Shown: positions 1 through 64,000 of the stretch, in pieces
Numbering within the stretch: position 1 is the stretch's first letter
Layout of the letters: each line of letters opens with the position of its first letter
Source of the DNA: Spirogloea muscicola
Taxonomy: Eukaryota > Streptophyta > Zygnematophyceae > Spirogloeales > Spirogloeaceae
Direction: 5' to 3'
DNA length: 64,000 bases
NCBI GenBank assembly: GCA_009602725.1
Contig: WELB01000040.1
Location: forward strand, 444,565-508,564
Program-made: the position numbers and the translations under genes
Notes under the pieces: generated by a model
What the model was told of the DNA's origin: nothing
Database searches by the model: none
What the model saw: the letters and a program-made list of their open reading frames with translations, nothing else

Positions 1-112
1 TGTACATGTAGAAGTACAGGCGTATTTCATCAGAGACTCGGCATTAGTAACTGCTCGGACCCTGAGACAGCAGAAATCTGACGGGTCGATGTCCTGTGCC
101 TGCTCTCCTCAG

Positions 113-825
113 GCTCGCCCGGTAAAGATTACTGCATGGTGACGGACGAGAGGCTGCAGGTGAATATGCACCTGGACGGCCGTGTCGAGGGTCCCAACAC
201 GTACTCGTGGATCAAGCAGCTCGGTGTGCTGTCCGACGGCCACAGTGTCATCCTGGCGGCGCGAGGTGGCGCCGAGCCCGAGCGCGGCGCAGGCTACATG
301 CACTCCATCCACGTCGACGGCCGCGCCGTGCGCCTCGCCGAGGGCGAGCGGTTCTTGACTCGCGACGCAGCATTGGCGCTCACCTTCCTCGGCCACGGCC
401 TGGACGGCGATGACGATGTGGACCGCTATGAGCTCTCCATCTTGGGCGTTGCTGCGTTGGTGCTCAAGCTGCGGCCCGAGGTCCCTGAGCTGCGCACCGA
501 GGCAGACGCGTACGTACACTTCTCCGTGGACATGGTGTCCGCCATGGGCCTGTCGTCCAACCCTCACGGCGTGCTCGGTCAGACATTCCGTGCGGACCAA
601 AAGGACCGCCACTTTGCGTACGTGCGTGAGTGGAGCCCGCTGCTCCAGGTCTGGCAGGTCGCTGGCCCGGATGGCGACGGTTACCTCGACGGTGCTCCCG
701 AGGACTACCTCACCTCTGGCCTCCTCGCCAGCGACTGCAAGTTTTCGCGATTCGGCGAGACCGCCGCCCACCGCGCTGGCAAGCATGCCAATGGCTTCTC
801 CCGCAAGATGCTCATCTCGCTCTGA
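113..825 (+). CDS. Root-cap domain secreted protein, 3' exon only (partial)
   Basis: This is the terminal exon of a gene whose first exon lies before the window. A 3' splice site (ctcctcag) ends at 112 and the exon reads GSPGKDYCMVTDERL onward to a TGA at 825. The product matches the plant root-cap / LEA-like family: the block TDERLQVNMHLDGR, then TYSWIKQLGVL, VLGQTFRADQK and a C-terminal LLASDCKFSRF are family landmarks. The exon is 713 nt, exactly the length of the second exon in the two paralogues at 2145-3608 and 17069-18557, so the missing upstream exon probably encodes a signal peptide plus Ole e 1 domain as in those genes. Family members are extracellular, and their biochemical role is not established. 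The DNA is nearly identical to the paralogues in its first ~300 nt and clearly more diverged afterwards. Confidence 0.88.
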
Positions 826-2144
826 CGAGATTAGCCACTTTTGATGGCGCTGCACGCCTGCTAGGCTGTTCACATTGCCAGAATGCCGCCCAGTAGCCTC
901 GCGCGGACCGGAGCACAGTGCCCGCCTGCACCGTCCTCCTGTCAGCGTCTGGCTACAGCTGCACTTATTTAGTGTAGACTTAAGTGGTGTATGAGTGATT
1001 CTTTGTGTCTTGATGTGAGCTCCCTTAGGCCCAGTAGCGCCATTGGATCAAACACCTTCTGGCTGCTGGAGGTCCGCCATTGCATTCTGATGCCTTCACA
1101 ATCAGTCACCTGTGCTGCCAGCCTTGTCCTTTGGGACCCAGGTCTCATCCCTGTGTCGAGGTAGGATGTGCCATCGCCCATCTCGGCCCCAACGTTTTCT
1201 GGTTCAAACCTCCTCTGCCCAAGGGTCTTCATGGTATTTTACATCGAAGTCGTACATTTCATCTGGGTAGCTCAGTGTTGTCATGTTTGTTGTCTAAGAG
1301 TTGAAGCAGGCTAAGACTTGCAGGTTGAGATGGTAATGTCGTACCCCACCCCCCCTTGTACCCCACCCCCCCCTTCAAGCTTCAAGCTCAGAGGCTGCAG
1401 ATTCTTGTCAGCTCGTCTGCAGAAGATTGGTGTTGATGAGATATAATAGGAGAGCACTTATGAGGCAGTCGTATCCAGGAGGACAAAGTAGTAGAGAGTC
1501 CTTCAAGACATGAGCAAGCTGGCTTTGGTCGATGTAAGCATGGTAGCAATGCAAGCAGTCCGAAGCATATTCATCCTGCTGGACCCCACTGTCACCGTCT
1601 CCGAAGCAACTCCAAGCCAAGTCTCCGTTGGCAGTATCATAAGCTATCACGGCCATGGTGTTACGACCCTGAACCCTTGAGCCTGCTTCCTCCGGCTACA
1701 CGGGTTAAAGGGTCGAGAAGCTGGGCGAGGTCCTGCGCCCGCCCATCTTGCCCAGAACGTGCCGCCCCGAACAGACGCCGGGCAGGCACATGCGGCGGGG
1801 CCTGGCCCCGGGCAAAGCCAGCAGAGCCAGGGGCTCTGGCATGGCGGCACGTGCAAGAGCCGGATCTTGGTGGCGCGTCGTCTTGCGGGAGCGGGTCGAG
1901 CCAGGCCGCGGTGCAGGACGGCGGCCCCGTCCATGCTGCCCGCAGGGCGCTGTGCGCGCCTGGCCAGGCGCCCTTGGCGCAGCAGGCAGGGGGCCAGGGG
2001 GCAGGCGGGGGCCCGGCGGCCTAGAAAAGGGCGCCAAACCCCCCCTCTCCCAGCTCCCATCGACCAGCAGCTGCCCGTCCCGGTAGCCCGGCCAGGCCAG
2101 CCCAGCCCGGCCCAGCTCGCGCGCTACCTTCTCAGCCCGCCCCC
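826..2144. other. Intergenic region between tandem root-cap genes
   Basis: No convincing gene is seen. It holds the 3' flank of the first root-cap gene and, from about 1680, a strongly GC-rich stretch that should contain the promoter and 5' UTR of the next gene. A short direct repeat of GTACCCCACCCCCCC occurs twice near 1342-1373. The open frames in the GC-rich part lack family similarity and have arginine/alanine/proline-rich shadow composition. Confidence 0.6.
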
Positions 2145-3608
2145 ATGGCCGCCGCCGCGCCGCTGCTGCTGGCCGCGGCGCTGGCGCTGGCGCTGGTCGC
2201 CGCGCCCGCCGCCGCGACCTGGTACGGCTCCGGCGTCGTCTTCTGCAACACCTGCTGGACGGGCACGTACAACGCCAGCCAGGGCGACGCCTACGTCAAG
2301 GGCGCCACGGTGCAGTCCTACTGCCTCGTCGACGGCGCCAAGACCGCCACCACTTACACCGCCACCACGGATGGCAATGGCTACTTCGAGGTCCTCTTCG
2401 ACTTCCTGGCACCGTTCCTGCCCAAGTTCCAGGGCTGCTTCGTCAAGCTGGTGTCCGCGCCCTCCGGCTCGTCCTGCTCCGTCATAGGCTCGTGCAGCAA
2501 CGGCGACACGGGCAACACGATCCAGGACTCCAACGGCAACTGCAACAAGGAGCAGCAGTACAGCGTCGGGCCCTTCTGCCTTAAGCCCCCAGCGCTCGAT
2601 ACCACCAAGTGCAAGGGTGCCAGCGTCAAGGGCGACCCCCACTTTACTGGCGCCGACTCCGTTGCTTTCGACTTTACCGGTGAGAGCTACTCACTGCCCT
2701 CTCTTTCTGCAGTGCTGCATTGTGGCGTTCGCTCGGCCTGTCATTTAGTGGCAGTAGTGCGGCATGTGTGCATACACATCCATGGAGACGTACAGAAAAT
2801 GCTTCACTTGCTGAGACTACATTTCATGCCTGCACGGACCATGTGGTCAAATTAAGCCTCTGACTGGTTGCCCTGTCCTGCTTACTCTCCTGCAGGGACG
2901 CCTGGCAATGACTACTGCATGGTGACGGACGAGAGGCTGCAGGTGAATATGCACCTGGACGGCCGTGTCGAGGGCCCCAACACGTACTCGTGGATCAAGC
3001 AGCTCGGTGTGCTGTCCGACGGCCACAGTGTCGTCCTGGCGGCGCGAGGCGGCGCCGAGCCCGAGCGCGGCGCAGGCTACATGCACTCCATCCACGTTGA
3101 CGGCCGTGCCGTGCGCCTCGCCGAGGGCGAGCGCTTCGTGACTCGCGACGCAGCATTGGCGCTCACCTTCCTCGGCCACGGCCTAGACGGCGATGACGAT
3201 GTGGACCGCTATGAGCTCTCCGTCGTGGGCGTCGCGGATCTGGTGCTCAAACTGCGGCCCGAGGTCCCCGACCTGCGCACTGACGTGGACGCGTATGTGC
3301 ACTTCTCTGTGAACATGGTGTCTGCCGTTGGACTGTCATCCAACCCCCACGGCGTGCTTGGCCAGACATTCCGGGCAAACCAGAAGGACCGCCACTTTGC
3401 ATATGTGCGCGAGTGGAGCCCGCTGCTCCAGGTCTGGCAAGTCGCCGGCCCCAATGGCAACGGCTACCTCGACGGTGTTCCTGAGGACTACTCCACCTCC
3501 GATCTCCTTGCTGTCGACTGCAAGTTCTCGCGCTTCGGAGCTGCCAAAGCTGCTACCCACCACGCTGGCCAGCATGCCACTGTGACCTCTCGCAAGATGC
3601 TCGTCTAA
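2145..3608 (+). CDS. Secreted Ole e 1-like / root-cap domain protein
   Basis: Two exons, 2145-2679 and 2896-3608, separated by a phase-1 GT-AG intron. Together they encode 415 aa. Residues 1 to about 24 form a classic Ala/Leu-rich signal peptide ending AAPAAATWYG. A Pollen Ole e 1-type domain follows (about 25-130), with paired cysteines in VVFCNTCWTG, the GDAYVKGATVQSYC strand, a TTDGNGYFEV turn and CFVKLVSAPSGSSC. The C-terminal part is the root-cap domain. It opens with CKGASVKGDPHFTGAD and FDFTGTPGNDYCMVTD, which resembles the start of von Willebrand D-type modules, and ends in LLAVDCKFSRF. The protein is therefore expected in the apoplast or wall. It lies head-to-tail with the copy ending at 825 and is paralogous to the inverted copy at 17069-18557. 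Start choice: the ATG directly begins the signal peptide. Confidence 0.93.
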
Positions 3609-4916
3609 GTTGCATTGACTTGGCCGTGCGCCAACCGACTCACTCGAAAAGTGCAAAGCCCATGGTATGCATCTTGTCAAGCAAGCTGCCCACCTGCTTC
3701 CTAGCAGCCCGTTGCTGACCGGAGCACAGCGACGGGTAGCACTGTTCTCCCATCACCATCCAGCTGCAGTAGCACGCAAAGTGAAACTTATTTGCCATTG
3801 CCATAGGCAGTGTACTGACTCTGTCGACTTCTGATTACGCACCTCTTTAGAAGGGCTGTGCTATTACAACATCTCGCTACCTAGCGCTCTGTATCATACT
3901 CGATGAACAGTACGCCATCTGCACTGCAGGCCTCGGTTTTTGTGTATGCCCTCCCCAAAAACGATTTCCGTGTAATTTTCATGTCATCATACTTTACCAC
4001 ATTCTATGTGGCCATTTTGTCCGCCATTGTATGGAAGCCTCTTCCTGGAATTTCCTGGTACAAGGTCGGATGTCAGTGAGCACAAGAACTTGTGGTCTGC
4101 ACACATGTACATCAACCCTGTCCGGGTCCATGGATAGACTCTGTCGTGGATACTCAACAACGTAGGATACGTAAGAACCTCATTCCCCTTCATTTCAGCA
4201 AAAGTCAATCCACCACACCAAGAGTGGCAAGGCCCTTTCCATGGACGACATCCTCCGAGGTTTAGGATGCAGATGCAGAGGAGCCGTGACTGGTGGAGTG
4301 GGAGCAAGGTTTCTGCTGTTTGACCAGCTCAAACAGCAAGGGTCACTGTTGGGGGCTCGTCAAAGCTGCTTGTAGCGGCAGAACGCCACATCCTCCACCA
4401 CCTTACCCTGGTGAACGGAACGCTGTACTTTTGGGGAAGGAAGGAGGGCCCCGCTCGTGGATAAGCACCTGAGATATCGCAAAGGCTGCAGAAGCTGCTC
4501 ACTGCGCTGTATTTGTGACAGTGTCACACATCGGAACATCAATGCCGTGGAAAAATGCTCTAGACAGACGCTTGGATAGGGTTGCCATCACTGGGCGGGC
4601 CCAACCGAGATCTATGATGCGAGACAGCGTGGAGCTGCCGCAGGATGTGGCGCAGTATAACACATTGTTAAGCCTTGCGTTACTGGTGGACCGTTATTGG
4701 GAAGCCGTTACTGAGCGACCGCTAGTGGGGGTTCTGAGGAATGCTTGGAGAATGCGAAGGAGGGAACTCTCCTTGACGAAAGGATGCCATGAGAGACTCA
4801 TTCTGTCATGTTACATACTTGACGTATGAATTTGAATTGACAGATTCCCGGAGACTAGGCATTCCACCAGGCGGACAATCCACGTCTGCTTCTTCAAGCG
4901 GAGAAAAGCGCGGCCA
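3609..4916. other. Intergenic, no feature recognised
   Basis: 3' flank of the second root-cap gene followed by DNA with only short, interrupted frames on both strands. I see no conserved protein block, RNA gene or repeat here. Confidence 0.5.
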
Positions 4917-4967
4917 ATTTGACTGGTGGCTGTGAGAGGCCACAGCCCAAAGGAATGGACAAAAAGT
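4917..4967 (-). repeat. Hairpin repeat copy
   Basis: One copy of the dispersed hairpin family: GTGGCTGTGAGAGGCCACAG followed by CCCAAAGGAATGGACAA. On the minus strand it reads in the orientation CCATTCCTTTGGGCTG...CAGCC used in my description of the family. Confidence 0.7.
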
Positions 4968-5339
4968 AAACAGCGTGCAATCACAGCCATCGCCCTCTAC
5001 TGGAAGAGTCTTTCTTCTTTGGAATAGCTCTTCAACTCTTCTGCTAGTGGTCGGTGACATTCACGCTCATTGAGCTAAGCCAGTTATACTGAAGCTATTG
5101 TGGCCGTTGACAGGGTTAATGAGGAGCCGTCCACATTAAGAGCAATGCAATGATATGCAGTCCGTGATCAGTCTCATTTGGGTCCAGTCCAGGTCTACTC
5201 AATCTCAGTCCATACATAGTCAACATCAGTGCAGATCAACTCTAGCCCGATCCACATCTAGGAAGAGCAGTCGCAAATGTGAGTCCCGAATTGTCAAAGA
5301 GCTCACTTCACATCCGCTGTGACCTCACTGCGCGGCCAG

Positions 5340-5760
5340 CAGCAGACAAATAGCTCTTCCAAGGTGACGGGAATGGCTTTGAGAGGCCAACCCAAAGAAA
5401 TGCATGCTTTCACCTGCGTGCTGACCGTGCTCTCGCGGCGGCCTCTGGCTTTCGTCATGGGAATTGTTTCCCGACATCTAGTCTTTCGGATCTGAGTCGT
5501 AGCTATTGAGTGGTTCAGCCTCTCCCAGTTCTGAGATAGAGAAGTGGCTCTCCCAATGGGGCAAGGGCTATGAGAAGCCAGCCCGAATAGAACAGAAGAG
5601 AGGGCTCGCCCATTGAGAACATGGGCTGGAAAAGCCAGCCCAAAAACGAAGGAACAAAGCAAAACATAGCGCTTTTGGCCCCTTCGTTTGTTGGCCCCTT
5701 CGAACTTTGTCAAATCTTTTTTCTAAGCTGGCTTCTCATAGCCCTTGCCCTTTAGGAGGC
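5340..5760. repeat. Cluster of hairpin repeats
   Basis: Four copies or fragments in about 400 nt: 5370-5405, 5563-5595 (GGGCTATGAGAAGCCAGCCC), 5616-5650 (GGGCTGGAAAAGCCAGCCC, nearly a perfect inverted repeat) and 5728-5757 in the opposite orientation (GGCTTCTCATAGCCCTTGCC). The last one lies immediately before the retrotransposon-derived reading frame that starts at 5745. Confidence 0.75.
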
Positions 5761-6720
5761 TGCCAGAGATTCACAACAAGCCAAGGAGCCTGGCAAGACG
5801 TACTTCCCTCGCCACACCTGGAGCCACAGACTGGATCACCTCACACGCCGTGGCCAGCGCCTTCAGCATCAGCTCCGAGGCCTTTCGGACGTTGCTTCCA
5901 CTCTTCCTCGGCCTCCCACCTAACTGCCTGATTGGGGTGCGCCAGTGTGAGTGCGGCTTCCGTGCAGAGAGTGCTGAGCTCGCCACTCACATGCTGCGAT
6001 GCCCCACTGGACCAGAAGTGGTGGGCATCCACAACCTCCTCCGTGATCCTCTGGCGGGTTTGATGCGCGACGCCGGGTACCGTGCGGTCGTGGAAGTGAA
6101 CAAGATCATGCCTATCACCACGGATTTCCAGGGACGTCATCATCGCCGCACACTTGACATTGTGGGCGTGCAACCTGGTGGAGGACCAAGGGCTTTGGTC
6201 GATATTGTGGTTACGGAGGCCTATCAAAGTCCAGCATCGACACACATCGCTGGCCACGCAGTGGGCAGTGCTGAACAAAGAAAGTTGCAGCAATACTCCG
6301 ATTACTCCCGATGTGATCAGCTCTTGCCAGCGGCAATCGACATCTTTGGCTGCTTAGGTCCTCGTTTCCTTACTCTCCTTCAAAACATAGCCAATCTAAG
6401 CTACACACGACATGCAGATGTGTTTCCGGCTGAGATGGGCTTGCCAGCTGCTCATCTGTCGTTGTTGCGACGACGAGTTTCGGCCTGTTTGCAGCGTGCT
6501 CAGGCAAAAGCTTTGCACCCCAAAGCTGGGCGAGCTCTAGTTGGTGGCAGAAGGGCTTCGTATCTGCCATCTAGTATCCAGGCATCGGTTAGCGACCTTT
6601 ATGTTTTGACCCGTGGTTACTGAGCGGGTCAATCTACTGTAGGTTATGTAGGTCTTAAGATGTGCTTGCCTTTGTACTTGGCCATTTGGCCTTCGTTTGT
6701 TTCAATTACACGAAATTCCC
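5745..6720 (+). mobile_element. 3' part of a non-LTR retrotransposon with restriction-like endonuclease (copy A)
   Basis: An uninterrupted 292-residue frame (5745-6623) looks like the C-terminus of a LINE-type polyprotein rather than a host gene. It contains a region with LFLGLPPNCL, a Cys/His knuckle CECGFRAES...HMLRCP, and then a probable PD-(D/E)XK restriction-like endonuclease: RTLDIVGVQPGG, ALVDIVVTEAY, a following EQRKLQQYSDY lysine/tyrosine motif and FGCLGPRF. No reverse transcriptase domain is present, so the copy is 5'-truncated. The 3' UTR runs through TGTGCTTGCCTTTGTACTTGGCC at about 6660-6690. A second copy sits at 34980-35700, and short tails occur near 16.6, 19.1, 23.3, 32.2 and 34.0 kb. 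Assignment rests on motif order; I could not run a profile search. Whether the initiating ATG is used is doubtful. Confidence 0.75.
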
Positions 6721-8375
6721 CCTTGCCCCCGTTGGGAGAGCCACTTTATTCAAAGGAATGGACAAGGTCTGAATGGCCCAAAAAGGGTCTGAAAGCATCT
6801 CGTCGCGGATTTGCTGGTCTAGCGGAGCTCCTGAGCTTGCCAAGTGGCAGATTGGGCAGGCGGAACCCGAGGAACGAACAAAACAGACATGGGCACCCAC
6901 TCGGATGGGCGCCCTTATCAGTAGTGGTAAGCGTCCACTCGCAGAGCCTACGGAGAATGGTTCGTGCTTTTGCAACAGCCGGCCCTTGCGGACATCTTTG
7001 GCTGGCTTGGTCAGCCCCTCTTCTTTCAGGGCGCGCCATTTCTTTCTCCGGCTCCTTCAGTCCATTCCTTTGGGCTGGCATCTCGCAGCCACCAGTCAAT
7101 CTGGCCGCATTCTCTTCTTTCTTCGCAAAAAGAGAGAAGAAGCTCGCCCATAGAGAAGAGTAGCTGGCAAAGCCAGCCCAAAAAGAATAGACAATGTCCA
7201 AAGCCAAAAGAAAAGAGGTGTCGAAAAAAGACTACACTACAAAACACGAGACGATGCAGAGGGAAGCTCAGTACCCGCGAGTGAGCAACATCAAGTCAGA
7301 GTAGCTCGCTGCAGGAGAATGAGTGTGTCTTAAGAGATGGAGTGCTTGTTGTTCTTCGTACTTCCCCTGGCCCCTCCTCGTCCTTTGTTCATTCTTTTCT
7401 GGGCTGGCTTTATCCAGCCCCACTCCTCAATGGGCGAGCCCTTCTCCTGTGTGGCCAAGAACAAAGGCAAGCACAGGGAAGGAGGCACTCCGCCAAGACC
7501 CAGAGGCAGCAGCCATAGCACGGCCTGCTCGCGAGTGGACGGCGTAGGCAAGGGAGCATTGGAACGAGACCGCCAGGCGCAAGAAGAAGTGGCACTCCCA
7601 ATGGGGGCAAGGGCTGTGATAGGCCAGCCCGAAAAGCATTGACAAGTTTTGAAGGGGCCAAACTACGAAGGGGCCAGAATCGTTATCTCAGAACTGGGGT
7701 AGGATGAACCACTTGCGGACCTTGTCCATTCCTTTGTGGGCTGGCCTTTCACAGCCATCGCTTTTACTAAAAGAGCTTAGTCTCCCTCTACTTATTCAGA
7801 CTTGCACTTACTGACTAGAAATTATTGAGAGCCCACTTGCTGACGTCTTGGAGCCTAGTATCCTGCTTACTCCAGAGAACAGCGCCTCCAAATTGACAGC
7901 GGTGGCTGTGAGAGGCCAGCCCAAAAGCGATTTTGCGCCATTCGGACCTTTCAGACCTTGTCCATTCCTTTGAGCTTTCACTGCCATTGCTGTCAAATTG
8001 GAAGAGCTGTTTTCTTCTGTTTTGCTGCTGACCTGACAGGCAAGCTCGTGCTACACACGCTGTGGACTGCCCACAGCGTGCCACACATGGGCAGTCCATT
8101 TGATCTGCCTTAACTTGGGCAGCCACTGATCCTGTCCTTGGATCTAAGCATTCTCAATAACTTCTAGATATTGATTTGTTGCAACAATATGTGCAGTATC
8201 TGAGTATGAAAATGTTAAAGCAGAGTGCTATTATGATGCTCAACTTGTCTCCTAAATTTGCACGACATAGTAAGCTCATCCAAAGAGGGCGAGGGCTGTG
8301 AAAAGGCAGCCTGAAGCCAGAAGGTAGTAAGCCCATCCAACGAGGGCGAGGGCTGTGAAAAGCCAGCCCAAACAA
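6721..8375. repeat. Dense nest of hairpin repeats and fragments
   Basis: Copies in both orientations at about 6745-6790, 7062-7115, 7150-7210, 7385-7440, 7590-7660, 7720-7765, 7890-7985 and a tandem pair at 8285-8305 / 8340-8372. Recognisable modules are CCATTCNTTTGGGCTGGC, CACAGCCNTCGCC and GACAAGGTCNGAAGGGGCC. The tandem pair is a duplication of about 60 nt beginning TAAGCYCATCCAA. Segment 7140-7310 recurs at 31705-31880. No host gene is visible; the open frames here are chance products of the repeats. Confidence 0.75.
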
Positions 8376-8869
8376 TGTGGAAAGAATCCGAAGGACCTGA
8401 TCGAATTACTGGCTACTAGTTGACGGAGTGCCGAGGCTACCCGTGCAGGTATACTAGCGGTTTTTAGGTGACCTTTATTCCAGGTACTTATTCAATCGTG
8501 TGTTGAAGCGCTTTTGGGCCCCTTCGGGCCTTATACTCTACGGTGTGCGTAGGAAGTGCGATTTCAACACAAACTAGCACTACAGATTATTGTGCCGTTT
8601 AGCGAACCCGCCGGTACCGTCTCCTCTCTGCAGGCATTGGGCGCTTGCACCGCCTCCCTGCTCGCCAGCGACCCGACCCCCCCTTGCTGATCTCGACCAG
8701 ACCAAGCGCCGCCCCAAAGCCCGTCTCTCCCCGATCTAGAGCCCTATCCGGACCCGCGGCAGCGCCTGAAGCGGTTCGCAGTTGTGGGCTGCCGTGCGGA
8801 GGGGCGCTGATCTGGCGCCTGAGTGAAACGGCTGCCGAGGCCCGGCTGGCTTGCGAGGGCAGGTCCGCC
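8376..8869. promoter_or_regulatory. Upstream region / 5' UTR of phosphomannose isomerase
   Basis: A GC-rich leader from about 8590 precedes the PMI start codon. The PMI frame is open upstream to 8645, which would add 75 residues, but the family's conserved N-terminus begins only at the ATG at 8870. I therefore treat 8645-8869 as leader. A plastid or other targeting extension is possible but not supported by composition I recognise. Confidence 0.4.
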
Positions 8870-11161
8870 ATGCTCCGGCTCCGATGCGTCGCACAGAACT
8901 ACGACTGGGGCCTGCTGGGGCCCCACAGCGCGGTGGCCAGCCTCTACGCTCTGGCCAGCCGAGAGCCTGCGAAGCCCGACAAGCCGTATGCGGAGCTGTG
9001 GATGGGCACGCACCCCAGCGGGCCCTCCGTCCTAATCCCATCAGAGGCGGCTGATGGCGGGGAGCCACAGCCTCTCAAGGCCTGGCTGGCAGCGCACCCA
9101 GAGGCCCTTGGCGACGGGGTGCGCGATCGATGGGGTGGCGATCTGCCCTTCCTCTTCAAGGTACCGGCACCAAACACACTGACAGCGCCACCCACCGGCG
9201 CCTGGCATGGCAGGATCGGTGAACGATCTTTTGACCGGATGGCCATGCCCAAATCATGGTCCACGAGCATTGCCATTGCCTGCACTACGCGTGCCAATCA
9301 ATGGTGCGCTGCGGTCGGGCTCGTCAGGCCATGGCCCCACAGAAAATGCAGCCAGCAAATCGGCAATGCTGAAGCGGCGGTGCTGCACGGCCCCTTTCTT
9401 GCAGGTCCTGTCTGTGGCGAAGGCGCTATCCATCCAGGCGCACCCCAACAAGGTGCTGGCAGAGCGTCTGCACGCTTCCCAACCACAGCACTACAAGGAC
9501 AACAACCACAAGCCGGAGATGGCGCTTGCCCTCACACCCTTCGAGGTGTTGTGCAGCTTCGTCTCCACTGAGGTATGGATACTTATAAGAAGTGCATTCC
9601 TCCCTGGGCACGTGCGCAAGCACAGGTGTGCAAAAGCAAGAGCAGAAACCCACGGGTTTTGTTGCAATACCTGCATATTGTACAAATCGTGACCAGAACC
9701 GTAACCTTCATTACTACCAGTCTGATCTAGCTTTGTGCCCTTATGGCGTCACAGGAGCTGAAGCGCAGTATCGAGACAGTGCCAGAGCTCCGCAAGGTGC
9801 TCGGGGAGAAGGCTTGTGACATGGTGATGAGCGGTCGCCCGTCAGAGAGAGATGCCCTGCGAGAGGCCTTCACGGTGCTCATGACCAGCGACAAACCAGC
9901 AGTGGAGGCCGCCCTTGCTGAGCTGGTTCCCCGCTTGACTGAGGTGCATGACAGGAAGCAGAGCCCACCCTTTATAGCCTGCGTGTAGGAGTCCTTCTGA
10001 CTATCCAGTCTGCAAAGTGTTCGGCCAAACGAATCTGAACCATCTTCCCCGGGCATCTGGCTCCTTTGGCACCTCTGTTGTCTTTGCTTTGATAATCATG
10101 AAGAGACCTCCCATTAAACAACGTGCTGCCCCACTTATCCAACAGTGAATCTGGTCTGCTCTACCTCGAAATCTGACTTTTCACAGATTGATCTTTCTTC
10201 TTAAGCAGAAAGCCGAGCGGACACCCAAGGAGGACCTCCTGTTGCGCCTTGAGCGCCAATACCCTGGTGATGTTGGCGTGCTGTCTGCGTGCTTCCTCAA
10301 CCACCTGATGCTGGAGCCCGGCACAGCTGTCTACCTCGCCGCCAATGAGCCGCATGCCTACCTCTCTGGCGAGTGCATTGAGTGCATGGCAGCATCTGAC
10401 AACGTCGTGCGTGCGGGCCTCACCCCCAAGTTCCGCGACACCGAGACGCTCTGCTCCATGCTGACATACAAGCAGGTAACTATTGTGACGTCCGAGTTCG
10501 TGACAGCATCATCCACTTGGCAGTAGTCGGATCCGGCACTGGTCATGAAAGTCATGGCCCTCCAATCATCAAGTACCTCCACACAATGTGCTAGGGGCTA
10601 CCCGAGATACTGCAGGGCGTCGTGCTCGACAAGTACACAAGCCGCTACACGCCACCGTTTGATGAATTCGAAGTTGACCGCATCACCATGCCTGTCGGCG
10701 AGTCATACAAGTTGGCTGCCTCCAGTGGCCCCTCCATCCTCCTCACCTTCCAGGTACGTAAGGAGATGCAGCCAGCACACCAGCATGCGACTAAGCTGTT
10801 GCGCGCCCAACATCAGCTGGAATTGCCTAGATGCCTGACTGGTCAAGCATTGAGCAGAACGAAAGCTACGCATGTGAGAACATCATTAGCAATCTATTGT
10901 CTAGCAAACCTCTAAACCTTAAATTCCAGCTAAGTCTCGTTTCAAGTGCGCTTGGTGCTGCAGGGCAAAGGTGCTGCCACTCAGGAGTGGGCTGGCGCGC
11001 AGAGTGTGAGCGGCCTGAAGAAGGGCGACATCCTGCTCGTGCCGGCGGGGGCCATACTGGAGCTCTCGGCAGTGGTGGAGGCTGATGGTGGAGGCGCCGC
11101 ACCGCCCGAGGACCCACTGCAATTGTATCGGGCGCTGGTCAACAGCCGGGCGCTGCAGTAG
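8870..11161 (+). CDS. PMI: Mannose-6-phosphate isomerase (type I)
   Basis: Six exons: 8870-9160, 9405-9572, 9755-9943, 10209-10475, 10595-10753, 10964-11161. All introns are phase 0 with GT-AG ends, and the product is 423 aa, close to plant PMI lengths. The enzyme interconverts fructose-6-phosphate and mannose-6-phosphate, feeding GDP-mannose for glycans, wall polymers and ascorbate. It is a cytosolic, zinc-dependent cupin enzyme. Visible landmarks are the N-terminal [12 protein letters not shown], the [13 protein letters not shown] block, [20 protein letters not shown] (zinc-site Gln/His around residues 108-110), the signature [32 protein letters not shown] and the substrate-site block [11 protein letters not shown]. 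The 3' end of exon 3 is the least certain junction; I chose the GAG|gtgcat donor because it joins in frame to [12 protein letters not shown] and no stop intervenes. Confidence 0.95.
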
Positions 11162-11353
11162 CGGCCCCGCAGCCCATCGGATGGGGCTTGTCATCACGTC
11201 CTCTGAAGCTAGCCCGCATTCACACTGAGCACGCCTGTGAGAGATCTCTGGACCAGTTTCGATCCTGTGCCTGACGAGTGGAAGTACTACACCTCCTGAC
11301 CTGCTGGCCATAAGGCCAACGCAGCGCCATGTCCGCCGCTACTTTCGTCGACC

Positions 11354-14300
11354 ATGTTAACGGCCAAAGCCCAGCACCGCGAGGAGCTTGGCCAGACCAC
11401 GGCCGTCGCCGGCACGGCGCTGTCACGGCGTGTGCGCCGTCAGACGAGGCCGCAGGCGGCGGCCGCGCCGAGCGCCGCCGCGGCCAGCGCCGCGNNNNNN
11501 NNNNNNNNNNNNNNNNNNNNNNNNNNNNNNNNNNNNNNNNNNNNNNNNNNNNNNNNNNNNNNNNNNNNNNNNNNNNNNNNNNNNNNNNNNNNNNNNNNNN
11601 NNNNNNNNNNNNNNNNNNNNNNNNNNNNNNNNNNNNNNNNNNNNNNNNNNNNNNNNNNNNNNNNNNNNNNNNNNNNNNNNNNNNNNNNNNNNNNNNNNNN
11701 NNNNNNNNNNNNNNNNNNNNNNNNNNNNNNNNNNNNNNNNNNNNNNNNNNNNNNNNNNNNNNNNNNNNNNNNNNNNNNNNNNNNNNNNNNNNNNNNNNNN
11801 NNNNNNNNNNNNNNNNNNNNNNNNNNNNNNNNNNNNNNNNNNNNNNNNNNNNNNNNNNNNNNNNNNNNNNNNNNNNNNNNNNNNNNNNNNNNNNNNNNNN
11901 NNNNNNNNNNNNNNNNNNNNNNNNNNNNNNNNNNNNNNNNNNNNNNNNNNNNNNNNNNNNNNNNNNNNNNNNNNNNNNNNNNNNNNNNNNNNNNNNNNNN
12001 NNNNNNNNNNNNNNNNNNNNNNNNNNNNNNNNNNNNNNNNNNNNNNNNNNNNNNNNNNNNNNNNNNNNNNNNNNNNNNNNNNNNNNNNNNNNNNNNNNNN
12101 NNNNNNNNNNNNNNNNNNNNNNNNNNNNNNNNNNNNNNNGGAGGCTGCCGAGGCGAGGGATCTGGCCCGAGCCGCCGCCGCCAAGGGCGACCGCCGCGGC
12201 GGGAGCCGCGGTGGCGGTGGTGGTGGCGGCGCCGAGGTGGCCGCCGCGGCGACCAGGGACGACTTCGTGTACGGGCCGTACGGGCCGTACGCGTACCGCG
12301 CGCGCGTCAAGGGCAAGCTGGTGCGCGGCGACCTCTCGATGCCGCACGCCGTGCACCTCTTCTCCACCATTGCCGACGACGCCGGTGCGTCTGCCACCAA
12401 CCCTGAACCCTAACCCCCTAACCCCCTAAAAAATCTTAACCCCACTCAGGCTCACCTCATCAACCTCCGGCTTCAGACGAAACCCCAACTTTTCAAACCC
12501 TTTGGACCGAAAACTCCTAAATTCTAAACACTGACCCTAAACCCTGAACCCTAAGTCCTCAGCACCTTGGTCCTTGAGGCCCGACCTCTAGCCCCTGGCT
12601 GCCGTTCGAGCCCCTCTGCCCCGAGCTTTCCATAGATCATGACCGGCCTCGCTAGGATTTTACTAATTTGGCCCCTTGGATATCTTAGGGTTAGGGTTAG
12701 GGTTTAGCTCCACTAAATCCTGGGAGTGTTTTTCTCCACCTCGAGCACTGGACTTCTGAAGCACTTCAAGACCTGACTCTGGCTCCGGAGCTCATCTGGA
12801 GGCACTGAAGCTTCCGGCGCTGAGCCTTAGGTTGCTGGCTGCCCAGAGGCCACCGCTTTCAGACTAGCGCAGGTCCACAAGCAGCCCTCTCGAGAACTGA
12901 CGCCCGGCAGCGGTCGTGGCCGGGCACGCGGGTAGGGCGGCAGAGCAGGAGGAGGTCAATCGCAACATCATGAAGCAGGCGTATGAGGCGGCGCTGGACG
13001 CCATGGACCCTGGCGACGCCGTCGGTTTCTACTTTGCATTCGTGCGCAGTACGCGGAGCCGCACCCGCCAGGTCCAAACCCTCTCCTCTTTGACGTGCCG
13101 CCACCTGCACGACATGCTTCACTGTTGACTTGTTGGGTCATCCTCTAAAAGTCAGGTAGGGGAATTGGTGATGTGAAGTTAGAGAACATATTGGTGAGAC
13201 GTCTGCCCTATGTGAGCTCTTCTAGTAGCTGCCTTGACACCTAAGTGCTGAGTCTGGCTGGTGGAGCTCAGCAGTTGCCATGGCAGGAGTGGACTCTTGT
13301 TGCGCAGCTGGCCGCCCAGCCCGCGAACAGGGCAGACGACTTCGACCTGCTGCAGGAGGTGCACCACCTTTCCTGCAGCAAGGCTACAACGGTCAGCTGT
13401 GCTGACTTAGGTATTCGTGTCCCAAAGTGTGAGGTTTGATACTTGGTGAAGGCTAGGGTCCAGACTCTAGGGCCTCATCATGAACTTGTGTTTTAGAGCT
13501 TAAGGCCTTTCTCAAATTGCGCAGCTCGGGATGCTGAATGTCATGCCCTTTGTTGCTTGCATCCGCTTTTCTTCTATAGATGGACACAAGGGCCCGATCA
13601 AAGCTGGCACAGTGCGTTGCATGGTATCGGCCCGATCTTGCCTACGTCAGGAAGCCATCTTTCCAGGTGAGTCCTAGTATACAGCCTTATGACTTTGCCA
13701 CAGTCCAATAAATGCTTTTCATGAGGAAGGTACTGCAGCAAGTGAGCATTCATATTTTAGAAAAATGACGTGGATGTGACTGGTTCGGGCTGTGCAGTAA
13801 GATTTCAGTTTCCAGAAAAATGTTTCCATGCTTAAGCTTGCCTCTGCAGTCTCAGGGTCGTCAAAGCAAGTCTGCTACAGGAACCTCAAGATCATGGGGT
13901 TTTAGAAATTGCGGGGTCTTGGTTCGTGATTAAGGACATCTGTCGTCTTGAGGTGCACAGGTGCGCTTTGAGCCGCAGGATGTATTCTTTGATACGTTTT
14001 TGTCGGAGCTGGATCCTCAGCGGGACAGCAGGCCAGCGGGGGGCCTCTATGCCACACTGCTGGCTACATTGGGGCTTCGCGTATTCGTGGGTCGGGAAGC
14101 TGTGCTGGAGAGGTTTGAGCAGGCTACTGAGGCTGAGCGGATAGCTTGCTTGGGCACGGTCTTTGCTGCACTGCCAGTGGATGTCCTAGGGCCGCTTGGA
14201 AGCCATGGCATGTCCACTTATGGCACGGCAGAGGCTTGCTGCATGGACCAATCAGAGGATGTCGACAAAGACAGCGATCACCAGCCGGCGGCGAGCGATG

Positions 14301-14641
14301 AGCTCGAGTGGCGAGGGCAGGACAACGAAAGTGCGGCAGAAGCTTCGTGCGCTGCTCTTGATGATGCTGGCGACGACTCTGGTGATGACGAGTTTGCAGG
14401 CCCATCTTTGGCTGACATCCTGCGTGAGGAGGAGGACAATGAAGGGGCGAGCGGGTCTGCCTACTACGTTGACGATGATGAGGATGACGACGGTAGCAGA
14501 TTGGCAAACGAGGACGCTCCAAGAGTAGAGCAGCGTCTGAAAGTTGCCATCTCGCCATACGATTGTACTCGCCTGCTCCGTGAGCTCACGCTTGTACGGG
14601 CGCAGTATGAAATGTCGGACACTGCAAGGACTGGTCATTGA
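11354..14641 (+). CDS. Unrecognised gene with acidic C-terminus; 5' part interrupted by an assembly gap
   Basis: Exons supported by splice sites and continuous frame: gap edge 12140-12384, 12911-13071, 13272-13391, 13580-13666 and 13961-14641. The start is unknown. An ATG at 11354 opens an Ala/Arg-rich frame into the gap, but its frame relation across the gap cannot be tested. Visible protein: an Ala/Gly-rich stretch, DFVYGPYGPYAYRARVKGK, MPHAVHLFSTIADDA, a helical segment NIMKQAYEAALDAMDPGDAV, QPANRADDFDLLQEVHHL, SKLAQCVAWYRPDLAYVRKP, FFDTFLSELDPQRD, and a long Asp/Glu-rich tail (about 14250-14530) with the motif GPSLADILREEED. I do not recognise the family and propose no function. The first intron carries telomere-like repeats. 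The stop at 14641 may be intron read-through: splice-bounded open segments at about 15155-15205 (VVELYQTLLLLSDER) and 15908-16139 could be later exons. Confidence 0.55.
11495..12139. other. Assembly gap (645 N)
   Basis: Run of N flanked on both sides by extremely GC-rich, Ala/Gly-codon-rich sequence. It falls in the 5' coding part of the unrecognised gene, so that gene's N-terminus cannot be read. Confidence 0.99.
12400..12711 (+). repeat. Interstitial telomere-like repeats in an intron
   Basis: Within the 526-nt intron 12385-12910, degenerate CCCTAA-type units occur at about 12402-12426 and 12532-12556, including CCCTAAACCCTGAACCCTAAG. On the other side a G-strand run, TTAGGGTTAGGGTTAGGGTT, occurs at about 12687-12709. 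Both TTAGGG and TTTAGGG spacings are present. Orientation is C-strand left and G-strand right, which is not the arrangement expected from an end-to-end telomere fusion. Confidence 0.85.
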
Positions 14642-17068
14642 CTTCTCTCGAGCTTTTGGCCTAAAGTATCTGCTGATTCTCTCAAGTCTTAGCAATCATC
14701 AATTAGATTTGCAACCACTGCCCACCACCTTGACCTTTTGCTTGGTGCAGCACGCGCTCAGAAGCTGTGGAGGATTGCAAGTGTCTTCCTATGACTGCAC
14801 ACTGGATGTGACTTAGGATGCTGCCTCGCAAGCTTCCTAGAACAGCTCATTCCTCATCACGCACTTGACAATGTTGTTTGGGCAAGCTAATCACACATGG
14901 TCACTTGCTTCGAGGATTTCAACGTTGTCTAGTAATTTATTGCGAAGAGTAGACGTCTCCTGCCACATTACAATGACAGCAAGCTGCACTAGCATGCAGA
15001 ATATTGGAAGTTGCAGACAGACGCCAAGGTGGGAACAGAGGCTTGCTCACAAGAGCAACGTTGACAGTTCTATGACATGTATATGATGCTTCGAGGAGAA
15101 CGTGGTACAATTTTGCGGAGTTTAAGTGAACAAGCATAGAAGTATCAAATCATGCAGGTCGTGGAGCTCTATCAGACCCTTCTGCTGCTTTCAGATGAAC
15201 GTAAGATCAAAGGTGCATCAGGCAAGCAAAGCTACAATCTGTCGATTATAGTAAGCGCAGGTCATGGCCTCAAACTTCTTTAAGTAAGCCCTCAGACAGG
15301 GAAGAAACGAAGCACGTGTTCTGGAGGTAGTCGAAGCCAATGAAATCTTTTGAAGGTCACTACTTCGTAGATGACATGAAAACAAGCTCATGGCCATGGT
15401 GTGTTTCCAACGTAAGTGAAGCTAATCTATACACATGCAAGCTATTGCGGAGTGCCCTAAGGACTGGCATCCAGTAAGTTGGACGCAGCCCTATGATTTG
15501 ACCGAAAGGAGCAAATCAGATCTCTACAAAGCCAGCAACAATTTGCGCCTACAATCTGCGCCACACTAAGTCATGCTGCGCAAACTTTAGAACACTGCAC
15601 AGGTTTGACAGAGAACTTCTGCTTGGACAAGCTGCCTCCATCAATAGCTCCTCTTGCAGCAGAGTAAGCTATGCTACTGTAACGATCCGAAGAAGCATTT
15701 CAGGCTGCTCAACGGAACTGGTACTTCATTGTCGGATGTTGGGTGTTGGAGAAGCTCTAGCTGCTGCTTAGGCGTGCCTCCAACTCACTGCTCTTAGTGC
15801 GGCAAGTCACCGTTGCGCCTGCCAGTATATGGTAGAGGAATGCCAGACACGCTCCATGCTTGTATGGTACCAATAAGGAATTGAATTTGTCTCTTACTTA
15901 TTTCTCAGCTCTTTCTGTTGCGTATTGACGTCTGGTATGCAGCCACAGGCTATCCCTGGCCAGTCTTGCAGGCTGTCACCACCTTGCCAGTGCGCAGGTT
16001 TGGCTATCCGTGCAGGCCCTGCAGGTGCCTCATGCGTGACTGCCCTCGTTGTGTCGCACTTCGACGTGTTGAGCGCCTCCTGAAATCTCTCAATTGCATG
16101 GCAGTTGTACTTTTCCTCGCGTGCATTGGAGGCTTGTAGTACGTGCTCCCATCTCCAGAAGTTGGCAGCATGGACACTGCATCTTCTTTACAACAAGTGC
16201 CTGAAGTCCCAACTATGGTAGAATTGGGCTCAGGAGTTACTGTTGTGTGTCTACTGTGTACGTTAGGAGTCGACCAATTTGAGTCGAGTTCTTCATGTGT
16301 AGTGGACGCAGAGAGTTGAAACTTTGAGGTTTATCTTCTTTGATTGTAAGGACTTCATATAGCCTCTAAAAGTTCATGGACATAGCGAGCTCATCGACAT
16401 GGTCAGATGGGCAAGGTCGAGTTGCCGAGGATATTGCATAGACAGCGAGAGGAGTTGAAGCACGACATAGGATCCTCATATCCGCCTCAGGCGAGGAAGG
16501 TATTACCACAAAGCAGCAGCCGTGCCGAGCGACCTTGGCTGAGGTTGGCACACCACTGACTGGACAAACGACTGGACTGAGTGACAACTTGGGCTCTCTT
16601 GAGGGACGGAGTGCGTATTTGAGTGATGGAGGGCCTGCGAGGCCAAGTACAATTACAAGCACTTGAGGAAAAGACTTTCAATTTTGAAATCCAGCAAACT
16701 TTGTTACGAGCATCACAAAGAATAGGTCCCAGCTCTGGACAGCCACTGAGGGCTTGGCGCTTTGCGCCACGCAGAGGGTTGAATGCAAAGGCTCCAATAA
16801 TGGTTTGCACAACGCCAGTAGCGATGGCAAGAGAGCGAGCGCGCATGCCCGCAGCCAGCAACGGCAACAGCCTAGTAATGACTGAAAGACAGAGCCTATG
16901 GGCCCTGTGCTCCGGTCAGCACCTGGCTGCTGGGATATGGACTAGCCGCCTGGCGTGCCACACAGCACGCTTCTAGGCTAGTTAGACTGATAATTGGGAA
17001 CCACCATACTCTAATACACCATGGAGCTGAGGGTTTTATAAAGTATCGGGTCGGCCAAATGGGGCCAG
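14642..17068. other. Intergenic or extended 3' region of the unrecognised gene
   Basis: Mostly non-coding. Possible additional exons of the preceding gene are the splice-bounded segments near 14753, 15155-15205 and 15908-16139 (the last reads LFLLRIDVWYAATGYPWPVL). No stretch matches a family I know. A short retrotransposon 3' tail lies at 16605-16665. Confidence 0.4.
16605..16665 (-). mobile_element. Short non-LTR retrotransposon 3' tail
   Basis: On the minus strand this reads TGCTTGTAATTGTACTTGGC...AGGCCCTCCATCACTC, matching the 3' ends at 23240, 33970 and 32190. Only the last ~50 nt of the element is present. Confidence 0.6.
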
Positions 17069-18557
17069 TTAAAGGAGCATCTTACGAGAAGAAGCGCCAG
17101 CGTGCTGCCCAGCACGTCTGGTGGTAGTCTTAGAGGTGCCAAAGCGCGAGAACTTGCAGTCGGTGGCCAGGAGGCTGGATGTGAGATAGTCCTCGGGTTC
17201 GCCGTCGAGGTAGCCATTGCCGTCGGGGCCGGCGACCTGCCAGACCTGAAGCAGCGGGCTCCACTCGCGCACGTAAGCAAAGTGGCGATCCTTCTGGTCG
17301 GCCCGGAACGTCTGGCCGAGCACGCCGTGAGGGTTGGACGACAGGCCCACGGCTGACACCATGTCCACGGAGAAGTGCACGTATGAGTCTGCCGCAGTGC
17401 GCAGCTCAGGGACCTCAGGCCGCAACTTGAGCACCAGGTCTGCGACGCCCACGACGGAGAGCTCGTAGCGATCGACGTCGTCATCGCCGTCCAGGCCGTG
17501 GCCGAGGAAGGTGAGCGCCACTGCTGCGTCGCGAGTCACGAAGCGCTCGCCCTCGGCGAGGCGCACGGCGCGGCCGTCGACGTGGATGGAGTGCATGTAG
17601 CCTGCGCCGCGCTCGGGCTCGGCGCCGCCTCGCGCTGCCAGGACGACACTGTGGCCGTCGGACAGCACACCGAGCTGCTTGATCCACGAGTATGTGTTGG
17701 GCCCTTCCACGCGGCCATCCAGATGCATGTTCACCTGCAGCCTCTCGTCTGTCACCATGCAGTAGTCGTTACCGGGCGCGCCTGCAGGAGAGCAAGCAGG
17801 ACGCGACAATCAGTCAGACATATGATCGATCTCATCGTCACGCAGGTAGGAAAGTTGTCTCGAGCAGCTGAAATCACGTCAGTGCGTTCCATGCATAAGT
17901 AAGCATGTAATATTGTAAGCATGCTCCAAAGGAGAGGCCGAGCAGGACGCCAAATTGCAACGCTGCACATAGGGAGCGCGTTGGTGCGTGAAGCTCACCG
18001 GTGAAGTCGAAGGCGACAGAGTCGGCGCCGGTGAAGTGGGGGTCGCCCTTGACGCCGGCACCCTTGCACTTGGTGGAGTCCAGTGAGGCGGGCTTGAGGC
18101 AGAAGGGCCCGACATTGTACTGCTGCTCCTTGTTACAGTTGCCGCTAGAGTCCTGAATGTTGTCGCCCGTTGTGTCGCCATTGCTGCACGAGCCTATAAC
18201 GGAGCACGACGAGCCGGAGGGCGCGGACACCAGCTTGACGAAGCAGCCCTGGAACTTGTTCTGGAACGGCGCGAGCCAGTCGAAGAGGACCTCGAAGTAG
18301 CCATTGGAGTCCGTGGTGGCGGTGTAGACGGTGGACGTCTTGGCGCCATTGACGAGGCAGTAGGACTGAACCGTGGCGCCCTTGACGTAGGCGTCGCCCT
18401 GGCTGGCGTTGTACGTGCCCGTCCAGCAGGTGTTACAGAAGACGACGCCGGAGCCGTACCAGGTCGCGGCGGCGGGCGCGGCGCCCAGCGCCAGGACCAG
18501 CGCCGCGGCCAGCAGCAGCGTGGCGGCGGCGTTCGGGGCGACGGTGGTGGCGGCCAT
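17069..18557 (-). CDS. Secreted Ole e 1-like / root-cap domain protein (inverted paralogue)
   Basis: Two exons on the minus strand, 18557-17999 and 17781-17069, with a phase-1 GT-AG intron at the same position as in the gene at 2145. Together they encode 423 aa. The signal peptide carries an extra N-terminal stretch (MAATTVAPNAAAT) before the hydrophobic core. The Ole e 1 domain has FCNTCWTG, SYCLVNGAKTST and CFVKLVSAPSGSSC. The root-cap domain spans KGDPHFTGADSVAFDFTG to LLATDCKFSRF. The frame is open upstream to 18719, but the ATG at 18557 places the signal peptide correctly. Differences from the gene at 2145 include a one-residue insertion (NGDTTGDNIQ versus NGDTGNTIQ). A central stretch of exon 2 is almost identical to the other two copies at the nucleotide level, although the gene lies about 14 kb away and inverted. 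Confidence 0.93.
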
Positions 18558-18960
18558 GGCGGGCTTTGCGGCTGTACTGGAGCTGTGGGCCGGGGTGGGC
18601 TGGGGCGGGCTGGCTGGGGGGCTGGTTTGGTGTTTGGGGGGCAGGGGGGGGGGGCTTTCTAGTGGGCGCCCCGCCGGCCCGCCAGCAGTGCCAGGGGCCC
18701 TGCCAGCGGGCCGGGTCACCCTGGCCAGGGTGCATCAGCACCAAGCCCCGGGCCCAGGCAGCAGGATCTCGTCCGATGCGCCAGCGCGGTGTATCTGGTT
18801 GGCTGTGCCGCCCCTGGACGTTCCCGCATAACGACGCCCAGGGGCGGGCCGCCGGCCGTGGCGGCATAGCCCCCTGGCTCTGCTGCAGCCCCTGGCTGCC
18901 ATTCGCCGCCGCTGCTGGCTCCAGGGGGCTGGCTGGAGTGCAAGGCTCCACGACCGCACC
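18558..18960 (-). promoter_or_regulatory. GC-rich 5' flank of the inverted root-cap gene
   Basis: Strongly GC-rich, with C/G homopolymer tracts (for example the G run near 18640-18652), as upstream of the paralogue at 2145. No TATA-like element stands out. The open frames here are compositional shadows. Confidence 0.4.
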
Positions 18961-18974
18961 GCGTCCTTTGCTTT

Positions 18975-19225
18975 GCTTGTTTGTCCATTTGGGCTGGCCT
19001 CACAGCCGTTGCCTTACATCAAAATCTGTTACTTTCCTTGTCTGCAATAAGACTATGGACGGGCTCTCGTTGATGGCAGAAGGGGCTTAAGATCTGCCGT
19101 TCAGTATCTGACAAACGACTGGCGACCTCTACTTGCTGGCCCGTCGTCAGTGGTCGGGTCGGCGTAGTAGCAGGTATGTACATCTACGGATGTGCTTGCC
19201 TTTGGTACTCGGCCACTAGCCCTGT
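18975..19225 (+). mobile_element. Hairpin repeat plus degraded retrotransposon tail
   Basis: A hairpin copy (TTTGGGCTGGCCTCACAGCC at 18988-19007) is followed by decayed coding sequence related to the end of copy A. Recognisable pieces are a degraded version of the GGRRASYLPSS...LYVLTRG segment (here ...MAEGA, then GDLYLLARR) and the 3' UTR motif TGTGCTTGCCTTTGGTACTCGGCC at 19194. Stops and frameshifts are present. Confidence 0.65.
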
Positions 19226-20560
19226 CGTGCCGTATCCCGTCGACGGCCTATTTGTGTCGATCTGACTAGGACAGCTGACCTGGCCTGACACGTGTGTCTC
19301 ACGGCTGAGTCACACAGTTTTGGATGTGAATCGAGCCAGGGATGGGGACCTCTTCAGACCGAAGTTGAGGCAGCCGCTCATCAATATCTACCTTAACAAT
19401 GTGATGGCGCGATGACGACGAATTGACAACAACCCTTGCGACGAAGGGACCTACAAGGGCCCAAGCCCACGCACAACGGCAACCGTCCGATTGTGGAACG
19501 GAAGGCTGAAGCTCACCACCCGAGGGGCTGATCGACCACCTGGGTCCGGTGGTTGGCTCACGAAGGGCCGGCCAACCAGCTTAGCTAACCAGCGTAGCCG
19601 GCCGAACCTGGCCTATTAGGCAGCGCTAGGATCTCTTCAGAGCTCGGCCCAAGCCGGGCGAGCAGCCCAAGCCGAGCAGTTCGAACGGCAAGTCTCACGC
19701 TCTTGTTGCGAGCCACGCCTGCGCCAACGCCGCGCCATAGAAGCGTAACGCCTTGGGCAGGAGCCGCAGCAGCTAGTGAACCTTCGCTTGGACCCGCTTG
19801 CGACTGCGAGAAGTCGTGGTGACTCTGCGCTGAGCAGCCTTTGACGCATTGTGCTGTCTGTCACGAGCACATTACACCAAAGCGCTAGTTCTTGCATTTC
19901 CTCAGTTACAATTGTCGACCGAAGGCTAGTGGCATCATGACCGTGTAGCAACTGTTAACCTTGCCGTACCAAAATCTTGTGGACAAGGTACTGCATAAAT
20001 TGCTTGCTTGAACAATCTGGCAAATATTGCTTCGTGTGTACATTCCTACATCTTGCCTCTTCTGCATCGAGTTACCAAAGCCGTATTACAACCGATCTGG
20101 TGACTAAAGCCGTGATACGATCGATTTGGTGACTAAAGCCGTGATTCGATTGATCTGGTTACCAAAGCCGAGGCATTACCTATTATTCTATCATCTCTGA
20201 GTCCGACTCATCTCGTTGAAGTAACAGGTTAACATTTGGACCTTTTAATGTTTCCATCGACATTGCATGTGATCAATGATCGTCGACGCTGGCCTCTTAT
20301 CAGACTGCCTTTCTTTGTCAGCCTGGCCAATGCAACCAACTTCTTATTCGGTTTGTGTATTACATAGTCTGCATACGTCAGCATTTGTCTCTATCTAGAC
20401 CATCGATGCCATCTCGTATAGACGCCCTCTCGCATGACAGCCCCTCCATCGATCAGAAGAGGCTCTATAGCTGCTGCCTCCGGGTCTAGGCGGAGTGCCT
20501 CTTTCCCGGCTGCGAATTACTCGGACTTGCTGCTGCTCAGCCGTGGTCACCGAGCTTTCC
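19226..20560. other. Intergenic with a small tandem repeat
   Basis: No gene recognised. At about 20070-20170 a degenerate unit of roughly 35 nt is repeated three to four times. Its core is ACCAAAGCCG or ACTAAAGCCG followed by TATTACAACCGATCTGGT-like sequence. Only short frames occur elsewhere. Confidence 0.55.
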
Positions 20561-20564
20561 TTTG

Positions 20565-21010
20565 TGTCGCCTCGTGTCTAGCTGTGTAGCTTTTCTTCTC
20601 GGCACCTTGTTTGGCTCTTCGGATTTTGTTTGTTTTGGGCTGGCTTTGCCAGCCCCTCTTCTCTACGGGCGAGCAATTTCTTTCCTGCTTTGCAGCAGGC
20701 CTCTCAGCGTCACTTCGATCCTGCTTCTACTGCTGTCTGAAAGTGAAGTTGTTACTTTACATGAGACGTTGGCTGAGAAAGGCCAGCCCGAAAATCGTTC
20801 GACAAGGTCCGCAGGGGCCGGAGAGCACCAATCAAAGAGCTGGGCAATTGGCTATGACGAATGAGTGCTCAATGACCCCTAGTCTACAGCCGCAGGTCGA
20901 AGTAGCTAGCTGCTCAAATATAGCGCCACGTCGAAAACCAGAAGCAGCAGCTGAAATGCGGCTTCCCACAGATGCACGGCAAGTGCCTGAGTGCGCAGGA
21001 GCGAGACTGA
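20565..21010. repeat. Composite dispersed repeat
   Basis: 20565-20720 is the reverse complement of the module seen at 7140-7310 and 31705-31880: hairpin TTTTGGGCTGGCTTTGCCAG with the flank CTCTACGGGCGAGC. It is followed in direct orientation by AAAGGCCAGCCCGAAAATCG...GACAAGGTCCG...GGGGCC and the downstream module with CAGCCGCAGGTCG near 20888. Confidence 0.65.
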
Positions 21011-22314
21011 GAGACGCATTTGGCACACTACGTCAGTGACCTGGCGCATTAGGGCCGGGCTGCTCGCCCTGCTGGCTTGACGCTTGTGACGCAAATGGGC
21101 GGGGTGACGAAGGGTACTCAGTAGTCATCCTTTCTTCTCTCGGCATAGAGCCATGATGCCCAGGACGACGCTTCTGTTACGGATAGGTCGGTAGCTTAGC
21201 CACAAAGTTGAAACCGGAGAGTCTGTCTCGGCACGAATGGTGGCACTCAATGAAGAAAAACTTGGATTGACAAAGCTTTCGGCCGTTGCAACTGGCAGGG
21301 CCATTGCTCAGCAGCTCATTTTTCCATGGCCAGCAGGACGTACTTGCTATTTCGCGCCACCAGTCCCAATTCCTCACGCACCATAATGGTCTGAAGTGCT
21401 TGCCAGCAGAGCCAGCGGGTCCTTCCCTGTGTGACACTCTCTGCAGCTCTCGACGATATGGTGCACCTTGAGCCGCGTCCTCGGCGATTGGTGTAAGAGT
21501 AATAAACCCGAGCACGCAAGCGCAGTCTAAGGACGGGTTGTTGGAAATGGATTGACAATGGCCTCAAAAAAAAGCTCAAAGCAGCTATGCCGAGCCACTC
21601 TTCGGTGGCTCGATGCATTTATATCGACAATGATCTGGGAGCTCGAGGGGCTGCCCAACATCATCTCATCATCCTCCAGAAGCAAAACCACACACTTTTC
21701 ACAGTCTCTCTTTGCGCATTGGGACACTCATGATCCCAGGATGTTCGAGAAGCAGCTCACCTTGGATAGTCAACGCAACTTTCGTCTGTGGAACTTATGG
21801 TGACCGGCTTCCTGTGTCAGGCTTTCAGCCGCATGGGACCGGGTAGAGGGTTCAAGCATTCAAACACAGCGCTTTGTAAGCCTTGTGTAAAGTCTCTGTG
21901 CGCGGCACGTGCAAGGCAGTCACGCTCATTGGGATACATCATAGAGAATGTGGAGCTCGTCGAAAACAGTACATAGCCAGGTTAAATTCAACACACTCCA
22001 TTGGGTCCATTTGCCGAGCTAGATGCAGCATTTCTTGGTTCTCTGGCCCGATCGCAATCCACGAGTTGCTCTTGCAGCTGTGTATGGACCGTCAACGCTG
22101 ATTTCGGTAACATCTTGCTTATATGGCATCAGAACCTGGCCGCGAAGGCATCCCACTTGACCAGAGGTTCAACAGGGATCATGCTTCTCTCAGCCAGGAA
22201 GGAAGCGTCATAAGTCTAATGTATGATTGACTAGTGTGCGTTACTTTGGTTGAGAAGACTCCTCTCTTGCAATAAGAACTTGAGGGGAGAGCTCTCTTTT
22301 CTAATGGAAGCGTC
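21011..22314. other. Intergenic, nothing recognised
   Basis: Short frames only, on both strands. No conserved protein block, structural RNA or clear repeat was recognised. Confidence 0.45.
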
Positions 22315-22700
22315 TTTCTCCAGAGGGGGCGGGGGCTGCGAAATGCCTATGAAATGTGCTGTAAAGTGTGAAACTCAATTATGAGTGGGCGTTGAGGGTG
22401 GTCAAGGCAAGCTACTTCAAGAGAGACATTTCCAGGAGAAAGTAAGCTATTCAAATATTAAGATGGCTGTCAAAGCCAGCCCAAATATGACATAGTCTGA
22501 AAGAGAAGAGAGCACTTCCATAGGCGATGACTGGGACGTAGCCCAGATAACGTATGAACACGGCTCAAAAACAAAATCTTTTGAACGCGGGCGGTGGCTG
22601 TGAAAGGGCAAGCCCAAAAGGCTGTGACAAGGTCCAGAAGGGCCAGAGAGCGGAAACCACGTAGCAAGGCAAGTGGCTAGAACAAACGGGGGCTCAGCGA
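22315..22700. repeat. Hairpin repeat fragments
   Basis: Three copies: 22325-22350 (GGGGGCTGCGAAATGCC), 22463-22490 (GATGGCTGTCAAAGCCAGCC) and 22585-22660 (GGTGGCTGTGAAAGGGCAAG, then GACAAGGTCCAGAAGGGCC). The last is followed by the module with GCTCAGCGATCCCTAGTCAG. Confidence 0.6.
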
Positions 22701-23039
22701 TCCCTAGTCAGTAGTTGCTTTTGTAGAAGAGAGGCCTTCCAAGTAGTAGAAGCAGGGAAAGGGCCATGTCGAGACTCAAAAGCAGCAGCATGCTGCCACA
22801 GAGTGTGGGGCCTGCTGCCCTCGCTGCTCCCGGGTGCGAGCCTCTGGAGGAGGTCATAGTATGGGCTCCAGGACGGCCCGATGGACATCGGCCACCAGCG
22901 TGACAGACTTGTTGCCTGCTGGGTGGTCCTCGTCCGCGATCCAAAGAAAGTGGAAAAGCACAAATGACAGCAAGTTACCACTACGTACATCCTCTTAATC
23001 CCATAGTCGGCAGGCGCAAATCAGGAAAGTAGCAGCACA

Positions 23040-23200
23040 GACAAGAAAAGAAGTGAGCTCTTCCAGAGTGGGGGCTGTGATGAACCAGCCAGAACAAGGT
23101 CCAACGGGCCAAAAGGCGCCAAGACCACACGGCTATGCAAGAGACTACAGCGAATGGGATCTTAGTAACCCCGAGATAGCAGCCGCAAGTTGGAGAATAT
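23040..23200 (+). repeat. Hairpin repeat copy with downstream module
   Basis: GGGGGCTGTGATGAACCAGC, then ACAAGGTCCAACGGGCC, a divergent middle and TAGCAGCCGCAAGTTGGAGA. This is the same module order as the better preserved copies at 34560 and 59575. Confidence 0.6.
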
Positions 23201-23236
23201 GCAGGAATTGGAGAAGTAGGACTAGAAATAAGCTGT

Positions 23237-23450
23237 ATTGAGTGATGGAGGGCCTGAGTGGCCAAGTACAAAGGCAAGCACACTGACAGACATGTACATC
23301 ACCTGCTGCTAAGCTGACCCGCTCAGGAACCACGAGTCAGCACATAGAGGTCGCTGACTGATGCCCGAAAACCGGACGGCAGTTGACAAGCCATTGTGCC
23401 ACCGGCTAAGGCTCGATCAGCTTTCTGGTGCAAAGCATGAGCCCGAGCTG
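23237..23450 (-). mobile_element. Non-LTR retrotransposon 3' tail
   Basis: Read on the minus strand this is the end of the copy A polyprotein (ALHQKADRALAGG...SVSDLYVLTRGS), then the 3' UTR with GTGCTTGCCTTTGTACTTGG, ending CCACTCAGGCCCTCCATCAC next to the unrelated flank CAATACAGC. The copy is truncated to about 200 nt. Confidence 0.75.
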
Positions 23451-23958
23451 AACAGAGAGAGAAGACGCGGTGCGCATGGCATATGCCAAATAAGAGCAAT
23501 AGTGTGTTCAGGCTATAGCCACTGCAACGTATAGGGTTACATGGAAGAGAGAAAGGCGCGCATAGAAGAAGGGAAGGTCCACCGGCGCGGGGGCGAGGCT
23601 CGCGCAAGAAGCTTACGGGTGGATCCGGGAGGGGGAACGGCTTTTGGCGAGGGGCCTGGTAGTGGAACAATGTGACGTCCGGGAGGGGCGGGAGGAGGAG
23701 GGGGGAAAAGGCCACCCGGAGATACCACTCTCCCGTGACGTCGTCAAAAGCCATTCCTCTTCTCGCGCCACCTCGACGCCGCCGCCGCCACCGCCGCCGC
23801 TGCCGCCGCCGCCGGACATCTGGGAGGACGCCGCTAGGACCTTGTCAGCAGCTGGCCTGGCCAAGCCGAGGAGACGGCTGGACCGCCCGACGGCTTCCTG
23901 TTGCACTGCCTGAGCTCTTCGGTGTCGTCGTCGTTGTCGTCGGAAGCTGGCCGCCACC

Positions 23959-29058
<5,100 letters not shown>

Positions 29059-30098
29059 ATATATGCTTCCCTCTCTACTCCAGCCCTTTGCTCCTACTTT
29101 TGGGTTCCAATGGCAGCCTAAGCCTACCCTTGCATATAGCATATAGCAAGATATATTGTAAAGAGTGACAGATGCAGTATATCAGGTGTAATCTAGGGGG
29201 CACGGGTAGGAGGGATCCGGGTTGAGTGAACATCGTGATATGAATTCGGGTGGGCGCCAAAGTGTGGGCGCTCGTCATAAATGGTGTCTCACACGAATGT
29301 GAAGTAGCTTGCAAGTGCAATCTACGACCTATACTGCTGCAATGAACAGTCACATTGCTGCTTCCACAGAGAAAAGGGCTATTGGTCAGGCTCAGTAGAT
29401 AGCATGCAAAGCCCTACTTTCGTGAGTTGTGATCGTTGACACATTCCTTACTGCAGCATAATCAGCGAAAGTGTTGATAGTCATGTGGCATGTCTGCTTG
29501 ATTTGTCCAGATTGAGTGACCGCAAGCTTAGATACATATTTCTGTCAGGGGTTTGATGGCTGTGGAGGGCAGCTGAGAAACTTTCCTTTAAAGAGTGCAT
29601 TTAATGCTGGCAAGGCAATGCTGGCAAGGCAGGGTGCCTTCATGGAGCGTTTGTATGCGTTGCTAAACATGGTCAAAGAACAATGATTGTAAGGTACTGC
29701 AGATGGGGCTGAAACCGCAAGAGTTCCCCCACAGATGTGACGTTGTTGTTGGCACTACAACTGTTGTAACGAGCACTGTAGTATGTGAAAAGTTCACCAT
29801 TCAGGTAGTTTGGTCCAGTAGAGTACAGGGGCTAGACAAATGTGAGAGGGAGTGGAGCGGCAGGAATCGGGAGGAGGGCTCGGCCGATCTGCTGCCGCAG
29901 CCGTGCCTTCTTGAGGCATTGTTGGCAAGCGGCAGCGAGTGAGCCTCCTCCAATACGTTTCCTGCTGCTCCCAGGACGCAAGAGTGAGGGACAAACTCTT
30001 AACAAGGGAGTACGGCGAGCAACCAGAAGTGGTCCGGAGCACTGAAACATGGTGGGTTAAGGAGAATAGAAGTGGCAGCTATGTCCAGGAGAGCACTA
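29059..30098. other. Intergenic between SDH1 and a small membrane protein gene
   Basis: 3' flank of SDH1 and of the convergent gene on the minus strand. No conserved coding sequence or repeat recognised. Confidence 0.5.
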
Positions 30099-30425
30099 TT
30101 AAGTCCCAATGACGGGGATGACGGCCTCCATGGCGATGGCCTTCTTGGGCGTCCCCGCCCCCCGCCGGCCGTCCTCGAGGTCTCCATCGTTGCCAAAGTC
30201 TGCAGTGGGCAGGACCTGGTCGCTGCGCAGCGGCTTGGTCGGCCTTCCACCTCCATCGCCCGTGAGCTCCTGCTCATCGTCGCCGTCGGACGGCCACGAC
30301 TTGACATCGCTGTCCCCAGACCGCTGGCACACGGCGACGAAGACGAGCAGCAGGCCCATGGCGACAGGCACCACGCAGAGCGCCGAGATGACCACAATCT
30401 CCGCAACCGACAGGTCCTTCACCAT
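30099..30425 (-). CDS. Small single-pass membrane protein, function unknown
   Basis: An uninterrupted 108-residue frame starting at the ATG at 30425. It begins MVKDLSVAEIVVISALCVVP, and residues about 9-32 form a strong transmembrane helix (VVISALCVVPVAMGLLLVFV) ending in VCQRSG. The rest is a hydrophilic acidic tail (SDGDDEQELTGDGGG, GNDGDLEDGRRG) closing with KKAIAMEAVIPVIGT. The topology resembles a short N-terminal end and a cytosolic or lumenal tail. I do not recognise the family. Reasons to take it as real: the ATG starts the hydrophobic segment directly and charge is distributed sensibly. An upstream exon cannot be excluded because an assembly gap and a GA microsatellite lie 400-600 nt upstream. 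Confidence 0.5.
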   Translation of the reverse strand: MVKDLSVAEIVVISALCVVPVAMGLLLVFVAVCQRSGDSDVKSWPSDGDDEQELTGDGGGRPTKPLRSDQVLPTADFGNDGDLEDGRRGAGTPKKAIAMEAVIPVIGT

Positions 30426-30843
30426 CTTGCCCTCCCTTCCTGCGGAGTGGCGTCTGATGGCTCGAGAAGCAGCCGAGTGTAAGCAACGGCGCGCTTCGGG
30501 CCTCCAATGTAGTGGCGCCTCCAAAAAAGGTGTAACGGGGCTCCCGCTCCTGTGCAGAGAGAGGCCTGCACGACTTGGGTGCCTCCTTGGCTGGCACCGC
30601 CCTCCGGTCCTGCTGGGCACGCTGGAGGCTGGGGTGGCGGCGGGCTCGGGACCCGCGACTGGGCGGGGGGCTCTCGCTCTTCCCCGGCTGCTCCGCTGCC
30701 GGCCTTGCTCGGAGCGCTGGGGCGGCGAGCCGCGGGCGCGGGTGGTGGTGGCGGCGGCGGCGCTGCTGTCTCTGCGGACTCGCGGAGGGGAACGCCGGGT
30801 GCAGAACTGGCTGGCCCTGAGCGGGGTCTGGGGGGGGAGGAGG

Positions 30844-30971
30844 NNNNNNNNNNNNNNNNNNNNNNNNNNNNNNNNNNNNNNNNNNNNNNNNNNNNNNNNN
30901 NNNNNNNNNNNNNNNNNNNNNNNNNNNNNNNNNNNNNNNNNNNNNNNNNNNNNNNNNNNNNNNNNNNNNNN
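30844..30971. other. Assembly gap (128 N)
   Basis: Run of N between a G-rich stretch and a GA dinucleotide repeat. The microsatellite probably caused the gap. Confidence 0.99.

Positions 30972-31027
<56 letters not shown>
30972..31027 (+). repeat. (AG)n microsatellite
   Basis: About 25 uninterrupted AG units directly after the N run, grading into GGGAGAGAGGGGCGG-type purine-rich sequence. The true length is unknown because the gap abuts it. Confidence 0.95.
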
Positions 31028-31029
<2 letters not shown>

Positions 31030-31580
31030 GGGCGGGCGAGGCGGAGGAGGGGCGGGGAGGGGGTAGGCAAACGTTGCGATAACAACCTGGCGGCCGGCCA
31101 GGCCGGCGGTGGAACGCCGGGGGGAGGGGGGATAGGCTAGCAGGCAGCGAGGGAGGGGAGCAACAGAGATCTGGCGGCAAAGGGGGGCTCAGGAGGGATC
31201 AACACTGCAGGTCGGATACGGTGTTGTCGTCGTTGGCTCACGCGGCCCGCCTGGCAGGGGGCCGGCAAGGTCACCTGGGGGGCAGCAGGTTGCTCCAGGG
31301 CGGCAGACACGACAAACCAGAGGCACCGCCTTGGCACCCACCAGGCCTGTGCAGCACAGATCTGTACCACGCTCGGCTTGGCGCGTACAAGGAAGCGCGC
31401 TCTTGCCCGCCGAGCGGCTTGACGCGGCGTTACGCGTTGCATTTCAGCCGCGCCGTCGCTTGCGTTTGGTCGATGCGGCACAATGCGCATGAGGTTGATG
31501 GTGGGGCCGAGCTACTCCTTTGTCCGGCCCTTCGGCAACTTCTCTCTCTTTCGTTCACTCCTTAGCCTTGCTTGTTTGTG
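31028..31580. other. GC-rich intergenic DNA
   Basis: No gene recognised. Purine-rich at its left end, otherwise featureless. Confidence 0.4.
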
Positions 31581-31584
31581 TAGT

Positions 31585-31990
31585 TCAGCGCTTTTCGGCG
31601 CCTTCGGACCTTGTCCACTCTTTTCAAGCTGGCTTTTCACAGCCCTCGCCCTCTTTGAGAGAGCCACTTCTTCTTTGAACGAGTTTACTTACTTTTGCTG
31701 AGAGGAAGAAAGTGCTCGCCCATAGAGGAGGAGCTGGCAAAGCCCGACCAGAAAGAATGGACAATGTCCAAAGCCAAAGACAGAGGTGCCGAAAAAAGAC
31801 TACACTACAAAACACGAGACGATGCAGAGGTAAGCTCAGTACCTGCGAGTGAGCAACATCAAGTCAGAGAGGAGGGACACCCAGACGCAGCCACTACCCC
31901 CGCGAGTCCGGGCGCGTCAGGTCGTTGTGGGCTTCTTGGGGCCGGCATTCACAGCCCTCGCCACCTTTGGAAGAGCTGCTTCATCCACCC
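31585..31990. repeat. Hairpin repeats and duplicated module
   Basis: 31590-31665 reads TTCGGACCTTGTCCACTCTT then AGCTGGCTTTTCACAGCCCT and CGCCCTC, one of the best preserved copies. 31705-31880 matches 7140-7310 over about 165 nt with few differences (shared AAAAAAGACTACACTACAAA, then ACACGAGACGATGCAGAG and GAGTGAGCAACATCAAGTCA). A further fragment is at 31940-31975 (GGCATTCACAGCCCTCGCC). Confidence 0.75.
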
Positions 31991-32179
31991 AGCGGGGATG
32001 ATCCGACGGGCCACTGCGCCGATGGCCCAGAATGACGGAGTGACTTGAGTGGGCGCTCAGCAAGCAGACAAACGCTCTGTACGGCTGCGATTGTCGCGGA
32101 GAGGTTGGTGACGGGCGAGACTACTGGCCAACCTGCGGCCAGCCCAGCCCCCATCCCTGCATGATGTGCATGATGTGCA

Positions 32180-32240
32180 TTTGTCAATGTGCTTGCCTTT
32201 GGACTTGGCCACACAGGCCCTCCATCACTTAGCACACACT
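32180..32240 (+). mobile_element. Short non-LTR retrotransposon 3' tail
   Basis: ATGTGCTTGCCTTTGGACTT then GGCCACACAGGCCCTCCATC and ACT, the same 3' terminus as the tails at 16.6, 23.2 and 34.0 kb. It is preceded by a small GCATGATGT repeat. Confidence 0.65.
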
Positions 32241-33960
32241 CCACTTCCCTGCAAGACGTTCTAAAAGGCAAGTCAATCAGCTGGCATCCTCGTTTGCAAA
32301 GGCTTCTATGTTGACCTCGCGCACCCCACAAAAGGATTGATGTTGCCTGGCGCGTAAGTCTGTTCTCCAGATAAGTAGGGTAGGCGTTGTCAACCAGCCA
32401 ACTGCCGTATGTTTGGTACTCTGACTGCTACGTCCTGATGTTCAGCCACTTAACTCTGTCCGCAGTGCAATCTTCTCAGCAGAACCGACTGGCAATGTGA
32501 ATCTTGACGCGGGCAGGTACTGATATGGGCCAGCTGGCAGCAGGAGCGCCATGGAAGAGTCGCAAGGCACTTGTAGTCAGGGGTGGGCTTAACAGCGATT
32601 GATTGCAAATTGCTTGATTTTGAGCGCCAAAACTTCTGCATTGAGGGAGTGACCAGGCATTCAATTTGAGGTTTGCTATGCATTGGCAGTCGCTATGGCC
32701 TTCTGATCAAGTTAGCATTGTTCATGTTGCTCTTATTGATAAGGGGCCAAGGCCATTTAGTCTACCTGCTTCAGTAGGTGGTCAAAGCTCGTCCTCCAGT
32801 GGTCTTGTGGATGACTTAGAGATCCTCCACATGGGTCACTCTTTGCTGCCTTCATTGATTTGGCAGCAAGATTTATTGTCCCTCTTTGTCAGGAGACAAG
32901 AGTCAGACCCAGTGTCCCCGAGTGTCGTTAAAGCAAGCATGACATGTACAGCACATGCCTTCGATCTCACAGCGATTCATTAGGTGGCCGCGCATGCCAT
33001 TGTTGTCTTGTTTATGGAGGACTTGGACCTTGCTAGATCATTTTTGACACCAGATGTTGTCAAGTATCTGAAAGGTGCTTTACCTTGTCTAGATATTGCA
33101 AATAAATGTGCAGAATATTGATCGCAGTTGCTCCCTTGTTCAAAACATGGTTGATCAGCTACCTTTCCAATGTCTGCATTCACACTCATGATCTTCTCGA
33201 GAGGCTTGTGCATGAGAAAGGCCCCTGCACCCACTCATATGTTGTTTGTTTCTAAGTTGGGATGCAGAGTACCTGGTCAGCAGCTACAGGTCGTACAGAC
33301 TGGCAGCAGGAAGCAAAGCGCGATTGCAGAACCAGAGCGCTTGCTAATAGCAACAGCCACTGATAAGGCGCCATAGATAAAGGATCCTGTAAATAGCAGA
33401 AGTAGCAGCAAGAGCACGGCAGGCACGCAGCATAGGCGTGGGACTTCATTTGACGTATACAGTCTGTGGGAAAAGTCAAGATAGTACATGTTGGCAACGA
33501 CGTCCCAAGCTCGCTTACATACGCACTCTGCGTTATTTCTGGTCCCTTTCAGCCATTGCTGGCACTTGCGTAGCACCTGCTTCTTGGGCGTCCATTATCT
33601 GATCCGTTGAATTAAATTAAGGGGCTCTTCAATATCTTGCCAGTCTGTCAGACATTCACGTGTTTAGCAGGTTGATGCTTTCACTCTCATGAGCTCTTGT
33701 TCGGCGATACTTCTTGCCCGATTGATCAATTCTACCGGCCGCTGGCATTCAGCCAATTGATCCTATCTGCAGGGCCGGGTTTGCCCAAAGGCTCAGTTGG
33801 TAGCGAGCGGGATGTTGGTCGTTGTCGTGATCTTGAGCGGCAGACTCGTTCAGCTTCCTCTGCGTCTATCGTTCATTGGCGCCCTCATGGTCTATGGCTC
33901 CATGGTCACCCGTAAGAAGAAGCTCTTATAAAAGAGAATGCATCCCCAAGAAGAACGGAG
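32241..33960. other. Intergenic, no recognised gene
   Basis: One frame (about 32666-32983) has fairly balanced composition (for example ILHMGHSLLPSLIWQQDLL), but I see no family match and no convincing splice partners. Otherwise short frames only. Confidence 0.4.
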
Positions 33961-33966
33961 CGTGTG

Positions 33967-34285
33967 GAGTGATGGAGCGCCTGAGTGGCCAGGTACACAG
34001 GCAAGCACATTGATGAATGCACATATCTTGCTGCTCAGTAACCTGAGCTGCCGCTCAGCTTACAGAGCGGTTTACCCACTCACTAACCACGAGTCAGCAC
34101 GAAGAGGTCACTAATTGATGGCAACAACCGGACGGCAGATGACAAGCCCTTCTGCCACCAGCTAAAGCTCGACCAGCTTTCTGGTGCAAAGTATGAGCCT
34201 GAGCTCACTGCAAACAGACTGACACACGACGTTGCAGAAACGACAAATGTGCTGTGATTATATCTCGAAAAAGAAAGAGAATGAA
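33967..34285 (-). mobile_element. Non-LTR retrotransposon 3' tail
   Basis: On the minus strand, decayed end of the polyprotein (AVRLLPSISDLFVLTRG) followed by a 3' UTR with GTGCTTGCCTGTGTACCTGG and the terminus CCACTCAGGCGCTCCATCAC. Frameshifts separate it from the reading frame in copy A. Confidence 0.7.
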
Positions 34286-34289
34286 CAAA

Positions 34290-34450
34290 GTTCGCAAATA
34301 GCACACAGCGACCTAAGTGGCCACTGGATGCTCAATATCTCCTGTTGAGCAGCCGCAGGTCGGAGAAATGAGTCTCCGGGTAGCGGGTCCCCTGTCTATT
34401 GCCAGAGGCTGCAGCTAAAGCACAACCAGCACGCAGAAACAGCGCTTCCT
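34290..34450 (+). repeat. Dispersed repeat, downstream module
   Basis: CGACCTAAGTGGCCACTGGA then TGCTCAATATC, GAGCAGCCGCAGGTCGGAGA and GCGGGTCCCCTGTCTATTGC, CAGAGGCTGCAG. The same order is seen at 59645-59790 and, inverted, at 60770-60935. Confidence 0.75.
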
Positions 34451-34559
34451 AATTGACGTCTTTCCGCCCGCTAGCTATTCCGGCTTGCAGATGAAGCGCG
34501 TGTGCCATTCACCGGTTCAGGGATGCTAACCGAAGGTCCAGGCCACCGACTGCCGAACG

Positions 34560-34850
34560 CCCTGTGCAGAGAAGTGGCACTCCCAACGGGGGCAAGGGCT
34601 GTGAAAAGCCAGCCTTAAAAAAATTAGACAAAGGTTCGAAGGGGCCAAATGACAGAGGGGCCTAAAAAGCGCTAAGCAGCTACGAAGGGTCCTGAAGATG
34701 CTATGTCAGAACGGGGGAGGATGGACCACTCAGTAGTCACGAGTGAGGAGCCTCAAATCCGACAGACTAGCTGCCGACTATCCCCTTGCCGAAAGCCTGA
34801 GGCCACAGCGAGAGCACGGCCAGCACGCAGATGCAAGGCGTGGGCCATGG
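34560..34850 (+). repeat. Dispersed repeat, hairpin plus downstream module
   Basis: GGGGGCAAGGGCTGTGAAAA then GCCAGCC, a linker with AGACAAAGGTTCGAAGGGGC, and a divergent downstream module (GTCACGAGTGAGGAGCCTCA, CTGAGGCCACAGCGAGAGCA). It shows that hairpin and downstream module belong to one composite element of about 250-300 nt. Confidence 0.7.
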
Positions 34851-34939
34851 ACCGCTGAAGGGAGTCTGACAATCACATGCGGTCTACCTGTGCAGCAGTA
34901 GCTTGCATAGCTGTGTAACATCAGCGCCTCTCGGCCCTC

Positions 34940-35710
34940 TGGTCCATTATTCTTGGGCTGGCTTTGCTAGCCCCCCTTCTCGAGGCTGCGATGCCCCACT
35001 GGACCAGAAGTAGTGGGCATCCACAACCTCCTCCGTGATGCCCTGGCGGGTTTGATGCGCGACACCGGGTTTCGTGCGGTCGTGGAAGTAAATAACATCA
35101 TGCCTATCACCACGGATGCCCAGAGACGTCATCATTGCCGCACACTTGATGTTGTCGGTGTGCAACCTGGTGGAGGACCACGGGCCTTGGTCGATGTTGT
35201 GGTTACGGAGGCCTATAAAGGTCCAGCATAGACACACATCGCTGGCCACGCAGTGGGCAGTGCTGAACAAAGAAAGGTGCAGCACTACTCCGATTACCCC
35301 CAATGTGATCAGCTCCTGCCAGCGGCAATCGACATCTTTGGCTGCTTAGGTCCTCGTTTCCTTACTCTCCTTCAAAACATAGCCAATCTAGGCTACACAC
35401 GACGCGCAGATGTGTTTCCGGCTGAGATGGGCTTGCCAGCTGCATATCTGTCGTTCTTGCGACGACGAGTTTCGGCCTGTTTGCAGCGTGCTCAGGCTAA
35501 TGCTTTGCACCAAAAAGCTGGGCGAGCTCTAGTTGGTGGCAGAAGGGCTTCGTATCTGCCATCTAGTATTCCGGCGACCTTCATGTTTTGACCCGTGGTT
35601 ACTGAGCGGGTCAATCTACTGTAGATTACGTAGGTCTTAAGATGTGCTTGCCTTTGTACTTGGCCATTTGGCCTTCGTTTGTTTCAAATACACGAAGTTT
35701 TTCCTTCTCT
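34940..35710 (+). mobile_element. Non-LTR retrotransposon 3' part, copy B (inactivated)
   Basis: Begins abruptly at about 34984, directly after a hairpin copy (CTTGGGCTGGCTTTGCTAGC). It starts inside the zinc-knuckle region of copy A (CPTGPEVVGIHNLLRD) and continues through the endonuclease-like domain (RTLDVVGVQPGG, ALVDVVVTEAY). A TAG at 35229-35231 replaces a serine codon present in copy A. A small deletion near 35575 removes the segment before the conserved LTRG end and shifts the frame. The 3' UTR with TGTGCTTGCCTTTGTACTTG and TTTGGCCTTCGTTTGTTTCA matches copy A. Identity to copy A over about 600 nt is very high by eye, so the insertion is fairly recent. Confidence 0.8.
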
Positions 35711-35885
35711 CAGGGCGAGCACTTTCTTCTGGAACTTGTCCAATTTGGTTTTGGGCTGTGGCCTTTCACCGCCCTCGCCGCCTTGTGCTTTTGCGTAGCC
35801 CGTTTGGCTTCGTTCGTCTTCAGTACAGGCCGTTTCGGTTTTGTTACCTGTACCCACGATTTTGTTACCTGTACCCACGAGTGAG
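35711..35885 (+). repeat. Hairpin repeat remnant and 20-nt tandem repeat
   Basis: A divergent hairpin copy (TTTTGGGCTGTGGCCTTTCA, CCGCCCTCGCC) lies at 35738-35782. At about 35840-35881 the unit TTTTGTTACCTGTACCCACG occurs twice in tandem. Confidence 0.7.
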
Positions 35886-36095
35886 TAGAATGAGACCGCC
35901 CGTTCCCACGTCGAGGCACCAGTCGGCGCTGCTGCTCCCGCCGTCGCAGGCGGGGCGCCGCGGCCGCCCCCCGCGCGGGCCTCCGCCGACGCCCGCCGCC
36001 CTCTGCGGCGGCGCAGGCGGCGGCCAGACGAGCCAAACGGCGGGCTCGCGGCCTAAGAAGGCGTCGTCGATTGGTGGAGATGCTGGTGGCGCACC

Positions 36096-39000
36096 ATGTT
36101 CGTCCGGCGGCTCATCCGCAAGCCCACGCTGCAGCCTGCGGTCCGGGCCTCCGCCAGCGCCCTTGCTTGCGGCCGCGCCTTCGATATCGGCGATCCCAAT
36201 GCCCGCTTCGCTCTGCTGACCGCGGCTCTGTCCTCGCCGCTGTCACCATTCAAGCGCTGGCCCTCGAGTATCAGCGATCAGCACCAAGAGGCACATTCAG
36301 CTGTCACCATTTATCTCGGCGGGTCCTGTGGCGCAGGAGACTGCTCCCGCAGGCGCCCTGAGGCCTGAGCAGCTGAATCCCCGGCTGGTGGCTCATCATG
36401 GTGTCCCCTCCTCCGCATCCATCCTTGCCTACGAGCCCGTGCAGCGCCTGCTCGCTGTTGGCACGAGGTCCCCTCAATGCCTCCTATCTCCACTTCTTGT
36501 GGAGGCCTACATTTCACTTCGCGGCTGAATCTGCTACTTGCAGTCGCTTGTGCTATGCAAAACAATGGCATATGCAATTGGTGTTGCTGCAAGTCACTAA
36601 GAGTACTTGGTGCAAGTCACTATCCAAGATCAAGCAGCAAAATACTTTGTGACATGCCTTCTAGCTGTCTTACCTATTTCCCAAGGTGATTCTGTCCTGG
36701 TGCACTGGAAGAAGCCAGTGATAGTGGAGAAAGAGTAGGCCCTTAGCCTTAGTGAGTGGCAGTGGCTTCGACTTGCATGTTATAAGCCGTATATATCAAA
36801 GTGATAATGGTCTACAGCAAATCCCACCGGTCGTCTGATTGAGCTGTACTGTCCTCACCAGGATTGGGCAGATCAAAGTATTTGGTGGGCAAGGGGTGGA
36901 AGCATTGCTGCAATCTTCAAACAAAGCACCATGCAGACTGTTGGAGGTTCGAGCTTCAAGCCCCTGTGCAGCTTTATGCGGAGGGCAGAGTAGCTGCTCA
37001 CCTTGGTGAAGCAGGCTGGTAGTGTTTTTCTTTGATTGCATTTGTCTGCTTCTGTCCAAGTCCAGGATGAGCATTGCTAAGCACGAAACTGAAGTCCACC
37101 TTTCTAATCTGCAAACTGAACTTGCTTTTGCCATGTCTCAGTTCGTACCAAATCGAGGACGACTGATCCAGATTACCACTAGAAACGATGTTGAGGTACT
37201 CATCCATGCCCTTGAGTAAATGTGGCACGCAGCAAAGTGAGATGTCTGAGCTAGTCTTGAGTACGTGGTAGGACAGGCAACACATGACAATTTCAGGTGC
37301 ATACATCCGAGGGGATGTGGGTCGAGGGGGTAAGCACAACTGAGGTTCCTTCCAGAATCAGCCTTGAATTACTGTCCACCATACCTGCATCAAGTGGTGC
37401 GCTGACAAGTATCCTATATTCTTTTCAGGTCTGGGACCTGTTCAAGCAGGAGCTGGTTGCCTCCACTACATGGGAGACGGATGTCACTGCATTAACAGTT
37501 GCAGTGGCAAGCCCTTACTTGTGAGTGAAGCATTACATCAAAGTGTAACCTATAGATGCACTTTTCAAAGTCCGAAAGTTTAAACATATCTCCAAGCAGT
37601 TAAGCTTTACTTTAAGTAGAGCTCAACTGGAAAGCAGAGAGCAGTAGTCTTCCACACAGACAAAGATGCTGGTAAGGCGACGACAATATGTGATTTCAAA
37701 GCTTGCCAATGGTGGGTGCAACCTACTATCAATGTTGGGTGCAACCTACAATCGAAGTAATGTGGACACTTGAATATTCTACCAGGTCATGCATTCTTCT
37801 CTTGCTGTCCTTCCAGTTACATTGGAGAGGAGACTGGCAATATGCATGTCATGCGCTTTGATGAGGACCAGCAACATCTCCAAGCCCAGCCTTACTTTGT
37901 TCCAGCCCATGCAACTCTAGGCAAGAGTGCACATAATGTCTGGTTGCAAGCCATTGCAACTTTTGCAAAATGGTCCACACATCTTAAGCTATTGTTCAGG
38001 CTGGAAAGCATGTGCTTGAATGTTGTCCAGCAATGACATATTATGCAACTTACGCTTGTCTGAGGTACCATTTACAGCTTGAGTTGCACCTATGAGGTAC
38101 GAGCACAGTCTCACCACTACGTAATAGAAGCTCTTGCTCCTTATAGTGATTATGTTGTGGTATTGCAGATGGCCTTATTAAACCAGGCAGCATGAGCGCC
38201 CCTGCTCTTGTTGGAATACTACCTCAGCCCCATGCAGTACATGATAGGTCATTTCCGCATCATAGTCAAGCCCCTTATGTTGTCAACTTCAAATTGGCTC
38301 TAGAAGGATAATAAGTCTCAAGGCTTTGCAGTTGTGCCATGCGTCAAGTGGTGTCACACAGCTGACTTTATGTTCCTGACATGATAGAGTGGTAGTCCTG
38401 CACATGCTGGCTGTTGCAGCCATTATTGACTATAAATCGTGTGAAGCTACTCTAGCCCTGGCCTGAAAAGCAAGTCATACACATCTCAGGTTGTTACTTG
38501 TCTATGCAAATGGCCTCATGGTCCTCTGGTCCCTCCATGAGGTCCGTGCAGTGGCCATCCGTGGTGGCACAGCCAGTCAGAGGAGGCAGCTCCAAGCACA
38601 TAAACTTCAGATGGTGGAGGGAGCAAGCCTTCCCAAGGAGGATCTGCATGAATCTGAATCTTGGGAGGATGATGAAGAAGAGCACGACATCTGCACTGCA
38701 TGCTGGGCTTGTGCAGAAGGCAGCATCGCCGCTGTGGGGTATACAGATGGCGATATAGTCCTCTGGCGATTCCCTACGCCCAATGAACGCTTGGCAGGTC
38801 AATAGTAGCCATGGCACTCTGCTAAGGAGAGCTTATGAGAGTTGCCAAAGGTCATTTGCAATTTTTAACAGCAGCGCCTATATGACAGGCCCATATGGAG
38901 TCTCTCACAAGAATAGGTGGCAAACGTTTTCTTCTGTCTACAGTAGGGTGGGCTTCTTACCAAGATTGGTCCAAGTGAATAGCAGCGGAATGTCAGGCTC

Positions 39001-42000
39001 TTTGCCTGACTAGTCCTTTGCTATATTTGATGGCTAGGCAAGGAGATTATATCAGGAGACCCAGCTGAGGTTGTGCAGCTTACAGCTGGTGCATCTCGCG
39101 TGCCTGTAACTATATTAAAGTGGTGCGGGAGTGGAGGTTCTAATATACGTGGACATGGAAGGCTGTACATATGTGGAGGCGGGGATCTTGGTCTCCCTGA
39201 AGAGATCACTGTAAGATGGCTCGCACCTTCTGTCTGCAGATGATCTTAAGTAGCACGATTAGTCGTAGCAAGTCTGTCACTGCTTGTGCTTGTGGAAGCT
39301 TCATCTAGCATGGCCAAGCAGGTGTAAGTCGAAGAAAATAGACCTCAGTCAATCAAGAGCTTAGTGTGTCGAAGTAGCTGACACTTTAACCAGCTCTTTG
39401 ATAAAGGTTCTTACAGTTTCCTATGTTGGAGCTTGGGCAAGCTTGCTGCTGAGTTGTGAAGTATTTTGCAGGTGCTATCCCTTAGTGCAGGTACAGATGG
39501 GGAGCATCTACCAGAAACACCAAGAACGCATATTCCTTGGTTGGGCCCTGTGGCAGATGTCATCCTGCTTCCTAATGCAGCCAGCGACTTAGCAGTCCCA
39601 GCTGCTGCCGTTGTAGTATTGACAACCCCTGGTCAAGTGCACCTCTATGACGAGAAGAATATTGTGGCAACCTTGAGATCATCTGTAGGTCAGGGACGTC
39701 CGTTGAGCATACAGCCTGTACCCTTACAGCCTCCAGTATCAGAGTCGTACATCACTACAGCGAAAGCCTTCGTCTCTAGCAATGAGCTACAGCCCATACT
39801 GGGAAAGCTTGTCAAGGTGCGTCCTTCCATTTGATCGTGTTGGATAGTGAGGATCAGTGCAATGTCAGAAGTTACGCTCCAAGCGACTGATGGGTTGTTT
39901 GTCAAGTCATCTGTATTGTAGACTGCTGGGACAATTTACTTCTTCAAACAAATAAACCCATAATAACAATCAAATATTTCAATGCCCTCCATCTTTGTCG
40001 GAATGACTGAAGTCAAGCAAAAATATCTTCTGGCAGCTACCAAGGGAGGACAATTGGCACCCAGCCAAGCTTCCAGCTGGCACAAGGTGGCCTATCTTAG
40101 GAGGCTTGCCCAGCTCATCTAATGTGGTGCACCAGCCTGCTCTTTACATGACTGGCCATCGGGATGGGAGGCTGCAAATATGGGATGTGTCATCGCCTCT
40201 CCTGTCACTCATTAACACAGTACCACACCCACAGGTTGCTCATGTGGCACATTGTTACATGTCAGGAATAGCCTCATGCGATCTTAGTCGCATGCATCAT
40301 CCTCAGCGCCCTTGTACATGACTGCAACACTTCGTACAATATCTGGCTCTGCCACATAAAAGTAGCACGTCTCTTTGATCCTCCTCATTGCAGGTAGCAG
40401 AAGGCTCTGGCATGCACGAAATGACCTGCTTTGAATGGTGCTCAGCTGCTGGGGTGCTGGCCACGGCTCACTCATCTGGCCAGGTAGAATGAACAGAACG
40501 GGGCAGCTGTGGCATTGCCTTTGTAAACGCCTGCTTTTGTGTCTGCTCTTGGCAGCGACCTCTTCTACTACTTTCATTCCACTTTTCTGCATGTCCTACA
40601 CGAGCAAATTCTACTTGCTTGCGTAATGCGGTGGGCCTGACGAGGCCACATATGGGCAGGTCTTCCTTTATCAATGGTCAAGCGAAGAACGTAGCATTTT
40701 CCTTCACAAAATCGGAGCAGCCCATCTGGTCATGAAGTGTGAGGGATCTGGCCTCGGAGGCGTGGAACTCATCCTTGCACTTCCTCTTGCGCCTTGTACA
40801 CAAATTTGTCTCATGGACAAATTTATTAAATTTTGTAACCAGCCAAAGCTTCTGCAAAATAACCAGAGCGCATAACCTGGAGTGCTTGCTCATGTGCAGG
40901 TCAAGGTAGCAACTGCGGTCCAGGCTTTCAACTCTTCATGGAGATCAGCATACACCCAGAACCTATATCTGCACTGGCGCTTGCTACAGGGATTGGGCGC
41001 CTTGCTATAGGCGACAAGCTAGGAGGGGTGAGCATCTCCAGTAGTTGCACTGCTTTTCCTTTAAGGACAGACCAGATCGTCGGAGACAGGCAAGCAAGAT
41101 GATGGCCCTGCAGTGTCGACACCAATATCTTGACTTTTCTGGATGAATTGATTGTTGATGTTGTGCAGGTATCCATTGTAGATCTCATGACGTGCTCCGT
41201 CCTCACTCATTTCACACCTGTTCCTACCCTTGGTGTTGCCGTTCTTGCTTTTGTTTTCCTGCCTCTGACTGCTGAAGGAGCCCCTGTGACAAACAGCCAT
41301 CAGCATCATAGAAGCGAGAAAAAGAAGGGCATGGTACAATCTCCTCAGGTCTCTCCAGGCCCTGTACTTGTAGTCACTGGCCATATGAGTGAGGTGATTA
41401 TTCTGGACGCCAACTCGGGAAGCACCCTAGGTGCTGGTACCTTTCAGCCCAAGTATCCTTCACAGACGGTTCATCTACTTGTCCTCGGTGAGTGTTCACG
41501 GGCTTCTCCTTCTGCAACACCTGATACATGCAAGCAGCAACTTAGATAGCTGCAGAATCTGCAATGATGCTATTTGGAGAGGGCTGGGTGAAGGGAGGGA
41601 ATTACTGGAGTTGTATAAGGATGATATGCTTAGCAGCTAAGTTGGTGTCAACAAGGATACTGAAGTCCTGAGGAGATTTAGAGACACTCATTCGAAAGTC
41701 TGTGGACCAAGGAGCTAGTCATGCTTTGCATGACCATTACTGAGGGTCAAGAAGAATCTTGCCCTTGAAGGAGGTAGTAGCAAAGTGGTAGCTAAGTGAA
41801 ACCCATGGATGAGAAAGCAGAGTAAGGGGCTAAGGGCTAAATATGTGGAGCACAACCAATCAAATTTACTGCATAGGTTGCACTGAGGTTGCTGGAAATA
41901 CAGATATGACGTGTTCTTCTACTGCTTCTGCAGATGATCTGGGGAATCCTGTTTCTCAATTGAGTGGAAATTTCAATCCTGTTTGGGCTCTTGGAGCCAA

Positions 42001-45000
42001 GAGTGAGGTGCTCACTAAGCCAGATGCAGGAAGCAGAGAGACAGCGGAGCAGGTTGTAGCTGAGAAGTCAGATGCTCAAGATGGCTATATGGAGGTACCA
42101 GAGAGCCAGGGCTTATCAGGAAGAGCAGCTCTTGATCGGCTAAGAGAATATTACTCAGAGGGATTGTTGACTCCCACTCACGTGCCGTTGCAGCCGCAGC
42201 AGGGCGTTGCGGATGTTTCGCAGGAGGTCATGAGGAGGGAATCCAGCACAAGCTTGGCTGAGGGCTCCACACATGGGAGTGAGAGGAGTGATACTTCTTC
42301 AGAGGTCGAAGTTGCCATCACAACAGTTCTACTAGGATCAGAGGGTCTTGCAAAAGAATCTATTGAATCACTGGCACCAGATGATGAGCAAAAGCATCAT
42401 CATTTAGGCACCGTCCCAGGCACTGGTGAAGCAGCATTAGTTGCTAGTCATTCAGGCCAGACTAGTGGCAGCGACCTGCTTGCCAACCAATCAGGCCAGG
42501 ACTTCACACAGGAGCAGGAGCAGGAGCAGCAGAAAGTGGGAAATGTGGGAGAAGTATCTATATCTAGAGTAGAAGTTGCTGGTGATAAACAGATTGATCC
42601 TGCCCATGACGTGGTCAACGTAGAGGTAGATAGGTCAGAGGTCACTGAAGGTGAGGCTCCTACTGGGGTGAAGCCATTGGAAGCAGCATCAGTCTGCCTG
42701 ATTTCACAAGAGTGGCTTCGGGTCTACTCAATGTCAGCCATTTTGAGAGTAGGATCCCTCACTCTGAGCTGCTCAGTCATGTCAGTCTGTTGGTCAGACA
42801 TAGGACCTGCTTTGCTTGCCAACTGCTGTTGAGAATCTGGGACCATGGATGAAAATGTTGTGTTTGGTGCATAGCATTTTGGTGCATAGCAACAAATGAG
42901 CTTGCTGCTTCACTGTGCAGGGTGAGCGGAAATCTTTGAAGAAAATAAGACTGCACGAGTCGGGTTGTGCCTGGGCTGCTGCCTGTGGCGATGATGAATT
43001 TCCATCAGCTCTGGCCTTGCTCTCTCGCGCTGGCGATCTTGAGATCAGGTGAAGTACCACATTCTTGGCACGGCTTTAGATGCTTGCGGACGTCCCAAAG
43101 CCTAGCTGACACTCGACGACCTTGTTGTCTATCACTCTCATAGTATGCAGGACCTCAACGCATAAGTCACAGGTGGCTTGTCTGCACTCTGTGCAGGAGT
43201 TTCTCTGATATGGCAGTGAATTACGAGAGATCAATTCAAGCAGTCACAGGTTCAGAGTACGAGCATTTGACGGACCTGCTACCATCCATGACTTGTACAG
43301 CAGACGGCCGTATCACCTGCGTAAGGTCATACCCCTTGGGAGCATATAAGAGAGTGAGGGCAAGAGAGAAAGAGGGGGGCGAGGGAGGGAGGGAGGGAGG
43401 GCATGAGGTTCCTATATCTCTTGTATGCCCTTAAGCATACAAGCATACATCCGGCCTTTTCAGACCTTGTCCATTCTTTTGGGCTGGCCTCTCACAGCCA
43501 CTGCTCTCGTTTATGCAGTCTCAGTCTCAGTGAGTCAGAGGCTGATATTGACTTTGTGGTCAAGCTTGCAGCTCGGTGGCGATAACGAGCTACTCCAGCT
43601 GTCGCTTTTCCATGAGGAGAACGCGTTAAGGTATGCTCCCAAGGGAACACGTGAGACCTAGCAAGAGTTGGCCCGTTCACATGTGGACAGGGTAGGTCCG
43701 CCCATCTTCTAGCCTCGTTGTGTAAGATTGACAATTCCTCACAGCTACAGCATGCAAGCTTCTGGAAAACGGGTCAGCTGGGAGGTTTTCAATTGGCAAA
43801 TTATATAAAATCCCCTAACAGCTGTTAGCTGTTTCTCCTTCAGAGTACCTGAGTCGCTCCCAAGTTTGCACGACAAGATGCTCGCAGAAGCTGCAGATGC
43901 AGCAGCTGCAGCCCTTGAGGCTGCTGTGGCTGTGGCCTCGCCACCTACCACCTCCAGCTCAAGTCATGTTCCTTTCCAACGACATTCGGCTCCTGAAGCA
44001 AAGCGATGGGTATGAGGAAGCTGTCCCACAGCCTGACATAAGCTGCTTGGGACTTTCTATGGAGCAGTTTGATGGCAAGATCAACAAGAGGCCTAATAGA
44101 GCTTGTTGTATCAGAATGAAACAGGATATGACCTAACACAGATATATAGGTGGGAAGACGGTGATATAGCTTACTAGTCTAAAATGGAAAGTGGGACTTT
44201 TGCAGCTGCAGGAGAGTGTCAGATGCTATTGCTTCGTATAAGCACGGCACATTCTGATGTGATGTGTGACATGTCTTGCAAGGCATGCAGGGGTTGTTTG
44301 AGGACATCAAGGGCGTGGTGAGCAATGTCAGTAGCACAGTCGTGGCTGTGAGCACCACTGTGGCGTCCATCCCGCAGATGGCTCAAGGCAAGGAGAAGAA
44401 GCTCTCGTCTGAGGGAAGCAGTAAGGAGCAGCGAAGACTTGCGCATACTGCAGCAGAGCTTTCCGACCTCTTCACCTCCCAACCATTTGCCGTGGTGCCG
44501 GTACCCAAAGTGGAGGCCCATGACCCCTTTGATGGCGCCCCTTCTCCACGCAACGATTCATCTGTCAATTCTGTGGAGGGTGAGCATGTCATGGTCCAAA
44601 AGGGCTGCAGGCCTCGCAGCTTGTTTCGGGCTTCCTTGCAAGTATCTATGGGGAGTCGTGGTCGCAGCTTATCTAGTATTCAGTGAGATAGATCCACTGC
44701 AAGTCACTTCCACAGAGTCCAACCTCCAGGAAAGGATTTTTGCCTCAGGTCAATGTATGTGTATGCTATTATGCAGAGCATGAGCCTGCTGAGCAATGTT
44801 GTGACAGCTTCTCTGCAGAAATTCTCGGGGAGGGTTCTGTGCCAATAAGGTTGGTTATTGAGGAACTTCCACAAGACACTTCTGATGCGGAGCCTGTAGT
44901 ACCTGACAAGAAGCCTAACAGGCCTAGCGGTCTCTTTGGCAGCCGCCTCTTTCGAAACAGCCGCAGTGGTGACCTCAGTAACATTCCATCGCTCAGTAAT

Positions 45001-45961
45001 ACAAGGCATCTCTTACTGCGCAAGTTTCTACTTATGCTGGGCGGAGAGAGTTTCATTGCATCTTGTGTACCTCACAAGTAGTAATTAGAACCTTATCTGA
45101 TGCATGCATCCCTGCAAGCTCTTATCACAATATCACAAATGCTAAGTATCAACCGGCGTGACGCTTGTCTTTGTCCAGAGAAAGGCAAAGGGCCTGAAGG
45201 GGCCGAGGCTTCACCGAGGGCGGAGCTGCTGGGCGATGCTATGACCTCGCCAAAGGGAGAGACAAAGGCCCGAGCTGAGGTGCTACCAGGAAACACTTCT
45301 CCGCACCTGCGCTCCGCTGAAGACATCAAAGCAACTTATGGGAGGAAGTCAGCGGTGAGTGGGTCCGAGACAAGGGCCCAAGATTGTAAAGCTCGAGGAG
45401 CTATCGGTAGCCAGCTTGACAGCCTGCTAAATCATGCTGTTGGTTGCCATGTCCTTTAAGAAATCAAGCAGTAAATAATCGAGTAAGTAGTAAGCAATAA
45501 GTAGGTACCTGATGCGGTTCCTGTGTTTGGGACGGTCTCAAAGCAGGATGCTGCACAAGCCGCAAGCCTTGCTCGTGATAGGCTAGTTGAGCGAGGCGAG
45601 AAGTTGGAGGTAAGCAGCTGAAGCAGACAGACTCTTGGGAATGTGGGGGAGGGGAGAGTTGGTACTGTTGTTGATTGAGCACGTCGAGCATGGAGGACTG
45701 GATGCAGCTCAGTGCCTCCTCCTGATTACTGATGATGCTGTTCTAATACTACAGCCTCAGGGGAAGATGCATACATGACACTGGGGCATGAGTTCCTGAT
45801 TTGGGTACGTGGTTTCTCACAGCTGTGCATGGCCTGGCTCACTGCAGGACTTGCAAAAGCACACGGAGGAGCTCGAGGCGGGCGCCGAAAATTTTGGCTC
45901 CATGGCCGACGAGTTGGTGAAGAAGATGGAAGGCCGGAAGTGGTGGAAGGACATCATCTGA
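36096..45961 (+). CDS. Tomosyn / Lgl-like WD40 protein with C-terminal R-SNARE-like coil
   Basis: A gene of roughly 25 exons. The N-terminus [10 protein letters not shown] resembles plant tomosyn-like proteins. Exons with clear sites: 36353-36467 ([24 protein letters not shown]), 36862-36946 ([18 protein letters not shown]), 37142-37195 ([13 protein letters not shown]), 37429-37520 ([12 protein letters not shown]). WD40-type segments follow at about 38490-38797, 39470-39816, 40034-40235 ([20 protein letters not shown]), 40394-40482 and 41168-41486. About 41935-42650 is a long Ser/Glu/Gln-rich low-complexity insert. Final exons at about 45177-45354, 45509-45609 and 45849-45961 encode [29 protein letters not shown] and [20 protein letters not shown], an R-SNARE-like helix without a membrane anchor. 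Such proteins bind Q-SNAREs and restrain vesicle fusion at the plasma membrane. Exon 1 to 2 and several middle junctions are approximate. Confidence 0.85.
43360..43405 (+). repeat. G-rich tandem tract in a tomosyn-like intron
   Basis: AGAGAAAGAGGGGGGCGAGG followed by several GGGAGG units. Four or more G-runs of three or more bases lie close together on the sense strand, so a G-quadruplex is possible in the transcript. Confidence 0.6.
43455..43512 (+). repeat. Intronic hairpin repeat copy
   Basis: CAGACCTTGTCCATTCTTTT, then GGGCTGGCCTCTCACAGCCA, CTGCTCTCG. It is a well preserved copy lying in sense orientation in an intron of the tomosyn-like gene, about 65 nt before the exon at 43577. Confidence 0.8.
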
Positions 45962-47379
45962 TTAGCCCCAGATGGTGTTAGGATCTCACATGCCATCTGG
46001 TCAATCATGTCAGCCCCCTTTTGCTAGGACCTCTCCTGGCATTATTGCCATTGTGCCTCTCAAGAGCCAACCTTTAACCAACTATCAAGCGAGAGTGTCC
46101 ATGTCATGGGAGTGATTGGGAAGTGGAAGAAAAAGGAGCGATCATGTTTTGTGATTACTGTGTTAGCATCCTTACCTCTATCATCTCCAGCTTATATTTC
46201 AGTACCCTTCAGTGATGCACCAAATGTTTTGCCACAGACAGGAATACAAATGTCCCGTTTTCTGGTGAGTCACTTGAGTCCCGACTTGTTGCGGTGCGAT
46301 TGAGCTAGTAGGGAGCTGCTATGCGGTCTTCGAAGGATGGCTGCTTTCAAGTCCACCTCCTGATCGCTTTTGCTCAATCAATTTCCCACTACATGGGTAC
46401 TTAAGGACCTTAAGGTTCGATCCTGGTCAAGAGCAGGTCAGCATTGTGTTTTCATTTGTGGGCTCTGGTGTTCATGACCAGTATGTGATGCATGTCAGTG
46501 ATGCACAGTATGTGATGCATGTCAGACAGACTTGTTGCTAGCATGCGCAGATATGGTGCTTCAGCTTCACTTCTAGTGCCAAATGGAAATAGTAACTACA
46601 AAAATGCAGCACTCTGTCCAAGATGGTGCTAATGCCAGACTCTCTTGGTTGTCCTACACATGTTTTGAAGTGGTGGAGCCATGTTGCTAGTAAGAGCCAA
46701 CCCAGTGCCCCTTTGCTCCATCAATATATGTGGAGGATCCTTACCTGGACTCAACTTACAAGTAACAGAGGAAGCAATGTTGGGCATGTGCCACGGCACA
46801 GAAGATTGAGGTCATGGTCTGGTCTCCATTTTCTTAGCAAGTAGTGCATTTGAGCATTGAACTTTGGCCCGTTAAGAAGCAACTCATCATCGGGCGCTGC
46901 AGTTAAGTAAGCTTCACTGCATTCTCAATTCGTCATTGTACAGTGGGATAAAAGACAGCTGCACGCCGCAGCTGTCTTTCATTAAAGTTGATCTAGCAGG
47001 CCTGGAACGAGCACCATGCAGATGCAATACATTAGTGTGCTACTCTGCAATGATACCATTTCGTGACATACAACATGCACCATTGGCACTCAACATTGGG
47101 CTCAAGCATACCACCTTGGTGAACTGGCAGATGGAGGTACCATGGCCATCCTTATCAGGGCTGCTTTGCTTGCAGAGCAGCAAATGCATGTTTTACTCCT
47201 TTACAGCTAGTGCAGTCTGGAGCAAGCGACTGCTGGCATAGATCCCTTGGACCATGGCAAGTCATGTCAGTCGGCGAGGCCATGAAGGGCCTTGAGGAGG
47301 ACCTTGACAGACTGCTCGCAACACTGTTCTGACTGTGTCTCAAGAGTTTCGGCATTTCTTCGGCCAACCCTTGGCACGT
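45962..47379. other. Convergent intergenic region
   Basis: 3' flanks of the tomosyn-like gene (plus) and the SNM1-like gene (minus). A 20-25 nt unit containing CAGTATGTGATGCATGTCAG is duplicated in tandem near 46478-46525. No gene seen. Confidence 0.5.
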
Positions 47380-50300
47380 TCACTCTTGTTGGGGGCCCCA
47401 AAGGCTGGCCAGAATGTCTTTGCCGAGCTCAGTTGCACAATCGCTCGTGCTCGGCACGATCACCTCTGGGGCAAGAGCCTGCACAAAATGCTGCAGCTCT
47501 CTGAAGCTACTATGCTCCACGTATGGCACCTCGTACCTGTCAAAGCCCAGACTGGGCATCATCTTTCTGTCCAATGCACATACCAGTGAGACTGCGCAAG
47601 ACTTCACTGTAGTACCCCATACTTGGCAAGTTCAACCAAACATCACCCTCATCTTCTGGGTCAGGATGTCGTGATGGCGTGCAATATAAGTACCAGTTCG
47701 GCTTAAGCTTAAGTCCAATGCATGCCAAGAAGAGGGTTTTTCCTTGGAACAAGAGCAGCTGGATTGATGTCCAACACCTGACAAGCGTGCCCTGTTGCCA
47801 CCTCCGACCTGCTGCCCGCTTCTTGCTGCGTTGAAGCGTACAACTGCTTGGGGATATGCCAATAATTGTGTCAAACCTTCTCTGGTACATCAAAATCTCA
47901 CACAAATCAGCAGCTTCTTTGCCTACAGAAGGGATTGGCATATATAGGACAGACTCAAAGTATGATACGAGCAGACTACCTCATGGCAGTGTTCTTGACA
48001 AAGTCTTACAAATGCTCCGAGCTCACATGCACCCCAGAATGAGAAGCCATAGCCAGCATCAGCAGGTCATCTTGTGAACACAAACATGATAATGACGCGC
48101 AACAGAGGCCATCCTCTTGAAGCTGGCAATGCTCCACATTGGGACGACATGTATGTTGCTCTCTGTCTCCTTATTAACAAGCCAAGCCTTGTCCTCCTCT
48201 GTCAGGCCCATGCAATCCAGCAGCCGCTGCTTGGAAGGGCTGACAAAGAGCTTCTTCTGCAGGGCTCGAGCTACACTGAGAAATAGTTTCTCTGTTCCTG
48301 TGACAACAGGAATCTATGGCTGTGCCATGAGCAAGGTCAAGTCGTAGGAAATCGATACAGGCACATGTGTCCACATAGTGAAAATATGCTTTGCAGAGAA
48401 ATGAGGAAAACAGCCACTAGGTAGGAAATAGACGTGTCGAAGTTTGTACCGAGTAAGTGGGTGCCTATTAGAAAGAGGCTTCTGGGATTGAAGCTCTCAA
48501 CCAGGATGGCATCAATTACATACTGGATTACTATGTCCTGCTTAGGAAAGTCATACTGGCAAAGCCAAACAAATACCGAGATCATGAATGGGCAGAAGGA
48601 CAAGGAAGCTGAAGTGGGCTCTAGGTCAAGACAACTTTGACTGTGACCACACAACAGGGTCACCATAGTAGCTACAAGCTCAGGTCTAAGAATCACAGTG
48701 AACAACTGTTATTCATTATTTTTGTCGCAAGACAAGCAGAGGCCATTTATATTAGTTTCATGTAAAGTAAGGTAGAGATACCTGAGGCTGGCAGAATGTC
48801 GTATCCAAGATAAGCGTATGAACATACACAGCCTTCAGAGCCGGGTATTCCAACATCGCAGGGCAGAAACGGAAGTCCCCAGTGTGAAGGACGGCCTGTC
48901 CCAATGAGCAGGTAGGAGGACAAACAAATGCTTAGCGACTTGGTGACACCAACACCGGCTTGGCTTGCAATTGAAGCCAATGTATATGGTAGTGCTACTC
49001 CAGTGCACATAATATAAGGCTCTAATATCTCAAGGAGAATTGACTGAGAGCAGGTTGATGACGTCATCTGTGCAGCTCACTTTACCATCTGGGGGCTCCA
49101 AGAGTATCATGACGGCGCCAGGGCAGTGGTTGGCCTCCAAGAATGTCACACGTGTATCGTTGAGCATAAAGCTTTTGCCAAGACCGACTTCCATGATGTT
49201 CTCTTTCGCAATGCCTATCTTGAGCTGCACTAGGCGCGCCGTTATATGCGAGCAGACTATCATTCCTGCCTTGAAACTCCTGGTCAGGCCTTGGTAACCT
49301 GCGACAAGAGGTGGTTCATTCGTCACATAAAGCCAGCAGCCTCCTGGTTACAGAAATCTCTAGGTTGTATGCAAGCAACTATCTATAAGCTATCAAAGAG
49401 GCAAGGTCAAGAGGGAGTCGCAAAGAAAGGGGTGAGAACTTGCGGTCTATGTGAAAGTGCGTCAGGAACCAGTAGGTGCAGTCCTCTTTGCCATGTTGGA
49501 ATGCATCCTGCGCGCATGCCAGACCACAGTCAGAGCCCTACTCTTGCACGATGAGAAGATGTCATTAGTAACTACCGCCTGCTTACTGCCTGGCTTTGAT
49601 AGACAAGGGCTTCGCTCTCAGCATAGTGTCATGTCCTAGCTTTGATGGTTGATGGCTTGTGAACTGATTTCTATGGATGCCACTCACCACTCGGAAGGAA
49701 GTCCCAGGGATGCACTGCCAAGGAGCGAAGCCAGGGTGGCCGGCACTCCCAGCGCCTTCCATCTTGTAGCTGACCTTCTTGTGATCCCTTCTGACATGTA
49801 AGGGCGGCCGAGGACGCCGAGTCTGAGACTGTGATTGCACTCTGAAGAAGTCAGTTATGCAGCTTGAGCCATTCCTTGCACCCTGCAGCTGCTTTGCCAG
49901 TAGCCTCTGGCTGGAATCTTGAGCCTCAGCTAGCGTTCCTGGACTACAGGAGACAGGCGGACTGCCAGACATGCCAACCCCCTCAAGCTGCTGCTCCACA
50001 GCAATTTGTTCTGACTGCAACAAGGGCAGTGACGCAGGCTGTCAGCTGGTCTTGAACGGACACAAGCACCCTTGCTGAGCACTCATCACTGACATGCAGT
50101 ACATGCTGCTGCTTGGCAAGTGCTTTGAATGAGCTGCTACAGTTGTCATGCAGTCAAGGCTAGGTATTGATACCAGAGCAAGTCCGCAGCGGGTAAGGCT
50201 ACATGATAGGGGATGCAGCACTGACCTCAACTTGGAAGCAGTCCAGGAAGCGACCAGTATGCCGCTCACGCTGAGGTCGCAGCAGCTCTCCTGCCTGCTC

Positions 50301-50702
50301 CCCAGACACAGGGCACTCCAGCGACCGAAGCTCGATATGCTGCAGCCCTGCGGCTTCAGGAGGAGCACTTGCAAGTGGAGCACGCTCTTTTGTGTCTGCC
50401 TCCAAGCCACTACGCACATCCTTGGCTGCGCTTTTGCAAGCAATTGCACGTGGAACTATCTCTTCGACCCTGGGCTCCAAGCTGTGTAAGACATCGGCTT
50501 TGGCTGCCTCCAACCTCACTGCAGCGTCTTTCTCTCCAGCCAACATCGGATGTCTGTCTGGCAGTATTCTGTTGCATGGCCTCAAAGGGACGGCTGCTGA
50601 GACGCTTCGCTTCCTACGCTCCTTCTTGATTGGCCGTGCAGCCTGCTGGCACTGCGCGAAGGAGGAGAACTCATCGCCAGAGTCGGCAGCTTCCTCGTCC
50701 AT
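47380..50702 (-). CDS. SNM1: SNM1/DCLRE1-family metallo-beta-lactamase / beta-CASP nuclease
   Basis: A minus-strand gene of about nine or ten exons. The start is the ATG at 50702 (MDEEAADSGDEF), and the long hydrophilic N-terminus spans 50702-50226 and about 50040-49688. Conserved core: WQCIPGTSFRV, then exon 49507-49444 (DAFQHGKEDCTYWFLTHFH), then the exon from 49298 (QGLTRSFKAGMIVCSHITAR and VTFLEANHCPGAVMILLEPP). Next come VLHTGDFRFCPAM and LILDTTFCQPQ (about 48905-48780), FPKQDIVIQYVIDAILVES and RSLFLIGTHLLG, TEKLFLSVARALQKKLFV, and YEVPYVEHSSFRELQHFVQA near the C-terminus. These proteins are 5' exonucleases for interstrand cross-link repair in the nucleus. As spliced here the first metal motif reads HFHID-R rather than HxHxDH (see findings). 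Several exons between 48.1 and 47.6 kb are not placed precisely. Confidence 0.85.
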
Positions 50703-50732
50703 CCCGTCATGCGCATGGCTGAGACTGCGCCA

Positions 50733-50783
50733 TTCAGTCGTCACGTGCAGTCGTCACGTCAGTCGTCACGTTCAGTCGTCGCA
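50733..50783 (-). promoter_or_regulatory. Tandem CGTGACGACTGA repeats upstream of SNM1
   Basis: On the plus strand CAGTCGTCACGT is repeated three to four times (50733-50783). On the SNM1 sense strand this gives ACGTGACGACTG units with a CACGTG G-box-like core at one junction and TGACG cores in each unit. The array sits 30-80 nt upstream of the SNM1 start codon, where promoter or 5' UTR elements would lie. Plant bZIP factors bind ACGT- and TGACG-core elements in general; binding here is inference. Confidence 0.45.
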
Positions 50784-50929
50784 GCCTTCAATCCTGCTTC
50801 CACGGACCCTTCCACATCCTTGGGCCTTCCCTCAATGGCCCCTCTCAATCGCCACTCTTGGCGGAGCAATGCTCTCGCTGTAACGAGGCCCCTGCTGTGC
50901 CTGCGCCACGAGCGCGCTGGCAGACGCAA

Positions 50930-52070
50930 GCCTCAGGCCAGCAGGGCAGCAGACGTCGACCGGGGGGCGTCCATGGCCGCGGCGCCGCCGCCGGCGCCGC
51001 CGCCGCCGCTGCCTCCCCGGCCGCAGCACGGTGGGCCGGCCAACCGCCTCCCTTACCCGGAGCGGCCAAACCCCGGCCCCCCCCCCNCTCCCGTGGCGGG
51101 GGTGCCGACCGTGACCAGTCCTTACGAACCGGATCTGGTCCGCAAGGACCGGGCCCGGGCCCCGCGCCGGGCGCGCCGTCGGGATCGGCGCAGGGGGCCC
51201 CGGTTGCAGCGCCCCGTTGACCCCGCCACGTGACACCGGTTGCCCGACGGAGACGGCGGCCGTGTGCTGGGCCGCGTTCACACGCGCCGGGGTTCGGGGA
51301 AGCACCCCCGCCCGTTGACCCCTCCCCATTGGCGGGCGCCAGTCCGACGTGGCGCCAACCCGGCGCACGGCCCGGGCGGCGGGGCGTCGCCGGGGGCCCG
51401 ATCCCTCGCGTTCATTGGCGGCGACCCGAACGACAACCCCAGAGGGCGCGATGCGATCGTCAGGTGCCGTCCGATGTGCCCGCCGGTGTCGCCGGGCGCG
51501 TCGCCGGGAGGGCCGTTCGGCGCGCGGGGGGCGGCATCCAAGACAGTGCCTTGGGGGAGGGGGGTCCCCCGCCGGAGGCGGGGGGGGGGTGGCCGGGGGC
51601 CGCCCTCCCTCCCCCAACGGATAGCCCTCCCTCACTCCCGCTCCCTCGTACGCGATACCAGGCTCTCCCTTCGGAGGCGTTGGGCCCTGCCCCGTCAGCC
51701 GCGAGGGCACCCCCTCCCGCCACTCCCCGCCGGCGCAGCGCCGCCATCTCCACCAGCTGCGAGCGAGCCGGGTCTTGTCGCCGGCCAGCGGTAGCCCCGG
51801 CACCCCCCCGCGCTCCTCACCTCCGTTACCCCGCCACCGTTGCCTCCACCCCCGGGGCCTTCTTGCGAGCGCCCGCGCCCCGCGCCGCCGCCTCGGCCGC
51901 CGCCGCCGCTGCCGGAGTCATCTGCGGCGGACGCCGAGGCGGAGCGCCGGCCTCCCGGCAGCTGCGACCGGCGGCGGCACCAGCTGCGGCCGGCGGCCTT
52001 GCAGCGAGAGCTCCCGGCAGTGGCAGTGTGCGTGGCGCGTAGTGGCACGAGAAGGCGTGTCTTGAGAAGG
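50930..52070. other. Extremely GC-rich block with a single N
   Basis: Composition jumps sharply to G/C-dominated sequence with long C and G tracts (the C run around the N at 51087; the G run near 51579-51590). Frames are open on both strands because stop codons are rare, and their products are low-complexity Pro/Arg/Ala/Gly. It lies between the divergent SNM1-like and CesA genes and may hold the CesA promoter and 5' UTR. I see no rRNA or protein family signature. Confidence 0.5.
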
Positions 52071-52422
52071 TGACACAAGAGGGGCGGAAGAAGGGGGGAG
52101 GCGCGGGCCGGGGTGGCCGCAGTGGCGGGGCGGGCGTGCCCTGGACTGGACGCCGCAGGCTTGGGCGCCGCCGCCGCTGCCTGGCAGGCAGCAGGAGCGG
52201 CCAGCTGCCATGGCTGCCGCAGGCATCGGCGCATTGGAAGCAACTAAAGCGGAAAGCGGCTGGCGCGGGTGCCTGGCTTGAAGCCACCCCACGGGCACGG
52301 CCGGCTTGGAGTACTGGCAGGTCCGCCGCCGGGCCTGGGCCAGGGCTGACACTGGAACGAAGGCTTGAGCACTCGAACACTTGACCTGGTTTGGAGCGGC
52401 ACAAGGCGTCCGTCTGCCCCCC

Positions 52423-55400
52423 ATGGACGTCGCCACTGGCCTCGTGGCCGGCAGCCACAACCGCAACGAGTTTGTGGTCATCCGCTCCCACGAAGGCGAC
52501 GCTGGGGTGAGTGGGCGCTCTGCGTTGAGCTGCACCCTTATTCTAGGCATGCGTGCTTCTTGGGGCAGTGTCGTGGACAGCGCCGACCTGCTTAGCTGGG
52601 GCCAAGGTTGGCTCTGCTTGGGCCTGAGGTAGCATTAAGGGCTGACGTTGCGGACTTGCTGGTCCTCCACAGCCGAGGCCCATCCGCAACAGCGATTTCG
52701 ACCCGACTATCTGCAAAATCTGTGGCGACGAGGTCGGGGCAACGACAGAAGGCGACCTCTTTGTGGCGTGCAACGAGTGCGCCTACCCTGTCTGCCGGCC
52801 CTGTTACGAGTACGAGCGCAAGGAGGGTCAGCAGGCGTGCCCGCAGTGCAAGAGCCACTACATACGCCACAAGGGTGCCCCTCCTGCACCTTACTTCTCC
52901 CGTTGTTGCTGCAGACTCATGGGCAGGCACAAGCTGCTCCTTGCCAGTACTTCGTCTCGCTGGTTGGTACTCACGCACTAGTACATGCTGCTGGGCTTTG
53001 GCTGGAACTCTCTCAGGAAGCCCTCGGGAGGAGGGTGACATGGAGGAGCTCGATGCTGACGACTTGGAGGAGGAGTTTCGAGGCCTGGCAGCGCCGCCGG
53101 AGCCGCAGCCGCACCAGGTGATGGCGGCGCAGGGCCTGTCGCACCTCATGCAGGCCATGGCTGCCGAGGACGACGTCGACTCCCTCAGCAGCTACCAGCC
53201 GCTCAATCATCGTGACCGTGTGGTCGGAGGCGGGCCGGCGCACCACATGGCCCCGCCGCCAGCCGGCCAAGCCAATGCTGCCAACGGTGCCCACCATCAC
53301 TCCCGGCACCACTACGACGAGTACCAGCCAGATTACAACCCTGGCCAATTTCCGCTCCTGACCAATGGCCCCATGGTGAGCCGCCAATCAGTACGACATA
53401 GCTACTGAATAGCAGCAGACGGCAGAACAATCGAGTGCCGTCGTTTTGGCAGCCTCTTTGGGCAGCTTCTTGCCTTACCAAGGCAATCATGGGGCTCGTG
53501 CTTGTGGCGCAGGAGACGGAGTCGGTGCTATCCGCCGGGCAAGCCTCCGAGGTGCCAATCGACTACCAGCAGGCGCTGATGGTCACACGGCCCATGTTGA
53601 TGCCGCCCCCGCCGATGCCGCCCCCCCCGCCGCTTGCCTCGGGCAAACGCGGGCCGCCAGGCGCTGTGCACCCAATACCGTACCCGCCCTCTCCGGAGCC
53701 GAGCTACGCAGAGGCCGAGCCAGCATATGGCAGCCTTGGTGTAGGCATGGGTGACCCTCGTTACACTCCCGAGCACGGCTTTGGTGGGGGTGTACCCGAG
53801 CATGCTTTTGGTACAGCCTCATCCTTGCAAAGCTTTGCTTGTGATCCTGCAGTGTCAGAAGCCATGGCCCAGTTGCCATGCAGTTGCGACTGGCATTAGG
53901 TTTTCAGGTGCTGCAGGCAGCAGCCATGCCAATCGTGCCCTCCTCATGAAGCCAATCACTGGTATGTGCATTCAGCTGGGACGCCGCTCCCAGCAGACCA
54001 CATGACGGACGAGGAGAAGGATCTGGCCAGCTACGGCTACGGGAGCATTGCTTGGAAGGAGCGTGTTGAGTCCTGGAAGAATCGTCAGGAGAAGATGGGG
54101 GTGAGCACCAGAAGACAAGTAACCCAAAGCTCAGCAGCAGCAACGGCTGCCACTTGCAACGGAGCTGGCCTTTGCATCTCTGGATGCATACTCACAATAA
54201 GGTTTGTCTCCTGGCTGTCTACCGCTGCCATGGTCAGATGGCGATGACAGAGGGCACCAACCCGCTTATGGGCGGCAAGGGCGGCGGCGGTGGCGACGAT
54301 CCCGAGGATCCCGCTGGACCCGGTCCGGATGTGCCCATGTGAGACTGCTGCTGGCCGCTGTACCTATTCTTCTGGAGCAGCCATTGCTGGTCTTCATGGT
54401 CGATCGAGTAGCGCCAAGACTGTCTCCCGACTCAGCCTGATGATCTGAATCGCTGCAGGTCGGACGAGGCCCGGCAGCCGCTGTCGCGTAAGGTCACCAT
54501 TCCTTCAGCACTCATCAACCCCTACCGGCTGTGCATCATCCTGCGGCTCATCATTCTAGGCTTCTTCTTCCGCTACCGGATCCTCAACCCTGTGCCAGAT
54601 GCATACGGGCTCTGGTTAACATCAGTGATCTGCGAGTTGTGGTTTGCCTTCTCGTGGGTGCTCGATCAGGTATGACATACCCCTCATACAATCTGTCAAC
54701 GGTAGAAGTGTGTTCCTTGGGCTGCGCCTCTTCTTGCTAAGCTTATGCACGCACTGACACCACCAGCATCCCATGTTGCTCTGCAGTTTCCTAAGTGGAT
54801 GCCCGTCAACCGTGAAACATATCTTGACCGCTTAGCACTTAGGTGAGCAGTCTTTGACCAGGGCAGTAATTCACCATGCTCTCTTCCCAGCTTGTGTTTG
54901 TAGCTGCGAAAGATTGAACGCCTGTTTCTGGCACATATAGATGACATCTAATACTTCTCTGCCTAGCAGTTGTTTTGTTAGCAGCCTTGAGAGTGCTGGA
55001 TGATTGCACTTGTCTCAAATTTATGGTCATCTTGACAAATGGCATGGTGCAGATATGACCGCCACGGCGAGTCGCAGCTCTCCCATGTGGACCTCTTTGT
55101 TAGCACAGTGGACCCACTCAAGGAGCCGCCGCTGGCGACCATGAATACAATCCTCTCCATCCTGGCCATGGACTACCCCGTGCACAAGTTCTCCTGCTAC
55201 CTGAGGTACCTTCCTCAGTCCTGTTGATCATGCAGCAGCATGTGCAGCTGCCGTGGCTGATGTCATCATAACCAGGGCTCCTCCTGCTGTTGCACTTATG
55301 TTTGACTAATGAATAGAGGATGCTCGCTTTTGTTGCACCATGGCAGTGATGATGGTGCTTCTATGCTGACTTTTGAGGCGCTTTCTGAGACGTCGGAGTT

Positions 55401-58400
55401 TGCCCGCAAGTGGGTTCCTTTCTGCAAAAAGTTCAGCATTGAGCCGCGTGCTCCAGAGGTTTATTTTGCTCAGAAGCTGGACTATCTCAAGGACAAGGTG
55501 CAGCCAAGCTTTGTGCGCGATCGGCGTGCAATGAAGGTGAGCACTCTCTGATGCCTAGCTGAAGGCTGGTGGCTTGAGCATCCACTCAAACCTCTTGCCT
55601 GTTACGGATTATATTGGAATTGGCAGCTTTACCCCTGCTCACCAGCTGACTGAGCTCTTCTTTCACATGGGCAGAGGGAGTACGAAGAGTGGAAGGTCCG
55701 TCTCAATGCGCTTGTGGCCAAGGCCTCAAAGGTACCCGAGGACGGGTGGACTATGCAAGATGGCACACCATGGCCAGGAAATAACACTCGCGACCACCCC
55801 GGCATGATCCAGGTGACCATGTCATCTGTCAGCTGTCCAAGCCATGTCAGCTGGCTTGGAGCCATGTCATCTGTCAGCTGTCAGTGTGTCCTGTGGCATG
55901 CTGGCCGCATGCAAGTACCTCATCAATTGCACCCATTGCAATTGCCTTCTAACGCTGACTAGCTGGCGCAGGTCTTCTTGGGTGCCAGTGGAGGTCACGA
56001 CACCGATGGCTTGCCGCTACCCCGGCTGGTCTATGTATCACGTGAGAAGCGGCCAGGGTATAATCACCACAAGAAGGCAGGAGCCATGAATTCGCTTGTA
56101 AGTTCGCAGCACATACTGTATACCACCGGACTTAATAAAGCGGCGCTTGAGCTGCTCTTCTGTCATTGACTACTATGCATTCTAAACTGACAAAGACAAG
56201 CTGTCAGCAACTCACATTCTTATGCCTTGCCTGTCATCATGTAAACACCGGCCATGTTACCATGTCGCAACGCAATGCTTGACATACATTCTGTCACACT
56301 CTTGCTCAGGTTCGAGTGTCGGCTGTCCTCACAAATGCGCCGTACATCCTTAACTTGGATTGCGACCACTATGTGAACAACTGCAAGGCGCTGCGAGAGG
56401 CAATGTGCTTCATGATGGACCCAGCTCTTGGGAAGAAAGTTTGCTACGTCCAATTTCCCCAACGTTTTGACGGCATTGATCGCTCCGATCGCTATGCCAA
56501 TCACAATACAGTCTTCTTCGATGTGAGTACTCCACAACTTGTCTTTGACTGAGTCTAAGTAAAGACTGGAATGTCAGACATTGTTCTGGTTTAGTATGTG
56601 CTTCTTATTAAATTAATCTGAACCAGTGTAAGCTCCATGTCATCAATGCTCGTTGATCACGTCGCAGCTGCAAAGCTGGTCGGATGCATCTGCTGACTTC
56701 AGCCCACTATTTCTGGTGCTCGCTATCTGATACCATGAGTGGCTCCTATGTATGTGCAGATCAATCTGAGAGGGTTGGATGGCATCCAGGGGCCTGTTTA
56801 CGTCGGGACTGGCTGCTGCTTCCGGCGGCAGGCTCTGTATGCTTACGATCCGCCGGCGCTTAAGCGGAAACCTCGGGGCTGCCTTACCAGCTGCTGCTTG
56901 ACTTTATGCTGCTGTGGGAATCCCCGCAAGAAGGTCGCCCCCAAGCCGCTAAAGCCGCCCAAGTTTGGCAAGGGGGGCAAGGAGTCGAAGAAGCAGAGGA
57001 ACAACCAAAAGGATGCCGGCAACCTCCCCTTGCACTACCTTGAGGATGCCCACAGTGGTGAGTGCTGCTCTCATTGCACGCCACTATGACATGTCACTGT
57101 TGAGCCAATCCTGATGGCTTGACTGAGCTGAGGAGTAGTCCCAGTCCACCACATGGCATCCACTGACCAATCCCAAGAAGCATTGCAGTTGGTGGGGACG
57201 GCGAGACAGACAGCCTGATGACCATGCGGAGGTTTGAGAAGCGCTTTGGACAGTCGCCTGTCTTTGTGCTGTCGACCTTCAAGGAGGAAGGCGGCAGTGT
57301 GGGCGCCGGCAATCCCAGCTCCATTCTCAAGGAGGCAATCCATGTGATCTCGTGCGGATACGAGGAGAAGACGGACTGGGGCAAGGAGGTGGGGTGGATC
57401 TATGGTTCAGTGACAGAGGACATCCTCACGGGCTTCAAGATGCACGTCCGCGGCTGGCGCAGCATCTACTGCATCCCGCCACGAGCCGCATTCAAGGGCT
57501 CCGCGCCCATCAACCTGTCAGACCGCCTCAACCAGGTCCTGCGGTGGGCGCTGGGCTCCGTGGAGATCTTCCTCTCCATGTACTGCCCCATCTGGTTCGG
57601 CTGGGGCCCCGGCCGCCTCAAGTTCCTCCAGCGCATTGCCTACATCAACACTGTCATCTACCCCTTCACGTCCTTCCCTCTCGTCACTTACTGCACGCTG
57701 CCCGCCATCTGCCTCCTCACAAACAAGTTCATCATCCCGCAAATCGGCGACCTGGCATCCATCTACTTCATCGCCATGTTCCTCTCTATCTTCGTGACTG
57801 CCATCCTTGAAATGAGGTGGAGCGGTGTTGGCCTTGAGGAGTGGTGGAGGAATGAGCAATTTTGGGTCATTGGAGGCGTCTCAAGCCACCTGTATGCTGT
57901 CGTCCAGGTCAGTCTGGTACACCATGTTTTGGCGGGTGGACTGCTCCTGGACAGCCTTCTGTGTGCTTCTTGTGAGCGGATAGTGTTGCTCATAGATTTC
58001 CTTCTTCGCCTGCAGGGACTTTTGAAGGTGCTGGCTGGCATTGACACAAACTTCACGGTCACAGCCAAGGCTGCTGAGGATGCAGAGTTTGGCGAGCTGT
58101 ACATATTCAAGTGGACGTCCCTACTCATTCCTCCTACTACTATCCTGGTGATTAATATTGTGGGCATTGTGGCTGGCGTTGCCAATGCCATCAACAACGG
58201 CGTGGGCAATGGGACCAACGCGTGGGGGTCCCTGTTTGGGAAGCTATTCTTTGCTCTTTGGGTCATCGTGCATCTCTATCCTTTCCTCAAGGTACAGTAC
58301 AACTCCTCTTGTCATCCCCTACCTCCAACAAGAACAACCTAATTTAGAGCTTGTTGCAGCATTGGCCGTCACAAGATGATTTTTCCCCCAAAGCTTTTCT

Positions 58401-58632
58401 GTGCATTTCCCCCGAAGCTTTTCTGTGCGTGGTATCTGTAGCCTCATTCTTAGTGTGATTTCTTGTTTTTATTATTCAGGGCCTGATGGGACGGCACAAT
58501 CGCACTCCAACTATTGTGGTTGTGTGGTCCGTGTTACTGGCCTCCATCTTCTCCCTGCTATGGATAAAGATTGACCCATTCCTCCCCAAGTATGACGGCC
58601 CCAGCTTGGAGCAGTGCGGCATCCGCTGCTAA
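52423..58632 (+). CDS. CESA: Cellulose synthase catalytic subunit
   Basis: Seventeen exons: 52423-52506, 52673-52874, 53017-53375, 53513-53810, 53976-54100, 54238-54338, 54459-54669, 54787-54842, 55053-55205, 55347-55536, 55675-55812, 55972-56097, 56310-56522, 56760-57057, 57189-57907, 58016-58291, 58480-58632. They keep frame throughout (1233 aa, longer than typical land-plant CesAs). The enzyme polymerises UDP-glucose into beta-1,4-glucan at the plasma membrane. An eight-Cys RING finger spans Cys42-Cys87 (CKIC...CNEC...CRPC...CPQC). A long His/Pro-rich variable region (about 100-390) includes [14 protein letters not shown]. Two TM helices are in exon 7. Catalytic residues: Asp499 in [10 protein letters not shown], Asp698/Asp700 in DCDHY, TED at 927-929 and QVLRW at 967-971. 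The class-specific insert is Cys-rich ([14 protein letters not shown]). The remaining TM helices lie in exons 15-17, and the C-terminus is LEQCGIRC. The plant-specific inserts separate it from Csl and bacterial BcsA. Confidence 0.97.
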
Positions 58633-59574
58633 GGCTTCAGAAGGAAGACCATGTAATGTTTTTAGGTGGTCAGATCGTCAACACCGTGGGGAAGACGGCT
58701 TGACGACTGCTGGGAGAGGCTAGCCTCCTCACCACGTGGTTGAGAAAGGCGCAACGTGGAGTCATGCACAAGACTGCGTGGAGCTCGCACAAGAGACGGC
58801 AGCGGAAGGCGACCTTTGTGGAGGCTCACTCAGCTCACTTGATGGAAGACCTTATCATACGCAGGACTTAGCCAGGAGTCAGCCCATCATGGCACAGAAT
58901 GTTGGGTAACCACAGCGGGTGATCAAACCTGCGACGTGCTGAAGCGGTCTGAATGGAAAGACTCCTTCTGCCAGATTAAGCCACCCTGTCGAAGTCAGGG
59001 AGACTGGGTGGCCAATGCAGCCAGGAATGCAACCAGGTACCCATGTTGGGTACCTGGACCTGGAAGATCATCTGAGGGAGGATGCAAGAGGAGGATGAAG
59101 GTGGTCAGTGTAGTCAATTCACCTTCTGACTCTTTTGGACTGGTAGTTTTGTACCGTCCAGCCCCATCCTGTGCCTTCAATCGTACATTGCTGCACGCTT
59201 GGGCATTGGTGGTCTACTGAATGCAGGACCGAAGGAGTCCTTCAGGTCACATTTGTTGGTATTGACTGAGAGAAAGGCTTGTCATGGCTTTGTGGCGGAG
59301 TAGGTTGAGAACAGGTGTCGCAGATGAAACATATCTCAGCAGAATGAGAGCAGATACTACCAATTGTCCTCAGTGTATGCACAAATCAGACTGTATGCCT
59401 CAAATTTGGCATGCATAGCAACCACCCTTGTTCGATACAAACAGTGTAAGGTTAAATAATCTTGGACTGCAGGCTGCTATGTGCTGATGTTATGTTACTG
59501 ATGTGAAGCAGCTGCATGCTCAAGCGTGGCCAGTAAATTGAAAAGCTTATGGCCTTCGTGCATAAACACTCTTC
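58633..59574. other. CesA 3' flank, no gene seen
   Basis: Short frames only. A tandem unit of about 24 nt (CCCCCRAAGCTTTTCTGTGC) occurs just before this, in the last CesA intron at 58385-58430. Confidence 0.5.
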
Positions 59575-59800
59575 CAGTAGAGGGCGATGGCTGTGATTGG
59601 CCAGCCCAGAAATATGAACAAGGTTCAAAGGGGCCTAGATGACGCACACAGTGACTCAAGTGGTTACTGGGTGCTCAGTACACTAGTGAGCAGCCGCACG
59701 TCAGAGAAAGTAGCTTCTGAATAGCAGGTCCCCTGTCTATAGCCAGAGGTTGCGGCCAAAGCGCGACCAGCATCGCAGATACAGGCTACCTGGAAGACTT
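59575..59800 (+). repeat. Composite dispersed repeat, well preserved copy
   Basis: Module order: AGAGGGCGATGGCTGTGATT / GGCCAGCCC hairpin, AACAAGGTTCAAAGGGGCC, GTGACTCAAGTGGTTACTGG, GTGCTCAGTACACTAGTGAG, CAGCCGCACGTCAGAGAAAG, GCAGGTCCCCTGTCTATAGC and CAGAGGTTGCGGCCAAAGCG. It is one of the clearest full-length examples (about 220 nt). Confidence 0.8.
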
Positions 59801-60464
59801 CGAAGAATTTCACCACGAGAGATTTAGCAATATCGTGATAATTGTACCTACAAGTCAAGCACACCAAGAAATGTACAGGTGTTGTGATGGTCCTTACTTG
59901 TGCTATCACCACAATGGTCAAACTAACATGTGGTCTGCTTGACTATTTAGGTTAGTGATGGTCGCACAGACTCCTGTGATGAAGTGGAAGCTTGGTGGAT
60001 GACATGCTTATACTTCATCACTGTGTACTAGTTAGATATGCATGCGCTTTTAAACCATGATATATTGCGTACGTGCTATAGAGGGTGTGCATGGTCACTC
60101 TGAGTGACCAAGATCGGGCACCTGCACATGGTGCTCCATTCCCTTTGGCCACACAATCACTGCGCTTGCAGTAAGCCATTACGGTACAAGTTCTACTGAT
60201 GTGCAAAACTTGTACGCATATGTCATTTTTGCAACTTTCTTGCATGGACTAGCAGATGAATTCACCATGATCCTGGTACAGTGGAGTATTCCCACCACCT
60301 TCAAGTGTTCGCAGCCCCAGGTAACAAGAAGTAAAGGTCATCTTGCTAATCTTCAACCACAACAATAAGGTAAGTGCGATAGCGCCTCAGGTCAACTCGC
60401 CTGACTAGGGAAGTGCAAGAAGAGTAGGGAGGCAACCTGGTGCCAGCAGCCCAGGAAGAACAGA

Positions 60465-60525
60465 CGCTTCCTTTAGAGGGCGGTGGCTGTGAGAGGTCAG
60501 CCCAGACGAAGCTCGTGGCCAGAGA
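60465..60525 (+). repeat. Hairpin repeat copy
   Basis: TTTAGAGGGCGGTGGCTGTG, AGAGGTCAGCCC. The stem is preserved and the downstream module is missing or diverged. Confidence 0.65.
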
Positions 60526-60769
60526 AAGGCAGGAAGGCTGCCTGCGCCAAGGAGGGCCAGGACCGAGCAACCGCTCGGTTCAGTCTCTCGTTCACATTAG
60601 AGCCAGTCTAGGGTCGCCGGCACAAACAGCTCGTAAGGCGATAGCTTTGAGTTGCGGGGCGTTCGGAGCTCACAGTGGCTGGAGCTAGCGCGCAGCGCGG
60701 TGTCCCGACGACACCAAGGGGGGCAGGCCGATCTTGACGCGGCAGGCTCTTTCGCCCAGGTCTATTGCA

Positions 60770-60940
60770 TGCGCCTGTCGGGATCGCTGCAGCTTTCAAT
60801 AGCACACGCATTCCATCTGCGTGCCGTGCCGGTGCCCTGGCTGCAGCCTCTGGCTATAGATAGGGGACTAATTTCTCTGACCTGCGGCTGCTCACTAGCG
60901 AATATTGAGCACCCAATGGCCACTTGACCCGCTGTGTGCT
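60770..60940 (-). repeat. Composite dispersed repeat, downstream module, inverted
   Basis: Read on the minus strand: GTCAAGTGGCCATTGGGTGC, TCAATATTCGCTAGTGAGCA, GCCGCAGGTCAGAGAAATTA, CCTATCTATAGCCAGAGGCT, matching 59650-59780 closely. Confidence 0.75.
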
Positions 60941-62591
60941 TCAGCGCCTCTCTGACCGGTGACTTCTGCGGATGGACGCTCAGTAACCTCCAGTCAACAA
61001 ATAAATTACGAGTAAGTAGAGGGGCGGCGGAAAAGCGCCGCCGTGTCGGAACCCGGAGGCGTCAGCCAATGCGTGCAATCCTGCCCGCAAGTGCACGACA
61101 GACGCCAAGGAATGCTGCACAGAGATGGCATCTGTACACCTGAGCGAGCGACCCGACGGCGGTAAAGTATTGCTGCTCGCTCTGCTGCCCTTGACGGCGT
61201 ATAAATGCGCGTCCACAAGCCGCTATGGAATAGGTCGAGTCAGCTGGTCCCAAACGCCGCATGGGAATCGACCACAATTGCGATAGATTCATCGCCAGCA
61301 CTGTAATCTGCGTGCTTCCGCTCCTCGGCATTTGGGAGCCTTACCCAGATGGGACCATTAGAACAGTACGTGGTTTGGCTCGGTGCAGTGGCAAGGCAAC
61401 AAGTCCCTGCCTAAAGTAACCTCCTCCAAACATTGTGTTGGAAGCTTTTTTGGCTTATGGTGCTCATGTTAGTGCCACTTCAAGTGATTGCAAGGATGTT
61501 CTAGAGCATCGTGTACTTGCACTTATTGTCTCTTTGCGGGACCTTGGTCAGACAACGATCTGTCCATACCCGAGTTCGAGTGCTCGGGCATTTGCCTTCG
61601 TGCTGTCTGGACTCCTGAGCTTTTACCTGGCTCCGATCCGATCCGACTTGCCTTACTATATAACAAACGCACCTATCAGAATTTTGTAAATGCGCACCAT
61701 GTCATCTGTAAACTCACTTTGCTGCTCTATCATGCATATGTCACACTTGTTTGATCTACTACAAGCTGTTCTCGTAGTTATCTTCTACCTTTGCTCCATA
61801 CTTGCTTGATTTGCTCTGCCTGCCATGTGGACCCTAACAAAGTCTCTTGTCTGCAATCTGCTCTTCTGACATTGTCTAGCAATCGACGCCTTGTGGCATG
61901 ACATCTCATAGGCTGCCAGTGGTACCCTAGTATTACCAACTCAGGCGCTGTCTTATGAGAGAGGACAGGTCTCATAGTACAAGCCTCACAGATGGCATAC
62001 ACTGCATGGGTCTCTGGACAGTGGGAGGGTTGAGGGCGAGGGGGTTGGTGAAGGGAGCGTGGAGGGCATGCAAAAGAGTCAACTTTGGTTAGGTTGACAG
62101 TTCAAATGTCCTTGTACGAAGGAATGAACAATCTGCTGGCTTCAATTGCATGACGAAAAAGCTTACAATGCATATGACAATTACAGCTCGAATGCGGCCT
62201 CCTACATTGATTCCACCTGTACCCCTCTTCTCGTGGGTGTGTCCTTGCAGACTCTTCAGCAGACCGTAGTGGCAGATTGCATTTAGTTGGTGGTCAGTTG
62301 TCAAAGTACACCAGTCCACTTTGCCATATCTGATGACCTGCGCCTACATTATTGTAGCCCCTTGCGCTGCCATGCCCTTGGTACGCTTCTACCACCAGCA
62401 ACCTTGGTTGCCTGTGGCTTATTCTTGTGGGCCTTGTTGCATATGGGCATCTGACAGCCTGCACATGCGTCAAGGGGGGCAGTATGTTTGACGATGCCAA
62501 TGGTCAGCAATCATTGGCCAGCGGCAACAATCAGTTGCCGAAGGCCAATGACCGATCGCCATGCCTGTCTTGGACCATCCCTCGTTGACCT
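60941..62591. other. Intergenic, nothing recognised
   Basis: Only short frames on both strands. No family block, RNA gene or clear repeat. Confidence 0.5.

Positions 62592-64000
<1,409 letters not shown>

Follow-up and report, generated by a model that had tools for sequence, protein, structure and literature searches.

A dispersed hairpin repeat of Spirogloea muscicola, probably the 3' end of several related families of non-LTR retrotransposons

Repeat segments in the window

The window analysed is a stretch of 64,000 nucleotides from Spirogloea muscicola (contig WELB01000040.1, positions 444,565 to 508,564 of the forward strand). BLAST searches with five 3'-end consensus strings, flanks included, located 32 segments of a hairpin-bearing repeat in both orientations, some of them fragments without the full hairpin (e.g. 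6720-6746, 6751-6783, 23094-23114 and 34939-34965). A plant-type cellulose synthase is also encoded here. Unless stated otherwise, the features below rest on BLAST with the family 3'-end consensus strings; letters A to E denote tail families.

4906..4962, minus: LINE 3' end, family D (hairpin and 3' tail), 91% to the D consensus
5348..5402, minus: LINE 3' end, family E
5540..5592, minus: LINE 3' end, family A
5597..5659, minus: LINE 3' end, family C
5691..5750, plus: LINE 3' end, family A, with a complete ORF end at 5444-5506 (plus)
5742..6620, plus: C-terminal coding part of a W-type (sister) non-LTR retrotransposon, with knuckle-like C/H motif and restriction-like-endonuclease signature
6720..6746, plus: 3' tail fragment, family A, without hairpin
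6751..6783, minus: 3' UTR flank fragment, E-like, without hairpin
7060..7108, plus: LINE 3' end, family D
7142..7330, minus: longer LINE copy with ORF end (7271-7330), 3' UTR, hairpin (segment 7169-7203) and ATGGGCGAGC tail
7366..7443, plus: LINE 3' end, family C, 94%
7585..7661, minus: LINE 3' end, family A
7717..7761, plus: LINE 3' end, best match family B
7886..7927, minus: LINE 3' end, family E
7941..8012, plus: LINE 3' end, family E, hairpin partly lost
8269..8311, minus: LINE 3' end, family B
8326..8397, minus: LINE 3' end, family B, 57 bp from the 8269..8311 copy and 93% alike over 44 nt
18976..19019, plus: LINE 3' end, family E
20464..20681, plus: LINE copy with ORF end (20464-20550), 3' UTR and family C hairpin end (20633-20681)
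20771..20819, minus: LINE 3' end, A-like
22319..22347, minus: LINE 3' end fragment, family B
22584..22641, minus: LINE 3' end, family B
23049..23114, minus: LINE 3' end, family B, in two segments; by eye, an LLSRGY-like ORF end, its frame interrupted, lies before it
31601..31664, plus: LINE 3' end, family B
31739..31773, minus: LINE 3' UTR/hairpin fragment
31932..31977, plus: LINE 3' end, family B
34570..34893, minus: LINE copy with ORF C-terminus split in two (34733-34893), 3' UTR and family A hairpin end (34570-34648)
34939..34965, plus: LINE 3' UTR fragment reaching the hairpin start
34986..35579, plus: second C-terminus of a W-type retrotransposon, matching 5742-6620 at 88% across residues 85-282
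35730..35784, plus: LINE 3' end, B-like
43452..43504, plus: LINE 3' end, family E, 96%
59569..59771, minus: LINE copy with ORF fragment (59685-59771) and family E hairpin end (59569-59635)
60467..60510, minus: LINE 3' end, family E

By eye, the two opposite-strand copies between the ORF end at 5444-5506 and the 3' end at 5691..5750 may split one longer copy.

The core hairpin, its loops and tails

Scanning the window for GGCTGNCNNNNNNCAGCC with up to one mismatch gave 31 strand-matches at 18 distinct places; shuffled windows gave a mean of 3.87 and a maximum of 13, and none of 100 reached 31. Three of the 18 places (1061, 9049 and 57939) do not belong to the family as later delimited and probably arose by chance. 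The exact core, GGGCTGGCNTTTCACAGCC, is present twice in the window and 1,963 times (1009 + 954) genome-wide in 153 Mb, and its reversed-pattern control gave 0 + 0. The hairpin repeat family described by the first-pass annotation is real on both counts (31 matches against 3.9 expected; 1,963 cores against none), and one of the 32 segments lies at or beside every position named there, in both orientations. The common flanks were borne out as well: GGCCCCTTCGNACCTTTGTCNATTCTTTT-like sequence tends to precede the hairpin across copies.

The hairpin is common to at least five tail families (A-E), whose consensus stem sequence is identical. The most frequent loop is GCTTTTCA in families A (46/83) and B (17/75), GCTTTTCC in C (17/68), GCCTCTCC in D (15/32) and GCCTCTCA in E (20/66). 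Exact 3' tails were counted genome-wide for families A, C and D, giving 2742, 2568 and 1360 occurrences with no control matches for any. An abundant dispersed repeat, with 6,670 copies bearing these tails, can now be given a class. A literature search, with most subscription journals outside its range, returned no published account of it.

Stem pairing and predicted folding

The stem pairs (1,18) and (2,17) are formed in 91% of 324 copies. Two-sided changes numbered 0-4 at each of the five inner pairs, no more than one being Watson-Crick, where independence predicts 1.1-6.3; at the outermost pair there were 19 (10 Watson-Crick), with 15.4 expected. The stem changes among the dispersed copies are uncompensated, and structural constraint, if any, would act on the source elements rather than on these copies. 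Folding of six 3' ends gave a minimum-energy structure without the hairpin in two. Against shuffles, four of the six scored z -1.2 to +0.25, no clear improvement, and the remaining two -2.5 and -2.2. The predicted fold of the copy at 7366..7443 contains a 7-bp hairpin. An outer helix around the hairpin was considered using 100 copies: own pairing exceeded swapped pairing in families A and C only, swapped tails mostly paired better than the native ones in B, D and E, and no such helix is claimed.

Linkage to retrotransposon C-termini

In 14 rows, approximately 66-123 nt separate the hairpin from the C-terminal end of a non-LTR retrotransposon protein upstream of it. Among 92 complete C-termini, 65 have a same-strand hairpin 3' end 40-160 nt downstream and four an opposite-strand one, while upstream the numbers are 19 and 7, respectively. 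These 92 are the C-termini best matched by five non-W queries (L037, L042, L064, L048 and L085); L048 and L085 were picked because each precedes a hairpin, and with L042 a hairpin lay downstream in just 2 of 11 matches. The majority of loci were retrieved by way of a hairpin or RT fragment within them; locus densities and counts are therefore biased, and strand and distance serve as the controls. On contigs C1, C2 and C3 to 797 kb, the stretch for which both C-terminus matches and exact tails were listed, 5 of 8 C-terminus matches are followed on their own strand, after 104-126 nt, by an exact family A tail, one of the five being the query itself. Locus L037 displays the full order: a 314-aa open C-terminus, a stop codon, and the hairpin 91 nt past the last residue. 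For the hairpin families the parts read were C-termini; open frames of 1400-1407 aa are listed for them, the 1407-aa frame for an element that ends near position 233,314 of contig C131.

On a tree of 75 C-termini, built from few columns, tail type in part tracks protein lineage: tail D required 2 changes versus 4.7 when shuffled (1/500 as low) and tail A 9 versus 13.4 (2/500). Tails C (7 versus 8.1; 111/500 as low), E (4 versus 3.9) and B (2 versus 2.0) were not clustered beyond shuffles on this tree.

A hairpin end also follows 11 of 44 W-type C-termini (one W copy, L107 = L109, is counted twice), and these are read as neighbouring insertions. The RT fragment at 5742-6620 was rejected as the hairpin source because the W-type family ends not in the hairpin but in TACACGA(A/T) or a close variant, seen by eye in 28 of 30 loci; in the remaining two (L080 and L090) the match is lost before the 3' end.

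Copy ends and direct repeats

Direct repeats of 8 nt at the 3' end were present in 19, 26 and 18 of 252 copies at offsets 0, +1 and +2, against shuffled-partner expectations of 2.5, 3.5 and 3.8. With other known copies masked the values were 14/183, 17/182 and 10/189, against 2.5, 1.9 and 2.0; the direct-repeat signal persists. Repeats of at least 9 nt within 1.2 kb accompany 44 of 252 copies, versus 11-19, and 35 of the 252 are bounded by such repeats within 400 bp, with lengths of 49-409 bp. In these 35 the 5' starts are scattered and the 3' end is fixed; none ends in AAAA, there is no poly(A), and terminal inverted repeats are absent (mean 5.06 of 15 matches versus 5.11 shuffled, with 125 of 200 shuffles as high). 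By eye, about 12 of the 35 bounding repeats consist of element sequence and may reflect neighbouring or nested copies. The direct repeats vary in length, duplications were detected in a minority of copies, and the 3' junctions are pyrimidine-rich.

The element protein

The sister element at L109 (520-4458, minus) carries an open single ORF of 1313 aa with an RVT_1 domain (Pfam, 1.1e-16). RVT_1 alone exceeded the cut-off, and no APE endonuclease appeared in the Pfam list for this ORF with E-values up to 1. A CPVC...H...H motif was noted by eye, Pfam zinc-finger matches being far below cut-off. The best RT matches were to group II intron RTs (8.1e-6), with PDB R2 chains at 1.5e-4 and human L1 ORF2 at 0.017; a profile of the C-terminus did not find an R2 chain in the PDB.

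All three lineages compared possess D-X14-D, the P of PD being absent (it reads LD or VD). The distal motif is KEIKY in L037, KEGHY in L042 and KLQQY in the window; KX2KY is a published motif set with the PD-(D/E) core (PMC5678591, in the portion available). The window's knuckle reads CX1CX11HX3C and that of L037 CX1CX12HX3C; both depart from the CX2-3CX7-8HX4C spacing given in the accessible part of the literature. A single-sequence structure model of the endonuclease domain had a pLDDT of 32. Judged by these features, of which the knuckle spacing departs from the published form and others agree in part, the element protein is probably of the restriction-like-endonuclease (R2-like) type; if this assignment holds, an abundant R2-like LINE lineage is present in a plant-lineage genome, flowering plants having mostly LINEs of L1 type (PMC3747384).

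Interpretation and alternatives

Very probably, the repeats represent the 3' ends of copies, mostly truncated on the 5' side, from several LINE (non-LTR retrotransposon) families that are related to one another in this streptophyte genome. What is observed is that hairpin and ORF end are linked, that copies have a fixed 3' end and scattered 5' ends, that direct repeats start at the 3' end, and the signatures in the protein. The best reading of the hairpin is a stringent-type 3' stem-loop, putatively recognised by the RT, and most likely it marks the RNA end at which the element's own enzyme would begin copying. A source element would encode a protein ending in L-(T/S)-R-x-Y-stop; downstream would come a brief 3' UTR, then the hairpin GGGCTG(8 nt)CAGCC, and finally about 28 nt of tail that differs by family. 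The protein may bind the hairpin end of its own RNA and nick a pyrimidine-rich site, the nick presumably priming reverse transcription by the RT of the hairpin families; copying would often halt early, leaving stubs of 50-400 bp with short target duplications on both sides.

The first-pass annotation had described a dispersed hairpin family lacking LTR, tRNA or terminal-inverted-repeat features, and that part stands: the family is not an LTR, ARAGORN finds no tRNA gene in the window, and MITE-like inverted termini were not seen in the 35 bounded copies. Its statement that the family had no obvious class does not: the copies come from the 3' ends of non-LTR retrotransposons, of several related families. 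It had also suspected structural constraint or recent spread, to be checked by compensatory changes among other things, and had named as refuting outcomes copies that are parts of one known transposon family or stem changes that are uncompensated. Largely this is what was found: the copies belong to a transposon group, and two-sided changes in the five inner pairs restore pairing at most once per pair.

A constrained host RNA structure or regulatory hairpin, such as a terminator or small RNA, copied around the genome, would agree with the 91% of 324 copies that form pairs (1,18) and (2,17), but is highly improbable given only 0-1 pairing-restoring changes per inner pair, no clear gain over shuffles for four of the six 3' ends folded, and no Rfam family for the hairpin at gathering score. 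In the window, Rfam at that score gives nothing beyond one rRNA fragment and ARAGORN no tRNA gene, which also speaks against a group of SINEs, i.e. short Pol III-type RNAs with a LINE-like hairpin tail moved in trans by a LINE. The shortness of the bounded copies (49-409 bp) fits such elements, and a common tail is the route by which SINEs borrow a stringent LINE (available text of PMC3747384); yet the 35 bounded copies have scattered starts rather than a constant Pol III-type 5' head, and longer copies extend into LINE coding sequence, which leaves this reading very unlikely. Least credible is a non-autonomous DNA element (MITE or Helitron-like) with the hairpin as its terminal structure: the copies are short, dispersed and hairpin-bearing with direct repeats at the end, but terminal inverted repeats do not exceed shuffles in 35 copies, repeat length is variable, and the linkage to RT-protein C-termini in the main refutes it. 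A Helitron was dropped on account of the direct repeats at the ends, the terminus being judged by eye. Introners in a dinoflagellate host were likewise set aside (no exact match to the spliced-leader pattern; plant-type cellulose synthase in the window).

Two further proposals concern the kind of LINE. It is unlikely that the elements are APE-type (L1-like) with an unusual C-terminus. L1-clade LINEs are the only ones in many flowering plants (PMC3747384, in the part available), the RT match to PDB R2 chains (1.5e-4) is near that to human L1 ORF2 (0.017), and the knuckle spacing is off; against this, the 1313-aa sister ORF is single and lists no APE domain, and D-X14-D and KX2(K/H/Q)Y lie downstream of the knuckle. 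There is similarly a small chance that the hairpin is a common recognition tag through which LINE lineages copy one another's RNAs, and very short stubs, in trans, because several lineages kept the same hairpin while their 3' tails diverged. If true, this would be an R2-like system of the plant lineage acting as a dispersed inserter rather than a single-site specialist.

Comparison with known elements

With the proposed LINE families, the closest parallels may be sought among R2-like LINEs (R2, R4, NeSL, CRE, HERO and Utopia), which like the sister element have a single RT ORF in which no APE domain is found, and which in part resemble it in a C/H knuckle-like motif followed by D-X14-D and, here, KX2(K)Y. 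They differ in knuckle spacing, in PD where LD or VD is read here, and in that the present host is of the plant lineage; furthermore, they are mostly target-specific (PMC4640811, as far as its accessible text goes), whereas the copies here are dispersed with pyrimidine-rich 3' junctions. Chlamydomonas RandI/Dualen and SINEX resemble our repeat in that green algal LINE 3' tails also occur on short elements (PMC3747384, accessible portion), but Dualen encodes two endonucleases (PMC4640811, likewise in part), and no APE domain was found in the sister ORF. The plant L1-clade LINE/SINE lineage offers a green-lineage case of a LINE whose 3' end has a putative hairpin (PMC3747384, section 4.3); there, according to the part of that source available, the stem varies with compensatory changes, whereas here its sequence is kept and the copies are uncompensated.

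The stringent-type UnaL2 and the zebrafish ZfL2-1 and ZfL2-2 carry a 3' stem-loop; in the present repeat, as in those elements, a constant stem bears loops that differ, here by family. Those elements belong to the L2 clade, and UnaL2 ends in TGTAA repeats (PMC3747384, same portion); in ours the hairpin, putatively recognised by the RT, is followed by the family-specific tail of about 28 nt. Tail families with one common hairpin would offer a natural experiment on which portion of the 3' end such a protein reads.

Hairpin repeat in the window and in the genome

With at most one mismatch allowed, the hairpin pattern (stem GGCTG/CAGCC) matches the window at 18 places. The strand-matches number 31, against a mean of 3.87 in shuffled sequence (31 being reached in 0/100 shuffles), and chance probably accounts for three of the 18 places. 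When the flanks were used, 32 repeat segments, fragments among them, were found in both orientations, and they lie at or adjoining every position named in the first-pass annotation. Across the genome searched (153 Mb, 471 contigs) there are 1,963 exact copies of the core and 0 of its reversed control, so that the dispersed hairpin family of the first-pass annotation stands. The exact core occurs twice in the 64-kb window versus about 13 times per Mb over the genome. A set of 91 sequences (about 300 kb; L109 overlaps L107) yielded 483 segments, 252 of them reaching the 3' end, a density which is not representative since most of these loci were picked for a core or reverse transcriptase (RT) fragment.

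In the orientation GGGCTGGC...CACAGCC, CCTTNGTCNATTCTTTT tends to precede the hairpin and one of at least five tail types follows it, in keeping with the shared flanks noted on first reading. Pairwise similarity (in a tally that a single locus can enter through several overlapping windows) mostly stops within about 50 nt rightward of the core start, and leftward it extends further in some copies.

Tail types following the hairpin
Tail A: CTTGCCCCCATTGGGAGNGCCACTTCTT
Tail B: CTCGCCCCCTTTGGAAGAGC (looser; 12 copies)
Tail C: CTATCCTCAATGGGCGAGC
Tail D: ACCAGTCAATCTGGCCGCGCTT
Tail E: ATTGCCTTACATTGGAAGAGC (looser; 7 copies)

Association with retrotransposon C-termini

Copies reaching leftward enter coding sequence ending (L/S)-(T/S)-R-x-Y-stop, the hairpin starting 66–123 nt past the last residue in the 14 hairpin-type rows. 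These coding ends are the C-terminus of proteins about 38–40% identical to the RT-type ORF at window 5742–6620 (+), which belongs to a sister LINE here called the W type. Among 92 complete C-termini best matched by five non-W queries, a hairpin 3' end lies 40–160 nt downstream on the same strand in 65 and on the opposite strand in 4; upstream the figures are 19 and 7. Two of the queries had been selected for preceding hairpins, and the strand and distance controls are independent of that selection. The family had been given no obvious class; its copies are now best read as 3' ends of mostly 5'-truncated non-LTR retrotransposons (LINEs). For W-type C-termini (n=44, one copy counted twice) the hairpin is downstream in 11 on the same and 1 on the opposite strand, and upstream in 2 and 1. 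C-termini best matched by the L042 query have a hairpin downstream in only 2/11, and this type may therefore belong elsewhere.

A check independent of locus choice came from the stretch covered by both listings (C-termini and exact A tails), where an A tail lies 104–126 nt downstream on the same strand in 5/8 C-terminus matches, one of the five being the query itself. Locus L037 carries the whole order without interruption: an open C-terminus of 314 aa, the stop, the hairpin 91 nt past the last residue and a C tail.

Protein type

The RT data come from L109, an element of the sister clade, the hairpin elements having been read at their C-termini. Its open 1313-aa ORF has RVT_1 (1.1e-16), no listed APE domain and weak zinc-finger matches far under cut-off. 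In the PDB its RT part matches group II intron RTs (8.1e-6), R2 (1.5e-4) and human L1 (0.017), a set that does not settle the clade. The C-terminus shows, in order, CxC...H...C, D-X14-D and K-X2-(K/H/Q)-Y; the second and third of these are conserved across lineages with about 40% identity. In PMC5678591 the restriction-like endonuclease is given as PD-(D/E) plus a distant KX2KY, and the knuckle as CX2-3CX7-8HX4C; set against these motifs, the K and Y of KX2KY fit, and there is a mismatch at the P of PD and in the knuckle spacing. No R2 chain came up in the PDB when the C-terminus was searched as a profile.

In a tree built on few columns from 75 C-termini, 32 rows, most of them hairpin-bearing, form a clade split off from the other 43 with support 99/97. 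Tail labels D and A are clustered on it (1/500 and 2/500 shuffles as low), labels C, B and E show no clustering beyond shuffles on the same tree, and one six-row group (support 100/98) includes four C tails.

W-type copies (L098–L109 and others) have C-termini identical or nearly so, their open frames are as long as 1350 aa, and the type has thus perhaps been recently active; its 3' end is TACACGAT, without the hairpin. L069–L078, with RT matches of equal score and open frames of 1172–1237 aa on several contigs, are probably LTR elements.

Insertion marks

Target-site duplications, which the first-pass annotation had proposed looking for, were sought in the 252 copies. For exact 8-mers starting at the 3' end, an upstream recurrence was seen in 19, 26 and 18 copies (offsets 0, +1 and +2), where shuffled partners gave 2.5, 3.5 and 3.8; the excess spans offsets of about -1 to +5 and is weaker further out. 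It persists with all known copies masked (14/183, 17/182 and 10/189 versus 2.5, 1.9 and 2.0). Repeats of at least 9 bases within 1.2 kb bound 44/252 copies, versus 11–19 in five shuffles.

Such repeats fall within 400 bp in 35 copies. The 5' starts of these 35 vary in position and their lengths run from 49 to 409; there is no excess of terminal inverted repeats, as the earlier reading had it, and terminal AAAA occurs in 0/35. About a dozen of these bounding repeats consist, by eye, of element sequence and may represent copies lying beside or inside one another; chance surely accounts for others. T and C predominate around the 3' junction in each of the five families. At locus L034 one copy appears, by eye, inserted within another copy's hairpin with a 7-base repeat.

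Hairpin stem

At least 40 consensus positions are covered by 327 of the 483 segments, and a core was obtained from 324 of the 327. The five inner stem pairs are formed in 72–93% of copies. Two-sided changes number 0–4 per inner pair, at most one of them Watson-Crick, with 1.1–6.3 expected by independence, and 19 (10 Watson-Crick) at the outermost pair versus 15.4 expected; pair by pair, the 324 copies therefore give no sign of the compensation that the first reading had proposed looking for. Uncompensated changes are what dead copies would show. The families differ in the loop and loop-closing position, the stem consensus being the same. The lowest-energy fold includes the hairpin in 4/6 folded 3' ends; two of the six beat shuffles (z -2.5, -2.2) and the other four do not clearly do so.

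Proposed mechanism

The copies are best explained by target-primed reverse transcription, which would start at the structured 3' end and would frequently stop early. The LINE protein of zebrafish L2 elements is reported to recognise a 3' stem-loop strictly (PMC4176376), and 3'-end recognition is reported for R2 (PMC3747384); we infer that the hairpin may be recognised by the LINE protein in the present elements. LINE stubs with a structured end are ordinary. Less ordinary is that an apparently R2-like LINE should occur, and be dispersed, in a genome of the plant lineage, and that at least five tail families have a single hairpin in common.

Other features of the window

77–817, 2150–3608 and 17069–18531: Root_cap-type gene copies, 84–90% identical, one inverted
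8603–9568 (+): Phosphomannose isomerase type I domain
46260–46413 (-): LSU rRNA fragment of bacterial type, aligned to model positions 1039–1199 at 61 bits
57167–58342 (+): C-terminal part of a plant-type cellulose synthase gene
63879–64000: run of 122 T at the window end

The Root_cap domain of ORF 82–822 scores just over cut-off; together with the cellulose synthase it points to a streptophyte host, conceivably an alga. The LSU rRNA fragment is perhaps an organelle-derived insertion. Against cellulose synthases of solved structure, CesA3 chains included, ORF 57167–58342 reaches 1.7e-161, and bacterial-type cellulose synthase subunits match only at 1.9e-12 or worse; its best matches are plant enzymes.
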